This document shows positions 1 through 64,000 of a stretch of 64,000 bases of DNA, in pieces; the first letter of the stretch is position 1, and each line of letters opens with the position of its first letter. This DNA comes from a virus, in IMG/VR virus record IMGVR_UViG_3300046163_000066, positions 62,001 to 126,000 of that record; one strand, 5' to 3'. The position numbers and the translations under genes are program-made. Below the pieces are notes generated by a model, which was given only the letters and a program-made list of their open reading frames with translations, was not told where the DNA came from and made no database searches.

Positions 1-297
1 AACAGTAGTAGCACCTGTAAGGTTTCCACCAGTTATGGTTAAAGCAGTTCCGTCAGTAAGTGTGCCACCAGTAATTGCTCCAGAAGCATTGATGGTAGTA
101 GCACCAGCAATTGCACCTGCATTGGTGATTCCACCCGAACTGGCGTTAAGACTGGTCACCGTGGTTGCACCGAAACTTCCAGTTCCAGTTGTAGCGATGT
201 TACCATTAGAAGCCGTGACAGTTAATTGTCCAGAAGCACCAAATGTGACATCGCCCGTGGCGGTCAAGGCTGCAACTCGAAACGGTGCTTGTGCCAT
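1..297 (-). CDS. Fibre-like repeat protein, N-terminal part (runs off window)
   Basis: An open frame of 99 codons starts at an ATG at 297 and runs off the left edge. The product is rich in Ala, Gly, Thr, Ser and Asn, with short recurring beta-type units (G-A-T-T, T-G-G, T-L-T). That is the look of trimeric tail or spike fibres. A Shine-Dalgarno site (GGAG) lies about 9 nt upstream and a TATA-like box further up. It is the last gene of a three-gene fibre cluster. Function (attachment fibre) is inferred from composition only; it has no poly-Gly hinge in the visible part. Confidence 0.75.
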   Translation of the reverse strand, partial: MAQAPFRVAALTATGDVTFGASGQLTVTASNGNIATTGTGSFGATTVTSLNASSGGITNAGAIAGATTINASGAITGGTLTDGTALTITGGNLTGATTV

Positions 298-333
298 AAA
301 ATCAACTCCTGTATAACACTTGATAGTTCTTGA

Positions 334-342
334 TACTTAAAG
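334..342 (-). promoter_or_regulatory. TATA-like promoter for the fibre gene starting at 297
   Basis: CTTTAAGTA followed by TCAAGAAC. Its centre is 41 nt from the start codon, leaving a short leader that carries GGAG. Confidence 0.7.
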
Positions 343-348
343 ATGTTG

Positions 349-957
349 TTAGACCTCTAACAAGGTTCGAGTTACCTTGATGTTCATGGCGTTAGCATTG
401 GTGGGATTAAAAATCAGTCGAGCAGAACCTGAAGAAATGTTGCCAGCGAAAGTTCCAAGAGGGTTGCTTCCCGAAAATAAAACACCGTATTCATTAAAAA
501 TAACTGTGGACCCATCGTGAAGTTCTGCAATCTCGGAAGTTTGATATTCAGAAGTAACTGTATCGGTGATTTGAACTGAGTATTTGGCGGAACGATAGGT
601 CGTGATAGGCCATGAATCAATAATAGTTGCTATCCCCGGCACAGCCGTTGCTGCCGTTCCTATGGCAGAATCGCCCAAATTAAGTCGGTCATTGGTGCTA
701 TCGTAATCTAAATCAGTATCATTGGTAAAACCACCGCCACCGTCTGAAAGTTGAACTGCACCTGTGGGTCCTGAAGACGTGCCTCCGCCACCACCGCCAC
801 CGCCTGTCTGCAAAGAGACTACGCCATTACCATCATCGGTTAAAGTGCCGTTGGTAACTCGAATCTCAGTTACAGGGGCAACATTGGGATTACCGTCTTG
901 GTCTCGCATTCGGAGACCTTCAACACCTTCATTTGAACCGGTGTATTTGGTAGCCAC
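349..957 (-). CDS. Gly-hinged fibre/spike protein (short form)
   Basis: 202 aa. Residues 1-50 match the N-terminus of the next gene upstream (M-A-x-x-Y-x-G-S, then L-T-D-D-G-N-G, then L-Q-T), followed by eight consecutive glycines. After the hinge comes a fibre-type stretch (V-Q-L-S-D, D-Y-D-S-T-N-D-R-L-N-L) and a beta-rich C-terminal domain. I read it as a conserved anchoring domain, a flexible hinge and a variable distal domain. The start is a GTG with GGAG about 10 nt upstream. The gap from the upstream stop is 24 nt, so it is co-transcribed with that gene. Confidence 0.85.
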   Translation of the reverse strand: MATKYTGSNEGVEGLRMRDQDGNPNVAPVTEIRVTNGTLTDDGNGVVSLQTGGGGGGGGTSSGPTGAVQLSDGGGGFTNDTDLDYDSTNDRLNLGDSAIGTAATAVPGIATIIDSWPITTYRSAKYSVQITDTVTSEYQTSEIAELHDGSTVIFNEYGVLFSGSNPLGTFAGNISSGSARLIFNPTNANAMNIKVTRTLLEV

Positions 958-981
958 AAGTCTTCATCTCCATCATTAGTT

Positions 982-2196
982 TCATTGTAGTAAGCCATAC
1001 GCTTGAAGTGCTTGAGTTATCTCTGATAATGTTTGTGCAATATCTTGAAGATTCAGGTCAGTCGTGCCGGCTAAACTTCCCACATTGGTTGGGTCAAGAG
1101 CCGAAGGTGAGTATGGTGTGGCTACAACTTGTTGAATCACAGGTGTAGCCCCATAAAATCCTACTGTGCTGGTAGGGTCCACTCCGACTGATAAATTGCC
1201 TGTGACTGTGAGAAGTGTGCCGTCAAAAGTTAAATTGGCTTCTCCTTGTAGGGCGTTAGCACCTGTAACTGTGGAAATGGTATTGTTGGTGCTTCCTGAA
1301 AGGGTTACACCGCCACCAGTAGGGGTTGTAAATGAGAGGTCGCCGTTTCCATCGGTCGTGAGGACATCGCCGTTGGAACCATCAGCCGTTGGGATGGCGA
1401 AATCAATTCCGTTAGAAGTCAAGGTCATTCGGTTGGAAGTGGACTTGATGAACACGCTTGAGCCTGTTGCCTCAATCTCAACTATGCCTGTGGTTTGATT
1501 GGTCTGGAATCTGGCGATATTACTGCCGTTATTATTGAATGCCTGAAGGGTATAACTGCTTCCACCAATGGTTTTTCCGACTCCTAATTGACCGCTTCCA
1601 CTTGTGCCGTAGTAAAGTGCCGCAGTATCCCAACCTCCGCTTCCATCGGAAACATTTAATTGGTTAGCAGAACCGACAGAGGGTGCCGCTAATCCTGAAA
1701 CTCCTGTGATGGTTCCGCCCGTAATCGCAACAGCGTTAGCATCTTGAGTAGCCATTGTGCCGAGTCCCAAACTGTTTCTGACGGTAACACCAGTTTCATA
1801 AGCAAAAGCACCTGCACCTGTGGCGACAATAAACTCTCCGTCGGCAGTAGGCGCACCCAGCGTATTCAAATCTTCAAGAACGCCTGTGGTTTGAACTGTT
1901 AAGGTATCTACGGCTGAAGCCACAGTAGTAAGACCTCCACCTCCTGAAAATGTCACGTTGTCAGCATCGCTAATGGTTTGATTAGAGCCAGAATTACCTC
2001 TCAAAGTCCATGAGGTCATACCACCGCCACCGCCACCGCCGCCTGTTTGTAAGGTAACTTCGCCGTTGCCATCATCCGTGAGCGTGGTATTGGAAACTTT
2101 GATTTTGGTAACTCCTCGAACATCGGGGCTACCATCAAGTTCCACCAATTCTAAGCCAGATTTACCAGCGTCGGAACCAGAGTAGATTGATGCCAT
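982..2196 (-). CDS. Gly-hinged fibre/spike protein (long form)
   Basis: 404 aa. It has the same ~50-residue N-terminal domain and Gly8 hinge as its downstream neighbour, then a long repetitive beta region (T-G-G-T-I-T-G-V-S, L-T-V-T-G-N-L-S-V-G) typical of phage-style fibres. The C-terminal ~35 residues (from L-Q-D-I-A-Q) are helical and could form a trimerising coiled coil. GAGGTGA lies 7 nt before the ATG. It starts 12 nt after the stop of the 2209-3138 gene, in one operon. Its role as an adsorption fibre is inferred. Confidence 0.87.
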   Translation of the reverse strand: MASIYSGSDAGKSGLELVELDGSPDVRGVTKIKVSNTTLTDDGNGEVTLQTGGGGGGGGMTSWTLRGNSGSNQTISDADNVTFSGGGGLTTVASAVDTLTVQTTGVLEDLNTLGAPTADGEFIVATGAGAFAYETGVTVRNSLGLGTMATQDANAVAITGGTITGVSGLAAPSVGSANQLNVSDGSGGWDTAALYYGTSGSGQLGVGKTIGGSSYTLQAFNNNGSNIARFQTNQTTGIVEIEATGSSVFIKSTSNRMTLTSNGIDFAIPTADGSNGDVLTTDGNGDLSFTTPTGGGVTLSGSTNNTISTVTGANALQGEANLTFDGTLLTVTGNLSVGVDPTSTVGFYGATPVIQQVVATPYSPSALDPTNVGSLAGTTDLNLQDIAQTLSEITQALQAYGLLQ

Positions 2197-2208
2197 CTTT
2201 TATTCACC

Positions 2209-3138
2209 TCAAGACTTGAGTTGGTCGTATCCTACATCGTTGTAGTAGTCACGGTTTTCAACCCAGCCTGAGAAGATAGCCTCGGCTACACCAGTATTGA
2301 TAACTCCACCAGTTTCGTTGATAACACGATAGACAATTTGCTGTTCTACAACTAATGGATTTTCAAAGAACCATTGGTCTCGCTGTGGAATCGTAGGAGA
2401 CCATTGGAAATCAGGCCATTCCATAAACAACTTTCCATCAATCCAAATCTGATAAGTAACACCTGCGGCTGCACCTGTGCTTTCAGCGTGTCCGAAACTG
2501 GCTACTCGATAAATGAATTGATTAGACCCAGAGGTGATGTTAGCCACCGAAGGTGCAAAGGTTGTGCCACCTGCTGCACGACTGGTAATTGGATTGGTGC
2601 TGACATTCCGACGGTTGGCTTGACCAGTATTACTGGGCGCACCGGGCGTGGAAGTAATCGTTCCGACTTGTTGTGGAAGTCTGGGAGCAGGGGCTGTGCC
2701 TGTGAAAGCGGTGGAAACTGGCGCACCACCAGTCCATGAATCTGTGCCTGAAACATTGTTAGAAACATTGATAACAACGGCATCGAGATAAGCACCGTTA
2801 GCGATATTCGTCGTGGTCAAATCAACTTTTTGACGCTGAATAAGGTTCGCAGACTCTGGCTTAGATACTGTGTGCCACGGAAAGAAAGCCGAAGCAATCG
2901 GCATCCCTCCTTCAATGGCTTCTACCGCAGGGCGAACAGGTCTATTGAAAGTATGTGGGTCCACACCGGGTCGGATAGCCTCAGTTTGTTGAGTGGTAGC
3001 CGTTGAATAGGTGTGAACAGGTAAGGGAGTGCTATTGACGGCTGCTCCTTTTTGAGAATAGCCTGTTTGAAGGCTTTGCTTTCGATAAGGACGTTTAACG
3101 CCACGAATGTTTTCCCCGTATGAACCAGAGTAACTCAT
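2209..3138 (-). CDS. Virion surface protein, beta-rich, unknown
   Basis: 309 aa. A basic, Ser/Thr/Pro-rich N-terminal ~90 residues precede a beta-rich region (about 95-150), a low-complexity Pro/Ala/Asn linker (about 150-190) and a second beta domain ending in W-V-E-N-R-D-Y-Y. It has no TM segment or signal peptide. It heads the fibre operon and follows two capsid-family genes, so a fibre-holding or spike-base protein is plausible. I do not recognise the family. The start is the ATG 27 nt after the TATA centre, with no ribosome site, so it is probably leaderless. Confidence 0.85.
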   Translation of the reverse strand: MSYSGSYGENIRGVKRPYRKQSLQTGYSQKGAAVNSTPLPVHTYSTATTQQTEAIRPGVDPHTFNRPVRPAVEAIEGGMPIASAFFPWHTVSKPESANLIQRQKVDLTTTNIANGAYLDAVVINVSNNVSGTDSWTGGAPVSTAFTGTAPAPRLPQQVGTITSTPGAPSNTGQANRRNVSTNPITSRAAGGTTFAPSVANITSGSNQFIYRVASFGHAESTGAAAGVTYQIWIDGKLFMEWPDFQWSPTIPQRDQWFFENPLVVEQQIVYRVINETGGVINTGVAEAIFSGWVENRDYYNDVGYDQLKS

Positions 3139-3160
3139 ACAGTTTCATAGATGCTCCGAC

Positions 3161-3169
3161 TACTTAAAG
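3161..3169 (-). promoter_or_regulatory. TATA-like promoter, 27 nt from start at 3138
   Basis: CTTTAAGTA followed by GTCGGA. The 27-nt spacing fits a leaderless transcript that also reads into the fibre genes. Confidence 0.85.
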
Positions 3170-3186
3170 ATTCCCCCGACTTACGG

Positions 3187-3948
3187 TTAGCCCTTTCGGG
3201 TGCGTGAACCGTATTTTTCGTGGTATTCGTCAATTTCTCGATAGGCTTGCATTGATGACAGATAATGTTCCCAAGTTTGGGTGTCGAGACCTCGGCTACG
3301 CAGTAAAACCCGCTTATACCATTCGACGTTATCCACAGTAATTGGAATGCCCATTTCTAACAATTGATGACAAATTAAAGCATCTGGTCCGTCAAACAAA
3401 TGATATTGCACGAAACATTGAGCCAAAATTGTAGTATCAGGGACAACAGTTGATGCGTCACCGCCGAGTGCCTGACGAGCATTTAAGTAACCACGAAGGT
3501 CATTCATCATAGTAAAACGAAAATCCCATGTTTGCTCAGGTAAAACATAAATCGGAGGCAGAAGTTCATAATGGGGTGGAACATCGGTGATAGTCCACGG
3601 ATAAGGTGCTTGTGAACCAGAAATACCTGCTGAGAACGTGTTTTGTGGGTCTTGGTAATATCCTGTGGTGTTAATCACAATTTGCATAAATCCATTGGGT
3701 TTCCATGAATCGAGGGTTGTTCCTACTAAGGGTGTGGTCGTAATGGATGGTTTAGCCAAAACTCCTTCGGTGCAACCAAACTGATGAATAACAACAAACT
3801 CGCTTTCTTTAACAAAGGGTGGAATCTCGATACGATTACCGTAAGGTCCCACGAAAATTGAGTATTGAACTCCTGCTTCGGGATAATCGTTGAATGGCGT
3901 GGCTCCGCCACGAAGAGTCCATTCGTAATTTTGAATGCGAATGCCCAT
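3187..3948 (-). CDS. Capsid/spike-family protein (jelly-roll-like paralogue)
   Basis: 253 aa. It belongs to a family found seven times in this window. Shared features, in order: an N-terminal R-x-Q-x-Y-E-W motif, a strand ending F-V-V-I, a segment I-x-T-T-x-Y-Y-Q-D-P, a proline-rich strand Y-V-L-P-x-Q-x-W, and near the C-terminus D-G-P-D-A-L-I-C-H-Q-L-L-E-M-G-I-P-I followed by V-E-W-Y-K-R. About 35 helical charged residues follow. Predicted strands alternate through the core, with no TM. Its ATG overlaps the stop of the preceding paralogue (TGATG), implying coupled translation. The single-jelly-roll capsid assignment is an inference from size, composition and context. Confidence 0.85.
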   Translation of the reverse strand: MGIRIQNYEWTLRGGATPFNDYPEAGVQYSIFVGPYGNRIEIPPFVKESEFVVIHQFGCTEGVLAKPSITTTPLVGTTLDSWKPNGFMQIVINTTGYYQDPQNTFSAGISGSQAPYPWTITDVPPHYELLPPIYVLPEQTWDFRFTMMNDLRGYLNARQALGGDASTVVPDTTILAQCFVQYHLFDGPDALICHQLLEMGIPITVDNVEWYKRVLLRSRGLDTQTWEHYLSSMQAYREIDEYHEKYGSRTRKG

Positions 3949-4646
3949 CAGATAAGCCTCCTTTCCATGTCCTCCAAAACTTTGTTGAGGGTTTCTTCCG
4001 AAGCCACGTCAGCCATAAGGCTGTGACGAATAAGAGTTCGCTTATACCATTGAATAGTTTCAGAAGAAATCGGAATGTTGGATTCCAAAAGTTTCATAGC
4101 AATCAACATATCGGGTCCGTCAATAAGTAGATAACGAACCGAGCAAGTGGCAATTTCTGAGTTTAATGTAGGAACTGGAGAACCAGCATTGAGAGTTTCG
4201 GTCGCTGTATATTCAATACCCCATGCTTGACCGGGCAAAACATAGATGGGTGGAATGAGAGAGTCGTAATGACCAATGAATTGTTGAGTAGCGTCAGAGG
4301 GTAAAAACGGCATAGCGGCTCCAGTCATACCCGGATTTGGTATTCCTGATGGGTCTTGGAAGTATCGAGTCGTTCCAATGCGGATATTGATAGCCGAAGA
4401 AATCGGCCAACAGGCTACGGAATCAATAACAACGAATTGATTGGCTCGCAACTCAGCAGGTTCTTCAAGATTGTTTCCGATACCACCAATCATAATGTCT
4501 ATGGGTCGGTAAGGGTCAATCTGACGAACTGTGGCTTCCACAGCACCTGCGGTATCGTAAGTTAAAATAGGATGACCCGTATTGGAAACAGTTTTTCCTG
4601 TGGGAACGATGTTTCGCCACTCATAGGCTTGACGACGAAGACTCAT
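3948..4646 (-). CDS. Capsid/spike-family protein (jelly-roll-like paralogue)
   Basis: 232 aa and the closest in layout to its downstream partner. It has R-R-Q-A-Y-E-W at the N-terminus, G-G-I-G-N-N-L, F-V-V-I-D near 75, Y-V-L-P-G-Q-x-W near 140, and D-G-P-D-M-L-I-A-M-K-L-L-E then I-Q-W-Y-K-R near 190-210. The last ~25 residues are a charged helix. The start codon is 27 nt from a TATA-like box with no Shine-Dalgarno site. The pairing of two tandem paralogues recalls the two capsid proteins of sphaerolipovirus-type viruses, but that comparison is mine and untested. Confidence 0.87.
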   Translation of the reverse strand: MSLRRQAYEWRNIVPTGKTVSNTGHPILTYDTAGAVEATVRQIDPYRPIDIMIGGIGNNLEEPAELRANQFVVIDSVACWPISSAINIRIGTTRYFQDPSGIPNPGMTGAAMPFLPSDATQQFIGHYDSLIPPIYVLPGQAWGIEYTATETLNAGSPVPTLNSEIATCSVRYLLIDGPDMLIAMKLLESNIPISSETIQWYKRTLIRHSLMADVASEETLNKVLEDMERRLI

Positions 4647-4668
4647 ACTGATTGTATGCGTGTCCGAC

Positions 4669-4677
4669 TACTTAAAA
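4669..4677 (-). promoter_or_regulatory. TATA-like promoter, 27 nt from start at 4646
   Basis: TTTTAAGTA followed by GTCGGA. Drives the tandem capsid-family pair. Confidence 0.83.
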
Positions 4678-4683
4678 CTACTT

Positions 4684-5163
4684 TCAACGACGACGTTGTT
4701 GAGGAGCCATGTCATTGACTGGGTATCCTACCAATCCAGAATGAGCCGCAATCTTTTGGATAGCAAGTTCACCGACCAAAGTAATTCGGATAATACTGCC
4801 GTTGGCACCGACAGCAGCGTTGGTGGTCACAGTAACTGAAAGTGGTTGCTGGAAAAGACACAGAACGGGTGTGCTGAAAGCCAGCATCTTGTCATTCTTA
4901 GAATTGATGAAACCTGCGGAGAAAGCATTGGATGGGACGTTGTTAGGACCGACTTGAATGGCAACATCGTAATCGAGACCAGTTGTCAAGGCTGCACCTG
5001 TGGTTGCATCCAACATTTCAACACCGATAGCGTAAAGTCGAACTTCTTCATTGTTAGCCTGATTGGTAAAAATGCTCACTTGATTTGAAGTTCCCGCTGC
5101 TGCGGCACCTGCAAATGTGTGTGAGGTCGAATAAATCTCTGGTTGTGGGTCTTGGTTTGCCAT
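4684..5163 (-). CDS. Small beta-sandwich-like virion protein, unknown
   Basis: 159 aa from M-A-N-Q-D. It is Ala/Val/Thr/Asn-rich with regularly alternating hydrophobic residues, no TM, and a C-terminus of Q-Q-R-R-R. An upstream in-frame GTG exists, but GGAG lies about 10 nt before the chosen ATG. It sits immediately upstream of the capsid-family pair, so a minor capsid or turret protein is plausible. No family recognised. Confidence 0.83.
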   Translation of the reverse strand: MANQDPQPEIYSTSHTFAGAAAAGTSNQVSIFTNQANNEEVRLYAIGVEMLDATTGAALTTGLDYDVAIQVGPNNVPSNAFSAGFINSKNDKMLAFSTPVLCLFQQPLSVTVTTNAAVGANGSIIRITLVGELAIQKIAAHSGLVGYPVNDMAPQQRRR

Positions 5164-5201
5164 TGTAATACAACTCCGTAGCACTTGTATGCTTGTTCTG
5201 A

Positions 5202-5210
5202 TACTTAAAG
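5202..5210 (-). promoter_or_regulatory. TATA-like promoter for gene starting at 5163
   Basis: CTTTAAGTA followed by TCAGAAC. 43 nt to the start, with a leader carrying GGAG. Confidence 0.75.
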
Positions 5211-5582
5211 GTTCTCATGTTCATTGAGCATAGCCATTTCAGCCCAAATTGTAGCCGAGTCTGGTTGATAAGTAGGTATTTCAGGAAACGGAAGAATGGC
5301 TTCTGGTGCAGGTAATTCAATCATAGGAGGGACAAATACAGGAGGTTTTTCAGCACTTACGGATTTTTTCTGTCGAGAAACGATGACCCAGCGAATAATC
5401 AACCCGAACACTACAATATCTAACAAAAAGGCTGCGGGTCCTAATGTAGCGATGTCATTTTGCATGAGGTCGTTAATCATCATGGGGTCTAAACCTCCTG
5501 CCCGACTCACCAAATAAGTGAGGTATGTTGCTGAACTAAACAACAACAAAAGAATAAAACTCCAAAGAGTGTGCCAACGCAT
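5205..5582 (-). CDS. Two-TM membrane protein, unknown
   Basis: 125 aa. TM1 spans about residues 6-28 and TM2 about 50-70, the latter followed by R-Q-K-K, which suggests a cytoplasmic or interior tail. The remainder is Pro/Glu-rich. Candidate virion-membrane protein by context. The stop codon overlaps the TATA box of the next gene. A short leader (about 10 nt) contains GTGA. Confidence 0.82.
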   Translation of the reverse strand: MRWHTLWSFILLLLFSSATYLTYLVSRAGGLDPMMINDLMQNDIATLGPAAFLLDIVVFGLIIRWVIVSRQKKSVSAEKPPVFVPPMIELPAPEAILPFPEIPTYQPDSATIWAEMAMLNEHENL

Positions 5583-5612
5583 CTAAATCACTTGTTAAAT
5601 CTGGTTTCCGAC

Positions 5613-5621
5613 TACTTAAAA
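5613..5621 (-). promoter_or_regulatory. TATA-like promoter for gene starting at 5582
   Basis: TTTTAAGTA followed by GTCGGA. 35 nt to the start. Confidence 0.72.
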
Positions 5622-5637
5622 GGCTCGGTTGATTGCT

Positions 5638-6174
5638 TCAATCAAACAATTCCGATTCTGACTCGTAGGAAGCAGGTGGTGAAACTTTAATTTGAGGCGG
5701 CTGCACGGCTGGAGTAGTGTGAGTTCTAACGTAACTTAAACCGAGGTCATAATACAGAGGAATCAATTCTGTGATTTGGTCTGAAAGATTTTCTCCTCTT
5801 TGTGAGGCGGTTTCTTCTAAAGTTGCCATAATTTGTGTCAAAGTTTCGATGCCTTCCATAAAATCTACGGTAAAGGCTTCGCTTTGTGAACGACCAATCT
5901 TGTTGGCAGCGTCTTGAGCGATGATGGCTAACACAACTGCTCCGATATTGGTTGCCATAACGATACCAGCGAATTGCAGTAACCACCACGGAGAAGAAAA
6001 TGTTTCTAAACCAAGAGTGGGTGCTAACCAAATGAATGGAATCTGAATGAGAGTTTCTAAGATTAACATGATGAAAATCATGTGTCGAACTGTGATGAAC
6101 TTCATTTCTGAAAGTTTTTCCCATTTACTCGGTTGTTCTGAATTATTTGCTGACGAATCTAAGATACGAACCAC
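5638..6174 (-). CDS. Two-TM membrane protein, unknown
   Basis: 178 aa if the GTG at 6174 is used. That codon overlaps the preceding gene by 32 nt and lies directly behind GGAGG, too close for ideal initiation, so an internal ATG (M-K-F-I-T-V) is an alternative. TM1 is about 30-52 and TM2 about 60-85, followed by a ~90-residue soluble acidic helical domain. No family recognised. Confidence 0.75.
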   Translation of the reverse strand: MVRILDSSANNSEQPSKWEKLSEMKFITVRHMIFIMLILETLIQIPFIWLAPTLGLETFSSPWWLLQFAGIVMATNIGAVVLAIIAQDAANKIGRSQSEAFTVDFMEGIETLTQIMATLEETASQRGENLSDQITELIPLYYDLGLSYVRTHTTPAVQPPQIKVSPPASYESESELFD

Positions 6175-6625
6175 CTCCTCTCCAAATCACATCTACTCGT
6201 TCATAACCGTGTCGGGCTAACAATTGTTCCACTTTGGGTTGCCAACGTCGTTCTCGGTCTAAGATAAAATCAGTTTCCCGAAAAATACCTTGATTGGCGA
6301 GCATAACGAAATCTTCGTAGGAATATAATGGTAAAACCAAAGAATCAGGGTCCTCTTCATCAAGTTGAAAAGTTTGAGAGGATACAACTACAATTTGACC
6401 TTCAAAAAAGTCTGAACCCATAACTTCTTGAACCGTAGGTGAAACATCTGCGCCTGTGGATAATCTTTCTTCAACCACCGCCCACTCTTTTTCGGCTACC
6501 TCTAACCAAAACTCTGGGTTGCTACGGAACTCATTTCCTAACAATACTTGTTGCTCTTTGAGAAACTGTTCTCGACGGGCTGCCAAATATCCAGACCAAA
6601 ATATCTGGCGATTATCAGCATCCAT
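6143..6625 (-). CDS. Soluble hypothetical protein
   Basis: 160 aa, helical and rich in Glu, Arg and Trp, with no TM or metal-binding Cys. The C-terminus (Y-E-R-V-D-V-I-W-R-G-G-G) is Gly-rich. It heads an operon that continues into the two-TM protein. Leaderless start 27 nt after the TATA centre. No family recognised. Confidence 0.83.
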   Translation of the reverse strand: MDADNRQIFWSGYLAARREQFLKEQQVLLGNEFRSNPEFWLEVAEKEWAVVEERLSTGADVSPTVQEVMGSDFFEGQIVVVSSQTFQLDEEDPDSLVLPLYSYEDFVMLANQGIFRETDFILDRERRWQPKVEQLLARHGYERVDVIWRGGGSYLRFVSK

Positions 6626-6647
6626 ATTACAGGTATAAAATCTAACC

Positions 6648-6656
6648 TACTTAAAA
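6648..6656 (-). promoter_or_regulatory. TATA-like promoter, 27 nt from start at 6625
   Basis: TTTTAAGTA followed by GGTTAG. Overlaps the upstream gene's stop region. Confidence 0.8.
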
Positions 6657-6962
6657 CTACTGAGGTGTCTCAGAGGTCTCATCAAGCGGGATAGATGAAG
6701 ACAATTCTGGTTGAATGCGAAGTCTGTCTAAAAACAACTCTGCTAACAATTCACCTACAACTCCTGAAAAGACTCCGACCACAGCACCCATTGTCAGTAA
6801 AAGTAAATCTCGACGACTAACTCTGGATGAACTTTCACCTTCTGATTCAAGATACTCAAAATCTTCATCCGATTGTAAAACCCAACGAACTTCACAAGCG
6901 TCACAATCAAACAGGTCTTCTGAAACTTGAGAACAATTTGTTTCGCAAACTGGACACAACAT
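6657..6962 (-). CDS. Zinc-ribbon protein with one TM segment
   Basis: 101 aa. The N-terminal ribbon has C-P-V-C at 3-6 and C-D-A-C near 24-27, and contains a further Cys. A linker and R-R-D follow, then a hydrophobic helix at about 53-78. The ATG overlaps the stop of the upstream gene (TAATG). It probably presents a metal-binding head on a membrane. Confidence 0.83.
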   Translation of the reverse strand: MLCPVCETNCSQVSEDLFDCDACEVRWVLQSDEDFEYLESEGESSSRVSRRDLLLLTMGAVVGVFSGVVGELLAELFLDRLRIQPELSSSIPLDETSETPQ

Positions 6963-7285
6963 TAAGCGTCACTCTCCGAGGCAGCAGTAGTTTCGGCTAA
7001 CTCGGCTTCTTCGGCTTGATAAAACAGAGTCATACCAATAATAGCAAAGGGAAGTCCCATAAGTGCGTAATCAGCACCTGTGAAAGCATTCTTAGGAAAA
7101 CCATGCTTGCGATAGGTTCGGATAAATCCAACCACAGCAGAAGCAAAGAAACAAGCAGAACCTACGGCTGGAATCAAAAGACTACGCCATGCTTGACGTG
7201 CATTAAGTTCTTCCGAAGCAGCCTCAGCAGCAAACTTAGCGTCAATAGAACCACGATGAGTGGCTTTTACAGAACGCTTCGACAA
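6962..7285 (-). CDS. Two-TM membrane protein, unknown
   Basis: 107 aa. A basic Ala-rich N-terminus is followed by TM1 at about 35-58 and TM2 at about 68-90, ending in an acidic tail. It uses a TTG start with AGGAG 10 nt upstream. The same string (GGAG.GTGAAACTTTG) precedes the TTG start of the 942-aa gene at 55.8 kb, which supports non-ATG initiation in this element. It is four nucleotides from the upstream gene. Confidence 0.8.
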   Translation of the reverse strand: MSKRSVKATHRGSIDAKFAAEAASEELNARQAWRSLLIPAVGSACFFASAVVGFIRTYRKHGFPKNAFTGADYALMGLPFAIIGMTLFYQAEEAELAETTAASESDA

Positions 7286-7289
7286 AGTT

Positions 7290-7814
7290 TCACGCTCCTA
7301 AAAGACTTTTCCACCAACCAACAATTTTATCACCTGTTGATTTATTTTCATAAGCAGTTTCAGGAGAGGAAGCGGCGGCGGTGGGGCTGGCGTTAAGGTC
7401 GGTTTCAAGGGGTCCTTGTCGGCAACCAAAGGTCGGCCAAAGAGGGTTGCAGACCCTCTGTTCGTAAGTTTTACGAGCCTGACTACCCGGAGCCGACTCA
7501 GTTATGTATTTCCAATCTTGCATATCTGCCCCGCCCGAAGGCATAATGCTGCCTAAGAGTCCTGTGATACCACCCATAAGAGTGTAAGGAACTCCACCAG
7601 AACCGTAAGGCTGGTAAGCCGTGCCGTCTTGATTAAGTGTTGTCAAATTGACTTGCCATGCTGTGCCAGCAGCCGTGGTCGCTCCTTTAGAAAGAGGATT
7701 CCCTGCGCTATCGTAGCCAATAATTTCTTCTTTGGCTCCAGTAGTAGGGTTGTTCACGTAGCACTTTCGACTGTATAAATCTCCGGGGTCACAAGTAATA
7801 TCATATCCACTCAT
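7290..7814 (-). CDS. Hypothetical protein with central hydrophobic segment
   Basis: 174 aa from M-S-G-Y-D. Four Cys residues are split between the N-terminal and C-terminal halves (C-D-P-G, K-C-Y; V-C-N-P, F-G-C-R), so disulphides are possible. A Gly-rich hydrophobic stretch lies at about 80-98. A spacer with AGGAAGTG precedes the ATG. No family recognised. Confidence 0.78.
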   Translation of the reverse strand: MSGYDITCDPGDLYSRKCYVNNPTTGAKEEIIGYDSAGNPLSKGATTAAGTAWQVNLTTLNQDGTAYQPYGSGGVPYTLMGGITGLLGSIMPSGGADMQDWKYITESAPGSQARKTYEQRVCNPLWPTFGCRQGPLETDLNASPTAAASSPETAYENKSTGDKIVGWWKSLLGA

Positions 7815-7818
7815 AGTT

Positions 7819-9453
7819 TCACTTCCTTTTGTTCCAAAGCCATGCGCCGACAACTGCCAAACTTGCAGCCGCTACTGCAACAGTAGTTTTGGATTGTCCA
7901 AAGACCAAATCAGAATCTGATTTTTCGGTGGCTTGATAGTTGCTGACAGCAGAAATTACTTCATCCATGTAGCGATTGGCTACACTCATTTCAAAATCTC
8001 CATCTTCCATTAAAGTGATGTTATACACTTTGTCAGGCATAATCGAAACCAAATGGTTTTTGAGTTCTGGGTAAGCGATGAAAGTTTCGGCATTGAGACT
8101 CTCTGCACCGTATTTTTCTAAGTATCGGGCTAATTCTTCGTCTCGTTCATCTGTGGTAGCAAACCATTCCACATCAGCAACACCACCGACTTCATCGGTG
8201 TATTCAATTCCATAAATGAGTCCTTCGTTGTTGTCTTCTTTGCCTTCCCAAGATACCGCATAAGCGACTTCAGCATGGAAGGGTGTGAAATTGTGGCTGG
8301 TGCTTTGAGAACCAATAACGTGTCCTGAACCTTCGGGTAGAAGACTATCCGCAGGAACCATTGAGACACCAGTTTCGGGTTCATCAGGAGTTGGTTCAAG
8401 GGCTTCCAAATTAACTCCAACAGTCATGCCTTCTGCACGCTTACGCTTTCTGAGTGAGGGTGTGCCATCAAGTGGTGTCCAGTTAGCCATTTCTCCAAAC
8501 TCCATTGGGTCTTGAACAGGGGCGTTGCCTTCTTCCGAAGCCATTTCTTGAAGGTGCTTGAGATAAACTTCTGCACTAACCACTTTACCATTCAAACCAA
8601 ATCCATATCCACCGGGAGTTAGTTCATAAGGTTTCTGAACGAGTTGTTTTAGGAATGCTATCTGTTCTTCTTTAGATAAATGATTCATGTTCGGTGAACC
8701 TTCTTCAGCGTTAGCAAAGATGTTTTGATGTCCTGATGAGTTCAAACTGGCTTTGTCGAAATCTCCTGAGCCAATAGTTTCGGTTAATTGGTCAGTTGTC
8801 AGAGAAATACCGCTTAGGGCTTTGGACCCAACATAAGGTGACTCGAAAGTTTCAGCATCAAAGTCTTCACAATCAATACAGATAAACTTGGAATCAACCA
8901 TCTTACCATCTTCTTTTTCGTAGATGCCTGAGCAAGAATCACATTCAACGTCGCCATCATCAAGTTTTAGATATTTGTCACGAAGATATTCTGCTTCTTC
9001 GTCTGTTCGATAATCATCTTGTAGTTTTTGGGGTAGTTGTTTGATAGTAATGCCTGAATCTTCCATGTAATCACCGTATTCGTCAATAACTTGTTCTTTC
9101 GTCATAACATTGAGCAAAATGTATTCCATATCTCCAAAGTTATCGGCATTTTTTGTTACCATCATCTTGCCGGGGCGAAGAGATTTGTTATGACGGATTC
9201 CTTCGGCGGGTTTCCAATTTTCCTTCCTTGTTGGTGGATGTGGGAAGCGTCGTTCAGCAGACATTTTCTTGTCTTCACCTGAGTAAGTTTCATACACTTC
9301 TTTCTTGCACAATTTATTGACACGATGTCCTTTAGGACACTCAGAAATTAGCGAATGTCGGAAACTTCCACCTTTGCTGGGTTGTCTTTGTGCAGCATGA
9401 ACCTTGAGTTCATAATGTTGTTTGCATCCTACGCAGTAAAACTTTTCTGTCAT
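7819..9453 (-). CDS. Membrane-anchored zinc-ribbon protein with A-x-E sites
   Basis: 544 aa. The first ribbon is at residues 6-50 (C-V-G-C ... C-P-K-G-H ... C) and the second near 170-200 (C-D-S-C ... C-I-D-C). The middle is long and acidic, and a TM helix sits at the extreme C-terminus (about 522-540) before N-K-R-K, so most of the protein faces one side of a membrane. Recurrent A-E-T-F/A-E-x-L motifs (D-A-E-T-F-E, N-A-E-T-F-I) match those in other TM proteins here. GGTGA precedes the ATG, which overlaps the end of the upstream gene's spacer. Confidence 0.85.
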   Translation of the reverse strand: MTEKFYCVGCKQHYELKVHAAQRQPSKGGSFRHSLISECPKGHRVNKLCKKEVYETYSGEDKKMSAERRFPHPPTRKENWKPAEGIRHNKSLRPGKMMVTKNADNFGDMEYILLNVMTKEQVIDEYGDYMEDSGITIKQLPQKLQDDYRTDEEAEYLRDKYLKLDDGDVECDSCSGIYEKEDGKMVDSKFICIDCEDFDAETFESPYVGSKALSGISLTTDQLTETIGSGDFDKASLNSSGHQNIFANAEEGSPNMNHLSKEEQIAFLKQLVQKPYELTPGGYGFGLNGKVVSAEVYLKHLQEMASEEGNAPVQDPMEFGEMANWTPLDGTPSLRKRKRAEGMTVGVNLEALEPTPDEPETGVSMVPADSLLPEGSGHVIGSQSTSHNFTPFHAEVAYAVSWEGKEDNNEGLIYGIEYTDEVGGVADVEWFATTDERDEELARYLEKYGAESLNAETFIAYPELKNHLVSIMPDKVYNITLMEDGDFEMSVANRYMDEVISAVSNYQATEKSDSDLVFGQSKTTVAVAAASLAVVGAWLWNKRK

Positions 9454-9459
9454 TTAAAA

Positions 9460-10020
9460 TCACCATCCAAAGGTTGAGGCTTCATAACTCGGAGGTCTGA
9501 AAAGTGATGGAGATTCTTGACCGAAGATTCCGTCAGAATATACACCTACGTCTGTGCCGAGGTTTGAAGTTGTCAATGGTTGCATACCGAGAGCCACCAG
9601 ATTTTGGGCTTGATAATTGGCTTCGGCTTCGTAAGAGTAAGCATTGTCTTGGTTGTCTTGTTCTTCGTCATCCTCTGTTAGTTTTTCAACTTCTGATTCG
9701 GCGGCTTCAACAAGAGTTTCGTAGCGAGAAAATTGCTTTTGGGCGGAAAGACCTCGCATCAGTTCTCCCAGACCGAAACCAAGTGGCAAAAATCCAAAGA
9801 CTGAAAGAACAATCGGGCGGTAGTTATACTCATCTGTTTTAAGCATTTCCAATTTGAGTTTGTCGGCTACAACAAGAGCCACGCTTAACGCACCAAACAT
9901 AATGGGGAATCCTGTGGCGGGTCGAAGAAACTCTTCCGTAACTGGAGAATCCTTGACTTCATCAGGAATCTCGTCTTCTCCGTTGAGAATACGATTCCGA
10001 AGTTCTGCAAAATCTACCAT
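9460..10020 (-). CDS. Two-TM membrane protein, unknown
   Basis: 186 aa. TM1 is about 36-58 and TM2 about 68-92, followed by an acidic, Asn/Gln/Tyr-rich tail that is predicted soluble. Leaderless start. It leads the operon running through the zinc-ribbon protein to 6657. Confidence 0.83.
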   Translation of the reverse strand: MVDFAELRNRILNGEDEIPDEVKDSPVTEEFLRPATGFPIMFGALSVALVVADKLKLEMLKTDEYNYRPIVLSVFGFLPLGFGLGELMRGLSAQKQFSRYETLVEAAESEVEKLTEDDEEQDNQDNAYSYEAEANYQAQNLVALGMQPLTTSNLGTDVGVYSDGIFGQESPSLFRPPSYEASTFGW

Positions 10021-10042
10021 GAGGATTCTTTCTCGGCACGAC

Positions 10043-10051
10043 TACTTAAAG
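10043..10051 (-). promoter_or_regulatory. BRE/TATA promoter, 27 nt from start at 10020
   Basis: CCGAAGT directly precedes CTTTAAGTA. One of seven nearly identical BRE-TATA units in the window. Confidence 0.87.
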
Positions 10052-10058
10052 ACTTCGG

Positions 10059-10424
10059 TTAGTCTTGTCCGATGGCACGGCCGGGATAGTTCTGTCCCCA
10101 TACTGGGTCGGTGCTTCGCATAGTGGCAGCGTAAGCAGATAAATCGAAGATTTGACCGAGACCATTGGTAGCACCAACGACTTCAGGAGAAAGACCCATA
10201 CCAGAGTAATTGAGAGTTTGTCCGACGGCTTGTCCAGCCATGATGTTGCGCTCGGTAGAAACCAAGTTCACAGTTCCAAAGTTTCGAGCAACTTGAGCAT
10301 CAGCCGCAGGGTCCACATGAGCATTGAAAACAGAGCCACCCAAAACTTCTTTGAGTTTGTCTCGTTGTGTCCAAACAGCCACAGCAGTTAAGATTCCAAA
10401 TCCGATTTTTACGTTGTTATTCAT
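10059..10424 (-). CDS. Membrane-anchored small protein
   Basis: 121 aa. A TM helix occupies about 5-20, followed by R-D-K-L and a Gly/Ala/Asn-rich tail. The layout (short N-terminal TM, then K-L/K-F ... V-F) resembles the 24454-25299 product. GGTGA lies before the ATG, which overlaps the end of the upstream gene. Confidence 0.8.
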   Translation of the reverse strand: MNNNVKIGFGILTAVAVWTQRDKLKEVLGGSVFNAHVDPAADAQVARNFGTVNLVSTERNIMAGQAVGQTLNYSGMGLSPEVVGATNGLGQIFDLSAYAATMRSTDPVWGQNYPGRAIGQD

Positions 10425-11863
10425 TATTCATCACCGTTAGTTTCAAGGCCCATTAGGTTAGCCACAAGGACTCCGAAAAGACCTAATGATAGAGAGAATA
10501 GTGTGATTCCAGCACCGAGGTTCCAACCTGTGCGAATTGGTTTAACCAATTCTACTTTTTCAAAGTCTTCAGGTTCGGTGAGAAGGTTATCAAGAACTCG
10601 ATAAGCAAAAGATTCTTCAGCAGCCCAGAAATCTTCGGCAGCCATACCTTCTTTTTCGGCACAACTTAGACAAAGGAAATCATTGTAATTGCCCAAATGG
10701 TTTTTCATTTCATAGTTACTTGTGAACTCTCCATCGTCAAGGTCCCAACGAACATCAATATCTTGGAAATTGTAATCAGCAAGGTTATCGCACTTATCAC
10801 AATACATTTTGCCATCTTCGCCTTCTGCTTGTTGGACGTATCCTTTCTTGGTCTTTTGGTATCGCTTTTTAGAAACGGCTTGAGTAATGAAACTTTTGCC
10901 TCCGGGTCCTGCATTGTGGTGCAGAGTAGGTGAGTAACCGATTCGACCGTAAGCATTAAAAGAGTGATAATTGCCAGCAGGGTCGGTAGCAAGGAAGAAT
11001 ACATGATACTTGTTGCTGGCTCCACCAGAAAATACAAGATAATCTATTGAGTCCTCTTCAATAGTGTAAGTTGGATACATAGTCTTGAACTTGGCTTCAA
11101 CAGCCTCACGGTCTCCAGCCCAACGTGAGTCATGCCAACCCATAGCCTCGAAAGTGACCGACCGCAGAGGGCGGCCATGAACGAATCCAAGAACTTTCCA
11201 ACCGTATTTATCGGAAAGATAATCAGCGATTTCGTCTTCTTCTAACTCGGAAGGCACTAAAACGCTTTGAGGCAATTCGTTGCCTTCTCCATCTTCGGGA
11301 ATGATTTCGCCATCGGTGTCCCAGTTTATGTTGTAGATTCGCCTTTCATCATTGAAAGTTTCGGCCTTCATAGCAGAAACACGATAATAACCCTCACCTT
11401 CTGAACCGCCTTCATCATAAATCCACTTAGCAGCACAAGGTTGGCAAATGTTGTCATGCCCTTCTATGTCTCCACCGGGATTAGGTAGTCCAGTAATGTA
11501 ACAATTAGGACCTTCAGCATATTCAGTCCACTCTAAAAAATCAATGCCATCTAAGTGTGAATCTTCGCACACATCATTGAAAGTTTCGGCCTTCATAGCA
11601 GAAACACGATAGTAACCTTCACCTTCTGGACCCTCATCGTAAATCCACTTAGAACTGCAAGGCTCACAAATGTTATCTTCGCCCTCAATGTCGCCATCGG
11701 GATTCGGTAATCCTGTGATATAGCAATCGGAGCCTTCGGCTTCTTCCGACCACTCCACAAAGTCAATGCCATCTAAATGTGAATCTTCGCACACATCATG
11801 CTTTTCAGCACCGTAGGTAACACAAGGGTCTTGACCACACCCACAGTTTTTCTTGACACCCAT
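10424..11863 (-). CDS. TM protein with duplicated Cys-rich module
   Basis: 479 aa. Two tandem ~75-residue modules (about 20-95 and 96-172) are near-identical: D-V-C-E-D-S-H-L-D-G-I-D-F, C-Y-I-T-G-L-P-N-P, N-I-C-x-P-C, W-I-Y-D-E-G, ending M-K-A-E-T-F-N. The Cys/His spacing suggests zinc binding. A third Cys site (C-D-K-C ... C-L-S-C) lies near 355-405, and a single TM helix near 445-470. The repeat end A-E-T-F-N is the putative cleavage motif seen elsewhere. Leaderless start. Confidence 0.85.
   Translation of the reverse strand: MGVKKNCGCGQDPCVTYGAEKHDVCEDSHLDGIDFVEWSEEAEGSDCYITGLPNPDGDIEGEDNICEPCSSKWIYDEGPEGEGYYRVSAMKAETFNDVCEDSHLDGIDFLEWTEYAEGPNCYITGLPNPGGDIEGHDNICQPCAAKWIYDEGGSEGEGYYRVSAMKAETFNDERRIYNINWDTDGEIIPEDGEGNELPQSVLVPSELEEDEIADYLSDKYGWKVLGFVHGRPLRSVTFEAMGWHDSRWAGDREAVEAKFKTMYPTYTIEEDSIDYLVFSGGASNKYHVFFLATDPAGNYHSFNAYGRIGYSPTLHHNAGPGGKSFITQAVSKKRYQKTKKGYVQQAEGEDGKMYCDKCDNLADYNFQDIDVRWDLDDGEFTSNYEMKNHLGNYNDFLCLSCAEKEGMAAEDFWAAEESFAYRVLDNLLTEPEDFEKVELVKPIRTGWNLGAGITLFSLSLGLFGVLVANLMGLETNGDE
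11352..11805 (-). repeat. Tandem in-gene duplication (two ~225-bp copies)
   Basis: Copies at about 11352-11575 and 11576-11805 encode the two Cys modules. They are highly similar at the DNA level, including long identical runs around the A-E-T-F-N end, pointing to recent duplication. Confidence 0.85.
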
Positions 11864-11885
11864 AACGAATGTTGAGTTCTTCTGA

Positions 11886-11894
11886 TACTTAAAG
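11886..11894 (-). promoter_or_regulatory. TATA-like promoter, 27 nt from start at 11863
   Basis: CTTTAAGTA followed by TCAGAAG. Confidence 0.83.
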
Positions 11895-11901
11895 ACTTTG
11901 C

Positions 11902-12549
11902 TTAAAGTAACAAACTACGATAACTGATTCCTTCAAACGGTGCTGGCTTAGGAAAGTTACCTACTGGTTCAGAAGTTTCGGCTGACATCTCTTGACGCAG
12001 ATATTCCGCAGAGTCACGAGCGTTGATTTCTTCCATAATGAAACTTTCTTGGTCTTCCAGATAATCGGCTAAACTATCGAGAGTGTCAGCACTTACGGAC
12101 AATCGGCTTTTGAACCATTCATCGTAATCAGAAAACATATTTTGCAGACGTTCTAAACGGTGGGCTGAGTTCACAATGCGAGCGATGTCAGCATGAACCA
12201 TGTAGTTCTTAGGGTGAGACTCTTCAGCAGCGTATTCTTCTTGGAATTGCATTCGGTTGGCTACTTTGTCGGCCATTTCTTCATCCAGTTCATCAGGTTC
12301 TATCAATCCATGTCGTGTAGCACGAATAAGACCTTCCACGATTAAATCCTCTTCATCTCGCACTTCGGCTTCCATTAAGGCATCCACCATTTCAAACTCC
12401 AACATGGCTCGAACCTCGGCTGTATCGCCATCAGGGTGTTGCTTTAAGAGTCCCAAAACTTGGTCATAAGCCTCATCAAAACTAATCGTGGACTGGAGGT
12501 CCATCATTAAAAGTGATAGGTCTCGGATAGTTACTTGACGACCATACAT
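11902..12549 (-). CDS. Acidic helical soluble protein
   Basis: 215 aa, strongly acidic and almost all helical, with no TM or Cys. It contains A-E-E-S-H, S-A-D-T-L and M-S-A-E-T-S motifs similar to the A-x-E sites in the TM proteins. It could be a scaffold-like or inner virion protein. Family not recognised. Leaderless start. Confidence 0.82.
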   Translation of the reverse strand: MYGRQVTIRDLSLLMMDLQSTISFDEAYDQVLGLLKQHPDGDTAEVRAMLEFEMVDALMEAEVRDEEDLIVEGLIRATRHGLIEPDELDEEMADKVANRMQFQEEYAAEESHPKNYMVHADIARIVNSAHRLERLQNMFSDYDEWFKSRLSVSADTLDSLADYLEDQESFIMEEINARDSAEYLRQEMSAETSEPVGNFPKPAPFEGISYRSLLL

Positions 12550-12571
12550 GACCTACATAGAGTCATTCTGA

Positions 12572-12580
12572 TACTTAAAA
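12572..12580 (-). promoter_or_regulatory. TATA-like promoter, 27 nt from start at 12549
   Basis: TTTTAAGTA followed by TCAGAAT. Confidence 0.82.
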
Positions 12581-12594
12581 CCTTTCATAATGGT

Positions 12595-13965
12595 TCAACC
12601 ATACAAATCGTAAGAGCCTGATTCGTTGCTGGCGTATGAAAGATTCTTTTCACGGCCTACAATTTCACGCTGAGACTTGATGTGAGATAGAGCCATATCA
12701 AGATGACTTTGCATGATAACGGGTTCTTCGCAATAATCACATTCTTCGTGAGCCAACATGAATGCAGATTGAATGATTTCTTGTAGATAAGCACCCGAAA
12801 ACTTGTTGGTGTCTTTAGCAATACGGGTCAAATTGATTTTACCTGTTTTGAAAGGTGAAAGATACTTAGACAAAATGCTTTCACGAAGAGTTTCGTCAGG
12901 ATAACCGAAGTCCAAACGAACATCGAAACGGCCGGGTCGGTCTGTTAAAGCCCAATCCAACTTTTCTGGGTGGTTGGTGGTTGCCAAAGTTACAACACCG
13001 TGGTTGTCCTCAACACCTGCTAAACAGTTCAAAAACTCGCCCAGAACTGGATGGTCTGCATCTTCACGGGAAAGTCCACCGAGCGTGTCAATATCTTCCA
13101 GAATAACGACACAAGGCGACAAACGGCGGGCTACTTTGTAAAGTGAAGTAATTTGTCCCACATCAGAGATGGAATCACGGGCGACATAGATAACCGTAGC
13201 ATCCAATTGGTTAATCAGGACTTTACAAGTTAGAGTCTTGCCTGTTCCGGGTGGACCCGTTAGAAGAACACCTCGGCTACTGCGTAGTCCTTTGTTTTGG
13301 AACAAAGGCACGGATTCAATGAAACGAGTGAGGTTGCGGTCCAGAACGTGACGGTCTTCATCTTTGATAATGATAGCATCCCAATCCACATTGGGCGTTT
13401 CCAAAAACTTGTAAGAAGCATCGAAATGCGCTCCACGAAGCGAACCTTGCTCAAAGAAATAAGTTTCCATTTTAGAGTGGAACTCGGTGTAATCGAATTG
13501 GTCGCTACGGAACTGGGTAACTACATCTACTTCGTATTCATCATAAGGAGTAAAGGAAATCACAAATCGAGATTCAGGATTCTTTTGGTTTTCAACAAAC
13601 ATAATCAGTTTGTGTGGGACTTTGATAACTCGGTCTCCAACTTTTTCATCAAACCAAACGGGTGCAGTTTTGTTTTCACCGTGGTTGTAATTTTCAACTT
13701 TGACAATTTTCCACTCGGAGTCAATAACTCCCATCAACGATTCCATCCAGAAAACATAAGAACGGTCAATGTAAAACTTACGCTTGGACTCAATAGAATA
13801 TGTTTCCGAATCTTGTCCCAAACTGAGGAACTTTTCAATAGACTGGTCGGCTTTATCGGTTTTTCTGACTTGATTAGCCAGATAACTCAGGGCTTCACTT
13901 AGAGTTTCTAAAGGTGCAGTAATTGGGCCAATGGGTGTTTCGATTCGTAGTTCTTCAACTGCCAT
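12595..13965 (-). CDS. AAA+ ATPase (classical/Cdc48-Bcs1-like clade)
   Basis: 456 aa from M-A-V-E-E-L. An N-terminal ~215-residue alpha/beta domain is followed by one AAA module: Walker A G-P-P-G-T-G-K-T, Walker B V-V-I-L-E-D-I-D, sensor-1 A-T-T-N-H, and an Arg-finger region D-R-P-G-R-F-D. These place it with classical AAA proteins that remodel or unfold proteins. An upstream in-frame ATG adds 12 residues but overlaps the TATA box, so the ATG 27 nt from the box is chosen. The N-domain is not one I recognise, so the substrate is unknown. Neighbours are a glycosyltransferase and acidic proteins. Confidence 0.93.
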   Translation of the reverse strand: MAVEELRIETPIGPITAPLETLSEALSYLANQVRKTDKADQSIEKFLSLGQDSETYSIESKRKFYIDRSYVFWMESLMGVIDSEWKIVKVENYNHGENKTAPVWFDEKVGDRVIKVPHKLIMFVENQKNPESRFVISFTPYDEYEVDVVTQFRSDQFDYTEFHSKMETYFFEQGSLRGAHFDASYKFLETPNVDWDAIIIKDEDRHVLDRNLTRFIESVPLFQNKGLRSSRGVLLTGPPGTGKTLTCKVLINQLDATVIYVARDSISDVGQITSLYKVARRLSPCVVILEDIDTLGGLSREDADHPVLGEFLNCLAGVEDNHGVVTLATTNHPEKLDWALTDRPGRFDVRLDFGYPDETLRESILSKYLSPFKTGKINLTRIAKDTNKFSGAYLQEIIQSAFMLAHEECDYCEEPVIMQSHLDMALSHIKSQREIVGREKNLSYASNESGSYDLYG

Positions 13966-13987
13966 GAAACTTGTAAGGTAAATCACC

Positions 13988-13996
13988 AACTTAAAC
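13988..13996 (-). promoter_or_regulatory. TATA-like promoter, 27 nt from start at 13965
   Basis: GTTTAAGTT followed by GGTGAT. It sits inside the 3' end of the glycosyltransferase gene. Confidence 0.75.
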
Positions 13997-14941
13997 TTCA
14001 ACCTTCAGATTTAGTATTTCTAAATCATTGGATTTTTGGAATGCAATTTCACAGAGAAGGGTCCAACGCTCGGTGTCAATCCATGCTGGTCGGTCAGATT
14101 CTGAAAACCAATATGACTTGAGAGTTCGTGCATCGGCTTGACGTTGAAACTCGGCTTGAACTTCTTCAAAAGTTCGGTCATCAGCAGCACTACTTTGATG
14201 TCCCATTGTGGTGGTTTGCCAAGGTCCGCAACCGTGATAACCTGAAACAGCATCAACTTGATGCCCATAGAACAACTCTGTGCCTAAATTGGCATAGGTT
14301 GGCGCATATTGTAGGGGGTTTCCCGCCATGCGAATGAATAAATCAGTATCTTCTCCAATCTGAAGAGTTTCATCGTAGCCTCCAATGGCTTCATATCGAG
14401 AACGAAGCATAGCAGAATTACTGGGCATCAACGGATTTCCAAAACAAAAGAAGAAAGTTTCAGAAGGGTCAAGGATGTTTTGCCATTGAGGATACCAACC
14501 AATGACTCCTATCTTGGAATAAACCTCATCTGTTTTGAGAGATTGTAATTTGATTTCAGCATCAGCACCTGCCCACCAAAATGCCACAGGTAAGTGTTCA
14601 GATTGAGTGTGTTCAATGGCTTCAGCCATCCATTCCAAATGTTCTGGATACCACAAATCATCACCGTCTAAGGTCGCAATATACGGGCGATTTCCAGCAC
14701 CGATGGCTTGGTTGCGTGCTTGACTGACTCCTCGACCTGTTTGACGTAGCAAAGTGAAACGAGAATCAGAAAGGTAAGTATCGAAAGTTTTCATAATATC
14801 GGCGTAACCGTCGTAGTCTTCTGGAGTGCCGTCGCAGATATACACTTGATAATCTGTGAAAGTTTGCGATTGAATGCTGTCCAAACATTGAGTAATGAAC
14901 TCAGGTGAAACCTTGTAAGTGACAACGATGACATCAAACAT
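13991..14941 (-). CDS. Family 2 glycosyltransferase
   Basis: 316 aa. GT-A fold signature: N-terminal V-I-V-V-T-Y-K, S-I-Q-S-Q-T-F, I-C-D-G-T, G-V-S-Q-A-R-N, then L-D-G-D-D-L (the DXD metal/sugar-nucleotide motif) near residue 93. A later G-G-Y-D-E-T-L ... E-D-T-D-L-F segment matches the acceptor-side motif of GT2 enzymes. No TM, so it is a cytosolic enzyme transferring a sugar from a nucleotide donor. It may glycosylate virion or host surface proteins. Leaderless start. Confidence 0.93.
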   Translation of the reverse strand: MFDVIVVTYKVSPEFITQCLDSIQSQTFTDYQVYICDGTPEDYDGYADIMKTFDTYLSDSRFTLLRQTGRGVSQARNQAIGAGNRPYIATLDGDDLWYPEHLEWMAEAIEHTQSEHLPVAFWWAGADAEIKLQSLKTDEVYSKIGVIGWYPQWQNILDPSETFFFCFGNPLMPSNSAMLRSRYEAIGGYDETLQIGEDTDLFIRMAGNPLQYAPTYANLGTELFYGHQVDAVSGYHGCGPWQTTTMGHQSSAADDRTFEEVQAEFQRQADARTLKSYWFSESDRPAWIDTERWTLLCEIAFQKSNDLEILNLKVEV

Positions 14942-14963
14942 AGTTACACTACATTGTTTTACT

Positions 14964-14972
14964 TACTTAAAA
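14964..14972 (-). promoter_or_regulatory. TATA-like promoter, 27 nt from start at 14941
   Basis: TTTTAAGTA followed by AGTAAA. Confidence 0.8.
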
Positions 14973-15677
14973 CTACTCAAACTGATTAAACACGGTGAAG
15001 ACACCGGGTCCTGTGGGTCCTTGTCGGCGCATAAGTTGAGTGAACTCTTGAGTAGTCCAATTCATTATGAAATTGGGTGTTGTCTCTAATTCCATAAAAG
15101 CATCCAGTTCATAAAGGTTAGCAAATCCCAACCAATCTCCAGTATAAACGATAGACATAATCAGAAGGGAGTGTTCGAGGTGGTCTCGACCGAACTCTCC
15201 TGCCGTAATATCGAAGTAAGGAGTATGAATTGAAGCCGTTAATTGCTCAAACAGTTTTTTGATTTTTTTGTCTCTTAAAAATCTCAGTCCTTCAAGTGTA
15301 TCACGAGGGTCGTTAGCGTTGATACCGTAATCTCGAAGATGATAATTGACAGAGGGCAAAAGTGACAAAGGCAAAGCATCAGGGGCTATTTTACCCATGC
15401 CTTGATAGATTTTCTTTTTGGTAAGACCGTCAGTCAATCTGACGACCAAATCCTGTTTGGACCCAAAAGTGGTTTCACCTTTACGCTTCAACAACTCTTT
15501 GAGTTCAGCGATAGTCATATTTTCGTATGATTCATAAAGTTTCAAAGTTTTAAGGTAGTTGGACTGACGCAATCTTTCGATGAGTTGGATTCTGGTCTTG
15601 CCATTCACAGGAAGACCACGAGCCTTGAGCAACTCTTTGAGTTCAGCGATGGTCATGTCCTCGTATGTGTAAGACAT
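14973..15677 (-). CDS. Double SAP-domain protein
   Basis: 234 aa. Two SAP motifs (helix-extended loop-helix, DNA-binding) at about 4-38 and 50-86 share the string M-T-I-A-E-L-K-E-L-L-K. The C-terminal ~145 residues are helical without recognised motifs. SAP domains bind DNA, so a DNA-organising role is likely, inside the virion or in the cell. Leaderless start. Confidence 0.9.
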   Translation of the reverse strand: MSYTYEDMTIAELKELLKARGLPVNGKTRIQLIERLRQSNYLKTLKLYESYENMTIAELKELLKRKGETTFGSKQDLVVRLTDGLTKKKIYQGMGKIAPDALPLSLLPSVNYHLRDYGINANDPRDTLEGLRFLRDKKIKKLFEQLTASIHTPYFDITAGEFGRDHLEHSLLIMSIVYTGDWLGFANLYELDAFMELETTPNFIMNWTTQEFTQLMRRQGPTGPGVFTVFNQFE

Positions 15678-15699
15678 AATCTTTGTTAGTCGTTCAGAC

Positions 15700-15708
15700 T
15701 ATTTAAAG
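15700..15708 (-). promoter_or_regulatory. TATA-like promoter, 27 nt from start at 15677
   Basis: CTTTAAATA followed by GTCTGA. A TTTAAATA variant of the box. Confidence 0.82.
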
Positions 15709-15710
15709 TT

Positions 15711-15905
15711 TCACACCGTCAATTTGTCGTGTAAGCCACTTGCCGTAAGATTAGAACCAATTTGGAACAATCCTACACCAATCATAGCCCAAACAAGATG
15801 TGAAACTACTCGTCTTTTGGGGTCGAACAAAACGCTGGCGTGATAAGTAGTCAGCAAAAATCCTGTGGTGAACATGGCTGCGCCCAGAGTTAAACTCTTG
15901 GACAT
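15711..15905 (-). CDS. Tiny two-TM protein
   Basis: 64 aa with two hydrophobic helices (about 5-22 and 36-55) and a basic loop. Clearly paralogous to the next gene upstream: both share I-G-V/I-G-V-C, G-S-N-x-x-x-x-G-x-x-x-K/R-L at the C-terminus. The ATG overlaps the upstream stop (TAATG). Candidate virion-membrane or pore protein; function unknown. Confidence 0.8.
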   Translation of the reverse strand: MSKSLTLGAAMFTTGFLLTTYHASVLFDPKRRVVSHLVWAMIGVGLFQIGSNLTASGLHDKLTV

Positions 15906-16138
15906 TAAGCCTCACCAGAACCTTTGAGACGTTCTACTACGCCATCAGTCATCATGTTAGAACCAACTGTCATCAAGCAAACACCAATACAAGTGTATAT
16001 CAGAAACTGTCGAACTCGATGTTCAGGGTGTTTCTGTGTTATAACCTTGTGCGTGTGATGCGAAGATAACCATGTTCCGATTAAGAACAAGGCTGAACCT
16101 ATTACGATAACATCGGTCATCAAACTTCCAATTCGCAT
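15905..16138 (-). CDS. Tiny two-TM protein, paralogue of downstream gene
   Basis: 77 aa from M-R-I-G-S-L. Two TM helices (about 7-25 and 44-62) flank a His-rich basic loop. The frame extends upstream to a TTG at 16165. Neither start has a clear Shine-Dalgarno site or a TATA box at 27 nt, so the start is uncertain. It lies directly after a strongly structured intergenic region. Confidence 0.75.
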   Translation of the reverse strand: MRIGSLMTDVIVIGSALFLIGTWLSSHHTHKVITQKHPEHRVRQFLIYTCIGVCLMTVGSNMMTDGVVERLKGSGEA

Positions 16139-16167
16139 AGTGAACACATCCAGAGACCCTAACAAGA

Positions 16168-16274
16168 CCTGTCAGGCAGGGACTTCATCTGCAAGAGTCT
16201 TTCGACTCAATACTCTGTCCCAAGCCTAACGGCTCAGAGGTCTAAGACCAGTTCCTTGCTTATTGGGAAGCAAG
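16168..16274 (-). ncRNA. Structured intergenic RNA region (hairpin cluster)
   Basis: On the minus strand, hairpins follow each other: 16255-16274 (6 bp, across the upstream stop), 16239-16249 (GGTC/GACC), 16223-16234 (AGCC/GGCT), 16195-16208 (GAGTC-GAAA-GACTC, a GNRA tetraloop) nested inside a GGGAC/GTCCC helix (16179-16183 with 16217-16221), and 16168-16180 (CCTG/CAGG). No gene and no TATA box in this gap. It could be a 3' UTR, a terminator or a small RNA. Confidence 0.55.
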
Positions 16275-16889
16275 AAGGCTTCGCTTATACCAGTCCACGT
16301 TTCCGGGGTTGATGGAGATACCCATTTCCAACAACTTGTTGGCGATGAGTGCATCAGGTCCGTCGTAAAGAGTGTATTTCACGAAACATCGGAGTTCACC
16401 AGCAGCAGCAGTTAAACCAGCGAAAGCCTGTGTGTTGAAGAATGTCACGAGAACATCCCAAACTTGTCCGGGGAGAACATACACGTCAGGGTAGAGGTTG
16501 AACGAAGGCTGGAAGTCGATACTGCGAGGGTAAGGACTTGAAGTTCCGGGGATACCGTCGTTGGGGACGTTATCTGGGTCCAAGAAGTAGTCAGTTGTGT
16601 TGATACGGACTTGAACGTAGGCACGAGGTCCTGCGACACCCATAGCGACACCGTAGGTAAGACCACGTTGTGCAGTTGCGATTTGTGCATCGACACCAAT
16701 CGGTAGTGTTGGAGTAACAGCGATGTCTTCGATAACGACGAACTCTGTTGCAGAAGTTTCTGCGGGCTTTGTGATGTTGTTACCAACGCCACCAATGAAA
16801 ATTGATGTTCGCTTTCCTGCGCTTGTAGCAACAGTCATAGCAGTTCCACGGCTTGCATCCCAGTCATATACTTGGCTTCTCATACTCAT
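16260..16889 (-). CDS. Capsid/spike-family protein (jelly-roll-like paralogue)
   Basis: 209 aa from M-S-M-R-S-Q-V-Y-D-W. It carries all family marks: G-G-V-G-N-N-I-T-K-P-A-E-T, F-V-V-I-E-D, R-I-N-T-T-D-Y-F, Y-V-L-P-G-Q-V-W, D-G-P-D-A-L-I-A-N-K-L-L-E-M-G-I, V-D-W-Y-K-R. AGGTGA lies 5 nt before the ATG. It is very close to the next gene upstream (43-nt gap), so this is a second tandem pair. Probable major structural protein; the fold assignment is inference. Confidence 0.88.
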   Translation of the reverse strand: MSMRSQVYDWDASRGTAMTVATSAGKRTSIFIGGVGNNITKPAETSATEFVVIEDIAVTPTLPIGVDAQIATAQRGLTYGVAMGVAGPRAYVQVRINTTDYFLDPDNVPNDGIPGTSSPYPRSIDFQPSFNLYPDVYVLPGQVWDVLVTFFNTQAFAGLTAAAGELRCFVKYTLYDGPDALIANKLLEMGISINPGNVDWYKRSLLASQ

Positions 16890-16932
16890 AATAATCACCT
16901 ATCTTAAAGTTTCATCCCAAACGGGGTGAACC

Positions 16933-17616
16933 TCAAGCCTGACCTCCGTTAGCAGCAGCAGCCGCAGCAGCCATTGAAGCCGAGCGTTGCTGTTGTTCGA
17001 TGAGGCTACGCTTATACCAATCCACGTTGTTAGGATTGATGGTAACACCAAGTTCAAGAAGTTTGTTTGCGATAAGAGCGTCAGGTCCGTCGTAAAGAGT
17101 GTATTTCACGAAAGCAGCAACGACTTCAGTTGAAGTAGCAGCAACACCGACACCAGTTGCGGTCTCTGGAGTGTAGAGAATCTGGAAGGTTTGACCGGGC
17201 AGAACATAAACGTCTGGGTAAAGGTCGAAAGACTTCAAGAGTTGGTCGCTGTTAAGAGGTTCAGCAGCGGAAAGGTCCACACTTGAGGGCGCACCACGAG
17301 GGTAAGGACTTGCCAGACCGGGGATACCGGCTTGGTCAGTAACGTCGGGGTTCTGGAAGTAATCTGTGGTGTTAATACGGATTTGGACAGCACCGCCAAG
17401 TTGTGGAGAACAAGCGATGTCCTCGATAACGATAAACTGGGTTGCAGTTGTCTCGGCTGGCTTGGTGATGTTGTTTCCAGTTCCACCAATAAACAAATCG
17501 TATTCACGACCTGCGGTCAGGGCTTTCGGGACATCGGCTGTGCTTCGGCGTAGAGCAGACGACACACCGACTGGTGCGAGGTTTGCCCATTCATATACTT
17601 GGCTTCTCATTGACAT
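16933..17616 (-). CDS. Capsid/spike-family protein (jelly-roll-like paralogue)
   Basis: 227 aa from M-S-M-R-S-Q-V-Y-E-W. Same motif order as the downstream paralogue, with an Ala-rich tail after V-D-W-Y-K-R. An AGGA-type site lies before the chosen ATG; a longer frame starts 19 codons upstream without support. It has the longest leader of the family (TATA centre 63 nt away), which may mark high or regulated expression. The two proteins share most motifs and could co-assemble. Confidence 0.88.
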   Translation of the reverse strand: MSMRSQVYEWANLAPVGVSSALRRSTADVPKALTAGREYDLFIGGTGNNITKPAETTATQFIVIEDIACSPQLGGAVQIRINTTDYFQNPDVTDQAGIPGLASPYPRGAPSSVDLSAAEPLNSDQLLKSFDLYPDVYVLPGQTFQILYTPETATGVGVAATSTEVVAAFVKYTLYDGPDALIANKLLELGVTINPNNVDWYKRSLIEQQQRSASMAAAAAAANGGQA

Positions 17617-17674
17617 ATCAATCTTTCCTTTTATTACAGCGCAGTTGCGCTTAACTATACATGGACTTTTCAAC

Positions 17675-17683
17675 TACTTAAAG
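17675..17683 (-). promoter_or_regulatory. BRE/TATA promoter for the capsid-family pair
   Basis: CCGAAGT-CTTTAAGTA. 63 nt to the start at 17616, so an mRNA leader of about 35-40 nt is expected. Confidence 0.8.
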
Positions 17684-17760
17684 ACTTCGGTTGTTGCGGT
17701 GAAAACCAATCAATAGCCTGTCGGCCATTCGTGTTCAAAAACCAGTAATGGGTTCAAGTT

Positions 17761-18318
17761 TCAAGCAGAGAGTTGCTTGGCACGCTTGTAAAGAGGAGTT
17801 CCCTTCTTGATTGGGGAGAATCCTTTGATTCCAAGGTCCTTGCGGGCTTGTGCAATAGCATCCTTCCACTTCATCTTCTTGCCACCTTCGGCTTCAAAAG
17901 AAACTTCTTCATCGTTTCCTGAAACTTCTGTGGGGTTGAGTTGGTCCACAGATTCTGCTTCGACGACTTCAACTTCTTCAGCAGCCTTTTCAGCACCCTT
18001 GATTTCAGAGGCAACAGGCTTGGAAACTTCAGCAACGAGGTTGTCAGCAATATCAGCGAGGTTAGAAACTACTGGAACTTTGTTTGTGACTGGGCGAATG
18101 GTGCGAAGCAAGAATGCAGCACCAAGACTGAGAGGAACAAGTGCAGCAGCACGACCAACAGTAACGTCCATTCCACCAATAAGTGGGAGCATTGAAGGGA
18201 TGGTGAAGAGTTTGTATCCCAGAGCCTCAGTAAATCGAGTGGACCAGAAACCTGCACCAATTAGGAGAAGGCTGCCACCGACGGTGTATTCGTTCACAAG
18301 CATTTGTCGTAGTTTCAT
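17761..18318 (-). CDS. Membrane protein with basic C-terminal module
   Basis: 185 aa. TM helices at about 12-30 and 40-75 are followed by an acidic linker (about 85-140) and a conserved-looking basic tail: K-W-K-D-A-I-A-Q-A-R-K, L-G-I-K-G-F, K-K-G-T-P-L-Y-K-R-A-K. This resembles short DNA- or particle-associated tails I recall from dsDNA virus virion proteins (unverified). GGA lies 10-12 nt before the ATG. Confidence 0.82.
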   Translation of the reverse strand: MKLRQMLVNEYTVGGSLLLIGAGFWSTRFTEALGYKLFTIPSMLPLIGGMDVTVGRAAALVPLSLGAAFLLRTIRPVTNKVPVVSNLADIADNLVAEVSKPVASEIKGAEKAAEEVEVVEAESVDQLNPTEVSGNDEEVSFEAEGGKKMKWKDAIAQARKDLGIKGFSPIKKGTPLYKRAKQLSA

Positions 18319-18342
18319 GTTATTCACTTCCGTAGTGTTCTA

Positions 18343-18351
18343 ATTTTAAAG
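18343..18351 (-). promoter_or_regulatory. Weak TATA-like box, 29 nt from start at 18318
   Basis: CTTTAAAAT. It overlaps the stop codon of the upstream gene. Confidence 0.5.
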
Positions 18352-18597
18352 ACCCATCATTGAGGGTCCGTTTAGTTGGCAAAGAACAACGCCAAGTCCA
18401 GTCACGGCCACAGCAGCACCAACAATTTGTTGTGCGCCAATGGTGCGACCCATAATATCGAATGAGAAGGCTGGAAGGAAACCGAGAACAGGTTGTGCTT
18501 CAGTTGCCATCAAGTGCAAACCGCCAACAAGAGCAGCGATTCCAGTTACATATTGTCCGTTTTTAGATTCTGACCAGTTACAAAGTTTGTCCATCAT
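18346..18597 (-). CDS. Small hydrophobic membrane protein
   Basis: 83 aa with hydrophobic segments at about 14-30, 32-45 and 52-75. AGGTGA lies before the ATG and the gap to the upstream gene is 19 nt, so it is in its operon. Function unknown. Confidence 0.8.
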   Translation of the reverse strand: MMDKLCNWSESKNGQYVTGIAALVGGLHLMATEAQPVLGFLPAFSFDIMGRTIGAQQIVGAAVAVTGLGVVLCQLNGPSMMGL

Positions 18598-18616
18598 TTT
18601 TCTTCACCTTATTTTT

Positions 18617-19651
18617 TTACTGACCAATCACGGAGCCAAAGCCCTCTGCCGAAGTCAGCGAATGTGTAACGGTGCCGGCCATCTTGCCGTTTTCTGCACC
18701 AAAGTATTGGATAGGTTGTCCCGGGTTGATAACACGAACCGAATCCATAATGGATTGTTCTGCGGTTGTGCTGGGCTTAATGTATGTGTTCAACATATCT
18801 GGGAGACTTCCCATTTGAGGAGTTGGATTTGGGTATTCAACATTGAGCATTGGTTCTTCAGCACCGTAAGCAACTGGAGGGTCGCCACCGGGATACTTGG
18901 AATCAACGAAAGCGTTAGCACGACCCATTGGGTTCATAGCACGAAGTCCGAGAGTATCGACGCTGTTGATAAAGTCGCCAAGTTTCTCTTCTTGAGGCAT
19001 AGCAACTGTGGTAGGTTCTGCGGAAGAACCACCGAGGTTTTGGTCAAGTCCACCAGATGGTGCGATGTCCATATCTTCTGAACCAAACCATTGTGGAACA
19101 CCATGACCCATTGGAGCAGGTTCATAAACTGAATCTACTGGGTTGCCCGGTGGAACACGGTTCACCATTTCTTGTGTGCCTTCCTCGAAAGTATCTGCCG
19201 AGTAAATGTCGGAGTAACTTTGAGTAGCGGTTTCTTGACCGATAACTGAGCCTGAGCCTCGTTGTGCAATCAATTGAGTGTCTTCAGATTCTGCGTTAGC
19301 AGTAATCATAGTTCCAATACCGTTGAAACCGGGGATTGAAAGTCCTGTCATAGCAGTAAGATAACCGATAACTTGGCTAACACCTGCAAATCCGAGAATT
19401 GTTCCTGCACTAAGATACAAACGACCCATATCTCCAGATTGAGAACGAGACTTGTTCACAAGGTATGCACCTGAACCAAGTGTGGTAGCAGTTCGGAGAA
19501 CGTTACCAAACATTCCAGCACGCTGGAAAGGAATTAGAGTAAGTGCAGAACCGAGGACACCGCCAACGGCTACACCAGCAACACCAGAATAAAACTCAGG
19601 AGACATCAATCCTGTCTTAGAGGATTCGACTACATTTCCGATTGCGCTCAT
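18617..19651 (-). CDS. Multi-TM protein with PQW module and A-x-E sites
   Basis: 344 aa from M-S-A-I-G-N-V. The first ~110 residues hold about three hydrophobic helices; the rest is soluble and acidic. It contains G-H-G-V-P-Q-W-F-G-S-E (about residue 190), the module repeated in the 22250 and 56716 genes, plus Y-F-G-A-E and A-N-A-E-S-E. These are candidate maturation-cleavage sites. GGTGA precedes the ATG, and a TATA centre is also exactly 27 nt away, so initiation mode is ambiguous. Confidence 0.85.
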   Translation of the reverse strand: MSAIGNVVESSKTGLMSPEFYSGVAGVAVGGVLGSALTLIPFQRAGMFGNVLRTATTLGSGAYLVNKSRSQSGDMGRLYLSAGTILGFAGVSQVIGYLTAMTGLSIPGFNGIGTMITANAESEDTQLIAQRGSGSVIGQETATQSYSDIYSADTFEEGTQEMVNRVPPGNPVDSVYEPAPMGHGVPQWFGSEDMDIAPSGGLDQNLGGSSAEPTTVAMPQEEKLGDFINSVDTLGLRAMNPMGRANAFVDSKYPGGDPPVAYGAEEPMLNVEYPNPTPQMGSLPDMLNTYIKPSTTAEQSIMDSVRVINPGQPIQYFGAENGKMAGTVTHSLTSAEGFGSVIGQ

Positions 19652-19673
19652 ATTATCACCTTTCACGTTCAAC

Positions 19674-19682
19674 TACTTAAAG
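19674..19682 (-). promoter_or_regulatory. BRE/TATA promoter, 27 nt from start at 19651
   Basis: CCGAAGT-CTTTAAGTA followed by GTTGAA. Confidence 0.85.
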
Positions 19683-20477
19683 ACTTCGGTTAGTTCTAAC
19701 TGAACCCATGTGCCGAGTCGGTGGAGCCACATGGACTCCCACAGGGTCTCCTAAAGGAGTTCTAACCATTCCAATCTGTGCTTGGGATAGCGGTTGAGGA
19801 ATGACAGTATCTCCCATGAATGTATCGTTTCTTTGCTTGGCAACTCCTGAATACGCTGAAGCCAAACCAAGTTCAAATTGTCGAGATGAACCAGAGGCTT
19901 CCAAAATCTTGGTTGAACCACTACTTGTAAGTGCATCGTCAAGAGGTTGTGTATCAACAGTATATCCTGTTTGAAGAGTTTCGGTGGAAATACGACCAGA
20001 GTTTTCTAAAACAAAACCAGCGACTTTGTTTTTAACACGAGGCGAAAGTTCTGACAAAGATTCAACTTCTGACAAAAATCGGTGACTACTGTTAGCACCA
20101 TACTTAGTAGCCAAAACAGTAGATTTTCCTGAGCGACCCATTAGACGGTCCCAGAAACCGGGAATGCCTGTGGAACTAAGTGTCCAATTTTTGGAACTGG
20201 CGGAATAAGAAAGAGTGTAACCATCAATAACTGTTGAAACATCTGAAGTGGGTTCAGCATTCTTAACAACACGTCGAGGTGTGCTGTGAGCAGGTCGGCT
20301 CAAAGCATTAGGTGTCATGTGTGCCACAGGTTTGCCGAGAATACTTTCAGCAGCCTTGCTGGATTCGGTATAAGCAGTTAGTTGATATGTGCCACCAAAG
20401 TCAGACATAACACCGTGCATGGCACCTTCCATTGGGCTACGACGAAGCGTGTTCTGAATAGCAAGGTCCAGATTCAT
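19677..20477 (-). CDS. Hypothetical soluble protein
   Basis: 266 aa from M-N-L-D-L-A. Mixed alpha/beta, Ser/Thr-rich, no TM and no recognised motif. The central ~100 residues (from Y-T-L-S-Y-S) look like a compact domain. Start chosen 27 nt from the TATA centre; the longer frame reads through the promoter. Confidence 0.82.
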   Translation of the reverse strand: MNLDLAIQNTLRRSPMEGAMHGVMSDFGGTYQLTAYTESSKAAESILGKPVAHMTPNALSRPAHSTPRRVVKNAEPTSDVSTVIDGYTLSYSASSKNWTLSSTGIPGFWDRLMGRSGKSTVLATKYGANSSHRFLSEVESLSELSPRVKNKVAGFVLENSGRISTETLQTGYTVDTQPLDDALTSSGSTKILEASGSSRQFELGLASAYSGVAKQRNDTFMGDTVIPQPLSQAQIGMVRTPLGDPVGVHVAPPTRHMGSVRTNRSL

Positions 20478-20499
20478 ATTATTCACTACTTCCTTTTGA

Positions 20500-20508
20500 T
20501 ACTTAAAG
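20500..20508 (-). promoter_or_regulatory. BRE/TATA promoter, 27 nt from start at 20477
   Basis: CCGAAGT-CTTTAAGTA followed by TCAAAAG. It abuts the stop codon of the frameshifted gene upstream. Confidence 0.85.
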
Positions 20509-20515
20509 ACTTCGG

Positions 20516-21440
20516 TTACTTCTTCCAAAACATTGGGATGAGGATTGCTCCCAACGTAGCAACACCAACTGCTGCATAAGGCAAATAATTGGTAGGTTCT
20601 GATTCTACTTCGACCGGTCCGAATAGTTCAGCAGCCATTGTGATTGGAATTGCATCGGCGGTAGCAGTAAGCATGGCTACAATTTGAGAAGCAGGGAGCG
20701 TTTTCTAATTTAAGTAATACAGATTCACGGTCAGTTTCTACCAGATTCTGTCGAGACCAAAGTGCAGAGGCTACTTGTAGATAGCGTGGGAACAAAGTTT
20801 CATCAATAGTCAAAGTTTGAGCGTCGTAACCAGCCGCTTTGAGATTCGCAAGAATACGAGCAAGGGCTACTTGACCAGATGCCCAATCAGAACTTTCGGA
20901 GTTTTCTGGAAACAACCAATCTTCAAATTGACGTTGAGTCATACTGGCTACTCGAACTTCTTGGTCTTGATTGGATAATCTTTCAGCCAAAAGAGTGACA
21001 TCAGCAGGTTCAGGCAAGTTGGGTTCAAAAGTTTCAGAAGGACCCTCGATTTCTGGTGGAATATCTGTTTCAGGAGTTTCAGCATCTGGAGATTCTGGAA
21101 GTGGTTCGTCTGCGGATTCAGCAGGAACTTCTGCTTCAGACATAAGTGCTTCATTATCATACTCATTTCTCATGTTTTCAAAACTCGGCATATTGGCTTC
21201 TTCAGATTCAGAGATTTTCTTTTTGCGAGCAATACCTTCTTGCAGAGCCTTCGGTAATGAATTGCGCTGACCTTCAGTAAGATACTTTTTCAAATCTTCA
21301 TCAGTAACTTCCACAGTATCAACTACGGAGTTGGTGTTGGCTTCACCATTGAAAGCCATCTTGTTGTTAGGATTCCCTGCGGCTTCAGTTTGAACCTCGG
21401 CTTCTAATTCCGAGAGGAAAGGTGAAACGTCTTCATCCAT
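20516..21440 (-). CDS. Acidic C-terminal-TM protein, split by a +1 frameshift
   Basis: The first frame (21440 down to a stop at 20628) gives an acidic protein whose last ~25 residues turn into an implausible Cys/His/Asn string. Skipping one A in the AAAA run at 20701-20704 joins it to a frame encoding T-L-P-A-S-Q-I-V-A-M-L, then A-A-E-L-F-G-P-V-E and a TM helix ending M-F-W-K-K. That frame stops exactly before the next promoter. Total length is 3n+1. The fused protein (~307 aa) has the same acidic-stalk, C-terminal-TM layout and A-x-E motifs as its neighbours. Consensus error or +1 recoding. Confidence 0.8.
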
Positions 21441-21457
21441 AACGAACCTTGTTCGTT
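21441..21457. promoter_or_regulatory. Perfect palindrome between TATA and start codon
   Basis: AACGAAC-3-nt-GTTCGTT, 7-bp arms, directly adjoining the ATG at 21440. If the mRNA is leaderless this is DNA at the transcription start, so an operator is plausible; otherwise it is a hairpin with AAGG in the loop. Confidence 0.5.
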
Positions 21458-21462
21458 TTTGA

Positions 21463-21471
21463 TACTTAAAG
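21463..21471 (-). promoter_or_regulatory. TATA-like promoter, 27 nt from start at 21440
   Basis: CTTTAAGTA followed by TCAAAAA. Confidence 0.83.
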
Positions 21472-21846
21472 GTTGGCTTCAGTATCGGAAAGAGTCGGTG
21501 TGCCTACCCACGGACTTTCAGATTCAAAACATCGAAGGGCTTCAGTAGAAGTGTGATAAGCCACAGGGCGTAGTTTTTCCCATGTAGTGGCACCGGGCGA
21601 ACCATCAAGACAAATAATGATTTCAATTTCGGGTGCGTCTTGATAAGAATGTGTGAGTTCATAAATAGCAATAATCTGGCCGATACCTCTGGGGTCAGGT
21701 TGTCCGACCTTAAAATCAAATTGTGAAATGCTGGGAATACCAACGTGTCCAGCCCAAGACCATGCAGATACAGAATCTAAAGAAGTAATTTCACAATCTT
21801 CAAATGGAAATCCAAAAGTTCCCCAATAGTATTCAGTAGGAATCAT
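21466..21846 (-). CDS. Hypothetical soluble beta-rich protein
   Basis: 126 aa from M-I-P-T-E-Y-Y-W-G. The frame extends 22 codons upstream to a GTG at 21912, but that region contains a TATA-like box (GTTTATAAC) whose centre is exactly 27 nt from this ATG. The product has alternating strands, many aromatic residues, and no TM or recognised motif. It lies just downstream of a conserved structured element. Confidence 0.75.
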   Translation of the reverse strand: MIPTEYYWGTFGFPFEDCEITSLDSVSAWSWAGHVGIPSISQFDFKVGQPDPRGIGQIIAIYELTHSYQDAPEIEIIICLDGSPGATTWEKLRPVAYHTSTEALRCFESESPWVGTPTLSDTEANL

Positions 21847-21868
21847 AGTTGCTGATTGTCCGATGACA

Positions 21869-21877
21869 GTTATAAAC
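21869..21877 (-). promoter_or_regulatory. TATA-like promoter, 27 nt from start at 21846
   Basis: GTTTATAAC preceded by AACGTCCAAAT. The same AACGTCCAAAT precedes the TATA box at 61543, also next to the conserved RNA element. Confidence 0.65.
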
Positions 21878-21914
21878 ATTTGGACGTTAAGTTCTAATCG
21901 AAGATTACCCACTC

Positions 21915-21991
21915 CGGATAGGGGAAACTCGAAGAGTTGGGGAAAGGTTGTCCCCTTGTTTGCGTAGCAAACTCAGATTCGGCTAAGAATC
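21915..21991 (-). ncRNA. Conserved structured RNA element, copy A
   Basis: Minus-strand hairpins in order: 21976-21991 (GATTC/GAATC), 21958-21972 (GTTTGC/GCAAAC), then a core at 21915-21955 with GGGGA/TCCCC and AACTC/GAGTT hairpins. The 41-nt core is identical to copy B at 61601-61641. The outer two hairpins differ in sequence but keep pairing. It follows the stop of the 21998 gene and precedes a promoter. Confidence 0.75.
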
Positions 21992-21997
21992 GTTGAG

Positions 21998-22234
21998 TCA
22001 ATATACAACATTGGCTTCACGAAGGTAAAGATAAGCCACTAAACTTCCAGCCGCAATTCCCGCAGGACCCAAAGCCATACCCACAGCATCTGATTTCTTT
22101 TCAATAATGTAGGGAATCGAGTGAATAGTTTCGGCTAATCCAATAGTCATCATGGCAAGTGCCACAGAATAACCTACTTTGTGAATCAGTTTGGATTCTT
22201 GTTCAAAGAAAAGTTTAGGATAGTTGGTTACCAT
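21998..22234 (-). CDS. Small two-TM protein
   Basis: 78 aa. TM1 about 19-38 and TM2 about 50-70, C-terminus Y-L-R-E-A-N-V-V-Y. AGGAGG lies about 10 nt before the ATG. Last gene before the structured RNA element. Confidence 0.8.
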   Translation of the reverse strand: MVTNYPKLFFEQESKLIHKVGYSVALAMMTIGLAETIHSIPYIIEKKSDAVGMALGPAGIAAGSLVAYLYLREANVVY

Positions 22235-22249
22235 GTTGGTTGAGCCTCC

Positions 22250-24451
22250 TTAAGAACGACGGGCGTAGAAAATACCGCCTAAGATTCCAGCGACAGCAGC
22301 GATAACAGGTGCTACCAGAACTCCCTTAGCAGGTGAGGCTTCTTCCAAAGTATCAGTAATCTTGCGACGAGAGGCAACGTTTTTTAGAGACACGCCTTCA
22401 GACCAATTATAGTTTCCATGAATGTTCACAATTTCGTAGTTGAAAATTGCTTCTGCGAAATCATCCATTGAAACAATTAGATTATCTGAACTGTCAAAGA
22501 CACCACCTTTCTTGAAATCAAAATAACAAGCATCATATTCTTCTTCGGTCATGTCTGGTAATTTGGCCCATGAAGCGTCTTCCCACTCATCAACTCTAAA
22601 ATCAAAATATAATCCTGCTTGGGGCGCAATAGCACGAAGCATTTGTGGTCCTCCATAAGCAAGTCTGAATGGTCCAGAAAACTCATAATCTTCTTCAGGT
22701 GCTTCATCTTGACTGTTGAAAGTTTCAGCCGAGCCATACCATTGTGGAACTCCGTAGCCAGAATCCAAAGCGGTGTTGCCACCTTCTGAGTTAGGAACAA
22801 CTGGGTAAAGTTCTTCTCCAAGTTCAGCGTATTCCATTTCAGCAGACATAGAACCACAGCCACAGCCTTCTTCTTGTTCGCCACGGTATTTCTTGGTGGT
22901 GCCACAATCAGCACAGAAGGTTTCGCCATTGAACGATTCAGCAGCGAGTCCCATGTCTTGAACGGTGTCCCATGCTACTCCTTTAGCAATCTTTCGGGCT
23001 TGTTGGAAGTTGGGTCCTTTAGACCATGCACCAGAGTTAGGGTTTTGAACACCGGGTTGCACAAAGTATTTGGCTTTGGCTACGGGGTTGCGTCGAGAAA
23101 TATCTTGACCTACTGGTGGGTTATCTCCGACAATACCTGTGCGGTAATATCCGCCCATTTGTTGAGACATAACTTCACCGAAAACTGCATTCTTAGCCTT
23201 GCCACGGTTCATAAACTTGCCACGGATGTCTCGGAGGCGACCGCCTTCGGCATCAAAGGACTCTTCAGCACCTAAACCATAGAAACGATAATCGCCGTAA
23301 TCAGTTTCGGTTTCAACGTAAGCACTTCTTCCATCATCAATATCTACCTCAAAGTCTTCTTCGCCCGGATAAGGTTCACTTCCGACATTTGATGAAATCT
23401 CACCTTCAATGTAGTCTTCTTGTTCTTCAGTTACATCGCCTTCGATTGACCAACCGTATTGAGTGTGTGGGTTATCGTATCGTAGAATAACGGGCATATC
23501 TTCTTCGGTGTCAATACGGTCGTGGTCAATTAAGCCACTACCTTCAGCACTAAACCTGTAATTGTCGTTATGGTCATTAGCATAGTTTTCAGCATTCTCC
23601 GCCATATCAGAAACTACACCTGCTAAAACCCCTTCATCATCATACAGAACGGATATTTTCTTTTCAACAGCCCATGTAGGTGTTGTTCCTTCCTCATCAA
23701 TTCTTAATCGAACTTCCTTTGTGGTCTTCTCACCTTCAGCACCATACCATTGTGGAACTCCATGACCATTAAAGGATGAATCTTGTCCTGTGGTGTTAGG
23801 AACAATAGGGTATGACTCGTCACCCAATTCTGCGTATTCAATTTCAGCAGACATAGTAATGAGTTCTGATTCTGAGGGTCCTTCGGTGGATGGGTTGGCT
23901 ACTGTGGGGTCAGCAGGTTCGTAAGCCGAGCCAGATGGTTCGGTGGCTGGTGCAGCGAATCCTACGGATTCAGCAGACTTGTCTTCGTAATTGACAGCCT
24001 CTGCAACGCTGGTAGCATCATCAAGGAATGCAGAAACAACGAAACTTCCGGTTGAAGTAGAACCTGATTCAACGGCTTCTTTGATTTCTTCAATGTTAGT
24101 AGCGGAAGCAGGTGCGGCTTGAAGTGCATAACTGCCGACGGAATACTGAGCAGTAGAGCCGATTTCGTAGCGACGTGTTCGACGCTTGGTGCCTTCCATT
24201 CCTGAAACTTTGGCTTCTCCTGAACTCATATCATTGGTAATTCTAAGAGTCAAGAAATTGTGGTTGTCAGTAACACCAGCAACATAGAAAAGCGCACAAG
24301 GATACAAACGCTTTTGGTCATCCTCACTCATACTTTTGTATTGGGCATTAGAAACGACCCATGTGAACTTGTAGAAATTGATAGCGTCGTCGAAAGATGA
24401 AGCATCATATCCCCAATAGTCTTCAGATTGAACAAATAACATCTTACTCAT
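22250..24451 (-). CDS. Large acidic TM protein with PQW modules and A-x-E sites
   Basis: 733 aa from M-S-K-M-L-F. Very acidic, with one C-terminal TM helix (about 712-730) ending A-R-R-S. Two ~38-residue modules (near 23740-23855 and 22720-22840) read M-S-A-E-x-E-Y-A-E-L-G, P-x-V-P-N, G-V-P-Q-W-Y-G. A Cys cluster (C-A-D-C ... C-G-C-G) lies near 22850-22925. Many A-E-S-F and S-A-E sites. The ATG chosen has GGAG 9-10 nt upstream; another ATG lies two codons earlier and overlaps the preceding gene's stop. Confidence 0.87.
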   Translation of the reverse strand: MSKMLFVQSEDYWGYDASSFDDAINFYKFTWVVSNAQYKSMSEDDQKRLYPCALFYVAGVTDNHNFLTLRITNDMSSGEAKVSGMEGTKRRTRRYEIGSTAQYSVGSYALQAAPASATNIEEIKEAVESGSTSTGSFVVSAFLDDATSVAEAVNYEDKSAESVGFAAPATEPSGSAYEPADPTVANPSTEGPSESELITMSAEIEYAELGDESYPIVPNTTGQDSSFNGHGVPQWYGAEGEKTTKEVRLRIDEEGTTPTWAVEKKISVLYDDEGVLAGVVSDMAENAENYANDHNDNYRFSAEGSGLIDHDRIDTEEDMPVILRYDNPHTQYGWSIEGDVTEEQEDYIEGEISSNVGSEPYPGEEDFEVDIDDGRSAYVETETDYGDYRFYGLGAEESFDAEGGRLRDIRGKFMNRGKAKNAVFGEVMSQQMGGYYRTGIVGDNPPVGQDISRRNPVAKAKYFVQPGVQNPNSGAWSKGPNFQQARKIAKGVAWDTVQDMGLAAESFNGETFCADCGTTKKYRGEQEEGCGCGSMSAEMEYAELGEELYPVVPNSEGGNTALDSGYGVPQWYGSAETFNSQDEAPEEDYEFSGPFRLAYGGPQMLRAIAPQAGLYFDFRVDEWEDASWAKLPDMTEEEYDACYFDFKKGGVFDSSDNLIVSMDDFAEAIFNYEIVNIHGNYNWSEGVSLKNVASRRKITDTLEEASPAKGVLVAPVIAAVAGILGGIFYARRS

Positions 24452-24453
24452 TT

Positions 24454-25299
24454 TCATACTCTCCGTAATTGCGTTTCAAATCCTCCGCTAAATGGAATGG
24501 CTGATACCATAGTATCAGAGATGCGGAGAATAGTGTGGGTGCTTCGCCATTGGCTTAGGGGTAAGGTGCGACCAGTAGAAGTATCAAGATATGAGGAATC
24601 TACATCTGGGCTAAGAGCAACTTCTCCAAGACGACCATTGACGTTATCATCGGTGCTGTTGCGAGCCAAACTTCCGATTCGATTGCCTCCAACATCTCCA
24701 GAAGGTGGAGTCAAGAAAGGAGTATCAATCATAGAAACAAGATAAGGGAAGTCTCGATTAACTTCGGGAGCGAGGCGTGCCACAGGCAAACGGCTACCGT
24801 CATAAGTAATACCTACTCCTGCACCTGTGCTGGGGTCGAGGCTAACTGGGTCTTGGGAAGGAGTTTGGGTGTAAGGCATTCCGGGTCCAGTAATGAACTC
24901 GTTGTTTGTAGTATTCATAGAAGAAGCGGTTTGTCCGACTTCATCAACGTATTCAGAAGAAAATCCTTTTTCAGCAGGTTGGAATGAATATCCGATGTCG
25001 TGGGGATTAACATAAACTGGTTGAGCATCAACAATACCATCCATAAAGGGTGAATCATTAGCGATTGAGTTGGTGCCTTGAAGGTGCAATTGTTGATAAC
25101 CGAGGAAAGATTGTGCCAAAGAAGTTGGAACTTGGTCAATGGTGACTCCTGAACTTTCAATGTGCATCTCTTCTAAATTGGCAGGGGTGATACCATCTGC
25201 ACCGAAGACTGAAGAGACTTTGCTACGAAACTTTTCGTTGCCGAAGAATGCCGCAACACCGACCAACACGGCTCCGAGACCTACTTGTGACCAGCGCAT
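24454..25299 (-). CDS. N-terminally anchored membrane protein
   Basis: 281 aa from M-R-W-S-Q-V-G-L-G. TM helix at about 5-20 followed by N-E-K-F-R-S-K-V, then a long soluble Pro/Ser/Asp-rich region. Its layout is like the 10059 product. The start is 27 nt from the TATA centre; a longer frame overlaps the promoter. The stop overlaps the start of the next gene. Confidence 0.84.
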   Translation of the reverse strand: MRWSQVGLGAVLVGVAAFFGNEKFRSKVSSVFGADGITPANLEEMHIESSGVTIDQVPTSLAQSFLGYQQLHLQGTNSIANDSPFMDGIVDAQPVYVNPHDIGYSFQPAEKGFSSEYVDEVGQTASSMNTTNNEFITGPGMPYTQTPSQDPVSLDPSTGAGVGITYDGSRLPVARLAPEVNRDFPYLVSMIDTPFLTPPSGDVGGNRIGSLARNSTDDNVNGRLGEVALSPDVDSSYLDTSTGRTLPLSQWRSTHTILRISDTMVSAIPFSGGFETQLRRV

Positions 25300-25321
25300 G
25301 ATAATCATCTCTCTGTTCTGA

Positions 25322-25330
25322 TACTTAAAG
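25322..25330 (-). promoter_or_regulatory. BRE/TATA promoter, 27 nt from start at 25299
   Basis: CCGAAGT-CTTTAAGTA followed by TCAGAAC. Confidence 0.86.
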
Positions 25331-25339
25331 ACTTCGGTT

Positions 25340-25837
25340 TTACTCAATCAACGATTTTGGAAACGTAGTCCAGTTTAAAGTTTTTACAAGAAGTCCCATA
25401 AAATCCAGAATCAAGTAAAAATCAGCACGTTCATTAGCATCTGTGGCAAAGTAATGGCGAGATTGACGGCCTTTGAAAAAATAGTAGTAATCTATTCCAT
25501 CCCTTTGAATGTATTCAAAAGTAACGGCATCTTCTATGTAAGCACCCCCCGCCGTTCTACCGTTAATCAGCAGTTCAAGTCTAACCTCTTGTGAGACACC
25601 ATCGGGATGATAGTCTTCCTTTAAAACAACAAGGTAAGGTAATTTTTTGTTGTTGAGGTAATACTGATAATCTACTTGTTGAGTTTCATAATTGCTGAGA
25701 TTAAAAATACCTAAATCGTGGTTGAAACCTTTCGTTTTACCGATGCTTACGGAATCATGCCGTGACGTGCCTCTGTAAAGTTCAGACAAATCGTAGAGAG
25801 ATAAACCCCATTCTATCACGGCTTCTTGAGGTGTCAT
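25340..25837 (-). CDS. Hypothetical soluble protein
   Basis: 165 aa from M-T-P-Q-E-A-V (GGTGA 5 nt upstream; an in-frame GTG 12 nt earlier is the alternative). Mixed alpha/beta, aromatic-rich, with paired Y-Y motifs. No TM and no recognised family. Last gene of a long operon starting near 29134. Confidence 0.8.
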   Translation of the reverse strand: MTPQEAVIEWGLSLYDLSELYRGTSRHDSVSIGKTKGFNHDLGIFNLSNYETQQVDYQYYLNNKKLPYLVVLKEDYHPDGVSQEVRLELLINGRTAGGAYIEDAVTFEYIQRDGIDYYYFFKGRQSRHYFATDANERADFYLILDFMGLLVKTLNWTTFPKSLIE

Positions 25838-25842
25838 CTTGT

Positions 25843-27174
25843 TCACCACGGACTTCTAACACCGATGAGTTGAGCCAAAGCATTTTGTTTCTTAAGGTGC
25901 AACATAAGTTCATCTTGTTGCCCATACAAATCTCCTGTGCTTTGCACAGGGCTGGTTCTCATTGATAAAAACTCTGGCATGGTTACATCTTGTGTCCAAA
26001 GAGGTGCGGGTCCTAACATTTTAGATTCCACAAATCTTTCTGGGTCTGAACCTGTGGATTGTGAATTATCAAAAGAGTGTCGGTCAATAGTTGAACCATC
26101 AGTAGGTGTGCCAATACCATAAGGGTAAATACTGGTCAGCAAGGCAGGAGAGTTTTCAGAGCCAAAAGCAGAAGACAAGTTTCGAGGAAGTTTTCGCCAT
26201 TGAACCAACCAATCAGCATCTTCCTTAATGAAAATTAAATCTGATTTTTCTTCAAATGAATACCAACCACGAGGAAACTCCGAAACAGGATGGTCGGCAT
26301 CATTAGGCCAAACGACTTGAACTTTGGTGGGATAAACTCTGACAACATGAGCCGTAGCCAAACCTCCACCATCTCCAGAGGCTCGACTGATGTTCACAAG
26401 GTCACCGGGTTTCCACGGGCGACCCGATTCTGCAAAAGGACTTTGACCTACAATAGTTCCGAGGTTTCGATAAGAATTGGTGGGGTTAAGATAACGAGAA
26501 GCCGTAGAAACAGCATCGTTGAAAAACTTGGTTTGTTGTTCAAAAGATGTGCCACGAAAAGCAATTGATTTGGCAATTTCTCCGCTTGGATTGGATAAAA
26601 CTAATCCAATACCTTCTTGGTTAATACCTGCTTCTCCTAATCCTCCGATAACTTGTTGATACGGGTCGGCATCATATCCAGAGTAGAAATCTGGAGAAAC
26701 TAACATTTCTAAAGAATGTCCAGAACCCAAAGATTCGGTGCGAACTGAAACCCAAGTTTCGGGAATCCGAGTGGTTCTTTGTAAGTTGAGACCGACAGAG
26801 CGAAGTTCTCGACGTAAGGAATCAAAATTAAGTTCCGAAAGTTTCACTAACGGTTCTGATTCTGATAAGAAGTTACGACGATGTTGCATTTTGTTACGAA
26901 CTATTTCTAAGAACTGAGGATTTTGAACAAGGTCTTGAGGGGCAAACTGTGGACCGGGCGAATCTGAAGGTGGAGTATCAATGGGGCGGAGAGTCATAGG
27001 AGGTTGGCTGTGTCCAAAACGAGAATAGGCTCGGAGTGTGCCATCGCTTTGTTGATACAACTGATTGTTCATAGCCCAAACTAACACAGGCAAAGTTTCA
27101 CCTGAAGATTCGTCTTGGTAATAACGAGGCACAGGCCATCCAGATTTGGTAGAAGTTTCGGGTCCTGAAATCAA
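25843..27174 (-). CDS. Protein with SH3/KOW-like domain, virion candidate
   Basis: 443 aa, TTG start with GGAGG 7 nt upstream. The central segment (about 250-315: K-P-G-D-L-V-N-I-S, T-A-H-V-V-R-V-Y, V-Q-V-V-W-P) has the strand pattern of KOW/Tudor-like SH3 barrels. The next gene upstream has a related segment. The N- and C-terminal parts are low in recognisable motifs; no TM. It starts within the stop of the upstream gene. Confidence 0.82.
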   Translation of the reverse strand: MISGPETSTKSGWPVPRYYQDESSGETLPVLVWAMNNQLYQQSDGTLRAYSRFGHSQPPMTLRPIDTPPSDSPGPQFAPQDLVQNPQFLEIVRNKMQHRRNFLSESEPLVKLSELNFDSLRRELRSVGLNLQRTTRIPETWVSVRTESLGSGHSLEMLVSPDFYSGYDADPYQQVIGGLGEAGINQEGIGLVLSNPSGEIAKSIAFRGTSFEQQTKFFNDAVSTASRYLNPTNSYRNLGTIVGQSPFAESGRPWKPGDLVNISRASGDGGGLATAHVVRVYPTKVQVVWPNDADHPVSEFPRGWYSFEEKSDLIFIKEDADWLVQWRKLPRNLSSAFGSENSPALLTSIYPYGIGTPTDGSTIDRHSFDNSQSTGSDPERFVESKMLGPAPLWTQDVTMPEFLSMRTSPVQSTGDLYGQQDELMLHLKKQNALAQLIGVRSPW

Positions 27175-27740
27175 ATTGAACCCTCCGTAATACGACCAGA
27201 TAACAAGCGGTTGGTGATAACACGTAATAGTTCTTTGTCAAGTTCTTCTTGTCGAATCTTGGTAACTGGAATATCTCGACCTGAAATCTTAGAGTTTTGA
27301 AGAGTGCTTCCAAAGTTGCTGTGGCTGTTGCCGTCTTCAGGATTCCATGTTTCATAAGCAACTAAGGGAGCAGCAAAAACATCTGGATTAAGATTGGCAG
27401 AACCGTATTGATAAGAACTGCCACCGGGCATATCAGGATTGTATTGAGGATTGCTTTTTTCAAAATCTGGTGATTCGTCAAACTTTCGAGAGTGGTCTTT
27501 CAAACCTTCGTTGCTACCCACCAAAGGTAAAGGGTCAGCCCCATTATCGGTAACGATTGGAAGTGGTGATTGTTGATTTTGTCCCACAAAAATAAGGTCT
27601 TGATAGCGTTCTTTGCTCCATGTTCCATCATCCCAAACTACGGTAGCATGAGTAAAACTGGGATGAACAACTGTGCCGACTCCGAGATTTTGAATTGCGA
27701 CCGAAGTTACTCGATTACCTTTTTCATATTCTCGAAGCAT
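27171..27740 (-). CDS. SH3/KOW-like protein
   Basis: 189 aa. Residues 8-52 (G-N-R-V-T-S-V, G-V-G-T-V-V, A-T-V-V-W-D-D-G-T-W-S) look like the same small barrel as in the downstream gene. The remainder is Asn/Ser/Pro-rich. Starts 6 nt after the upstream stop. Confidence 0.8.
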   Translation of the reverse strand: MLREYEKGNRVTSVAIQNLGVGTVVHPSFTHATVVWDDGTWSKERYQDLIFVGQNQQSPLPIVTDNGADPLPLVGSNEGLKDHSRKFDESPDFEKSNPQYNPDMPGGSSYQYGSANLNPDVFAAPLVAYETWNPEDGNSHSNFGSTLQNSKISGRDIPVTKIRQEELDKELLRVITNRLLSGRITEGSI

Positions 27741-27746
27741 AAAGCA

Positions 27747-28274
27747 TCAACCCTTGCGGAACATTAAAGTTTCAGGGTCTTGCATAATTCTTTTGTATTC
27801 TGATTGCTTAGTGATGTATTGGTTGCGACCACGGCTCATGCCGAGACGATAAACTCCAAAAATGATGCCAGTAGTTACCAACAAAACTCCCAGATTGTTA
27901 GAAACCCATGAGTTAAGTCCTGAAACTGTGCCAACCAGCCGGTCTGTGGGTTCGGCATTGAAAGATTGGGCAGTATAAAGTCCGAATTGACTGGCTTCTC
28001 CACCGCTTGCCATCGTGCGTTCATCGTGATAAACAGGATTTTGACCTTCGTATGATTCAACCATTGGGTTGGATTCAGAAAATGGTGAGGCTTTCATGTT
28101 CATACCAAGTTCTTCGGGAGTGAACTTAGTGGTGGGGTGAGCATCACGAAACGCATCAGCAGACATAGCCGTGCCATCTGCCATAAGCAAATGTTCTTGA
28201 CCTTCAGCATTGGAAAAAAAGTTAGACTCTCGATTCATGTCTCGACGGACATAACCATTTGTCATAGAACTCAT
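27747..28274 (-). CDS. Single-TM protein with A-x-E sites
   Basis: 175 aa from M-S-S-M-T-N-G. Soluble acidic N-terminal part with S-F-N-A-E-P (about residue 105), then a TM helix (about 128-146) and a basic C-terminus. Start chosen 27 nt from the TATA centre; three codons upstream is an in-frame ATG. Confidence 0.83.
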   Translation of the reverse strand: MSSMTNGYVRRDMNRESNFFSNAEGQEHLLMADGTAMSADAFRDAHPTTKFTPEELGMNMKASPFSESNPMVESYEGQNPVYHDERTMASGGEASQFGLYTAQSFNAEPTDRLVGTVSGLNSWVSNNLGVLLVTTGIIFGVYRLGMSRGRNQYITKQSEYKRIMQDPETLMFRKG

Positions 28275-28296
28275 GTGCAACATTCAGTTGCACGAC

Positions 28297-28305
28297 TACT
28301 TAAAG
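28297..28305 (-). promoter_or_regulatory. TATA-like promoter, 27 nt from start at 28274
   Basis: CTTTAAGTA followed by GTCGTGC. Confidence 0.84.
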
Positions 28306-28309
28306 ATTC

Positions 28310-28846
28310 CTACCAGTTTTGAACGGCGGGTCGAACTCGGCGGTCTGTTTGAACGTAAGTTACAGATTGCTGTTGGTAATCAAGCGGTCGGTAAGGACTA
28401 AGTGGACTGTATGAAGCAGACCACGGCATTGGGAATCGGTATTCTGGAAGTGTGTCATTGGCTTGGTCCCAGAAAGGTTGTGAAGCATAACCTGAAACTT
28501 CTGAGAATGCGCTGGGTGTTTGATAATCCAGAGGGTTAAGATTTCGGTATTCTACATCGAAACTTTCGGCTCCCATAATATCTTCAGCACCTTCTACTAC
28601 GGTAGGATTAAGACGATTCAAATCTGCTGAGGACCCACTCATGTCTTGGTTCATTTCAGAACCAAAACTTTCGGAAACAAGTGTGCCACGAGTAACTCCA
28701 GTAGAGCGAGTTTCGGCTTCTGAAACTTCGGTGCAACCGCATCCATCAGAAGTTTTACCAAAATAATATCCTACTAAATAGCATCCCAGAACAACTGCGC
28801 CACCAATCATTCCGACTTTTTGGGCATTATCTGGTGTAATTTCCAT
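28310..28846 (-). CDS. N-terminally anchored protein with A-x-E sites
   Basis: 178 aa. TM helix about 9-28 (with C-Y-L-V-G-Y-Y-F-G), then C-G-C, and a soluble tail containing E-S-F-G-S-E and G-A-E-S-F-D-V-E. The C-terminus is Tyr/Pro-rich and basic. GGTGA lies 4 nt before the ATG. Confidence 0.83.
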   Translation of the reverse strand: MEITPDNAQKVGMIGGAVVLGCYLVGYYFGKTSDGCGCTEVSEAETRSTGVTRGTLVSESFGSEMNQDMSGSSADLNRLNPTVVEGAEDIMGAESFDVEYRNLNPLDYQTPSAFSEVSGYASQPFWDQANDTLPEYRFPMPWSASYSPLSPYRPLDYQQQSVTYVQTDRRVRPAVQNW

Positions 28847-28858
28847 AATATCACCTAA

Positions 28859-29134
28859 TCAAATGGGTGTGCCTCGAATCATAGCCACGAAATTAGAAGT
28901 AGAAGGCAAAGGTGCAGACCCGAACTCGGTGTTCAAGTATTCATTGACGGTTGGCCTCATTACCAAAGATTCTACTACCATGTCTGGATATTCTGGAGGT
29001 TGATAACCAGCAGCAGACTCAGAATGAAGTTGTTGAGATTCAGACCTAAGTTTCAATTTCTTGGATACAACTCCGATACCGTAAATTACAAGGATGCCTA
29101 ATCCGACACGACCAATAGTTTCTTGCCAGTCCAT
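28859..29134 (-). CDS. Small N-terminally anchored membrane protein
   Basis: 91 aa from M-D-W-Q-E-T-I-G. TM helix about 8-22, then K-K-L-K-L-R. Start is 27 nt from the TATA centre; the longer frame begins three codons upstream. First gene of the operon. Confidence 0.82.
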   Translation of the reverse strand: MDWQETIGRVGLGILVIYGIGVVSKKLKLRSESQQLHSESAAGYQPPEYPDMVVESLVMRPTVNEYLNTEFGSAPLPSTSNFVAMIRGTPI

Positions 29135-29156
29135 AACAATCACTTAACTGTTCTGA

Positions 29157-29165
29157 TACTTAAAG
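29157..29165 (-). promoter_or_regulatory. TATA-like promoter, 27 nt from start at 29134
   Basis: CTTTAAGTA followed by TCAGAAC. Confidence 0.84.
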
Positions 29166-29167
29166 AT

Positions 29168-29503
29168 TCAGTTTGAATCCTCAGAGTCTTCATCCGATTC
29201 TGACTCTTCTAATGAGGCACACACGTCCTCGAAATCAGCAGTATTGAGTTCATCAGTTCGGTCGGCTTGTGTTAAACCAGTCCAAGTTCCGCTTAGAAGT
29301 CCAGATGCCAAAGGAAGAATTGAGAAGATTGGGTTAATACCTGTGCTTTGAACCAAGAAATAGGTAGGAATTGTCAAAATTGCTCCACCAACTACACCAC
29401 GAGAAAAACTACGAAGTCTAAACTCTGAATGTTTGTCAGCAAGATAGGCTGAAAGCCCAGCATCACAAACTCGTGTGGTTTCGGCTCGCATCCTACTGTT
29501 CAT
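29168..29503 (-). CDS. Two-TM protein with acidic tail
   Basis: 111 aa. Hydrophobic helices about 34-52 and 58-75, then a Glu/Asp/Ser-rich C-terminal tail. GGAGG lies about 10 nt before the ATG. Function unknown. Confidence 0.81.
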   Translation of the reverse strand: MNSRMRAETTRVCDAGLSAYLADKHSEFRLRSFSRGVVGGAILTIPTYFLVQSTGINPIFSILPLASGLLSGTWTGLTQADRTDELNTADFEDVCASLEESESDEDSEDSN

Positions 29504-29534
29504 GCTTGATTCCTCCGGCTATGCCTGAGAGGTC

Positions 29535-29753
29535 TCAAACGTTGATAACAGGTGTAGTTTGGCGTAGGCGAAGTGGGTCAAAGCGTGTGAAAGTAGCCAC
29601 ACCGACGAGCATAGTAATTGCACCGCCAAGTTGTAGGGCGTTCACACCGATGATAGGGATGCTACGGGTGAAAATCTCATAAGTTCCACCCATTGAAGCG
29701 AGTCCACCGGCAACCAAAAGGCTTGTTCCAACGATAATTGTCTTGTAATCCAT
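29535..29753 (-). CDS. Small two-TM protein
   Basis: 72 aa from M-D-Y-K-T-I. TM helices about 5-26 and 37-58. GGAG lies about 9 nt upstream of this ATG; an ATG three codons earlier is too near the site. Confidence 0.8.
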   Translation of the reverse strand: MDYKTIIVGTSLLVAGGLASMGGTYEIFTRSIPIIGVNALQLGGAITMLVGVATFTRFDPLRLRQTTPVINV

Positions 29754-29776
29754 ATTTTTCATCTCCGTAGTTTTGT

Positions 29777-30646
29777 TTATAGGTTGAATCGACCCTTTGC
29801 TAATGCGCCTGAAGCACCAAAGGTTCGACCGTTACTGTTTCCAAATCCACCAACTCTGCTGGTGCTGTTAAGTAGTCCACCCATGTCAGCGTTTCGGACT
29901 GGTGGGGCTACATATTGGGCTTCCATGCGAACTGGCTTTACAGGACCAATTTGCTTGGAAACATTTGGAATGCGTGGTTGGGTGCTACGAGGAATGATTG
30001 GCAATTCTCGAAGTGCCATGCGTTGTTGTGTAACTGGCACATTGATAGTTGGCGCACGCATCATAGCACGAGGGTTAGTAGGTCGAACTGTGTTCATCTC
30101 GGCTTCAAAGCGAGGGTCTCCACCGAGGTTAGCCTGTGGTTGGTGAGCGTTGATACGACCCATAATTTGTTCAGACTTCATACGAGTCATGTTAGACACG
30201 TTAGGTGCAGCAGGTGGAGCATAAAGTTCCATTGTGTGAGTAGGCTTCAAGTATTGGGCTTGAGGAGTCAAACCTTGTCCTGTTAGGGAATAGTTCTGAA
30301 GGTTGAAATCAGCAGCCATACTTCCGACAGGAATATCCAATCGAGGAGTATTTACCTTAGTAGGTGCTGGGCGTGGTGAGTTAGGAACAATACCTTGACC
30401 GTATCCTGCACCGAAAATTGTTTCAGATTCGGACAAAGCACGAGTTTGTGGAACATTGATAGAAGGAACTTTCGAGACAGTTGGCATAGGGCGTGGAGCC
30501 TGAGATGTCAAACCTTGTCCGAGTTCAATCTTGGCGTTGTATCCAGAAAGTGTATCGTTAATCAAAGATACCTCTGGAAGTTTCTGAAGGTTTGGCGAGT
30601 AAGGCAAGTCTGGTAGGACTGTGCTGGTTCCGATTGTTCGTGCCAT
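29777..30646 (-). CDS. Pro-rich basic repeat protein
   Basis: 289 aa, no TM, almost no Asp and net basic. At least three loosely repeated ~35-residue units (G-Q-G-L/I ... Q-A/N-S ... P-x-P-T ... P-x-x-x-x-P) occupy residues 40-145. Disordered, virion-core or DNA-associated role possible. GGTGA before the ATG and a TATA centre 27 nt away. Confidence 0.82.
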   Translation of the reverse strand: MARTIGTSTVLPDLPYSPNLQKLPEVSLINDTLSGYNAKIELGQGLTSQAPRPMPTVSKVPSINVPQTRALSESETIFGAGYGQGIVPNSPRPAPTKVNTPRLDIPVGSMAADFNLQNYSLTGQGLTPQAQYLKPTHTMELYAPPAAPNVSNMTRMKSEQIMGRINAHQPQANLGGDPRFEAEMNTVRPTNPRAMMRAPTINVPVTQQRMALRELPIIPRSTQPRIPNVSKQIGPVKPVRMEAQYVAPPVRNADMGGLLNSTSRVGGFGNSNGRTFGASGALAKGRFNL

Positions 30647-30668
30647 AATATCACCTTATTCATTCAAC

Positions 30669-30677
30669 TACTTAAAG
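30669..30677 (-). promoter_or_regulatory. TATA-like promoter, 27 nt from start at 30646
   Basis: CTTTAAGTA followed by GTTGAA. Confidence 0.82.
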
Positions 30678-30683
30678 ATTTGC

Positions 30684-31085
30684 TCATTGACTGGAAAGAA
30701 CATAGACCATGCCAAAGAGTCCCAATGCCACAGCAGTAGCACCGATTCCGAACTTGACACCTGTGGACATTCCTTCTGAGTAGTATTCAGATTCCATGCG
30801 GTCTTGTTCGCCTTGGTCCTGTCCGAAGTTTTCTCCGTCAGCATCTCCGCCAGCATCGTTTTGTCCAGCGTCAGCACCTTCGGGGTCGTTGCCAGCACCG
30901 ACGAATTGTTCATCTGTGGCTTCCTTTTGAGGTGCAACCATAGCAGTAACTGGAGTTGTCATGTGGCTCATGTTGGTCGTATCATAGGAACGTGTGGCTC
31001 CATAGTTTCCTTCCCACGGGTAAGAACCAACGGTGGTGTTCGGGTCTTCAATCAATGGTTCGCTAAATCCTGATTCTTGCATCAT
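30684..31085 (-). CDS. C-terminally anchored acidic protein
   Basis: 133 aa. An acidic Gly/Asp/Gln-rich stalk (E-G-A-D-A-G-Q) is followed by a TM helix at about 112-130. Matches the stalk-plus-TM layout of many neighbours. Confidence 0.82.
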   Translation of the reverse strand: MMQESGFSEPLIEDPNTTVGSYPWEGNYGATRSYDTTNMSHMTTPVTAMVAPQKEATDEQFVGAGNDPEGADAGQNDAGGDADGENFGQDQGEQDRMESEYYSEGMSTGVKFGIGATAVALGLFGMVYVLSSQ

Positions 31086-31119
31086 AGGTCTTACCTATCT
31101 TTGATGTGAGTTGTTCTGA

Positions 31120-31128
31120 TACTTAAAG
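31120..31128 (-). promoter_or_regulatory. BRE/TATA promoter for gene starting at 31085
   Basis: CCGAAGT-CTTTAAGTA followed by TCAGAAC. 39 nt to the start, with AGGT in the leader. Confidence 0.8.
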
Positions 31129-31905
31129 ACTTCGGTGAATCAAACTATCGCAACCAGAGATACACCAATTAAGAATACCAAGTGTTTGCGGAGCCAAATC
31201 TCCTGTGGGGATAGCATACGGCTCTAAAAATCGAAGTGGGATGTAGTATTGGTTGTCATGTCCTTGCGGATAAGAATTGAAATGGTCGTGAACCACGGCA
31301 TTACAACGGTGAGAAAAATTGTAAGTGGGTTCTGACTGAGGTTGAACAACGTATCCGACTCCGTATTTTGATTTGATAACTTTGCCATGATTTTCATTAA
31401 AGTGTGGAGTGTTGAAAACCAATGGGCCAAGGTCATTGAAAGAATTGACTAATCCTGTGGGTTTAACAAAAGCACCACGAGGTTGCATCAAGGCTACAAA
31501 TTGAAATCGGTTCAACAATCGAAATTGAACTCCTGTAAGTGGGCAATCGCCGGCAAGTTCTGGCACAGTTTTGTTGTGGAGTTCATCAATGACAACCCAT
31601 TTTTGGAACTTATGTGTGCCGTGTGCCAGTTTTGCGGTGCTGAAAATCTGGTCATTGGTTAAATGACACAGTTCTCCATTGGGGGCTATGGCTCGCCAAT
31701 CATGGGTTCGACGATGTGAGGGTCCAATGATAAACCAAATAGGAACTTGAAGGTCTGTGATGTGTTGCAGGGCGGTTTCACCCCAACGATGTAGAAAAAT
31801 AGAAGGTGGTGTAGAAAAATGTTCCAAAGCCACAGGTGAACCAGATTTACGCAAAGCAATAACAAGGTCTTCGGAACGGATGATTCCTTGACCCATCTGA
31901 TACAT
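31123..31905 (-). CDS. Degenerate P-loop-ATPase-like partner of the HerA gene
   Basis: 260 aa from M-Y-Q-M-G-Q-G, chosen because the TATA centre is 27 nt away; seven codons of in-frame sequence upstream run into the box. It has a Walker-B-like strand W-V-V-I-D-E-L-H-N and, ~45 residues on, V-A-L-M-Q-P-R-G-A-F-V, the spacing seen in the adjacent HerA-like ATPase. Where a P-loop is expected there is only I-I-G-P-S-H-R-R-T. Possibly an inactive ATPase subunit or another fold. It follows the HerA gene by 39 nt. Confidence 0.78.
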   Translation of the reverse strand: MYQMGQGIIRSEDLVIALRKSGSPVALEHFSTPPSIFLHRWGETALQHITDLQVPIWFIIGPSHRRTHDWRAIAPNGELCHLTNDQIFSTAKLAHGTHKFQKWVVIDELHNKTVPELAGDCPLTGVQFRLLNRFQFVALMQPRGAFVKPTGLVNSFNDLGPLVFNTPHFNENHGKVIKSKYGVGYVVQPQSEPTYNFSHRCNAVVHDHFNSYPQGHDNQYYIPLRFLEPYAIPTGDLAPQTLGILNWCISGCDSLIHRSL

Positions 31906-31927
31906 AGGTTGTGTAAGGCCAATCACT

Positions 31928-31936
31928 TACTTAAAC
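31928..31936 (-). promoter_or_regulatory. TATA-like promoter, 27 nt from start at 31905
   Basis: GTTTAAGTA followed by AGTGAT. Confidence 0.75.
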
Positions 31937-31943
31937 AATGTGT

Positions 31944-33224
31944 TTATCGAATACGCAAACCACGCATTACAACTAACAAAAGTGCGGAAGTCAAAGCCGT
32001 GCCACCGATAGCAGCCACAGGCACCCAACGATGTGAAGACCCTGATGGTGGGGAATAAGTTTCCCAATCTTCCAGAGAAGTTTCAAGAGATTCGGAATCG
32101 TAAGGGTCGTATTCAAACTGAGGAAGTGAAGGTTGCCAATCATCATAAGTTTTCATTTCAGAAGAAAAGTCCGAAACTTGTGGTGAGGTGTCCAAAGGAT
32201 TAACTTGGATTTCTGGAATAACTGGATTCGGAGGACTCTGAGGATTCAAAGGAGAACTATGACGAGCGAAACTTTCGGCATCAGAAATGCTACCGATAGC
32301 ATCGGCAGGAATTGGAGTTTCACCATCGAACAAATCTCCAGAACTTTCGGGTGTGGCATTGTCACCAATTAAACTTTGAACATCAATGTTGTTTCCTGTG
32401 TGTTCGGTTTGTCGGTCTCCACGGATTTTATCAATCACAATGTAGCCTCGGTCTCGGAAAAACTCTGGTGCGTAAGCGACACATTCACCTTTGCGAGCCG
32501 ACGAAATACCGTTCAAGATTTTCTTGATGAGTCGTTTATCAGTTCCAAAAGACAGTTGCTCATCGAGAGTTTTCAAATCTCGGTTGTTAATGACGTTGTG
32601 AACCAGATAAACTGAAGCCTGTGATAAGGCTTCTTTGTTCACACCTGCGGGTCGCTGGGAAACCAGCGTAGCACCGTAGCCTAATGCACGACCCAGTTTG
32701 CACAATCGAACAATTGGGTCAAACGAAATAGGTCGGCCAACTTGAGGGATAAAATCTTGACACTCTTCAAAAATTGTGTGCAATCCTTTACCGATGCGAG
32801 CCTCAATAAGTGCTTCGCAGTAATCTCCGATAAGTTCTTGTTGCTTGGTAAGGCTAAGACCACCCATTTTGATAACCAAAGACTTGTCCGTGGTTTTTAA
32901 TCTTTGAACGAGACTTTTCATATCAATACTTTGACCTTCTTCGGGTTTGATGGATTCTACACGGGGCATTTGGTCTAAGCCACCGTGAGCATCAAGAGCA
33001 TCGAAACAAACGAACTGAAGTCCAAGTCGGTGAAACTCTTCCATCATTACACCAGCAGTAAATGACTTTCCTGAGCCACGCTTGCCGGTGATAAACAAAA
33101 CATTTGAAATTAAACTGTCTTCTCCGTATGCTGGAAATCTCAATTTACGCCCCAAACAAATCTCGGTGGGTGTTGGAAACGCTTCAGCCTGACGTGCAGG
33201 TGATGAGGCAACAGGAGCATCCAT
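31944..33224 (-). CDS. HerA/FtsK-superfamily ATPase, membrane-anchored
   Basis: 426 aa from M-D-A-P-V-A. Walker A G-K-R-G-S-G-K-S (about residues 46-53), Walker B H-T-I-F-E-E-C-Q-D near 150, then S-Q-R-P-A-G-V, the order of HerA/VirB4-type ATPases. A long acidic linker with D-A-E-S-F-A and a C-terminal TM helix (about 404-420) ending R-G-L-R-I-R follow. In archaeal membrane viruses such ATPases package genomes; a DNA-transfer ATPase is the alternative. The fused tail with TM is unusual. Confidence 0.9.
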   Translation of the reverse strand: MDAPVASSPARQAEAFPTPTEICLGRKLRFPAYGEDSLISNVLFITGKRGSGKSFTAGVMMEEFHRLGLQFVCFDALDAHGGLDQMPRVESIKPEEGQSIDMKSLVQRLKTTDKSLVIKMGGLSLTKQQELIGDYCEALIEARIGKGLHTIFEECQDFIPQVGRPISFDPIVRLCKLGRALGYGATLVSQRPAGVNKEALSQASVYLVHNVINNRDLKTLDEQLSFGTDKRLIKKILNGISSARKGECVAYAPEFFRDRGYIVIDKIRGDRQTEHTGNNIDVQSLIGDNATPESSGDLFDGETPIPADAIGSISDAESFARHSSPLNPQSPPNPVIPEIQVNPLDTSPQVSDFSSEMKTYDDWQPSLPQFEYDPYDSESLETSLEDWETYSPPSGSSHRWVPVAAIGGTALTSALLLVVMRGLRIR

Positions 33225-33246
33225 GTCAAACACTTCGTTGCACGAC

Positions 33247-33255
33247 TACTTAAAA
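33247..33255 (-). promoter_or_regulatory. TATA-like promoter, 27 nt from start at 33224
   Basis: TTTTAAGTA followed by GTCGTGC. Confidence 0.83.
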
Positions 33256-33261
33256 CCTTGC

Positions 33262-34425
33262 TCAATCGTCTGGGTCCTCGTGTCCAATGTCTTCAAAGTA
33301 TTCGACGACATCTTCAAACTCTTGTGAAATACCTGCAAAAATCTTACCAATCTCTGTAAATAGCCAACCCATTTGGTCCCACAAATCTTCAATGAGTTCA
33401 CCTGTTTCTGGGTCAATCATACGAGGGTCTGGGAACTTCCAAACGAACTTCTTAGCAATTTCACGAGGATAACCGTAAAGGTCCATTAAACTGTTTTCAA
33501 CTCTTTTACAGTATTTATCCATTGTGGCTTGTTCACCTGCATCACGAAGAATGATGTAGAAAACTTTGTTGAGTGCGTTTTGACTTCGGAACCAATTATC
33601 GAAACTTTTGCCTCCAGATACTGAACTGCTTTCTGTTAAGGGTCCATCGAGATTGTCACCGTCAGTAATGAAAACAGTAATACTTCCACCAATGTCGTGT
33701 TTTTTGGTATTTTCAATCATAATTTCAAAAGCATTGGCTTCGTTGTTGTCTCCATCAGGAACGATGGCATCCAAAGCATTGACGATGTTGTTAGTGGGTG
33801 TGTCCCATGCACTTATTTTTCCACCCATTTCAATAGGATTCCAAAGTTGTTTGACTCCATCGCCAGTTAAGAAATCTACTGCTTCGTCATAATCAAAACT
33901 GGGTTCACCTGCGGGCAACGGCCAAACAATTTTACCTGTGCCGTTGTAAGAATAAACCACGAAACTATCCAGATTCAATTTGGCTTGTGAAATAAGATTG
34001 GCAGTTGCTAAACGACAAACCAATCCTCGATGAAGGCTGTTGCCTTCGTAAGTAGTAGCAGTTCGGCGCATAGAACCTGACTGGTCAATCATAATGTTGT
34101 AGTGCGTGTTGAAACCTTTAGTGCCGACTTGTGTTTCAATGTCTTTACGACGTAGAGGAAGTCCAATAAAGGCAGGGTTAGGTGCAAATCGGTCAGCCAA
34201 TGTTTGACTCATTCCCATTTCAGGAGACCATTGAGTGGTTGCCACAGGTTCTAAAGGATTGATTTTAGCAGGAGGCATCCGAAGATATTTGGCTTTAATT
34301 TTGTCGAATAAATCACGTAGTAAAGGTTTCAAAGGAACTGGTGAAGAATCAACTATCGGAATGCTTCGGCTTTGTGCAAATGTAAATGGGTTATCAGCCC
34401 ATCCGTCGCTTTGATAATCACTCAT
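33262..34425 (-). CDS. VWA-domain protein (MIDAS intact)
   Basis: 387 aa. The VWA domain runs from about residue 105 to 310: MIDAS D-Q-S-G-S-M near 114, a Thr-rich loop, and V-F-I-T-D-G-D-N (second Asp) near 250. No signal peptide or TM. In MoxR systems the VWA partner binds substrate or target through its metal site. It is translationally coupled (overlap) to the zinc-ribbon gene upstream and completes the module with the metallopeptidase and MoxR genes. Confidence 0.92.
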   Translation of the reverse strand: MSDYQSDGWADNPFTFAQSRSIPIVDSSPVPLKPLLRDLFDKIKAKYLRMPPAKINPLEPVATTQWSPEMGMSQTLADRFAPNPAFIGLPLRRKDIETQVGTKGFNTHYNIMIDQSGSMRRTATTYEGNSLHRGLVCRLATANLISQAKLNLDSFVVYSYNGTGKIVWPLPAGEPSFDYDEAVDFLTGDGVKQLWNPIEMGGKISAWDTPTNNIVNALDAIVPDGDNNEANAFEIMIENTKKHDIGGSITVFITDGDNLDGPLTESSSVSGGKSFDNWFRSQNALNKVFYIILRDAGEQATMDKYCKRVENSLMDLYGYPREIAKKFVWKFPDPRMIDPETGELIEDLWDQMGWLFTEIGKIFAGISQEFEDVVEYFEDIGHEDPDD

Positions 34426-37210
34426 CTGTTTCCACCACCAATTTCTTATTTTCTAACATTTCTTTGGCTGTTAGGCCGTTGCCACGACCCATCGCCCGAA
34501 TGTTTGGGTCTTCAATGCCCAGATTTGAGATACTATCACTTTCTCGTTTTTGAGCCGCTTCTAAGGCTTCTTGAGGGAAAGTTTTTGGTTTCGTGACGTT
34601 GCCTTCTTCATCAACCCAACCTCGACGACGGTAATACTCGGTTACTGCATCACCGGGTTCATAAGTTCCTTCGGCCATCATGTCATCTCCAATACTCCAC
34701 ATTTCTTTACAAGTTTGACACTCATAGAAAATGTGAACTTCGCTGGTTTCTACATCCACAGTTGGAGGTGGTAATTCTCGGAATCTGTGGTATCGAGGAT
34801 TCAAACTGGGTTCTCCTACATCATTTTTAGGCATGAAGGTGTTGAGATAAGTGTTGGTTCGGTATCGGTCTTGTGCCATGTGAGTATCAGAGTTCCAGAG
34901 ATAATCGCCATTGGAAGTAACGTAAGATGGGTCGCCCGGTATTCCATCAGGTCGCACATCCCATTCAGGAGTTTGTGTCCAACGAGGATAACTTCGTAGA
35001 ATATCTGATGGCTGACCTGTGTTTCGGTCTCGATAACTAAAGTTTTCAGAACTCATGTCAATAATACGACGACCATCTCTTGATTTGAAACAATCACGAC
35101 TACGGCCTTCGCAGACTACATATGTGTAACCCGGTGCTGACTCACCTAATGGGGAGTCATCTTCTGGAGCCAACATAATGTTTTCTTTTCTAACTTCAAA
35201 TCTCCAGATTCGACCGGGCAAATCCCCGACTTCATCGCTGGCACGGTATTTGAGTAATTGGGGCGTGGTAATCGTAACGAAATCATCATCTTCTGTTATA
35301 GAATTGGGAAGATATTGGATTCGAGAATTGACTCTAACTGAAAGCGGGATTTCTCCTTTATCTTGGAGACTCTCAAACTGCTCTTTCAAATTGTCTCCGT
35401 CTCGATTTACGCCTTTAAGATTTACCAATTTGCTTTCAAGAAGTGTGTCTCCGTCGGTAATGTCAATTTCGCTGGCTTGTTCTGCCAATTCTTTACGACG
35501 AAGTTCTGCTGTGGCCTCAGATTCGTATTCTTTGTCGTTGGGACACAACATAACTGACATACCTGCATCGGGACCACTTTCGGGTCCAGATGGAATCTCA
35601 ATACCAGACCAAAGCCCTAACTGTTCTTGACGAATGGATTTATCTGGAGCAATACGAGAGTTGAGCAAAATTGTGTAAATTGGTTCGTCTTCGTTATCGT
35701 TAAGTGTTCCCTCTAATGGTTGTGGACTACCAATCGAATAAAGTGAAGGATTTTCCATCATAGAATTGTCTGAAGCGGGTCGTCTCCAGAAAGGTTGCCA
35801 CCTACTACAATTCTGACAACGAAGTGTATAACCCTCGTGAGGTGAGTAAAAGAAATTGTCTTCTTCTTTGTAGCCGTTGTCAAGACAGTAAGTGCAGACT
35901 TCTTTAGGAACTTGCACAAACATACGAAGCAAACTACTGATGGGATAACGCATAGGAGTTGAATTAGCCCAACGGGTTAGTTGTTCTGTTCCATACGCTT
36001 CAACTTCTCCGATTAGAATATGCTCGTCATAAGATAAGGCTTTACCACTATCAAATCCCGCACTTCCGTAAGAATATCCTTTACTGGAAGCAAGTGTCAA
36101 AGCATCTTTAGGAGTTCCACTTGGCAAAAACCAATCTTTTGGTGGTTTGTCTTTGATAGAAACACGAGGAACAAGATTCAAATTGTGAATGGGACATCTA
36201 CCCATGTTATTGACCAATCCTCCACGTTGTTCTTCGTTGTTGGGGTTATAGGTTCCTTGACAACCACTACTCAACGGTTGCCCATCACTTCCAGTATCTG
36301 AGTAGTGTCGGGTAGTTGAATTATAGCCTGATGGAGCCAAGATTGGTGAATCGAAAGATTCATTGTTAGGTGGAGTGTATCGTTCAAAATCACAATCGGG
36401 GTCTGGACATTTGTAACCGTAAGGTCTTCGTTGTTTGTCGAAAGTTTCATAACCGATTTCTAATTGTGGAATGTATTCAAATGCTGACAAGGCATCACTC
36501 AGAACTTGTCCTTGTGGTATGGGTCCATCGTATGCAAGTCTCCACATAAATGGCTGACCACCCCACTTTTTGACCAACTTGCCACTTTTGTATTCAAACA
36601 CACCTGCCATGTCTGTTGAAGAACGACCCAACATAACCCATTCTGAGGCTTGATATTCATTCACGATGGAGTGGTGTGAAAACTCATGCCCGCAACCAAC
36701 CTGAACTAAGTTAGAACTTGAACAAGTGTGATAACGGCAAGTGGAATAGTGTCCTGTGACTGTGGTATTACAGTCTAAACAAGTGGTGGCGTGATTACAT
36801 CGAACTCTGGAAACAACATGGTATCCAAAGACTTCTAAGCCTCCGCCCACACTATACTTGCTTTTTCTGGGTCTAACTGTGGAAGTCCACTCATCGTTCT
36901 CGTTGCGGAAACCAAAATCTACAAACTCCCAGAAAGGCATAAAGTCACGACGGTTGCATGAAGGGCAAACAAGGATTCCACTATCATAGGATTCACCTGC
37001 GCTTTTGTGGCGATAACCTGTAATAAATTGCTTTACCATGCCAAGAGTTTGATGAAAGTTGGCTCCTTCATCGCCTCTCATGTGTCCTACAATAGCACCT
37101 ACTGATGAAACATCCATGTTGATGCCGTCATTCTTGAACATATTGTGGAAAATTGCACGGGTGTATTCACGACCCTCTTCTGAAATGTAAGTATTGTTTT
37201 CGTAAGGCAT
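34418..37210 (-). CDS. Giant zinc-ribbon/zinc-finger protein of the MoxR-VWA module
   Basis: 930 aa. At least five Cys clusters: C-P-S-C near 83, a dense C/H cluster near 145-180 (C-N-H, C-L-D-C, C-R-Y-H-T-C, C-G-H), C-P-D-P-D-C near 278, C-T-Y-C ... C-Q-N-C near 443-480, and C-Q-T-C near 845. No TM. Probably an assembly scaffold or substrate receptor built of metal-bound modules. No family recognised. GGTGA before the ATG; ends inside the VWA start. Confidence 0.87.
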   Translation of the reverse strand: MPYENNTYISEEGREYTRAIFHNMFKNDGINMDVSSVGAIVGHMRGDEGANFHQTLGMVKQFITGYRHKSAGESYDSGILVCPSCNRRDFMPFWEFVDFGFRNENDEWTSTVRPRKSKYSVGGGLEVFGYHVVSRVRCNHATTCLDCNTTVTGHYSTCRYHTCSSSNLVQVGCGHEFSHHSIVNEYQASEWVMLGRSSTDMAGVFEYKSGKLVKKWGGQPFMWRLAYDGPIPQGQVLSDALSAFEYIPQLEIGYETFDKQRRPYGYKCPDPDCDFERYTPPNNESFDSPILAPSGYNSTTRHYSDTGSDGQPLSSGCQGTYNPNNEEQRGGLVNNMGRCPIHNLNLVPRVSIKDKPPKDWFLPSGTPKDALTLASSKGYSYGSAGFDSGKALSYDEHILIGEVEAYGTEQLTRWANSTPMRYPISSLLRMFVQVPKEVCTYCLDNGYKEEDNFFYSPHEGYTLRCQNCSRWQPFWRRPASDNSMMENPSLYSIGSPQPLEGTLNDNEDEPIYTILLNSRIAPDKSIRQEQLGLWSGIEIPSGPESGPDAGMSVMLCPNDKEYESEATAELRRKELAEQASEIDITDGDTLLESKLVNLKGVNRDGDNLKEQFESLQDKGEIPLSVRVNSRIQYLPNSITEDDDFVTITTPQLLKYRASDEVGDLPGRIWRFEVRKENIMLAPEDDSPLGESAPGYTYVVCEGRSRDCFKSRDGRRIIDMSSENFSYRDRNTGQPSDILRSYPRWTQTPEWDVRPDGIPGDPSYVTSNGDYLWNSDTHMAQDRYRTNTYLNTFMPKNDVGEPSLNPRYHRFRELPPPTVDVETSEVHIFYECQTCKEMWSIGDDMMAEGTYEPGDAVTEYYRRRGWVDEEGNVTKPKTFPQEALEAAQKRESDSISNLGIEDPNIRAMGRGNGLTAKEMLENKKLVVETDE

Positions 37211-37223
37211 AATCGTTCACCAC

Positions 37224-38564
37224 TTAATTTCCTGTATGTTGTAAGTGCATATCCCATGCAGTATCGTAAAGCCATGCTTCTCCAGCGGCCACACCTGTCT
37301 TGCCACCATAACCTGTGGGGCTGGTAGCATAAAGACCGGCAATTAAATTGTTGAGCAATTGAGCATACAACTTACTTCGCTCGGCTTGATTCATAGTGCG
37401 TGGGTCGTATTCCATAATGTCTTTCATGTAAGGCTTGTAACCGAAACCTAACTCAAATTGACTGGGCGCAGGTTCACCACAATGAGGGCAAAGGCTGATA
37501 CAATAATGGGCTGGAATCCAACGAGGTGTGCCGTTGTAATCAATTTGCCAAAACTCAATAGGTCGAAGTTCTTTGGTATCAATAATTTTGTCATAAGTTC
37601 GAGAGGACAAAACTGTGTAAGTTCCAGCGACGATTTGACCTTCGCTATTGGTTGCGCCTCCAGTTAGAGGACAAGTTCCGGGCGTTGGGTTATATCCCAA
37701 CCATTTATCTGCGTTAGAAGAGTATTCGATATTAACGGTGGCTTTGACTTGAATCTGTTTCCAATTGTCGGGGAAATCTTGAGTTGTGGTGGACAATCCC
37801 ATGCCGGGACCCATATCTGTGCCAACAGGCATTTTATGTGCCACAGCCCATGCTGCGGAAGGATAATACTGAGGTCCTCGACCATGACCTTGCCATCTTT
37901 CAAAAGTAGGAGTTTCGTCGGAAGGTGTAAAACCATCCTCAGTTGCTGGGTTCGTGTAGCGACCCTCATTGAAACGGTTATCTACTAACTGACCTCTTTC
38001 TAAAAGACTACGGTGTGCGTTTTGTCCTGCAAAACCACCGCTTCCATCATAACAAGTTCGGAAACCTCCTGCATAAGCAGACCACATAGCCGAGTTCATG
38101 TTTTGTGAATCTTTCTCTTTAGATGAACTTTCAACCAATTGCACACCATTAGCAGCCGTGTAATTGACGATAACATCTGAAAAGACATTAGCCCAACGTC
38201 CTCGACGACTTCTTTCTAAGGGCAAACCTTTGATTTCCTCTTCCCAACCATAACTGACGTGTGGGTGAATGTTTAGGTGTCCAATTTCGTGTTGGATAAC
38301 GAACAACAAATCTTCAGAAACACGTTCTTCGGTGTAGCCATGATAATTTTCAGGAAGGGCGTGAGCCAAATAATCTCCAGACAGAGAAATGTATTCCATA
38401 TTGGTGTAGGCTTCGTGCTGTGCTGTGGGAACAACTACTAACTTGTTATCAATACCATTAGCCTTTCTAAGTTCGCTTAGGATTTTTTTGAATCCGTCAG
38501 TAACATTCCCTTCGGCTGGTCTCTCATACCAACCTTTCGGTTTGGTCATCTCATCGTCAGCCAT
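37224..38564 (-). CDS. Zincin metallopeptidase (DUF2201-like)
   Basis: 446 aa. Active-site H-E-I-G-H at about residues 92-96, followed ~40 residues later by W-A-N-V-F-S-D-V-I-V-N-Y. That arrangement matches the predicted metallopeptidases that partner VWA domains and MoxR ATPases in bacteria and archaea. Here peptidase and VWA are separate genes. A C-terminal Cys pair (C-P-H-C) near 368 may bind zinc. Leaderless start. Confidence 0.88.
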   Translation of the reverse strand: MADDEMTKPKGWYERPAEGNVTDGFKKILSELRKANGIDNKLVVVPTAQHEAYTNMEYISLSGDYLAHALPENYHGYTEERVSEDLLFVIQHEIGHLNIHPHVSYGWEEEIKGLPLERSRRGRWANVFSDVIVNYTAANGVQLVESSSKEKDSQNMNSAMWSAYAGGFRTCYDGSGGFAGQNAHRSLLERGQLVDNRFNEGRYTNPATEDGFTPSDETPTFERWQGHGRGPQYYPSAAWAVAHKMPVGTDMGPGMGLSTTTQDFPDNWKQIQVKATVNIEYSSNADKWLGYNPTPGTCPLTGGATNSEGQIVAGTYTVLSSRTYDKIIDTKELRPIEFWQIDYNGTPRWIPAHYCISLCPHCGEPAPSQFELGFGYKPYMKDIMEYDPRTMNQAERSKLYAQLLNNLIAGLYATSPTGYGGKTGVAAGEAWLYDTAWDMHLQHTGN

Positions 38565-38586
38565 AATTGTGATTAGGGGTTTCCGA

Positions 38587-38595
38587 TACTTAAAA
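38587..38595 (-). promoter_or_regulatory. TATA-like promoter, 27 nt from start at 38564
   Basis: TTTTAAGTA followed by TCGGAA. An internal promoter for the peptidase, zinc and VWA genes. Confidence 0.82.
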
Positions 38596-38599
38596 CTTC

Positions 38600-41500
38600 T
38601 TAAGGAACTCGAATGCTAACCGTAGTTGCCTCATTGAACACCAATTGGTAATGCAACGAATCAATCAATGAAATGTTTCCAGAGTCTTTGACTCCATCTC
38701 CGACAGTTCCTGTGTAACTGGAAGGTGAATAAACCGAGGGTTCAGTAATTGGCACGAAGTTTTTGCCAGAAATTAAGTTGGAAGTTACACCCATCGTCAA
38801 GTTGAGGGTCGCAAATCCGCCAGACATTTCGCTCATAAAGAATCGAACCCAAAGTCGAAGGTTGTCATCGCCGTCATAATCGGTTTGTCCTGTGGGTGAG
38901 CCAGCAGCATGGTTAAGTGGGAAACAAGCCATGATTCCATCTTGTCCGAGGTTTCCTGAAAGGTCTTCAAAAGTTTCGTTTCCTCCAGTTCTGGCTTCGT
39001 CGAACTTGGTAGCATCACGGTTGGTATAACCGTTAGCCCATCCAACTACTCCTTTCATAAAATCATTGAAATCTATGTTTGAAATACTGTCTTCGTTGCC
39101 TTCAACATTGTCGATTTTAACTCCGCCTCCTCCGATGGAAGTTGCGAAGGCAGTTTGTAGTTTCGTTAGTTGGTCCACGAAGTTATCTCGTGACAAAGAA
39201 CCTGCTCCACCCTTGCCTCTCTTAGAAGTAATTTCACGGATTGGCAAACGGGCTGAAACCATCAAGGCTTGGTCAGCAAAAGAGGAGGCGTAAGACATAC
39301 CCTTCATTTGATTTTCGCTGAATCTGTCACCTGCGACTTGTCCACCAGTTCCAGTATTGCCCGGTGCTTGAAGCATACGACCCCATGCACCGATAGAATC
39401 TTGATAAGTGCGCCATTGGAAACTGTCGGTGGCGTTGTCGAAACCTCTGCCAACTAAGCCACTCCAAGTGTCTTTTTGTTTTCCAATCGCAATTCGGTTA
39501 GCAATTCCTTTATCTTTCACTCTAACGGGTCCACCACAAATTGGAGCCATGTTAGAATCTAACAAGGAAAGTAGTGTATCTCGGTCATCGGAAAACAAGT
39601 TCGGTTCTGAACAAATGTCGCCACGAAGTTGATAGTAATCAAACAGAACTTGTGCTGAAGTATCTTTTTCAGGATTCGGGTCGTAAGAAACACGACTCAA
39701 ATAGTTGTTGTAATTTTCGGTGTAATCGCTGGCAGAACCATAAGTTCGGGTAGGCTTTGTAGCGGAATCAGGAGTGTTAAGAGCCGCACGTTCATTTTCA
39801 ATAACCATTGTAGCAATATGCCAATGAACAGGTGTAAAGTTGGCTCCGGCTGCTCCTTTCATCATAGCGGAACGAAGTGGAACTAAAACAGTTTTCTCAT
39901 AAGTCCAAAGGTTTGGGGCTGAACGAAGAACATCCATACAGCGTCGGTAGAACAAATCCCAAACATCGAGTAGTGGGTATCCGCCAGAAGAAACACCAAT
40001 CTCGGTGTTTTGTAGCAAGTAACCATTGACAATGGCTTCACGAATCCATTCTTGTTCGTTGTTGTAATTGAGTTCATCTCCCTTCATACCAGAGATTTCA
40101 CCTTTGCTACTTTTAGCACGTCCCAATCGGTGAGCCGTCACATAAGGCAAAGCATCGAGAATCTCGCTGCGGGTAACATACGACTTTCCTCGCAAGAATG
40201 CCAAAGCCGCCGAAAGTTTCTGAAGTGAGTTGGTGAAACGGAAACCAAGAACACGCCCAATATCGCTGGGTGCGTGATTTTCGTAAGTTTTACCCTTTTC
40301 TCGGTCTGGTCGGATTTTGCTACCTCCTTCTTCATTGGTGTTGGTAGTAATGGAGAAATCCATCAAGGGTGAGGCATAAAGATAATCGGAAGATTTAGGT
40401 TGTAGGTCTGTGCCACCTGCTGCAAACAGACCGGTGTTCAAAGGTTGGAATCTTTGGGTGAACAACACAGAAATGTAAGACATTTCTCGAAGTGCGTCGT
40501 AAGTAGAACTGCCAACAGTTTGACCGGGTGGGGCGTAACCAATGTCTTTGCCTACAAAGTTCCAAACTGAAGCCAATTCGTTGAAACGTAGAGGTTCAAT
40601 TTGTCCTTGAATGGCTTTAACAACCAATCGCTCTTGTGGGGGTCCACCGCCACCGAGAACTTTGCCTGAAAGTTGTTCATATCTGGCACCCGAGAGAAAT
40701 TGACTTAAACAGCAATTCCATGTCAATACGGTCAATGAAAGCAAGGTCGTTTCCTTTTTGGTGAGGGTTGGTATCCATCCAAGCAACGAAAGATGGTGAA
40801 TCGAAACTTCGGCCACGGTATTCTACTTTTCGCTCGGCAATTAGACCCAGAACAGCGTCTTCGACACCAGCCTGTGAACGGTTGGCTTCGTTGAAGAACT
40901 TAACAGGTTGGGTAACGATAGGTCGTGGAACTGGCTCGAACTCGTAAGTTGATTCTTCCACACCACGCAATTCATTTTGTTTGGTGGCTTGACGGATTTC
41001 AATACCGTAAAGAACTTCGTCAGCACGCTTTTCGTAGTCAATCTTAGCCACACCGATTTCACGAAGCATTTCTTCAAGAATACTCTTGGTGTCGTTGTAT
41101 TTTCCACCAGACCCTTGAGCATTTGACATCCAATCAGCACGCAAGTCATAGAAATGTTCCATCAAAAAAGCACGGAAGTTGTAGCCTTCGTTACGACCTG
41201 CATCTGTGTAGAGACCATGACCTGCAACAAGGTAATCTTTGAGATTGTCACGAGCGTATCCACCTGAACCGGGTCGGTCTTCAACAATGTTTCGGTAATT
41301 TTGAGTGGGTTCAGGAGTGTCAGCGTTGTAAGCAGGGAATTGCAGACCCATTGTGTAAGTGAGTTTAACATCTCCAGTAGAATCTGTAACTGTGTATTCA
41401 CGAGTATTCTTGAAAACAAACTCTCCCTTTTCATTCAGGATTTGAATAGGTGCCACAGCCATTTCTACTTCATTGTCTGGCAAAAGTTTCAGAATATCTG

Positions 41501-42464
41501 AGGTAGTCAAATCTTCGTTATCTGGGTCTGGATGATTGAAACCTTGAATGGGAACTTTAGCAACGTAGCAGTTGGTAAGTAAGTAGTAGTAATCTTCAAT
41601 AGACATAGGATTCTTGTTGAAGGAATCACCTTTGCTGTTCTTGGCATTAGCGTGCAAGAAAGAAGTGTCATAAAGATAAGAACCTGAAACTTGGGAATCT
41701 TCAGTCCAGCGAGTAAATCGCCACTTGTTCCAGTTGTCACGAACTGCAAAGTAAGCATCGTTAGAGTAATCAATAGCATAGTTTTGACCAGCAGGGAACT
41801 CTTTGGGAACATACGGTTGGTTGAAACGAGCCTCGTCGTTGTAGGTTTTACCTTCAGAAACAACAAATCGCTTTTTTCCAGAGTGTCCGTAAGAGTTGCA
41901 CAACAAAACTGCTGCGCTTTCGATAACAGTAGTTTTACCTGTGCCGGGAATACCAGACAATCGGCAAGTAGAATCTTTCATCAACCATGCGGCTGTGAAC
42001 ATTTCAAGGTGTTCGTAAGTATCGAAACCGAAAACTTCACCGAGATTGGTCATACTGGTTTGAATCTTCTTGAGTTGTCGCTCATGCGCTTTCTTGTTTT
42101 GAGTAAGTTTGGTAAGTTTCAACTTGGCTTCAAAGATTTTTCCTAAAGCAGCACCCAATGTGGCTGGCAATCCTTTACTCATTACTGTGTCATCATAAAC
42201 TGCCGAAACTTCGTAACCACCGTAAGAAGATTCTTCCAAATCTAAATCAAGGTCAATTACATCTCCTTCATCGTCAAGAACTACAAAGTTTAAGGGTCCA
42301 CGATTGACACCTGAGAAAACTTCTACGCTACCGAGAGTTTCATCAATTTCTTCAAGAGTTACCATGTCTGCCAAACTGCGACCACTACTGGAAGCCACTT
42401 CCTTAAGAACTGCCATGCCTTCTTTACCAATAAGTTCTTCCAATTGTTCTTCGAGAGTCGTCAT
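38600..42464 (-). CDS. MoxR-type AAA+ ATPase, long, split by a +1 frameshift
   Basis: N-terminal frame (42464 to 40677) holds Walker A G-I-P-G-T-G-K-T-T, F-F-N-E-A-N-R at the Walker-B position (Asn replaces the usual Asp of D-E-I-N-R), sensor M-D-T-N-P and I-D-R-I-D-M. It stops soon after F-K-S-I-S-L-G. Skipping one G of GGG near 40690 continues as G-A-R-Y-E-Q-L-S-G in the 38600 frame, which contains the expected MoxR lid (F-L-R-G-K-S-Y-V-T ... L-P-Y-V-T-A-H-R-L) plus ~450 further residues. Span is 3n+1. A large insertion (about 210-440) lies between Walker A and B. Partner of VWA and zincin. Confidence 0.87.
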
Positions 42465-42466
42465 GT

Positions 42467-43594
42467 TTAGTCACCTCTAATTTTAAGTGCGTAGGTTGTT
42501 GAACCAATGCCTACAATGATAACGTAATCATTGTCTTGTTGAACCATAATTGTTTTGGTATCAACTTGACCTGTCAATTCATCAATGGCATTGTATTTAG
42601 CCGAAAGTCTGGAAGAACGACGTGAGTTGGTCAAATACTTTTGCACATCTGCAACATCGAGTTTGCCTGTGATAACCATCATGGCAGGGCGACTATCAAT
42701 AACATTGACTGTGCCGCTAATTTCTTTTGATTGATTGTCCAAAGCCTTGAATCGTTCATCAAGGTCTGGAATGAGAATGGTCTCGCCTGTATCAGTTGTT
42801 AGTTTAACTTGGCTGTAAGTAATCACATCGTAAGTTTTGCTACCAATTTTAAGTGTGTTGCCTGTGATAGCATTCTTGGAAGCAACTTCAATGGACGTGA
42901 TGCCTTCGCCAGTATTTCGCTTGGCTGGGTCTAAAACTTTACCATCTTCATTGATAGGTCTCAAGTTTCGGATGTCGAAGGGGAACATAAACTCTTGATT
43001 GTTAATATCGCTGTTATCATTGATGTTGAAACCGGGGAACAAGTTGGAAGCATCTTTGGAAGTTTCATAGTTAAGTGTGAAAAATGCACCTTGAGTGTTA
43101 AGGTCAAGTTTGGTATCAAAGTCTAAAGCAAGTGGTTGTAGCACATCGTCGCTCAAAGTTGATTTGTCAAACTCGATTTCGGTAATTTTGGGTTCAAAAG
43201 TGACCTTACGGAAACCTTCATTGAGGTAAGCCGAACTTAAAGCACGCAAGGCTTGTTGGTCAGCAGTATTGCCAGCACCTTCGTCGGTGTAATTCTCTGG
43301 TCTGAAACGGTTTTCTAAGCCTCCAAGACCCATGTAAGGGAAACCATAAACACCTTGAGATAATCCCAGAGTTTCGGTAAAGGAACTTTTATTGACTCGA
43401 ATATCAGTAATGGCTCCACCTTTGCTGGGTTCTTCCAACACAATTTCTAACATAGAGTAAGTAGCGAAGTCTCCACCGACGGTAGCCGGAACCATACCGA
43501 AACCTTCAATCTCAATATACATTTGACCCTTTTCAAAGAAGAATGAAACTGCGGGTGTGTTGATTGCATCGTATTCTTCGCCAGTATCATCCAT
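42467..43594 (-). CDS. Hypothetical protein of the MoxR operon
   Basis: 375 aa, acidic, beta-rich, no TM and no recognised motif. The N-terminal ~100 residues and the C-terminal ~130 residues look like separate domains. It lies 2 nt from the MoxR gene and overlaps the gene upstream by 1 nt, so it is tightly co-translated with both. Confidence 0.83.
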   Translation of the reverse strand: MDDTGEEYDAINTPAVSFFFEKGQMYIEIEGFGMVPATVGGDFATYSMLEIVLEEPSKGGAITDIRVNKSSFTETLGLSQGVYGFPYMGLGGLENRFRPENYTDEGAGNTADQQALRALSSAYLNEGFRKVTFEPKITEIEFDKSTLSDDVLQPLALDFDTKLDLNTQGAFFTLNYETSKDASNLFPGFNINDNSDINNQEFMFPFDIRNLRPINEDGKVLDPAKRNTGEGITSIEVASKNAITGNTLKIGSKTYDVITYSQVKLTTDTGETILIPDLDERFKALDNQSKEISGTVNVIDSRPAMMVITGKLDVADVQKYLTNSRRSSRLSAKYNAIDELTGQVDTKTIMVQQDNDYVIIVGIGSTTYALKIRGD

Positions 43595-44592
43595 TACTTC
43601 CGAAACATTGGAAGCATTGTCGAAGTATTCACCATGTCTGCTGAACTGATTTCTCCATTAGTGACTAACATACTCAAGAAGTCCAGTTCCCATGCACCGT
43701 CTCTGCTTTGCGGGACACGAACTCGCAAGGCTGAATCTCCAATATCAATGAAACCTCGTGAGGCTGTCCAAGCCTTAGAACTAACTTCACGTTCTGATTC
43801 TTCTATTACCTCTGTTTCCAAACCATCTTTCCACCAAACTGATAAATCTTCAGTATCCACATATTTTTCAAACTCTGAAGGTGGTGCAGGAACTGGTTCT
43901 TCAGGAAGTTCTTCCTCTTCTACGGGTGTTGCTGGAGTCGCTGGAGCCGATGGTGACGATGGTGATGGTGTTTTAGGAGCAATACCAGAAGGACTAACTG
44001 TGGGAATAGTTTTTCCATAGCCTCCAAGCGCACTCCCTAATTCATAATCTGTTTTAACAACTGTTGGCATAGTGGAGGAGCCAGAAGCATTATCCTGCAC
44101 AGATTTTGTCCAGTTAGAATCTACTGAACCCGTTTCTGCAATAGCATTGATGTTGATAGCACCCCAGCCATCACGATTAAACTTCGGATATTTTTGAGAA
44201 CGACCTGCTCCACCCTTTTTAGCAGGAACTGGAACACCTAATCGAAGAACTGCATTAGAGTAAAGAGTATCTACTTCATCACGAGTCAATCCGAAAGTTT
44301 CTGCAACTAAAGCCAAGAAGGGCGGTTCGTCTCCATACCAACGGCTACCAACCAATTCAGAGTAAGTGCTACCAGCAATACCTGTGCCTCTGGGACTGTA
44401 TTTCTTATCATTGTCACACAGCAGATAATCTCTGGCTTTGCTCGTTAGGGTGTGTCCTTGACCTTCCAAAAATGCAATTACATCTGCACCGAGACCTACA
44501 CCTGCCGATTCAGCCAAATTGGTATATTTAAAACCATTAGCCCAAAGATACACCAGTATTTTCTGAGCCTTTGTATCATCAACACGAGCCAT
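43594..44592 (-). CDS. Hypothetical protein of the MoxR operon
   Basis: 332 aa. The N-terminal ~120 residues are helical with peptidoglycan-binding-like or LysM-like spacing, but I cannot assign them. A Pro/Ala/Ser/Glu linker (about 195-245) and a compact C-terminal domain follow. First gene of the operon. Confidence 0.82.
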   Translation of the reverse strand: MARVDDTKAQKILVYLWANGFKYTNLAESAGVGLGADVIAFLEGQGHTLTSKARDYLLCDNDKKYSPRGTGIAGSTYSELVGSRWYGDEPPFLALVAETFGLTRDEVDTLYSNAVLRLGVPVPAKKGGAGRSQKYPKFNRDGWGAININAIAETGSVDSNWTKSVQDNASGSSTMPTVVKTDYELGSALGGYGKTIPTVSPSGIAPKTPSPSSPSAPATPATPVEEEELPEEPVPAPPSEFEKYVDTEDLSVWWKDGLETEVIEESEREVSSKAWTASRGFIDIGDSALRVRVPQSRDGAWELDFLSMLVTNGEISSADMVNTSTMLPMFRK

Positions 44593-44615
44593 GTATATTC
44601 CTCACTCCGTTCTAC

Positions 44616-44624
44616 TACTTAAAG
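44616..44624 (-). promoter_or_regulatory. TATA-like promoter, 28 nt from start at 44592
   Basis: CTTTAAGTA followed by GTAGAA. Likely main promoter of the MoxR operon. Confidence 0.82.
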
Positions 44625-45035
44625 ATTCCGACCCTCTTCTCTGATATACATGATAATATCGGCACGGAAAAATTGATACAAACGACGAAACCAGTTTTCA
44701 TGCAACCTCAAGAAATCTGAAAGGTGGCGAATCTCTCGATAACGTGTTCCATAAGGCTCTAAAGCATCCAAAAAATCAGCAAATCCTGAGTTAGCCCAAA
44801 CTGACAATCCTTTATCAGAAAGACTCATAATGAACTCTCGATTGGCAATCAAACGATTAAACAAGTCATTGGTCTCTTCAGAAAAATCGGCTTCATCTGG
44901 TGTGTAAAATGGATGTGAACGAATAAATCTGTCCATCAATTCAAGATAACTTTGTAAATGAACTCCTCTAATCCATGTGAGCCAACCCTCCATGTGGTTA
45001 GCACAGTAATGAGTCCAAATCGGATTGAGAGGCAT
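44619..45035 (-). CDS. Hypothetical helical protein
   Basis: 138 aa from M-P-L-N-P-I (GTGAGA upstream; the longer frame overlaps the previous gene). Aromatic and Arg-rich helices, no TM. Follows the acidic protein closely. Confidence 0.8.
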   Translation of the reverse strand: MPLNPIWTHYCANHMEGWLTWIRGVHLQSYLELMDRFIRSHPFYTPDEADFSEETNDLFNRLIANREFIMSLSDKGLSVWANSGFADFLDALEPYGTRYREIRHLSDFLRLHENWFRRLYQFFRADIIMYIREEGRNL

Positions 45036-45042
45036 GGTTATC

Positions 45043-46206
45043 TCACTCGAAATCAACTAAAAATGTGGAAGATTCAGGTCGGTCAGGATTTTCTGGAATC
45101 GTAACATGGGGTGTGTCGTGAACTTCCGAAAGTTCTTCTTGAGTAATGGTTTGTGATTCAGGTTCTTTAGAACCAACAGGTTGAACCTTGAGGTCTTCTT
45201 CGGAGACACCTGCTTTAGCAGCCAATGAACCTAATGATTCTAAGCCACCACCCTTAAGTGAGTCTGGGATTTGAAGACCATCAACAGCCAATGGATTATA
45301 CTGTTCTGCTGATTCGGGAGTGGGTAAATCTTCAAAGGAAATCTTAGAATTGCGTCGGTGATTTTCGGCTTCAGCAGCCATCTGTGCTTGGATTTTATCA
45401 ACACCACTTTGGAATGTCGGGATTCCACCTTCGGCGGTGTAATCTACACCATCGGAGGCTTTCTTATTGATTTTGTTTTGAGAATCTCTGGACATAACTT
45501 CATCCACAGACAAACCTGCTTCACGAGCCAATTGTTCTAATCCATTGATTCCAAATTGAGTTTCAACTCTGTTATTGACACTTGAAGTTTCATAGTGTGA
45601 CCTTTGTTTGGAAGGATTTGGTGCGCCCAGAACATCATACCAATCCACGGGTCCATCTGTGAAAGGGTCTTTAGGAAGTTCAACAGGTTCAGCGGCCGGG
45701 GCGGGAGCAGTATCTACTGATTCACCGATATTAACGAAACCAGAGCCGGCTGGCGAAGGGCTGTCATCGTCAGATTGAAACAACGTCATATCTGCGGAAT
45801 CGTTTTGAGCAGCACGAATGCGGTCCAAAAACTCTTTGTCTGAATCATCAAGTGTTTGCTTGCGACCTCCGAAGAAATCGGAAGCATTTCTGACTACGGG
45901 GGCAATATCATTCCAGAACTCAGCCATACTCAGCAATCGAGATGCCGTAGGTGAGGTATCCACCGCATCGGCTACACCATACTTTTCTAAAAAGTTCACT
46001 AAAGGAACTAAAACTCGCTCTCCCATTTCTGGGTCAAGATTGAACTTTCGAGTCAATTCTGCCATATCGGAAGCACCAAACATACCTGCTACGGAAGCCG
46101 AACTGGAAGATTTCTTCTTAGAGTCAGAACTCTTGTCGGATGACTCGTCTGATGAAGCCTTAGTTTCTGTCTTGCTGTTGCGAAGCAAGTCATCAAAATC
46201 ACTCAT
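45043..46206 (-). CDS. Acidic disordered protein
   Basis: 387 aa, very rich in Ser, Asp and Glu. The N-terminal ~35 residues are almost pure Ser/Lys/Asp and the body has short helices. No TM, no Cys. Scaffold-like or virion-interior role possible. Leaderless start. Confidence 0.82.
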   Translation of the reverse strand: MSDFDDLLRNSKTETKASSDESSDKSSDSKKKSSSSASVAGMFGASDMAELTRKFNLDPEMGERVLVPLVNFLEKYGVADAVDTSPTASRLLSMAEFWNDIAPVVRNASDFFGGRKQTLDDSDKEFLDRIRAAQNDSADMTLFQSDDDSPSPAGSGFVNIGESVDTAPAPAAEPVELPKDPFTDGPVDWYDVLGAPNPSKQRSHYETSSVNNRVETQFGINGLEQLAREAGLSVDEVMSRDSQNKINKKASDGVDYTAEGGIPTFQSGVDKIQAQMAAEAENHRRNSKISFEDLPTPESAEQYNPLAVDGLQIPDSLKGGGLESLGSLAAKAGVSEEDLKVQPVGSKEPESQTITQEELSEVHDTPHVTIPENPDRPESSTFLVDFE

Positions 46207-46228
46207 AAACTCTGTATAGAGTCACAAC

Positions 46229-46237
46229 TACTTAAAA
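46229..46237 (-). promoter_or_regulatory. TATA-like promoter, 27 nt from start at 46206
   Basis: TTTTAAGTA followed by GTTGTG. Confidence 0.82.
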
Positions 46238-46238
46238 C

Positions 46239-46778
46239 TTATCTTTTGAATAGCGTTTCGGCTTGTTCTCGAAGGTTAGCGAGCCATGCTTGATTGTAAG
46301 TGTCAGAACTGCCGTGGTCTCTTTGAAACTCCGCTTGTTCGGCAAGTGTGTCAAGGCTGGTTGCCAGTAAATCGTGAAGGAATTGACTATCATCACCCGT
46401 AGCCGGAACTTTTCGGATAAACTCGGACAAATGTTGAGTCATACGTCGCATTTCGCTTTCACGGGCTGCCGTTTTGAGAGACAAAACTTGAATGATAAAC
46501 GGAGATTCTAAGGTATTGAGAATCTTGTCTTGTAGTGAAAGTTCATTTTCGGTGTCCAAAGATGACACGATAGAATCGAAACTTTCGTATAATGATTCAA
46601 TTTGTTCTGGGCTGGCAGAGATTCCCATTGATTCGGTGAACTCTCGGAATTGTTGTTTAATGGTTTGCGCTCGTTGCAGTTCTAAAAACTGTTGATATGT
46701 TGAAAGAGATTCTCTCATGGCGGAAAGATTTTCAAACAGTTCTTTGGGATTCAAGATATTCACGCTCACAGATTTCAT
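46239..46778 (-). CDS. Helical/coiled-coil protein
   Basis: 179 aa, Gln/Glu/Leu-rich, with heptad-like helices through most of its length. Its ATG overlaps the stop of the TM protein upstream (TGATG). Confidence 0.82.
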   Translation of the reverse strand: MKSVSVNILNPKELFENLSAMRESLSTYQQFLELQRAQTIKQQFREFTESMGISASPEQIESLYESFDSIVSSLDTENELSLQDKILNTLESPFIIQVLSLKTAARESEMRRMTQHLSEFIRKVPATGDDSQFLHDLLATSLDTLAEQAEFQRDHGSSDTYNQAWLANLREQAETLFKR

Positions 46779-47536
46779 CAATTAAATTGTGGTCCGTTAC
46801 GCTTGTTGAAATCTCCCAATAAGAAGTTATTCAGATTACTCATGGCATCAAAACGATTAGCGGCTTGTGATTCAGCCTCTTTTTTAGCATCTTTTTCTTC
46901 GGCTCGCTTCATGTAATCTTCGGCTTCTGAAAGTTTCTTGTCGAAACGGTCAATTGTGGATTTCAAATCATCAATTTGGCTTTTGTAATACCACGATGTT
47001 CCCAAAGCACCGATGACTAAACCTGCCATCATGCCCATAGCCGCAGCAGATTTACCACCAACTGCGAAACCTGCGGAAGCCACAGGAGATTTACCACCTA
47101 CGGTGGCTGTTTCGGCGGCTGAAGTGGCCTTAGAACCATTACGCTTTGACAATTCAGCATGGATTTTACCGAGGTCAGACTGATAAGTGGAAAACTCTTC
47201 AGGAGATGGTGTTTTACGACTCATAGAATAAAGCAAGTCCATAAGTTCGGTGTCATTCATGTCTTCCAACTTCATGTTTTTACGAACTGAAATGGATTCA
47301 GCAGCGAAAACAGATGTTTCGGTTTCAACCTCTCGATGAGATTCTACGATAACATCCGTAATTTTCTTCCAGCCACGAATGCCGTTGCCACGAACACCCA
47401 AAACGTATTTGCCGGGACCCGTTTCATTAGCAAAATCAACTAACTCTGCTACGCTGATGGGTTCTTCAGAGCGCAAGATGTCTTTGCATCCTGAGTTCTT
47501 AACACCTTTTTGATAACGGCGAACAAAATAACCCAT
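46778..47536 (-). CDS. TM protein with coiled coil and A-x-E site
   Basis: 252 aa from M-G-Y-F-V-R-R. A soluble N-terminal domain contains F-A-A-E-S-I, followed by a TM segment (about 155-180: A-A-M-G-M-M-A-G-L-V-I-G-A-L) and a ~45-residue Lys/Glu coiled coil. Start is 27 nt from the TATA centre. Confidence 0.84.
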   Translation of the reverse strand: MGYFVRRYQKGVKNSGCKDILRSEEPISVAELVDFANETGPGKYVLGVRGNGIRGWKKITDVIVESHREVETETSVFAAESISVRKNMKLEDMNDTELMDLLYSMSRKTPSPEEFSTYQSDLGKIHAELSKRNGSKATSAAETATVGGKSPVASAGFAVGGKSAAAMGMMAGLVIGALGTSWYYKSQIDDLKSTIDRFDKKLSEAEDYMKRAEEKDAKKEAESQAANRFDAMSNLNNFLLGDFNKRNGPQFN

Positions 47537-47558
47537 AGACACACTATGATGTTTCTGA

Positions 47559-47567
47559 TACTTAAAG
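47559..47567 (-). promoter_or_regulatory. TATA-like promoter, 27 nt from start at 47536
   Basis: CTTTAAGTA followed by TCAGAAA. Confidence 0.83.
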
Positions 47568-47576
47568 GTTCTTAAG

Positions 47577-47595
47577 TTCGGATGCAGTATCCGAA
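47577..47595 (-). terminator. Hairpin, candidate terminator
   Basis: TTCGGAT-5-nt-ATCCGAA, a perfect 7-bp stem between the stop of the 36-aa membrane protein (47603) and the next TATA box. No U-tract. Confidence 0.45.
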
Positions 47596-47602
47596 TATCC
47601 GA

Positions 47603-47713
47603 TTAAGCATTGAGATAAATTAACAAACCGACAGCAGCCACAGATGCCACCGTTCTAATGAGTGCCATGACGTTGGGATAATTCCCAACAAAGGCTTCCA
47701 TTTTAGACAACAT
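47603..47713 (-). CDS. Very small single-TM protein (36 aa)
   Basis: 36 aa: a short amphipathic start, then a hydrophobic helix (about 16-34) ending Y-L-N-A. GTGAGA, overlapping the upstream stop, lies just before the ATG. Last gene of its operon. Confidence 0.75.
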   Translation of the reverse strand: MLSKMEAFVGNYPNVMALIRTVASVAAVGLLIYLNA

Positions 47714-47717
47714 ACTC

Positions 47718-48194
47718 TCACGACCAAACTTGTGCCAGATACTCGTAGCATTGGGCTACGGATTCTTCGGGAACTGATTCTGATTCGGGATTGAAATCTG
47801 ACATTAAGACATTCAAGGCTGTAAGGGTATCCATCAAACGCTTCCATTTGAGATTGTGAATCTTGGTGTAAAGGTCTCGGCTGTCGGCTCGGTCTTCATA
47901 GCCTTTAGAAGTCAAGTATTTGTTAAGTGCTAACAAATCCAATCGCCAACGGATTCCTCCACTACGTTCTCGGCTTTGAGCGTGTCGAAACATAGGTCGG
48001 TTGCGAAGAATACCGATAACTTCTCTGGTGGTATAACGGCGAGGTTTAAGTTCCAGCATTTTCTGTGCAATCACGGTGCTGTGTCCATAACCGTCTTTTT
48101 CTAACAGATACTCCACGATGTCAAAAACCAATGTTTCCACTAATGGAAGTGGTGTTGAAGTCTTTCGACCCTCTGAAGCATCAGGAGAACTCAA
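47718..48194 (-). CDS. Winged-helix DNA-binding protein (probable)
   Basis: 158 aa. TTG start with GAGGAG 8 nt upstream; a GTG nine bases earlier overlaps the upstream stop. Residues 15-90 (V-F-D-I-V-E-Y-L-L, S-T-V-I-A-Q-K-M-L, T-R-E-V-I-G-I-L, G-G-I-R-W-R-L) fit a winged helix. Candidate transcription regulator. Confidence 0.75.
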   Translation of the reverse strand: MSSPDASEGRKTSTPLPLVETLVFDIVEYLLEKDGYGHSTVIAQKMLELKPRRYTTREVIGILRNRPMFRHAQSRERSGGIRWRLDLLALNKYLTSKGYEDRADSRDLYTKIHNLKWKRLMDTLTALNVLMSDFNPESESVPEESVAQCYEYLAQVWS

Positions 48195-48199
48195 AAAGT

Positions 48200-48604
48200 T
48201 CACTCCTCTTCGGTAGGTTCTGGTAGGTCGAGATTTTCTCGAACCAAGAGACGCTTGCCTTCTTCGTAGGCTTCTTTAGCATCTTCCAAAGACAATCCAG
48301 TATTCTTGTGTTCCAAGATAATTTCCTTGCGACGACTTTCGTAAGTCATCAGTTCCAAAATTGCCAAGTTGGTGTTGTCCATTTCAAAGGGTGAGTCTTC
48401 GTATTCACCTGCAAACAGATTCTCAATTTCTACGGCAAGTTCCGCAGCCGTCATGGTGGAAATAGTGGTGAACTCTTCAAGGTCTTCGTCAAGTTTGCTA
48501 CCTGCAACCGAATCCACGATACGGGAAATAAACTGTTCAGCAGTTTCTTTGGTTACTTTCATTCCAACTCTGGGCCAATATCGCATCTCTTGTTCTGCGT
48601 TCAT
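48200..48604 (-). CDS. Acidic helical protein
   Basis: 134 aa, Glu-rich helices, no TM. Leaderless start. In an operon with the winged-helix and tiny TM genes. Confidence 0.82.
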   Translation of the reverse strand: MNAEQEMRYWPRVGMKVTKETAEQFISRIVDSVAGSKLDEDLEEFTTISTMTAAELAVEIENLFAGEYEDSPFEMDNTNLAILELMTYESRRKEIILEHKNTGLSLEDAKEAYEEGKRLLVRENLDLPEPTEEE

Positions 48605-48626
48605 AATGCTTGTATGAATGCAAACC

Positions 48627-48635
48627 TACTTAAAA
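48627..48635 (-). promoter_or_regulatory. TATA-like promoter, 27 nt from start at 48604
   Basis: TTTTAAGTA followed by GGTTTG. Confidence 0.8.
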
Positions 48636-48637
48636 CT

Positions 48638-48820
48638 TCACTTTTTTCGGAAACTAATAACTGCCGAACCAGACCAAATGGCTTTGGCAATTGCGAGTGA
48701 GTCGGTTTCGGATTCGCCGTTGATAAAAAACTGCTTGCCATTGTATTGTTCCAAATCAATGAGGATTTTCATTTCATTTAATGGGACATTCGGAGGAATG
48801 TATCTTTCATTCTTCTTCAT
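48638..48820 (-). CDS. Small hypothetical protein
   Basis: 60 aa, compact alpha/beta, basic ends. Overlaps the end of the primase-like gene by 14 nt, suggesting translational coupling. Confidence 0.75.
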   Translation of the reverse strand: MKKNERYIPPNVPLNEMKILIDLEQYNGKQFFINGESETDSLAIAKAIWSGSAVISFRKK

Positions 48821-49223
48821 ACGTTTCGCTTCCTATGGGCAAGTCAAGGGTTTCAGCAGACACCCAACTGGCTGAAGTCATACCGTTTTTGGATTTAAAC
48901 ACACGACTGGTTCGGAAACCTTCGGCGGAACGAACTTGGTCTGAAAACAGTCGGCCAGCGCATTCCAGATTCCACGGTTTTTCTGAAAACACTTTTCGCC
49001 ACATCATTTGTTCAGAAAGTTTCATAGGAACTGGGGACATGACGATACCAAACAAAGTATCGTAAGTTAATTCTCCGATGAGAACATGAAGTCCTGTTCC
49101 TGATGAACTGGTTCGGACCCACACACGAGGACCAAACTCGGTGCAAAGCACAGACAGGGCTTTCAAAACTTTGGGATTAGAAAGGTCGGTATCATCCCAA
49201 TCGAAAGTCAAACCAGAACTCAT
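48807..49223 (-). CDS. Mini primase-polymerase-like (AEP) protein
   Basis: 138 aa from M-S-S-G-L-T-F, 27 nt from the TATA centre. It has T-F-D-W-D-D-T-D near the N-terminus and T-S-S-S-G-T-G-L-H-V-L-I about 40 residues later. These resemble motif I (hDhD) and motif II (SxH) of archaeo-eukaryotic primase/prim-pol domains. A clear third hD motif is not visible, and the length is below the usual ~200 aa, so it may be a reduced or inactive version. Confidence 0.6.
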   Translation of the reverse strand: MSSGLTFDWDDTDLSNPKVLKALSVLCTEFGPRVWVRTSSSGTGLHVLIGELTYDTLFGIVMSPVPMKLSEQMMWRKVFSEKPWNLECAGRLFSDQVRSAEGFRTSRVFKSKNGMTSASWVSAETLDLPIGSETYEEE

Positions 49224-49245
49224 GGTTTCAATAAAGCCTATCACC

Positions 49246-49254
49246 GACTTAAAT
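49246..49254 (-). promoter_or_regulatory. TATA-like promoter, 27 nt from start at 49223
   Basis: ATTTAAGTC followed by GGTGAT. Overlaps the 3' end of the upstream gene. Confidence 0.68.
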
Positions 49255-49258
49255 GTTT

Positions 49259-49462
49259 TTATTCGGCAGTTGATTTCCATGCAGCACAAACCCAATCGGC
49301 TCGAACTTCAGGATTGCCTGAGAATAATCCACAAAAGTATTCTCCGTTGAGAAACATAACGTGGGCGCAGTTGCTACAATTCTTTTCAAGATTGCCTTCT
49401 TGGTAGGCTTGTGGCAACGCTTCTGGAATGGGTTCTCCATTCGGATAAGTTGTCATTCTCAT
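49259..49462 (-). CDS. Small four-Cys protein (phage-type CxxC...C...C-x-x-W)
   Basis: 67 aa. C-S-N-C-A-H, then Y-F-C-G-L-F and V-R-A-D-W-V-C-A-A-W. Small proteins with this order occur in many phage structural clusters and probably bind a metal or Fe-S centre. GGTGA lies 4 nt before the ATG. Confidence 0.8.
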   Translation of the reverse strand: MRMTTYPNGEPIPEALPQAYQEGNLEKNCSNCAHVMFLNGEYFCGLFSGNPEVRADWVCAAWKSTAE

Positions 49463-49471
49463 GTTATCACC

Positions 49472-50320
49472 TTAAAAGCAATTATCTGGGCGTGACTTGG
49501 GGTCGAACTGAATTGAGTTGCTGGCTGGTTGATACGACAACGGAGTGTATTCAGCAGGTGCAGAGACTTCTTCAGCCTCGTTAGTTTGTGTTTCAGTTTC
49601 TGAAGTCTTGGCTGTGCCGTCATCGTTAAACTTGTCAGAGTATTTGAAACCTTCAAAGCCAGACTTGATGTAAGAAACACCTTTTTGACTCATGTGTTGT
49701 TCATACTTCCAGTCCTTTTCAACATCTCCTTCAAGATGGTTAGCGGCTTCTCCACGAGGTCGGCGTGAATCAAGATATTCATGGGAGGGTCCAACACCTT
49801 GAGAAAGTGAAAGTGCGCCGTTGGCTGACTTCCATGTGCTACCGTCGTAGTCGTTAGGAAGTTTTGGAGCAGAACTATCTGTCCAGAAGTAAGAAAGTCC
49901 CCAGTTGAAACTTCGGCAGTAGTTATCTACGCACTTGCCTGAGCCACAGTCTGTGTCAGCAGAACAAGGTGTTTCTGGTGACTTAGGGTGTTCAGTAGTG
50001 TATCTTTCAGGCCAGTAAGTGAATCCAATACAGTTTTCATCCGAATCACATTGAGCAGCAGCCTCTTCCAATGTCTTGTAAGCGGCTCTGGGTTCGTCGG
50101 GTTTCGTGCCTCGATAAAGATTGCTGGACCCCATCGCTGGATAAAGTGAACCTGTTTTCTTAGTGAAGTTATCGAGAGGTTTGGTTTCAGTTGGTGTAAC
50201 TGCTGGAGTTACTGTGGTTGTAGTTTCAGTTTCTTCTGAACTATCGCCTTTGAAATGCCAATATGCTAATCCACCTGCGACTACTGCACCCAAAATGCCG
50301 ATTACTTGCGCTTGTGCCAT
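49472..50320 (-). CDS. Membrane-anchored PAN/apple-like surface protein
   Basis: 282 aa. TM/signal-anchor at about 5-22, Thr-rich linker, then a Cys domain with A-A-A-Q-C ... E-N-C-I-G-F-T-Y as in PAN/apple folds, followed by C-S-A-D-T-D-C-G-S-G-K-C ... C (knottin/EGF-like). Disulphide-rich, so likely exposed outside the cell or virion. PAN domains bind glycans or proteins, so a receptor-binding role is possible. Confidence 0.78.
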   Translation of the reverse strand: MAQAQVIGILGAVVAGGLAYWHFKGDSSEETETTTTVTPAVTPTETKPLDNFTKKTGSLYPAMGSSNLYRGTKPDEPRAAYKTLEEAAAQCDSDENCIGFTYWPERYTTEHPKSPETPCSADTDCGSGKCVDNYCRSFNWGLSYFWTDSSAPKLPNDYDGSTWKSANGALSLSQGVGPSHEYLDSRRPRGEAANHLEGDVEKDWKYEQHMSQKGVSYIKSGFEGFKYSDKFNDDGTAKTSETETQTNEAEEVSAPAEYTPLSYQPASNSIQFDPKSRPDNCF

Positions 50321-50342
50321 ATTTAGTATGGTTCGCTACTGA

Positions 50343-50351
50343 TACTTAAAG
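50343..50351 (-). promoter_or_regulatory. TATA-like promoter, 27 nt from start at 50320
   Basis: CTTTAAGTA followed by TCAGTA. Confidence 0.83.
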
Positions 50352-50358
50352 TTTAGCA

Positions 50359-51057
50359 TCAATAGTTAGGAGAATGGTCCTTACGGTAGGGTCCAGAACC
50401 ATCTCTGAATACATAGAATTGCTTACGCCACATACTGTCTGGAGATTTCATATAATGATATATAACCTGAATGTTGAATCCTTGATAACTCATACTTTCG
50501 CACCAATCTTCGATGTCTCTGGCCTCTGATTCGTTGATTCCATCGTCATTCCATGAACCACCAGAATAAAAGTCAGGGGACTCTCTGCCACTTCCCAAAA
50601 AGTGAAATACAATCGGTTTCATGTATGCTGGGTTTTTACTATCCTTCAGAATCATCAGCAATTTTTTTAGAAGGCGTAAAGAACGCACCTCGTCGTCAAA
50701 GTATCGAATAACTTCGTAGTTTTCTATGAAATAATTGAGATTTTTCATAATTTCTGTTTCCTCATTCTTCCAATGTGCAACACCCTTGAAGGTAAGTCCA
50801 CCCCCTGCGGGTTCTGGCAATTTCCAATAATTTCTTGTGGTTTTGTCTGGGACTTGTTCATAAAAATATCCGTTGCGATAGATGTAGAAATCCTGACTCC
50901 ACCTTGTAGAAAGGTGTTGGCCTTGCTGTCCATAAGCCAGACCTAACTTGTTGTGAAATACTTTGGAACGAGAGTTGATGTAAATTAAGGCTCCTTCATT
51001 TAGAGAACCGTATATATTTCTGTCTTCATCCTTAATGTGAAGGATTTCGTATTCCAT
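50359..51057 (-). CDS. Hypothetical soluble protein
   Basis: 232 aa from M-E-Y-E-I-L-H. Aromatic-rich alpha/beta, no TM and no recognised motif. Base composition is slightly more AT-rich than its neighbours by eye. Start is 27 nt from the TATA centre; a longer frame runs through the box. Confidence 0.8.
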   Translation of the reverse strand: MEYEILHIKDEDRNIYGSLNEGALIYINSRSKVFHNKLGLAYGQQGQHLSTRWSQDFYIYRNGYFYEQVPDKTTRNYWKLPEPAGGGLTFKGVAHWKNEETEIMKNLNYFIENYEVIRYFDDEVRSLRLLKKLLMILKDSKNPAYMKPIVFHFLGSGRESPDFYSGGSWNDDGINESEARDIEDWCESMSYQGFNIQVIYHYMKSPDSMWRKQFYVFRDGSGPYRKDHSPNY

Positions 51058-51079
51058 GCTGATTATACAGTAGTTCTGA

Positions 51080-51088
51080 TACTTAAAG
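51080..51088 (-). promoter_or_regulatory. TATA-like promoter, 27 nt from start at 51057
   Basis: CTTTAAGTA followed by TCAGAAC. Confidence 0.83.
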
Positions 51089-51092
51089 ATGT

Positions 51093-51260
51093 TCATTCTT
51101 CAGAGTCTATATCTTTATTGAAACGATACTTCCAAACAGCCAATTCTGTCAGCAATTTGTTACGCCATAACACCCAGCGAACAAAATAAATGCTAAGTGT
51201 GCCTTGTAAGGCCACAACACAAGCCAACAAAACCAACAAAGCCCATTCCCAATCAATCAT
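51093..51260 (-). CDS. Small single-TM protein coupled to ArsA-like gene
   Basis: 55 aa. TM helix about 5-27, then a basic/aromatic segment (R-W-V-L-W-R-N-K) and an acidic end. Its ATG overlaps the stop of the ArsA/Get3-like gene by 8 nt, so the two are translationally coupled. A tail-anchored or signal-anchored client of that ATPase is a reasonable guess. Confidence 0.75.
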   Translation of the reverse strand: MIDWEWALLVLLACVVALQGTLSIYFVRWVLWRNKLLTELAVWKYRFNKDIDSEE

Positions 51261-52446
51261 CCGAATCCGCCTCTGGTTTCCAAGTCAAAACTACGGTGTC
51301 TTTTTGCTTGCGACGTGAAATCTTGACATCGGGCAACTCCGAAAGTTCATAAACAAAATTACCAACTGTTGCATCTGAACCGCCATAATAAAACTCTCGA
51401 TTGTTTCGACTCCACTTCGCAGAAGTGATATACGGTGTGCGAATAACGCCTTTACCTTCAGAAATGTTGAAAGATTCAAAGGTTTCAAAGCGAAGTCCTC
51501 GTTCATTCCAAAGAGTCTCTGCAACTTCGGTGAGTCGTGAACCACGAGGTTCAAATGGTAATCGAGTCATGCCAACAATTCGGATAGATGTTTCGGATGA
51601 AAGTGTCCGAAACTTTCCAAGATATGGCTGTTGGATTTGCCACTCATTGTGGAGCAAGGCAGCCGCAGGATTATTTACCGCAGTAGCCCAAACATCCTCT
51701 CCAAAGTTAGGAATAATTTGATTGATAACAATGTGATTTACAGGAATCTTCATGCTATCCATAAATCGGACAGTTCGAGCGCACTCAGCATAACCCGCTT
51801 CGGTGGGAATAGAAACCAAATTGATGCTAACGTATTCAGGATTGCGTAGCAAGGCTTTGAGTCGCTCAATTCGCTTGATGAAATCCTCCATCAGAGCCAC
51901 AAGTTTGGATGTATCTCCCTTTTTGATAAAGAAACCTTTGAGATTTTCAATCTTGGCTTTCATCCGAAGAATCTTGAGAAGAAATGTATTGAGATAATCT
52001 GGGGCTGAAAGGGCTTTGAGAGTGTGTCCTGTGGGAGCAGTATCAAAAACAATTAAGTCATAATCTGTGCCAGCACACAATCGGTTGATTTCTTCTAAAG
52101 CAAAGGCTTCATCCATCCCCGGAAACTTAGAAAGTTCGGATAACATTGAGGAATCGAAACCGGGCAAACTTCCGAAAGATTTTTCCATAAGGGTTTCAAT
52201 CTGACCGAAAAAATCGCCGGCAAGGGCTTCGGCATTCAAGTTTTTAGCCCACAAATTAGAGACTCCAGTAACTGGTGTGGCCTCGAATCCGACTCGGATG
52301 CCGAGAGTATCATCGGTGCTGTGGGCTGGGTCGGAAGAAACCAAAAGAGTTCTGAGACCTTGTTGAGCGTGGTGCAAAGCCGTCGCAGCCGACACAGTAG
52401 ATTTACCAACACCACCTTTTCCTGTGAATAATAACATCTGTGCCAT
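51253..52446 (-). CDS. ArsA/Get3-family ATPase
   Basis: 397 aa, single ATPase domain. P-loop G-K-G-G-V-G-K-S-T at 9-17, switch I D-P-A-H-S near 38-42, switch II D-T-A-P-T-G-H-T near 134-141. Archaeal single-domain members bind TM segments of tail-anchored proteins (Get3 role); two-domain ArsA pump arsenite. With so many small and C-terminally anchored membrane proteins here, the targeting role is more likely. No zinc CxxC seen. Confidence 0.92.
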   Translation of the reverse strand: MAQMLLFTGKGGVGKSTVSAATALHHAQQGLRTLLVSSDPAHSTDDTLGIRVGFEATPVTGVSNLWAKNLNAEALAGDFFGQIETLMEKSFGSLPGFDSSMLSELSKFPGMDEAFALEEINRLCAGTDYDLIVFDTAPTGHTLKALSAPDYLNTFLLKILRMKAKIENLKGFFIKKGDTSKLVALMEDFIKRIERLKALLRNPEYVSINLVSIPTEAGYAECARTVRFMDSMKIPVNHIVINQIIPNFGEDVWATAVNNPAAALLHNEWQIQQPYLGKFRTLSSETSIRIVGMTRLPFEPRGSRLTEVAETLWNERGLRFETFESFNISEGKGVIRTPYITSAKWSRNNREFYYGGSDATVGNFVYELSELPDVKISRRKQKDTVVLTWKPEADSDD

Positions 52447-52469
52447 GTAATGACATAGGATGTATCACT

Positions 52470-52478
52470 TACTTAAAA
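52470..52478 (-). promoter_or_regulatory. TATA-like promoter, 28 nt from start at 52446
   Basis: TTTTAAGTA followed by AGTGAT. Confidence 0.8.
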
Positions 52479-52486
52479 CATCTCTG

Positions 52487-52942
52487 TTAAGACCAATCGG
52501 CTTGAAACTCGGTATCAAAAGCAAAGTTTCCTTCCGAATCTGTGTCAAACTCTTCAGGATAATCTGGAATATCAATCATTAACGGGCATTCTCCAATTGA
52601 ACCTTTGACGGCTACCAAAATACTGCTGGTATCGAAATCCATAGGAGGCAAATAATCAGAAGGATTGACCAAGACCATTAACAATCGCTTGTCTTCGGAA
52701 TGTGACATTTCGGCTGGAACGCTAATGTGGCGACCTGTTTCGGGAACATGACCATCCCAGAGAGGTTGTCCGTCTAACAAAATAACGAACTCTAATCCTG
52801 ACAAATAAACGGCAGCGTTGGGTCCAATAACAAGTGTTTCCAAACAGACGTTTTCCGAAACATTGATGGTGCCGATTGAAACTGTTGAAGGGTTAATCGG
52901 TAAATCCACAATGCCGTAGTATTCATCTGACTTTTCAGCCAT
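52487..52942 (-). CDS. Acidic beta-rich protein
   Basis: 151 aa, alternating strands, acidic C-terminal tail, no TM. Minor virion protein by context; family not recognised. Leaderless start. Confidence 0.8.
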   Translation of the reverse strand: MAEKSDEYYGIVDLPINPSTVSIGTINVSENVCLETLVIGPNAAVYLSGLEFVILLDGQPLWDGHVPETGRHISVPAEMSHSEDKRLLMVLVNPSDYLPPMDFDTSSILVAVKGSIGECPLMIDIPDYPEEFDTDSEGNFAFDTEFQADWS

Positions 52943-52964
52943 ACCCTACATAAGTGTTTTCTGA

Positions 52965-52973
52965 TACTTAAAG
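52965..52973 (-). promoter_or_regulatory. TATA-like promoter, 27 nt from start at 52942
   Basis: CTTTAAGTA followed by TCAGAAA. Confidence 0.82.
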
Positions 52974-52982
52974 ACTGAGGTA

Positions 52983-55811
52983 TCATGCGTCAGAATCACG
53001 CTTTTTATCGGATTTTGATTTCTGGATACTGGAATGTTTCTTTGATTTGTTTCCTGAAATCGGGGCTGATTCGGATGGGGCTGGAACAAAGGTTTCGGAT
53101 GCCTTATCCAAAGCCTCCAAAGAATCGAACCCTGTGGTTTCTTGGAAATCCCCAGCCAGAGTATCTTCTAAACCTTCACGCCATGCGGCTTGTTGGCGAC
53201 GACGTGTGCGAAGGCGACCTTGACGCTCCTTTAGTTTAAGAGTTTCACGATATTCTTCTTGCTGTGAGCGAACCCAATCCTCAATTTCTTCAGGTGTGAT
53301 TCCCAATTTGCCTGATTTGAGAATCTTGGCTTTATACCATTCGACGTTTTCAACTGTAACTCGGAGTCCCATACTTTGTAATTCTTTAGCAATCATAGAA
53401 TCTACACCATCAAACAACAGATAATCAACCCAAACACGGGCTTCACGACCTGTGGTTCCCTGAATGATATACGGTTGGAATCCTGTGACTGAAATTGTAT
53501 TGTTGCCGAGTGTGGTTTCCACAGTTAGTGATTTAATGGCCGCTTGACCCTTACTTGTGGTATCAACTTCCCCACCAAACAACACCAAACCATCCAAAAA
53601 TGGAGTCATATTGCGAGAAATGTATAAACTGCTTTTAGCATCGGAATCAATTCCTACAAACTGGTCGGTTTGGTCGAGATATGCAACTTGCGTAGGAGGT
53701 TGTCGGTCGAAAGCAGAATTACAAGAAACAAGACTACCTCCTGTGGTATCTGCAAACGTAAAAATCCATTGGTCTCTGTCAGCATCCCATCGGGCAGAAA
53801 CTGGTCGGCGGGTGGTTGAACTGCCACCATCAATAGCGTTATTGAGAGATTGTCCAACTGAAATTAGGTCAATAGGCTGGGGTGGGTTCGGAGGAAAACC
53901 CAGAACAAACTTAGGTGGATTCTGATTGGTAATGCCCATAGTGAGTGTTCCAAAATCATACATGAAAATCACGGGTCCGACACCTGTGGAATATCCCAAA
54001 AATCCATAAGCGATGTTAGCAGGAAAACCAACTGGTAATTCATTTTTGTTAGAAGTTCCATATTGATAATAATTCGGAGACTGACTCGGAACTAAGAAAT
54101 TGAGTGGGTCTGGTTGAAGCCCTCCAAGTGTGGGGTCTCTTTCAAGTAAGACCTCCAATTCACGGTCTGCATAAGATTGATAATCCAGCATATCGGCTGT
54201 GGCTCGTTCTGGGTCTGCCAACTGAACCTCATACACATCTAACTGTTTAGCGACGGCTTCATCTTGGCGACTGTAAGTTGCTTGTTGAACTGCTTTACCC
54301 AACCATTTTTCTGGAAGTGTGAATCCGGTGGCTGTTTCAAAACCACCACCCTTGACAGCGAAAGGAAATATCGCTTCAGATTTTGTTGGCCGAAAGTTTG
54401 GAGCCCCTAAATCAAAAGCACCTAAACAATACTGCCAGTTAGCAACATAGATTTCAGTAGAGGTTGTGGCTCCATGTGTGACGTTATCAATACCAATAGT
54501 AACAGAGGTAATGAATGGGTCTGGACTTTCTGAGAAAGTTGGCATAATAACCGTGCCATAAGCACCGTTAAGATTGTAAGCAGGTAATGAACCATCGAGA
54601 CCCCAATTTTTGTTGCCTAATGCGGTGTAAAGTTGATTTAGTCCTGTGCCAGCAGGTGGTGGTTCAGTATCTGGTTGCCAAAATCCAACGAAAGGCGTTG
54701 TGAAACTTACTCCACCTGCCCCATCATCAGCGATGGCCTCTCCAGTTAGATTCATACACATAGTTGTAGCAGTTCCATCGCCAGTCAAATCTGCAAGAGT
54801 CATAGGGAAGGGTCCACCGTTGGTAACAACAAGGTCATGGATTCGACTGATGTAATACCCGTTGTCAATTGTAGTAAGTTCTGGAAAGTTGTATGTGAGA
54901 TACGGAGAAGCGGTGGTGTTGATACCACAAGCCTCATCTTCAATGGCTTTAGCATTTGGTTTGAGAGGCGAAACTCCGGGCAAATATCTGCCGATGTGGT
55001 TGGCTTGGTCTCCTTTCCAAGAAGCGGTAAAACTGAGACCAGCCTCAAAAAATATACCTGTATATGGAGTTTGGGCTTGCTTACCACCGGGAACCGCAGC
55101 AATAGTTGAAATCACAAAAGAGGTCTCAAGGATGAAGGTCAATTTACTTATCCAACCAGAGTAATTTTGTGATGTCGTCATCCCTTCAGAAGCAGCAATT
55201 CTTTGATGACCTGCTGCATAAACAACCAATTCTGGTTTTCCACCAGTAACAGGACCAAACTTAGCCACATCTACTGCATAAACTCCGGGTGTGCTATCCG
55301 AACCAAGACCTGTCAAATCAGGCTCTACTTCGTAGGGCATCCGACAAAGATAGGTGAAAAAGGCATTTTCAATGGAACTAAACGGTTGGTCAAGAAATTG
55401 TCCTTCAATAATCCCCGGTGTAACCCAAAACTTTCGGCGGTCATTAGCGTAACCTTCAGGTTCGGGGATGGGAACATCAGGGGGTGCTACCATACCAATG
55501 TTGTGCGCTCGAACAAAAGTTATGAAACCATCCCAAGCCCATGCTCCAGTCCCGCCATTAAGTTCTCCAAAAAAGGCACGATAACTTCCTGTAATAATGT
55601 AGAAATCATTGGCATAAGTGGTGCTTCTGATAATAACATCAAACTCTGAATAATCTGTATCAGCAAAACTGGGAATCCGAATGTCGCCGTTGCTTCGATT
55701 GTCACCACCAGCATTAAAAAGATTGGTATCTCCAAGTGTCAGAACTTGGTCCCATGCAAAAAAATGCGGATTAGGAAACTTTTTGGTGTCTAAATCGTAA
55801 GCCAATCCCAA
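52983..55811 (-). CDS. Giant capsid/spike-family protein (942 aa)
   Basis: Probably a TTG start (CAGGAG 9 nt upstream, same context as the TTG at 7285). About 800 residues of beta-rich, Thr/Gly/Pro-rich sequence without Cys clusters precede the family's C-terminal signature: L-L-F-D-G-V-D-S-M-I-A-K-E-L, V-E-N-V-E-W-Y-K. A long basic/acidic helical tail follows, ending K-K-R-D-S-D-A. It looks like a large spike or penton-like protein that plugs into the lattice through the shared domain. Directly follows a family member lacking that C-terminal part. Confidence 0.85.
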   Translation of the reverse strand: MGLAYDLDTKKFPNPHFFAWDQVLTLGDTNLFNAGGDNRSNGDIRIPSFADTDYSEFDVIIRSTTYANDFYIITGSYRAFFGELNGGTGAWAWDGFITFVRAHNIGMVAPPDVPIPEPEGYANDRRKFWVTPGIIEGQFLDQPFSSIENAFFTYLCRMPYEVEPDLTGLGSDSTPGVYAVDVAKFGPVTGGKPELVVYAAGHQRIAASEGMTTSQNYSGWISKLTFILETSFVISTIAAVPGGKQAQTPYTGIFFEAGLSFTASWKGDQANHIGRYLPGVSPLKPNAKAIEDEACGINTTASPYLTYNFPELTTIDNGYYISRIHDLVVTNGGPFPMTLADLTGDGTATTMCMNLTGEAIADDGAGGVSFTTPFVGFWQPDTEPPPAGTGLNQLYTALGNKNWGLDGSLPAYNLNGAYGTVIMPTFSESPDPFITSVTIGIDNVTHGATTSTEIYVANWQYCLGAFDLGAPNFRPTKSEAIFPFAVKGGGFETATGFTLPEKWLGKAVQQATYSRQDEAVAKQLDVYEVQLADPERATADMLDYQSYADRELEVLLERDPTLGGLQPDPLNFLVPSQSPNYYQYGTSNKNELPVGFPANIAYGFLGYSTGVGPVIFMYDFGTLTMGITNQNPPKFVLGFPPNPPQPIDLISVGQSLNNAIDGGSSTTRRPVSARWDADRDQWIFTFADTTGGSLVSCNSAFDRQPPTQVAYLDQTDQFVGIDSDAKSSLYISRNMTPFLDGLVLFGGEVDTTSKGQAAIKSLTVETTLGNNTISVTGFQPYIIQGTTGREARVWVDYLLFDGVDSMIAKELQSMGLRVTVENVEWYKAKILKSGKLGITPEEIEDWVRSQQEEYRETLKLKERQGRLRTRRRQQAAWREGLEDTLAGDFQETTGFDSLEALDKASETFVPAPSESAPISGNKSKKHSSIQKSKSDKKRDSDA

Positions 55812-55815
55812 AGTT

Positions 55816-56307
55816 TCACACTCCTGTTGTTTCCCACTCAAAAAAGTCTTGAGGGTCTGTGGGGAAATCCTCAATGGGTTCAACTAAAGCGTTAGAAATA
55901 AAATAAGTGACGTTCCAGTTCGTTCCGGGTGGAATCTCAATTGGAATCCAATTTTGAAGAACTGGAGAAGCAGAAGATGAAATCGGATATGGGGCTGCTG
56001 TGCCTGACATCCCTTGTGCATCTCGACCATCAAGAGTTTGATAGTAAGCCGTGGATTCTACCACGATGTTCACGAAACCACCGGGTTTCCAGTTGTTAGC
56101 CAAACCGTAAATGCCGGGAGTGCTACCAATGTATTGAAGAACCAAAAACTCATCGCCCTTTGTTGTTAAACGATTGGTAATGGTGGCAGTTCCAATTTTA
56201 GAATAGAACACAGATTGAGGGCGATTTTCCAAAAGTTCTATGTCTTTCGGTGGTAGATTGCCGAGGTCGGCTACAACCCATTGAAAACCTTGACGACGAA
56301 CTGACAT
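55816..56307 (-). CDS. Truncated capsid/spike-family paralogue
   Basis: 163 aa from M-S-V-R-R-Q-G-F-Q-W. It has the N-terminal and middle family motifs (F-L-V-L-Q-Y, Y-Y-Q-T-L-D) but ends before the D-G-P-D-x-L-I and W-Y-K-R block. That block appears at the end of the next gene. GGAGGA precedes the ATG. Either a genuine short form or the front half of a split protein. Confidence 0.82.
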   Translation of the reverse strand: MSVRRQGFQWVVADLGNLPPKDIELLENRPQSVFYSKIGTATITNRLTTKGDEFLVLQYIGSTPGIYGLANNWKPGGFVNIVVESTAYYQTLDGRDAQGMSGTAAPYPISSSASPVLQNWIPIEIPPGTNWNVTYFISNALVEPIEDFPTDPQDFFEWETTGV

Positions 56308-56311
56308 TGAA

Positions 56312-56671
56312 TCAATCCTCCAAACCGTAAGCACGGCGTAATTGTTTTCTAATCTTTTCTAATTCCTCTTCGGCATTGTTAAGCAAACGAGATTGGTTGC
56401 CTTGAATGTTGCGTCGAATCGGGTCGGCTTCAGGAATAAGTGTGGGAGCAGAACCTTCGGGGCGGATTTGTGAAACCCAATCTGGAGTTCCAGATGGATG
56501 AGCAATTTCGGAAGGTGTAACTTTCGGCTCTGGAGTTCGTTGTCGTTGAGTGGGGTCTGCACGTTTTCGTGTGTCTTGAAGACCTGTGCGTTCACCTTGC
56601 GCTTGGCGACGAAGTTTATCTCTGGCTTGTTGAGCCGCAACAGCCTTTTTCAAACTGTCGTCAGAGTCCAT
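56312..56671 (-). CDS. Basic, Pro/Arg-rich helical protein
   Basis: 119 aa, strongly charged, with Arg/Gln-rich helices at both ends and a Pro-rich middle. Leads the operon of the two family proteins. Possible capsid-binding or DNA-binding peptide. Confidence 0.8.
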   Translation of the reverse strand: MDSDDSLKKAVAAQQARDKLRRQAQGERTGLQDTRKRADPTQRQRTPEPKVTPSEIAHPSGTPDWVSQIRPEGSAPTLIPEADPIRRNIQGNQSRLLNNAEEELEKIRKQLRRAYGLED

Positions 56672-56694
56672 GTAGAAACCTATACGGTTTCTGC

Positions 56695-56703
56695 TACTTA
56701 AAC
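56695..56703 (-). promoter_or_regulatory. TATA-like promoter, 28 nt from start at 56671
   Basis: GTTTAAGTA followed by GCAGAA. Confidence 0.76.
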
Positions 56704-56715
56704 CTTCGTAGAATC

Positions 56716-58155
56716 TTAACGACGGTCGCCTTGACGGGTTGCTTTTGCATCGCCTTCATTACGGAATCCGGGCTTGGCATAGTTCTTAGCCTTTTGTCGG
56801 CGGTCGTTAGCGATAGCACCTTTCTTGCCATCAACATTTACTTGGTAATTGGTGAATTGTCCTTTCTTGTTGCGTCGAACATATCGGCGTGTGCCGTCTT
56901 GAAGGGTCATGCGAGTGCGAGCCTCTGCTGATTTTGCGACATCAGTATTGACTCCACGTCCTTGCCTCTTGTTGTCTCCTTGTCTAACAGGAATTGCATC
57001 TCCTTCGTTGCGGTATCCGGGCTTGGCATAATTCTTAGCCTTCATGCGTCGGTCAATAGCAGCGGCTCCCTTCTTACCATCAACATTGACTTGATAAGTA
57101 GTGAATTGTCCCTTGTTGTTGCGACGAACATACTTACGAGTGCCACCAGCAGTTGTCATACGGGTGCGAGGTTGTGCCTCGAACTCAGCAGAGCCAATCC
57201 ATTGTGGAACTCCGTGTCCTGAATCAACAACTGTGGATTCTTCTCCAAAGGAGTTAGGAACTACTGGAAGACCCATTTCAGTTTCAGCCATCATTGTGCC
57301 AACGTCAGAGTAAGGGTGGTGATGATTCATAGAACCTGTCATACCTTTGGACTCATCTCGACGAGACTTGAGGCTTTGCTTGTGGTGTCCACGGTGTCGC
57401 ATACCGATTGATTCGTCATCACGGTCATTGTAGCCTTGTTCTGCGCTACCATACCATTGTGGAACTCCGTTGCTGGAGGACAAAGCAGAGTTGTCTCCGT
57501 ATGAGTTAGGGATAACTGGTTCCATTTGAGTTTCGATTGTTTCTGAACCGAAAACACTATCAATAGCGTTTTCAATGCTACGGGAAGCACGGTCAATCAT
57601 ACCGACTGGATTTGCGTCTCCTTGGTCCCTGTGTCCAGACTTAGCATAGTTTCGGGCATTCATGCGTCGGTCAATAGAAGCCGAGCCTTTCTTACCTGCG
57701 ATATTTACTTGGTAAGGTGTGAATTGTCCTTTCTTGTTACGACGAATGTATTTGCGAGTGCCGTCAGCAGTTGTCATAACGGTGCGGGGTCCTGTTCCTC
57801 CGTAGCCGGAGGCTTCAAAAGTTTCTGCGGAACCATACCATTGTGGAACTCCGTCTCCAGATTCCAAAGCAGATTCTTCTCCGTATGAGTTAGCGATTAC
57901 AGGAACTCCCATGTATTCTACTTCAGCACCCATAACGCCAGCGATTTCATCTTTCATTTCTTGTGTGGCTTCACCGATGGCTTCTCCACGTAGTTTTCCA
58001 AAGAGGAATAGTCCACCGCCGATAGCAGTTAATCCGAGAGTCAAATAACCAGCAGGACCGTAACAGCCCAAACCAGATAGTTCTTTCATTGAACGGTAGC
58101 CAAGCACGCCACCGCCGATAATCATTCCAGCACCTGCAATTGTTTTAGCATCCAT
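56716..58155 (-). CDS. Polyprotein-like TM protein with three basic repeats
   Basis: 479 aa from M-D-A-K-T. Two TM helices (about 6-22, 36-54). The rest alternates acidic PQW modules (residues 76-111, 204-239, 289-324) with basic ~65-residue repeats (124-185, 330-394, 413-479). Each basic repeat reads G-T-R-x-Y-x-R-R-N, K-G-Q-F-T, Y-Q-V-N, G-K-K-G, D-R-R, A-K/R-N-Y-A-K. A-x-E sites lie between the units (W-Y-G-S-A-E, K-S-A-E-A-R). This is how a precursor of DNA-condensing peptides would look. AGGTG lies upstream of the ATG. Confidence 0.85.
   Translation of the reverse strand: MDAKTIAGAGMIIGGGVLGYRSMKELSGLGCYGPAGYLTLGLTAIGGGLFLFGKLRGEAIGEATQEMKDEIAGVMGAEVEYMGVPVIANSYGEESALESGDGVPQWYGSAETFEASGYGGTGPRTVMTTADGTRKYIRRNKKGQFTPYQVNIAGKKGSASIDRRMNARNYAKSGHRDQGDANPVGMIDRASRSIENAIDSVFGSETIETQMEPVIPNSYGDNSALSSSNGVPQWYGSAEQGYNDRDDESIGMRHRGHHKQSLKSRRDESKGMTGSMNHHHPYSDVGTMMAETEMGLPVVPNSFGEESTVVDSGHGVPQWIGSAEFEAQPRTRMTTAGGTRKYVRRNNKGQFTTYQVNVDGKKGAAAIDRRMKAKNYAKPGYRNEGDAIPVRQGDNKRQGRGVNTDVAKSAEARTRMTLQDGTRRYVRRNKKGQFTNYQVNVDGKKGAIANDRRQKAKNYAKPGFRNEGDAKATRQGDRR
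56719..57786 (-). repeat. Three in-gene basic repeats
   Basis: Copies at about 57601-57786, 56974-57168 and 56719-56919. The last two are adjacent; the first is separated by two PQW modules and a His/Lys-rich spacer. Confidence 0.85.
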
Positions 58156-58188
58156 TTGTTGCACCTAACTTGGCATGAGTTGTTCTGA

Positions 58189-58197
58189 TACTTAAAG
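58189..58197 (-). promoter_or_regulatory. BRE/TATA promoter for gene starting at 58155
   Basis: CCGAAGT-CTTTAAGTA followed by TCAGAAC. 38 nt to the start. Confidence 0.82.
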
Positions 58198-58209
58198 ACT
58201 TCGGTAAAA

Positions 58210-58326
58210 TCAATTGTGGGGTGATTTCCGTCGAAACCACATTCCACACGCATGACAAACTAAAGTCTTAGAATCTACATCACATTGTCTTCGGCAGGGT
58301 CCTCCTACACGAATCCATTCAGACAT
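58210..58326 (-). CDS. Tiny Cys-rich protein (38 aa)
   Basis: M-S-E-W-I-R start with AGGAG 9 nt upstream. Cys at C-R-R-Q-C and C-H-A-C suggest one zinc site; basic C-terminus. Overlaps the stop of the 40-aa ORF upstream. Confidence 0.7.
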   Translation of the reverse strand: MSEWIRVGGPCRRQCDVDSKTLVCHACGMWFRRKSPHN

Positions 58327-58441
58327 GAGAATTAACTCCTTGACACAACCTTTCGTATTGTTCATCAGAACAGATTCCTCGATAATGCTGGAACTTAAGA
58401 GCAACAAGGAACAAGTATCTACTCAAGCGGGTGTGTAACAT
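58319..58441 (-). CDS. Tiny hypothetical protein (40 aa)
   Basis: M-L-H-T-R-L start with GGTGA 5 nt upstream, overlapping the end of the 82-aa gene. Contains two Cys and an aromatic/basic middle. Its stop overlaps the next start (ATGTCTGA). Supported only by ribosome site and overlaps. Confidence 0.6.
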   Translation of the reverse strand: MLHTRLSRYLFLVALKFQHYRGICSDEQYERLCQGVNSHV

Positions 58442-58667
58442 CCTTATCACCAAGAGTCCAACGCAAAGTTTTGATTACTCCTTCCAATGCTTTTTTGTTG
58501 CGAGCCGCTTCTTTCATTACTGTGCGATTGTTTCGTTCTCTGGCTTCAAAGAATGTGTTCACCCAATAATTTTGTTTTCGCTCGGCAGCATACAGCATCT
58601 CTTCAATTTCATCCCATGTTCTTGCATAAGAAAAATGCTCGGAATCTTGGTGGTCGCTCAATGTCAT
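58419..58667 (-). CDS. Small helical protein
   Basis: 82 aa, charged helices, heptad-like. No TM or Cys. First gene of a three-gene run of overlapping tiny genes. Confidence 0.78.
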   Translation of the reverse strand: MTLSDHQDSEHFSYARTWDEIEEMLYAAERKQNYWVNTFFEARERNNRTVMKEAARNKKALEGVIKTLRWTLGDKDVTHPLE

Positions 58668-58707
58668 TATACATCAATCCAGTATGGTAATCTGGAAGGT
58701 GTGCTGA

Positions 58708-58716
58708 TACTTAAAA
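58708..58716 (-). promoter_or_regulatory. TATA-like promoter for gene starting at 58667
   Basis: TTTTAAGTA followed by TCAGCA. 45 nt to the start. Confidence 0.72.
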
Positions 58717-58722
58717 CTTCGC

Positions 58723-58995
58723 TTACTCTTCTGATTCAGAAGGTTCTGAGACAGGAGAGGTGGTTGCAGAAGAAATCCTTTCAGACTTGTTCAATGCGGA
58801 GGCGATGTAAATGAGAGTTTCCATAGTCAAGGCTTCCAAATTGACTTTGGCTCGACCAGACTTTTCATTTCGATTGTTCCATGAAGCAACGCTACGTTTG
58901 TTAAGAGAACTGAGTCTCTTACCTACATATTCTTGTAGTTGTTTTCGGCTGCAAAGCACACGCATTTGGGCTGGTGTCATACGACGGGGGTTCAT
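58723..58995 (-). CDS. Small basic helical protein
   Basis: 90 aa from M-N-P-R-R-M. Arg/Lys-rich helices, Ser/Glu-rich tail. Possible nucleic-acid binder. Start is 27 nt from the TATA centre; the longer frame reaches into the box. Confidence 0.78.
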   Translation of the reverse strand: MNPRRMTPAQMRVLCSRKQLQEYVGKRLSSLNKRSVASWNNRNEKSGRAKVNLEALTMETLIYIASALNKSERISSATTSPVSEPSESEE

Positions 58996-59017
58996 AGTAG
59001 TTGTATAGGTTTTCACT

Positions 59018-59026
59018 TACTTAAAA
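59018..59026 (-). promoter_or_regulatory. TATA-like promoter, 27 nt from start at 58995
   Basis: TTTTAAGTA followed by AGTGAA. Overlaps the stop of the 37-aa membrane gene. Confidence 0.78.
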
Positions 59027-59134
59027 CTTCTTTTCAGCATTATTGACACGCCAACTTTCAATGAACAACCAACCAAATAATGTCAGAAATATCCCTGCCA
59101 CAAAAATTGCTGCGAACCAATCTGCATCATTCAT
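59021..59134 (-). CDS. Tiny single-TM protein (37 aa)
   Basis: M-N-D-A-D-W start; TM helix about 7-27, then W-R-V-N-N-A-E-K-K-F. Overlaps the upstream tiny gene by 4 nt, with GGAG about 10 nt before the ATG. Confidence 0.72.
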   Translation of the reverse strand: MNDADWFAAIFVAGIFLTLFGWLFIESWRVNNAEKKF

Positions 59135-59229
59135 AGTATTTCATCTCCAAAAAACCAAGACCACGGAAACATCAACAACCAACCAACTGCACTAAACAGA
59201 TTCAAGAAGAGATTTACAAGAAACCTCAT
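59131..59229 (-). CDS. Tiny single-TM protein (32 aa)
   Basis: M-R-F-L-V-N start; almost wholly hydrophobic with several Trp/Phe. AGG lies upstream of the ATG. It sits 33 nt after the TSP3 gene in the same operon. Like the next gene, probably a membrane micro-protein. Confidence 0.65.
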   Translation of the reverse strand: MRFLVNLFLNLFSAVGWLLMFPWSWFFGDEIL

Positions 59230-59262
59230 CCGTCATTACCTGCCGTGTAGTGTAGTGGAAAC

Positions 59263-60946
59263 TTAGAGTTCCAACTCATCGAGGATGCCGTCGTTATCAT
59301 CGTCGTCATCCAAGTGGTCGGAAAGTCCGTCGTTGTCGTGGTCGAATTGACCGGTAGCATCGTTTCCGTCGTTCTGCTCGAACCAATCGGAAAGGCCATC
59401 GTTGTCGTCATCGAGGTCAGACAAGTCCCAGATACCATCGTTATCGTGGTCGTAACGGTATGATGAGAATGCTCCACCGACTTCATCAACGTCAAGAATG
59501 TTGTCGTTGTCATCGTCGTCATCCACAGCATCGTTTAGACCGTCGTTATCGTGGTCACGCATAGCGGAAGAACCGTTGTCGTAAAGGTCTTTGTAGTTGT
59601 CAATACCATCGTTATCAATGTCCAAGTCGAAACGGTCTTCAATACCGTCGTTGTCATGGTCATAAATGTCGGTGTTATCGTTACCATCATTGACTTCTTC
59701 ACGGTCATTTAGACCGTCGCCATCGTCATCGTCATCTTCGGCATCATTGATACCGTCGTTGTCGTGGTCCAGAGGTGAATCATCCATTGAATCAGGGATT
59801 CCATCGTTATCGTCATCGTTGTCGAGGTCATCAGGAATGCCGTCTCCATCGTTGTCGTTATCGCCAGACTGGTCTTGGTTGTCAAGTTGTTGGTCTTGCT
59901 GTGTATCAGTTTGTTGTCCCTGTTGGCCTTGCTGACCATTCTGGGTTTGACCTTGCTGTTGTTGGCTTTGCCCGTTTTGGTTTTGACCATTCTGTTCTTC
60001 GGCTTGTTGTTCCGATTGCTGACCGCCTTGCTGACCACCTTGTTGTTGTTGGCCTTGACCATTATCTTGTTGTTGTCCTTGCTGACCTTGCTGACCTTGT
60101 TGGGATTGACCCTGCTGACCCTGTTGGCCTTGTTGTCCTTGTTGTCCCTGTTGGCCTTGCTGTCCTTGCTGTCCTTGCTGTCCTTGTTGTCCTTGTTGTC
60201 CCTGACCTTGACCTTGTTGTTGGCCTTGTCCTTGACCTTGACCTTGACCTTGACCCTGCCCTTGTCCTTGACCTTGGCCCTGTCCCTGTCCTTGTCCCTT
60301 GTCCTTGTCCTTGTCCTTGACCTTGACCCTGACCTTGACCCTGACCCTGACCTTGACCTTGCCCCTGTCCTTGTCCTTGACCCTGCCCTTGTCCTTGTCC
60401 CTGTCCTTGACCTTGACCTTCACCTTGTCCTCCAGCGTCGGATTCTCCGCCACCTTCTGTGCCACCATCGCCGTTACCGGCTTGGGACTCTTGGAAATCG
60501 GGGTCATAAGCATCGGGGATTCCATCTCCATCGGAGTCAGAATACTCACCATCGTTAGGGTCGGTTGGGAATTGGTCAGTAGAGTCAGGCTTACCGTCGC
60601 CATCAGTATCTGCGTTGTTCGGGTTAGTTCCCTTTGCATATTCTTGAGCGTTGGTTAGACCATCGTTATCTGGGTCCGCATTTCCATCACCGCCATTGGT
60701 GGGATTTAGACCATTACTGACTTCCCATCCATCGGGAAGGCCATCTCCATCGGAGTCGGCATTGTTCATATTGGTGCCATGAGTTTGTTCTTCAGAGTTG
60801 GTCAAACCATCTCCATCCCAATCAGCCCCACCATCGGAAGGGTCGAGTGGGTCAGAACCATCGGCGGCTCCAACACCTGCGCTCATAACGAGCATCAGGG
60901 TAGTCAGTAGTGCAAGCATCGTATTTTTGAATCTGTTATTTTTCAT
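59263..60946 (-). CDS. Secreted Asp-rich TSP3-type calcium-binding protein with Gly-Gln linker, frameshifted
   Basis: N-terminal frame from 60946: signal peptide (1-~27, hydrophobic core then V-G-A-A), then D-x-D-x-D-G calcium repeats of TSP3 type up to about residue 150. The linker of G-Q units is entered in one frame and left in another: one 7-nt unit (GGG instead of GG, near 60297) breaks the 6-nt periodicity. Skipping that G restores G-Q-G-Q, then Q-G-Q repeats and ~200 residues of D-H-D-N-D-G-type repeats. Span is 3n+1, ~560 aa. Likely a surface or matrix protein. Confidence 0.86.
60060..60420. repeat. Short tandem repeats encoding (Gly-Gln)n and (Gly-Gln-Gln)n
   Basis: Units of 6 nt (CCTTGT/CCTTGA/CCCTGT on the plus strand) and 9 nt. 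A single 7-nt unit near 60297 shifts the frame. Slippage-prone. Confidence 0.9.
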
Positions 60947-61144
60947 AGTAATCGTTTTCCTATAATGTGTTGTTCATAGGGAACCCTCTGTTCCCTCTAA
61001 TAACCAATAGGACTAATCAACTATTTAAAGGTTAGGAGAGATTGTATCACGATTCAACTAACAGGGCTGATTTTACATTAAACCTGCTTACCTCTGCCGT
61101 CTTACCTCTAAAACGGTGGTTGGGTGTTCGTCGAACCCTTACAA
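60947..61144. other. Longest gene-free stretch in the window
   Basis: Holds the TSP3 leader with a 7-bp hairpin (60978-60996, AGGGAAC/GTTCCCT), a TATA box, and ~110 nt of otherwise featureless sequence with a weak bulged hairpin at 61122-61138 after the 61145 gene. Confidence 0.6.
61022..61030 (-). promoter_or_regulatory. TATA-like promoter for the TSP3 gene
   Basis: CTTTAAATA, 80 nt from the start at 60946. The predicted transcript would begin near the 60978-60996 hairpin. Confidence 0.72.
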
Positions 61145-61519
61145 TTATTCTGTAAAGTATGAAGTATTTTCTTCAGGAAAATCGTCGTCATCAGATTCTT
61201 CTTCGTCTCCGAGTTCTTCTACGGCGACACGATAACGTCGGGTTTCTCCGTTCACCACACGTTCTACAATAACGGTGACACGAAGCCCTTCTTCTTCAGA
61301 ATCTTTGGCGACCAAAACTTCTTCAACAACTTGGGACTTAGGGAGATTGTTGGACAACAAAGCAGCCACCATACGATTGATGTCTGCAATTTGAGCCAGC
61401 AAAGAAGTCTTGACTCTGTAATTGTAGGGTTGATAACCCCACCTGCGGTCTGAATCTTTCGGGTTGTTATACGGGTTGCTAAAAGTGTCGTTGAAAATAT
61501 ACTTCCAAATGTCATCCAT
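61145..61519 (-). CDS. Hypothetical acidic protein
   Basis: 124 aa. Mixed fold, acidic Asp/Glu tail, no TM. Start 28 nt from a TATA-like box. Confidence 0.8.
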   Translation of the reverse strand: MDDIWKYIFNDTFSNPYNNPKDSDRRWGYQPYNYRVKTSLLAQIADINRMVAALLSNNLPKSQVVEEVLVAKDSEEEGLRVTVIVERVVNGETRRYRVAVEELGDEEESDDDDFPEENTSYFTE

Positions 61520-61542
61520 GACTCTTCATAACATCAATCACT

Positions 61543-61551
61543 CATTTAAAG
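61543..61551 (-). promoter_or_regulatory. TATA-like promoter, 28 nt from start at 61519
   Basis: CTTTAAATG preceded by AACGTCCAAAT, the same upstream string as at 21869. Confidence 0.72.
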
Positions 61552-61563
61552 ATTTGGACGTTT

Positions 61564-61579
61564 AACCGTTATAGCGGTT
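61564..61579 (-). terminator. Hairpin downstream of RNA element copy B
   Basis: AACCG-6-nt-CGGTT between the conserved element and the next promoter. No U-tract. Confidence 0.4.
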
Positions 61580-61600
61580 TGAAATCTATGATTCCACACC

Positions 61601-61684
61601 CGGATAGGGGAAACTCGAAGAGTTGGGGAAAGGTTGTCCCCGCCAGATGGCGAAGCCTCTGGTTAAGGATTCGACTGAGAATCC
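61601..61684 (-). ncRNA. Conserved structured RNA element, copy B
   Basis: Same order as copy A: hairpin 61667-61684 (GGATTC/GAATCC), hairpin 61643-61662 (CCAGA/TCTGG with inner GGC/GCC), then the identical 41-nt core 61601-61641. The first hairpin overlaps the last codons and stop of the 56-aa gene. Confidence 0.75.
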
Positions 61685-61833
61685 TCGGAAACAAAAGGAA
61701 ATGACCACGGGGCTTGATAAATCTGACGATTGATTTGGCATCTAAGATGAACTTTGTTGCCGTGTTGGTAAGCCGTGGATTCACCGGGCAAAATATGTTG
61801 ATTACAAGTATGACAGTAATTCAGCATCGGCAT
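61663..61833 (-). CDS. Small zinc-finger-like protein (56 aa)
   Basis: M-P-M-L-N-Y, then C-H-T-C and H ... H-L-R-C, giving a plausible treble-clef-like site of four ligands. Its ATG overlaps the stop of the upstream gene (TGATG). Confidence 0.75.
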   Translation of the reverse strand: MPMLNYCHTCNQHILPGESTAYQHGNKVHLRCQINRQIYQAPWSFPFVSEDSQSNP

Positions 61834-62171
61834 CACAGAATCTCATCAGAAATCTCATCAAGTGGGCTACGGAAAACAGTAGTCTCAGATTCTGACTCTC
61901 TGGTTAGGATTTTTTCGGTGACTTCGACATAATCTTCAGTATCATTATCTAAAATCTCAACGTAACCGTCGGAAACAAAAATGACTGATAAAACTTCTGC
62001 ACCCTCTTCGTCAGGGAAGTATTGAAGCACTTCAACATAATCTCGTGCAGCCGCACCAGCCGCCATTAAAGCACTCAAACCTTCGTTAATCAGAGTATCA
62101 ACACCACGGCGGGATGGCGTGTTACGACGAAAAACTAAATCTCCATCCATGTAACCTTCTATCGAGAACAT
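61833..62171 (-). CDS. Small acidic beta-rich protein
   Basis: 112 aa from M-F-S-I-E-G. Acidic, strands throughout, no TM. Start 29 nt from a TATA-like box. Confidence 0.78.
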   Translation of the reverse strand: MFSIEGYMDGDLVFRRNTPSRRGVDTLINEGLSALMAAGAAARDYVEVLQYFPDEEGAEVLSVIFVSDGYVEILDNDTEDYVEVTEKILTRESESETTVFRSPLDEISDEIL

Positions 62172-62195
62172 CAAATGGTATGATATGGGTTCAAC

Positions 62196-62204
62196 TACTT
62201 AAAC
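62196..62204 (-). promoter_or_regulatory. TATA-like promoter, 29 nt from start at 62171
   Basis: GTTTAAGTA followed by GTTGAA. Confidence 0.72.
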
Positions 62205-62675
62205 CTTCGCTTCAAGGTCGTCGTCGAGAACATAGCCTTTAGGCAAATCTTCGGAATCTTCTGGCTGGAATCCTGAAAGTTTTGAAATCTTAGATTTGAG
62301 GTCTTCGGTGCTGGTAGCAGGTGAACGACAACGAGTGCAAAGCAATTCTAAATTGGGAATGATACCATTAAGAGAGTCCCATGAATAATCTAAAATGTAT
62401 CTGGGCGTATCACCTGAACTACTTCGACTGGTCCAAACGGCACGTCGGCTGGAGTCTTTAGGAACGATTACCAAATCAGATGGGTCATCAAACTTACAAC
62501 GGCTACAACAGGATTCAAAATAATCCCAAAGATACTGTCGCTTCTGGTCTCGAAGTCTTTGTTTAGAACTGACCGCTTTATTGACCAGATTTTTGCGAGT
62601 CTTATTACGACGATAATACTGCCGATTGTAAGCGTCTTGATACGCTTTTTTCTTGGCTGGGTCGGTGTAAGGCAT
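62199..62675 (-). CDS. HNH-like zinc-finger protein (degenerate)
   Basis: 158 aa. A basic, Tyr/Gln-rich N-terminal helix (Y-Q-D-A-Y-N-R-Q-Y-Y) as in HNH-type proteins, then C-S-R-C-K and L-E-L-L-C-T-R-C, the zinc pairs. The catalytic His positions are not present (L-V-I-V-P-K-D where H-H-I/D is expected), so nuclease activity is doubtful. Leader with hairpin masks the ribosome site. Confidence 0.78.
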   Translation of the reverse strand: MPYTDPAKKKAYQDAYNRQYYRRNKTRKNLVNKAVSSKQRLRDQKRQYLWDYFESCCSRCKFDDPSDLVIVPKDSSRRAVWTSRSSSGDTPRYILDYSWDSLNGIIPNLELLCTRCRSPATSTEDLKSKISKLSGFQPEDSEDLPKGYVLDDDLEAKV

Positions 62676-62693
62676 TCTTGATTCCTCAAGAAT
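62674..62693 (-). promoter_or_regulatory. Hairpin masking ribosome site and start codon
   Basis: ATTCTTGA-4-nt-TCAAGAAT, perfect 8-bp stem. The Shine-Dalgarno GAGGA spans the stem end and loop, and the 3' arm overlaps the A and T of the ATG at 62675. Confidence 0.6.
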
Positions 62694-62710
62694 TACTATG
62701 GTTGTTCTGA

Positions 62711-62719
62711 TACTTAAAA
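62711..62719 (-). promoter_or_regulatory. TATA-like promoter for gene starting at 62675
   Basis: TTTTAAGTA followed by TCAGAAC. 40 nt to the start. Confidence 0.76.
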
Positions 62720-62735
62720 CATTGGTTTCAAGACC

Positions 62736-63041
62736 TTAGATGATAAGTCCTGTAATCAAAGCGACCACACCCGGAACGGCGGCAACCCAAACTTGCCACC
62801 ATCTATCGGCTACTTTTTCTTGTTGAGTCAATCTTTGGTCTAACAATTCCATGCGAGTAATCAAAGGAGGTCTGCCGTTGCCATCTCGAACTACTTTGTT
62901 CATGTAATCTAAACTTTCATCAACAGTTTCTAAGCGTTCAGAAACTTGTCCCATCATTTGTTTCATTTCAGAAGTTTCGGTGACAAAACCTTCTACCATG
63001 CGAAGCAAGTCTTGTCGGAACTCGTCAGATTCGGTGGACAT
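62736..63041 (-). CDS. Coiled-coil protein with C-terminal TM
   Basis: 101 aa. Coiled-coil heptads about 10-70, then a TM helix (about 80-100) at the extreme C-terminus, so a tail-anchored protein. GGAGAGTGAAACT before the ATG. A possible client for the Get3-like ATPase. Confidence 0.82.
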   Translation of the reverse strand: MSTESDEFRQDLLRMVEGFVTETSEMKQMMGQVSERLETVDESLDYMNKVVRDGNGRPPLITRMELLDQRLTQQEKVADRWWQVWVAAVPGVVALITGLII

Positions 63042-63045
63042 AGTT

Positions 63046-63198
63046 TCACTCTCCAGAACTTAGTTTAGAAATGAGGGCTGTTAATTGTGTGCTACGAAGT
63101 AAAAGTGTATCCATGTGTTTCTCGGTCATGGCGGCCCATGCTACGGCATCATTGGCTCGAAGCGAGGCGGTGGCTAAAAGTATTTCAATATGTTCCAT
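63046..63198 (-). CDS. Small helical protein (50 aa)
   Basis: M-E-H-I-E-I start with GTGA 4 nt upstream. Amphipathic Ala/Leu-rich helices. It lies 4 nt after the upstream gene; the longer frame above it is a shadow of that gene. Confidence 0.78.
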   Translation of the reverse strand: MEHIEILLATASLRANDAVAWAAMTEKHMDTLLLRSTQLTALISKLSSGE

Positions 63199-63202
63199 GT
63201 TA

Positions 63203-64000
63203 TCACTTCTTTGGTTTAAGTCCTGCGGCACGAAGTCCGGCTTTGATAGCCTTTTCCTTTTTTGTGTATCTGGCTTGTTGAGATTTGGTCGGTGACCAGT
63301 ATTCTGCGACCTCAAGACCGTAAAGATACGGTAATCGGGATTCAAGGATTTCAGTTTGTGGACCCACAGGATTACCCCAATAAGCGGTGGCTGTTTCTCC
63401 ATCCCACCAATTTTTAATTTCAATTGAGAACTCCCCACCAATGGGGGCATCAAGAACTGGTCCATGACTGTAAATGTGAGCCGCAAGTTTGCGAGCGTCT
63501 GACAAGGTTTTCATGGGATTTTTGTAATCTCGACAGATGGGGCAAGCATCAAATCGGTAATCTTCTCCAACGTGGAGTTCAAAACTGCGGTCATACCATT
63601 CAGGAGGTGTAGTCAGCGAAAAATACTTGTAGTAAGGTTCGGAAACAAGGAATCCTTCAGAGTCATAGAACTGCCAAACCAATGCAACTTTGTTTTTGGC
63701 TTTGTTTTCCCACGGACTAAACACGAATTGGTTGTTAGTCATATACTCAAGGTATTCTCGGTCTTCAACAACTCCCCGATAGCCCTTGATTTTGTCAGGA
63801 AGGTCACGAAGGTATCTGACGAAACGATACAAAACCCAAGCATAAGTTCGGTCTGTGAAAAACTGACCTGAACCACACTTTTTGTAACCTTGAGAACTCA
63901 AGTGATTTTCAATAATGGTGGTTTCATCACTCCAGTATTCATCTTCTAACTCGTTTTCTTCAGTATCAATCCAAAAAATACCTTTCTTATTGATTCCTTC
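63203..64000 (-). CDS. Hypothetical protein (runs off window)
   Basis: 265 aa visible. A TTG-initiated frame begins at 63901, but the frame stays open to the window's right edge (D-T-E-E-N-E-L-E-D-E-Y-W upstream), so the true start lies outside. Contains C-P-I-C ... H-I-Y-S-H-G resembling a C2H2-type finger near its centre, and a basic Lys/Arg/Ala-rich end. Confidence 0.78.
   Translation of the reverse strand, partial: EGINKKGIFWIDTEENELEDEYWSDETTIIENHLSSQGYKKCGSGQFFTDRTYAWVLYRFVRYLRDLPDKIKGYRGVVEDREYLEYMTNNQFVFSPWENKAKNKVALVWQFYDSEGFLVSEPYYKYFSLTTPPEWYDRSFELHVGEDYRFDACPICRDYKNPMKTLSDARKLAAHIYSHGPVLDAPIGGEFSIEIKNWWDGETATAYWGNPVGPQTEILESRLPYLYGLEVAEYWSPTKSQQARYTKKEKAIKAGLRAAGLKPKK

Follow-up and report, generated by a model that had tools for sequence, protein, structure and literature searches.

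Two arrays of abutting hairpins in the window

The window analysed here is the whole 64,000-nucleotide stretch, bases 62001-126000 of a 166,176-base IMG/VR record (G000), and it carries two copies of an array of small hairpins, both beside genes whose coding strand is the minus strand. We took the plus strand of the window as the element strand for copies 1 and 2. Copy 1 follows the stop codon of a 78-aa ORF, and copy 2 lies beyond a 54-aa zinc-ribbon-like ORF, a homologue of which is present in a related genome (G001) without the element after it. The two copies are exactly identical over 42 nt (CCGGATAGGGGAAACTCGAAGAGTTGGGGAAAGGTTGTCCCC, 21914-21955 and 61600-61641), one nucleotide more than the 41 nt reported in the first-pass annotation, whose observation of a repeated core was otherwise exact and real. 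No core matches were expected in shuffled sequence, and within the whole 166-kb record the exact core occurs only in these two copies.

Relative to copy 1, copy 2 retains P1-P3, bears different hairpins as P0 and P4, and has a longer P5 (Table 1). The flanking hairpins already described, GTTTGC/GCAAAC versus CCAGA/TCTGG and GATTC/GAATC versus GGATTC/GAATCC, are present, and to these we add P0 and the hairpins within the core. The earlier placement of both copies directly after a stop codon holds for copy 1 and for most of copy 2, the exception being P5 of copy 2, which coincides with the last codons of the 54-aa ORF.

Table 1. Hairpins and neighbouring features of copies 1 and 2 (window positions), and places of the four further copies
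Feature	Position	Strand or orientation	Description
78-aa ORF	21998..22234	-	stop codon precedes copy 1
Copy 1 P5	21976..21991	+	GATTC-GGCTAA-GAATC
Copy 1 P4	21958..21972	+	GTTTGC-GTA-GCAAAC
Copy 1 P3	21939..21955	+	GGGGA-AAGGTTG-TCCCC; covarying stem, conserved loop
Copy 1 P2	21926..21938	+	AACTC-GAA-GAGTT; different stem in other copies
Copy 1 P1	21912..21924	+	CTCC-GGATA-GGGG; conserved loop
Copy 1 P0	21895..21907	+	TAATC-GAA-GATTA
BRE-bearing flank, copy 1	21878..21888	-	AACGTCCAAAT; A at -4/-3; flank score 3.1 (promoter mean 1.97)
TATA box, copy 1	21870..21876	-	TTTATAA; lies 30 nt before the ATG (21846) of the gene that ends at 21466
54-aa ORF	61663..61827	-	zinc-ribbon-like; upstream of copy 2
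Copy 2 P5	61667..61684	+	GGATTC-GACTGA-GAATCC; complement encodes end of 54-aa ORF
Copy 2 P4	61643..61662	+	CCAGA-(TGGC GAA GCC)-TCTGG
Copy 2 P3	61625..61641	+	GGGGA-AAGGTTG-TCCCC
Copy 2 P2	61612..61624	+	AACTC-GAA-GAGTT
Copy 2 P1	61599..61609	+	CCC-GGATA-GGG
Copy 2 P0	61564..61579	+	AACCG-TTATAG-CGGTT; resembles P0 of c6
BRE-bearing flank, copy 2	61552..61562	-	AACGTCCAAAT; promoter model
TATA box, copy 2	61545..61550	-	TTTAAA; gene 61519-61145
c3	G000 ~50.5 kb	sense to genes	motif scan and R1
c6	G000 28.0 kb	antisense to genes	motif scan and R1
c4	G001 114.4 kb	sense to genes	motif scan and R1
c5	G001 135.7 kb	antisense to genes	motif scan and R1

The window itself gave few PHROGs or Pfam matches. 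Elsewhere the record encodes both subunits of the archaeal DNA polymerase D, an MCM-like helicase, a primase-like protein, TFIIB, ribonucleotide reductase and endonuclease VII, and the named-virus relatives of its TFIIB are exclusively archaeal viruses. Judged by this gene content, G000 is most likely a virus infecting archaea. No relative turned up among named phages and plasmids in nucleotide searches. G001 (160,342 bases) is a collinear relative in which 146 of 225 ORFs match, with protein identities of about 40-85%, and a 150,353-base contig (G005) is a remoter one. A structure model of a conserved 227-aa protein was discarded for its low quality (pLDDT 45).

Four further copies, two pairs of them at orthologous sites

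A motif scan, followed by a covariance model (R1) derived from P1-P3, recovered four copies beyond the window, two in G000 and two in G001, bringing the total to six and giving G000 at least four, in line with the first-pass prediction that a covariance-model search would yield more copies with covarying stems. R1 scored the six at E-values from 1e-12 to 3e-6, which are descriptive because the same six copies served as its training set; the next match had E=2.6. A strain-level relative of G001 carries c5 unaltered. No copy was found in G005, in ~95-kb magrovirus-like contigs or in a metagenome-assembled genome with a related DP2 contig (L073). Two candidate matches were dropped: a 17-mer in L003 that falls within an ORF, and an R1 match in L140 inside a cellular coding region read as uracil-DNA glycosylase.

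The same pair of genes flanks c3 and c4, both of which are in sense orientation, and the upstream gene of each encodes a membrane protein of 52-53 aa (83% identical). Copies c5 and c6 each follow an endonuclease VII-like gene, in antisense orientation to it. At both of these orthologous sites the sequence has altered and the structure has been retained. The G001 counterparts of the places occupied by copies 1 and 2 lack the element, indicating that it was gained or lost there.

Pairing is retained while stem sequences change

Each copy consists of four to six abutting mini-hairpins in a row, with three conserved loops, GGATA, WAGGYTG and GGCTRMGA. When five helices were aligned by hand, pairing was seen in 128 of 134 cells, a proportion inflated by our having picked the arms by eye for pairing. 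Comparing sequences pairwise gave 120 double changes, against a mean of 26 and a maximum of 82 when 3' arms were shuffled among copies, and both pairing and double changes exceeded every one of 5000 shuffles. An automatic alignment of P1-P3 was 83% paired, versus at most 58% when the 3' partners were slid by 1-3 columns, and contained five pairs changed on both sides. P2, P4 and P5 each occur as four or five distinct stems, P1 by itself shows little covariation, and wobble pairs are scarce throughout (5/134). Since the stems have changed in sequence while their pairing has been kept, the folded shape evidently matters. The first-pass description of the flanking hairpins as compensatory is thus borne out once the further copies are included, though not by the example it gave, as GTTTGC and CCAGA belong to unrelated hairpins at the same place and two copies alone offer no base-by-base covariation.

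Chains of at least three abutting hairpins (at least 5 bp each) number four in 460 kb; two belong to the element family, and copy 1 is the longest. The folding energies of whole regions are moderately unusual and no more: on the element strand the mean z was -2.4 with DNA parameters versus -1.5 with RNA parameters, both sets being without a bonus for C(GNA)G, copy 5 folded no better than its shuffles, and the two strands folded about equally.

One strand carries the capped loops, whichever way the genes run

Ten triloop hairpins of at least 5 bp occur in the copies. On the element strand seven of them have a GNA loop, in every case closed by C-G, whereas reading the same hairpins on the opposite strand gives no GNA loop at all. 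Against a background of 101/1212 (8.3%) this gives p=2.7e-6 for an excess that was spotted post hoc and that becomes 6/9 if copies 1 and 2, whose P2 is identical, contribute that hairpin only once. C(GNA)G caps are found in P0, P2 and P4 of most copies. Because the GNA caps are confined to the element strand, stable caps would form there whatever the direction of the genes. The conserved loops and GNA triloops lie opposite the gene strand in four of the six copies (c1, c2, c5 and c6) and on it in the other two. The functional RNA proposed in the first-pass annotation therefore stands as regards covarying structure and is not supported as an RNA of the gene strand, be it a terminator, a processed small RNA or a 3' UTR element, since the folded strand is opposite the genes in those four copies. 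Wobbles, tried as a separate strand test, lean slightly towards RNA of the element strand (5 G.U versus 2 A.C), which is insufficient to decide.

The viral promoter is clear-cut: a CTTTAAGTAGT-type TATA box precedes the start codon by ~30 nt, and upstream of the box lies a BRE that has A at positions -4/-3. Each of the six copies is bounded by a stop codon on one side and, on the other, by a promoter directed at the next gene (6.6-21.5 bits). For the four antisense copies that promoter scores 6.6-13.6 bits in the gene direction and at most 3.2 bits in the element direction (copy 1, 6.6 versus 3.0; copy 2, 13.0 versus 3.2), and with the BRE in the promoter model no promoter directed along the element strand was found at c1, c2, c5 or c6. 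We accordingly rejected the idea that the antisense copies have a TATA promoter of their own, as the boxes point at the genes once the BRE is modelled. The upstream string AACGTCCAAAT, correctly noted earlier beside both window copies as part of a promoter, occurs exactly twice in the 166 kb and is the BRE flank of two gene promoters. Symmetric TATA boxes are enriched beside the antisense copies (4/4 versus 21/122 promoters, p=0.001, post hoc), and divergent transcription accordingly stays in play as a competing explanation. By eye, no T-run follows the element in any copy, so that the signature of an archaeal intrinsic terminator is absent downstream of it. The four copies in G000 all face away from the 28-50 kb region; with so few of them, and with gene strand dominating the GC skew, this is no test of an orientation relative to a replication origin.

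A folded DNA site is slightly favoured

The family is new, real and structure-conserved in archaeal viruses. We tentatively regard it as a dispersed cis element of large archaeal viruses that acts, most probably, as folded single-stranded DNA, a reading that falls short of an even bet and that is drawn from sequence comparison. What points to hairpins in DNA is that the folded strand is kept regardless of the direction of transcription, that the copies adjoin promoters, and that the loops are of the type extruded in phage N4. In N4, the C(GNA)G loop is required for extrusion of the promoter hairpin (PMC4496689), and this type of loop includes the most stable known in DNA (PMC9828363). The strand bias of the C(GNA)G caps, the promoterless antisense copies, the z-scores with DNA parameters and the few wobbles also argue for DNA. 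On the other side, loops capped by sheared G-A pairs occur in RNA too, the mRNAs of the sense copies c3 and c4 would carry the folded strand, and neither a protein partner nor a replication role was identified.

Negative supercoils gather near promoters. The hairpins might be extruded from supercoiled DNA or form on single-stranded DNA at a fork; negative supercoiling behind polymerases leaving the gene promoter, or single-strandedness during replication, would allow the element strand to fold into its C(GNA)G hairpins, after which the exposed GGATA, WAGGYTG and GGCTRMGA loops could be read by a protein of the virus or of the host. Candidate outputs are priming or processing of replication, recombination, and local control of promoters or boundaries. 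The first-pass annotation had offered a transcription-independent DNA site as its alternative; we slightly favour such a site, as one that forms hairpins and not as a plain protein-binding repeat.

The early promoters of N4, a dsDNA virus, are used by its virion RNA polymerase (vRNAP) and are short, strand-specific DNA hairpins with a C(GNA)G triloop that supercoiling extrudes (PMC4496689); the element likewise has short hairpins with C(GNA)G on one strand. The element differs in having four to six hairpins, additional conserved loops of 5-8 nt, and TATA/BRE promoters downstream: N4 transcription starts ~11 nt from the hairpin centre, whereas the genes adjacent to the element have ordinary TATA/BRE promoters. 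A search for a single-subunit RNA polymerase (PF00940) gave no match in the genome, a weak test given that the control genomes gave none either. By analogy with N4, the element may more specifically be a strand-specific, self-extruding array of C(GNA)G-capped DNA mini-hairpins serving as a dispersed cis site for a dedicated protein, although we are doubtful of the full proposal.

Alternative explanations

We give a structured RNA serious though lesser weight, its likelihood coming close to that of folded DNA. As a viral noncoding RNA or UTR element, the element strand would be transcribed, the array would fold and its three loops would bind protein or RNA; the 3' end of the upstream mRNA would supply the sense copies, and divergent transcription the antisense ones. 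The covariation is typical of RNA (single-stranded DNA is also compatible with it), the loops are conserved, the orthologous pair c3/c4 lies in sense within a 3' UTR, and the wobble count and symmetric TATA boxes lean the same way. Less easily accommodated are the low promoter scores of the antisense copies in the element direction, the poor BRE flank wherever a box exists, the missing T-runs and the mixed orientation to genes. Rfam ncRNA and UTR families resemble the element in their compensatory helix changes and conserved loops, but the strand and promoter logic of four copies misfits a transcript. In keeping with the first-pass annotation, which was aware of no such family, Rfam release 15 gave no match at gathering cut-offs for the window, the six copies or the relatives, and permissive searches gave chance-level matches only. 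The spacer RNA of a diversity-generating retroelement (DGR) in gut phage contigs (L031-L033) bears CTGGATAGG...GGAAAGGCTGTCC between the template repeat and the RT gene (18.3 bits); we rejected this likeness as chance-level, with one locus in the collection and no reverse transcriptase (PF00078) in the two viruses.

A REP- or MITE-like palindromic repeat, spreading by intragenomic copying into intergenic gaps and without viral function, is unlikely. It would explain why copies 1 and 2 have 42 nt in common while the corresponding places in G001 are empty, why modules are mixed (copy 2 combines the core of copy 1 with a P0 as in copy 6) and why the copies are intergenic without exception, and template switching at quasi-palindromes can preserve complementary arms even when selection is absent. 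Against it, two of the four sites are orthologous and of the same orientation in a relative at the protein identities given above, with structure kept and sequence changed. REP/BIME palindromes are likewise intergenic, dispersed and found in either orientation, but the element has only two to four copies per genome, and its loops are conserved where its arms are replaced. Neither the Y1 (REP-associated tyrosine, RAYT) transposase (PF01797; controls matched) nor TnpB (PF07282; searched in both G000 and G001) was found, and the two negatives together also speak against an IS200/IS605 or omega-RNA assignment.

Hairpins at gene-strand mRNA 3' ends, blocking exonucleases or terminating transcription at unit boundaries with strand and loop irrelevant, would suit the position of all six copies and the equal folding of the two strands, but are improbable given that loops and C(GNA)G caps track the element strand and not the gene strand, that T-runs are absent, that most promoters in the genome lack such arrays and that long hairpin chains are so rare.

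Implications

Very little is known of the cis-acting structures of uncultivated archaeal viruses, and in this family the structure is clearly constrained, the strand that folds can be inferred and the place before promoters is fixed. Should the element fold as RNA, it would represent a new family of viral RNAs. Should DNA be the folded form, the hairpin principle of N4 would extend to archaea, and the more specific proposal of a self-extruding array, if true, would amount to a DNA-structure code in archaeal viruses that arose independently of N4.

A second structured element in the same syntenic position

A different conserved structured element, TAATCGTAGGCGTTAATGACGGTCA..GGTGCGAAGCC, was found in magrovirus-like contigs of about 95 kb and shorter related ones (L035, L040, L045, L046, L049, L041 and L042), where it lies 3′ of the gene for the 52–53 aa membrane protein, the same syntenic place that copies of the hairpin array occupy. 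It has four covarying pairs and matched nothing in Rfam. Separately, the spacer between template repeat and RT in a gut phage DGR (L031–L033) resembles the P1–P3 core of the hairpin array at 18 bits, a likeness that is probably due to chance.

Genome ends, conserved proteins and promoters

The 166-kb record G000 carries an inverted terminal repeat and therefore may be a linear, near-complete genome, unless the repeat is an artefact of assembly, as it may be.

Features of G000
Feature	Location	Strand	Length	Identity between arms
Inverted terminal repeat	L007:1-3462 and L013:2714-6176 (record ends)		3.46 kb	99.4%
227-aa protein gene	window 16933-17616	-		

The 227-aa protein is 81–83% identical among all three viruses (G000 and its relatives G001 and G005) and is perhaps a structural protein; a sequence search of the PDB returned no match, and its predicted structure was of too low quality for use. 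A related DP2, 56% identical across its length to that of these viruses, is encoded on L073 (PALK01000017.1). This 136-kb contig has been assigned to a Rickettsiales MAG but looks like a mis-binned relative.

Genes in G000, G001 and G005 are preceded by an archaeal-type promoter, a BRE plus CTTTAAGTAGT box, and the viruses bearing it encode TFIIB. The box lies about 30 nt upstream of the start codon in all three, a spacing suggesting that their mRNAs are leaderless.

Follow-up and report, generated by a model that had tools for sequence, protein, structure and literature searches.

A HerA/FtsK-type ATPase with a conserved C-terminal tail anchor in an uncharacterised lineage of large, probably tailless viruses

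The nearest annotated relatives of the ATPase described here are those of SH1, HHIV-2 and HCIV-1 (Sphaerolipoviridae, Halopanivirales, Singelaviria). Halopanivirales have internal membranes (PMC5332951), and the realm Singelaviria was created for the single-jelly-roll capsid type (PMC12714852). In PRD1, the ATPase P9 is located together with P6 outside the membrane, and P20 and P22 constitute the membrane conduit (PMC4267777). SH1, HHIV-2 and HCIV-1 have two paired single-jelly-roll capsid proteins, and the reference genomes of the SH1 group are about 17-31 kb in size. The same ATPase core is found in cellular HerA, FtsK and VirD4; HerA is a soluble protein whose partner is NurA, and FtsK and VirD4 are membrane-anchored translocases whose anchors are N-terminal.

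We analysed a window of 64,000 nucleotides corresponding to positions 62001-126000 of the 166,176-base virus record IMGVR_UViG_3300046163_000066 (G000 in the comparisons), focusing on two adjoining minus-strand ORFs at 31123-33224. Orthologues of the ATPase encoded there were found in four relatives, G001 (160 kb), G002 (a 61-kb contig), G003 (150 kb) and G004 (123 kb), giving five viruses for comparison (G000-G004); a further record, L037, is almost a duplicate of G003 in the region of the ATPase gene. G002 (L004, PBOB01000001.1) is binned in an Acidiferrobacteraceae MAG and is a virus of the same lineage; it may be mis-binned or a pointer to the host. The locus and its surroundings contain the following features.

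31944..33224, minus strand: HerA/FtsK-type, putative packaging ATPase, 426 aa, recognised by motifs, profiles and orthologues
Residues about 281-398 of the ATPase: acidic linker, 23 D/E versus 2 K/R in 118 residues
Residues 401-419 of the ATPase: C-terminal transmembrane (TM) tail anchor, a 19-residue hydrophobic helix with a hydropathy of 2.06
31123..31926, minus strand: soluble, fast-evolving protein, 267 aa, encoded after the ATPase gene and, by sequence, not a paralogue of it
30684..31085, minus strand: tail-anchored protein, 133 aa, with a single C-terminal TM, the next gene after that for the 267-aa protein; homologues in two relatives
33262..34425, minus strand: vWA-like protein, 387 aa, with a MIDAS-like DQSGS motif and a Pfam match below cut-off
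37224-38564, minus strand: 446-aa protein with a HEIGH (HExxH) motif, same-position homologues in three relatives and no Pfam match
38600..42464, minus strand: MoxR-like AAA+ protein, in two frames in this record, with the change near 40606-40683

The 426-aa protein (counted from an ATG; 429 aa if an upstream GTG is used) is, by its sequence, a real HerA/FtsK-type ATPase. It contains the P-loop GKRGSGKS, and Walker A, an hhhEE Walker B (E153-E154), an arginine finger GR (GR179) and a QRP sensor region (Q190-R191-P192) are invariant in the five viruses, whose orthologues are 72% (G001), 52-53% (G002), 48% (G003) and 46% (G004) identical to it. The EE in place of the usual DE in Walker B is unusual, yet kept in all five. 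HerA structures are its best PDB matches, its DUF87/HerA match falls just below the Pfam cut-off, and it matches phrog_2666 'terminase large subunit' (E 1.7e-13). A tblastn search against 50,697 phage records returned only the packaging ATPases of SH1, HHIV-2 and HCIV-1, with ~26% identity over the core and a common pattern of Walker A, GR and SQRP. Profile comparison (hhalign) of the ATPase family likewise gave 93% over 179 columns for the SH1 ATPase, 84% for that of P23-77 in the P-loop region only, and a weak 4.9% for PR772 P9. The phrog_2666, tblastn and hhalign results therefore place the protein with packaging ATPases of sphaerolipovirus type, suggesting that it is the virus's DNA-packaging motor. 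Two sets of distant matches were set aside: L038-L040, high-GC contigs encoding proteins of 620-707 aa in which the C-terminal region is extended and dissimilar, belong to another family, and L005 (Calditenuaceae) encodes a cellular-type HerA.

The orthologues are 394-433 aa long, compared with 240 aa in SH1-type viruses, and carry an acidic linker and a C-terminal TM helix. The helix is present in all five viruses (hydropathies 2.06, 2.10, 2.03, 2.24 and 1.55, the last, from G004, being slightly below the hydropathy threshold) and is preceded by an acidic linker of 86-125 residues; it is therefore a real, conserved feature of the lineage. By the same hydropathy comparison, no C-terminal TM helix is present in the ATPases of SH1, P23-77 or PR772. 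A hydrophobic segment in PM2 P9 (94-112) was considered as a possible tail anchor but is the core strand that carries Walker B. The first-pass annotation had described a HerA-like, packaging-type ATPase ending in an acidic linker and a TM helix, and both parts of that description are borne out; it gave no strand for the two genes, both of which lie on the minus strand.

Gene order around the ATPase is conserved as a syntenic block comprising the vWA-like, HExxH and MoxR-like genes and genes for tail-anchored proteins. Four of the five viruses have the vWA-like gene upstream of that for the ATPase, in one case with a small ORF in between. The 446-aa HExxH protein is possibly a metalloprotease. 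The MoxR-like gene is a single intact ORF in G001 and G002 (1281-1325 aa), and its split in the present record is either a sequencing error or a real frameshift.

Candidate capsid genes lie elsewhere in the window.

16933..17616, minus strand: candidate major capsid protein 1, with a jelly-roll-like model, trimmed to a conserved start (ORF call to 17673)
16260..16889, minus strand: candidate major capsid protein 2, an adjacent paralogue, trimmed to a conserved start (ORF call to 16898)
3187-3948 and 3948-4646, minus strand: a further pair of neighbouring genes from the capsid-candidate family

This family consists of paralogues of about 210-275 aa, with a side-by-side pair in 5/5 viruses; one candidate is 75-81% identical among its orthologues in G000-G002. 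The paired arrangement recalls that of SH1, HHIV-2 and HCIV-1, but the candidates have no sequence similarity to the capsid proteins of those viruses. A structural model of one candidate is beta-rich and of moderate confidence (pLDDT 68.6). The SPV1 virion structure is its best PDB match, though a weak one (E 1.6e-3, probability 1.00, TM 0.32-0.40); P23-77 VP17 is also among the matches, none of which has an E below 0.001. The family also has partial matches near 55816-56334 and within a protein of 966 aa (52983-55883). We also observed an AAA protein at 12595-14001 (minus strand; PF00004, 1.7e-23) adjoining a family-2 glycosyltransferase at 13991-14941 (minus strand); a comparable arrangement of two genes is found next to the capsid pair of L018 (G003). 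Terminase (PF03237), HK97 capsid (PF05065) and portal (PF04860) were not found in four virus records, which may be incomplete, and this is consistent with, and no proof of, a tailless icosahedral virion with an internal membrane. Family-B polymerase (PF00136) was likewise not found in the four records. The ATPase and the genes for TM-tailed proteins probably belong to an uncharacterised, tailless virus lineage of ~120-166 kb. No description of such a lineage was found in the literature searched, the coverage of which largely excluded subscription papers and bioRxiv.

An internal membrane is suggested by the TM-rich, structural-looking genes. Proteins with a single C-terminal TM account for 7 of the 74 window genes and for 2/20, 4/19, 5/24 and 1/12 genes at the loci of the relatives, compared with 0/53 in T4 (50 kb), 0/14 in an SH1 stretch, 0/26 in P23-77 and 1/24 in PR772; these counts derive from a simple hydropathy rule and mechanical ORF calls, and the related genomes are not independent. 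The window also encodes an ArsA/Get3-family ATPase.

51253..52446, minus strand: ArsA/Get3-family ATPase, 397 aa (PF02374, E 2.3e-59)

Get3 delivers tail-anchored proteins in eukaryotes (PMC10248533). One ArsA/Get3-family ATPase is present in each of four virus records (L041-L044; PF02374, 202-213 bits), and similar sequences occur in only 7 of 50,697 phage records. The viral protein shares the ATPase domain of Get3/ArsA ATPases, its PDB matches being archaeal ArsA/Get3-type structures (about 1e-38), and bears a divergent C-terminal extension. The CxxC zinc motif is absent from all four viral proteins, as it is from Get3d and plant Get3a (PMC10248533). It is possible that the viral ATPase is a targeting factor for tail-anchored proteins, and as such it may be linked to the tail-anchored motor.

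The explanation that we favour, and consider probable, is that the ATPase is the packaging motor of a large, tailless lineage, probably with an internal membrane, that is related to the Halopanivirales by its ATPase, that this motor anchors itself, and that the 267-aa neighbour is not a second ATPase. As P9 does in PRD1, an ATPase ring would sit outside the viral membrane vesicle, on its cytosolic face, and ATP hydrolysis by the ring would pump dsDNA inward through one special vertex. A tail anchor would leave the N-terminal domain of the ATPase in the cytosol, that is on the outer side of the virion membrane vesicle, which is the right side for inward pumping. Every subunit carries its own linker and tail anchor, so the motor would hold itself on the membrane. 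PRD1 (PR772) is similar in that its HerA/FtsK-type motor lies on the outside of an internal membrane (a position we infer for the present ATPase) and that small single-TM proteins are encoded nearby; it differs in that P9 lacks a TM helix and depends on P20/P22, whereas the present motor carries the anchor within its own chain. The fused tail may thus replace or supplement separate small membrane proteins such as P20/P22, and the 133-aa tail-anchored protein, encoded two genes downstream of the ATPase, is a candidate conduit partner. We advance only tentatively the broader proposal of a new 120-166 kb, tailless, internal-membrane, single-jelly-roll lineage in which the virus's own Get3-like ATPase would deliver the tail-anchored motor and other tail-anchored virion proteins.

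The TM tail is real, and the cellular relatives FtsK and VirD4 are membrane-anchored, so the protein could instead be a translocase of their kind, serving DNA ejection or transport at the host membrane while another protein packages the genome. This appears unlikely given that the nearest viral relatives are packaging ATPases, that terminase was not found in the four records, and that the anchor is C-terminal here but N-terminal in FtsK and VirD4. Conservation of the TM helix is silent on which membrane it enters, and the ATPase might package DNA into a virion lacking an internal membrane, its tail serving only during assembly, to hold the motor on the cytoplasmic membrane of the host. We consider this quite improbable, since the same operon block encodes many single-TM or tail-anchored proteins, as in membrane-containing tailless viruses, and since the related Halopanivirales have internal membranes.

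The first-pass annotation had further proposed that the gene adjoining the ATPase encodes an inactive, P-loop-less relative (260 aa when counted from an ATG that is codon 8 of a 267-aa ORF starting at GTG), forming an active/inactive pair with it at a membrane vertex. The motifs behind this proposal are real as letters: in the protein, VVIDEL begins at residue 111 and QPRG at residue 148, the VIDEL strand and QPRG being about 37 residues apart, and it has no P-loop. Homologues are encoded directly after the ATPase gene in three of the four other viruses, G001 (279 aa), G003 (342 aa) and G002 (329 aa, recognised by its position and a shared SKxGxG...NA region, with a pairwise E of about 0.01). 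In these three the VVIDE position reads VHLDL, MPIDV or LLLDK and QPRG is missing, and the look-alike reading fails because both motifs are absent from the relatives. The pair of VIDE and QPRG arises in 0.9% of shuffles of the protein and is present in 3 of 77 window genes, in keeping with a chance occurrence. In hhalign comparisons the 267-aa family scored 0.2% against the ATPase-family profile and 0.1-0.2% against the ATPases of SH1, P23-77 and PR772; in the positive controls, the ATPase profile scored 93% against SH1, and still 64-78% against SH1 deprived of its P-loop end. BLASTP between the 267-aa protein and the 426-aa ATPase gave an E of 0.15, and searches of Pfam, PHROG, PDB and phage records (tblastn) with the protein or its profile returned no matches. 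In G004 no homologue was found in the record, the ATPase gene being followed directly by the next conserved gene. An AlphaFold2 model built from four sequences was unusable (pLDDT 39.3, pTM 0.25), which leaves a small probability of a strongly diverged RecA fold.

The family thus has neither a conserved Walker B or QxR remnant nor profile similarity to the ATPase family, and the two adjoining proteins have no detectable similarity to one another. A degenerate HerA paralogue in an active/inactive hetero-ring with the 426-aa ATPase at a membrane vertex, suggested by the spaced motifs, the adjoining gene and the missing P-loop, is therefore highly improbable: the motifs are private to one virus and within reach of chance, the profile scores are close to zero and the gene was not found in G004. 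We reject with high confidence, at the level of sequence, the view that the 267-aa protein is an inactive ATPase copy; of the proposed pair, what stands is a membrane-tailed ATPase that is probably located at a membrane-bearing vertex. Most likely the 267-aa protein is a minor component of the virion or an accessory factor, encoded in the same assembly operon as the ATPase. Its fast divergence (32% identity in G001 versus 69% and 49% for the adjoining genes) fits a host- or partner-specific role.

What makes the locus interesting is the tail-anchored motor, together with the large and unusual virus lineage that encodes it, rather than a pairing of the ATPase with its 267-aa neighbour. If the favoured explanation is correct, the Halopanivirales-type virion plan would extend about five-fold in genome size, from reference records of about 17-31 kb to the records of 123-166 kb compared here, and the packaging motor would dock on the membrane through a tail anchor fused to it, in place of distinct membrane proteins. 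That an ArsA/Get3-family ATPase regularly accompanies the motor would in turn provide a testable link between the targeting of tail-anchored proteins and the assembly of the virion membrane.
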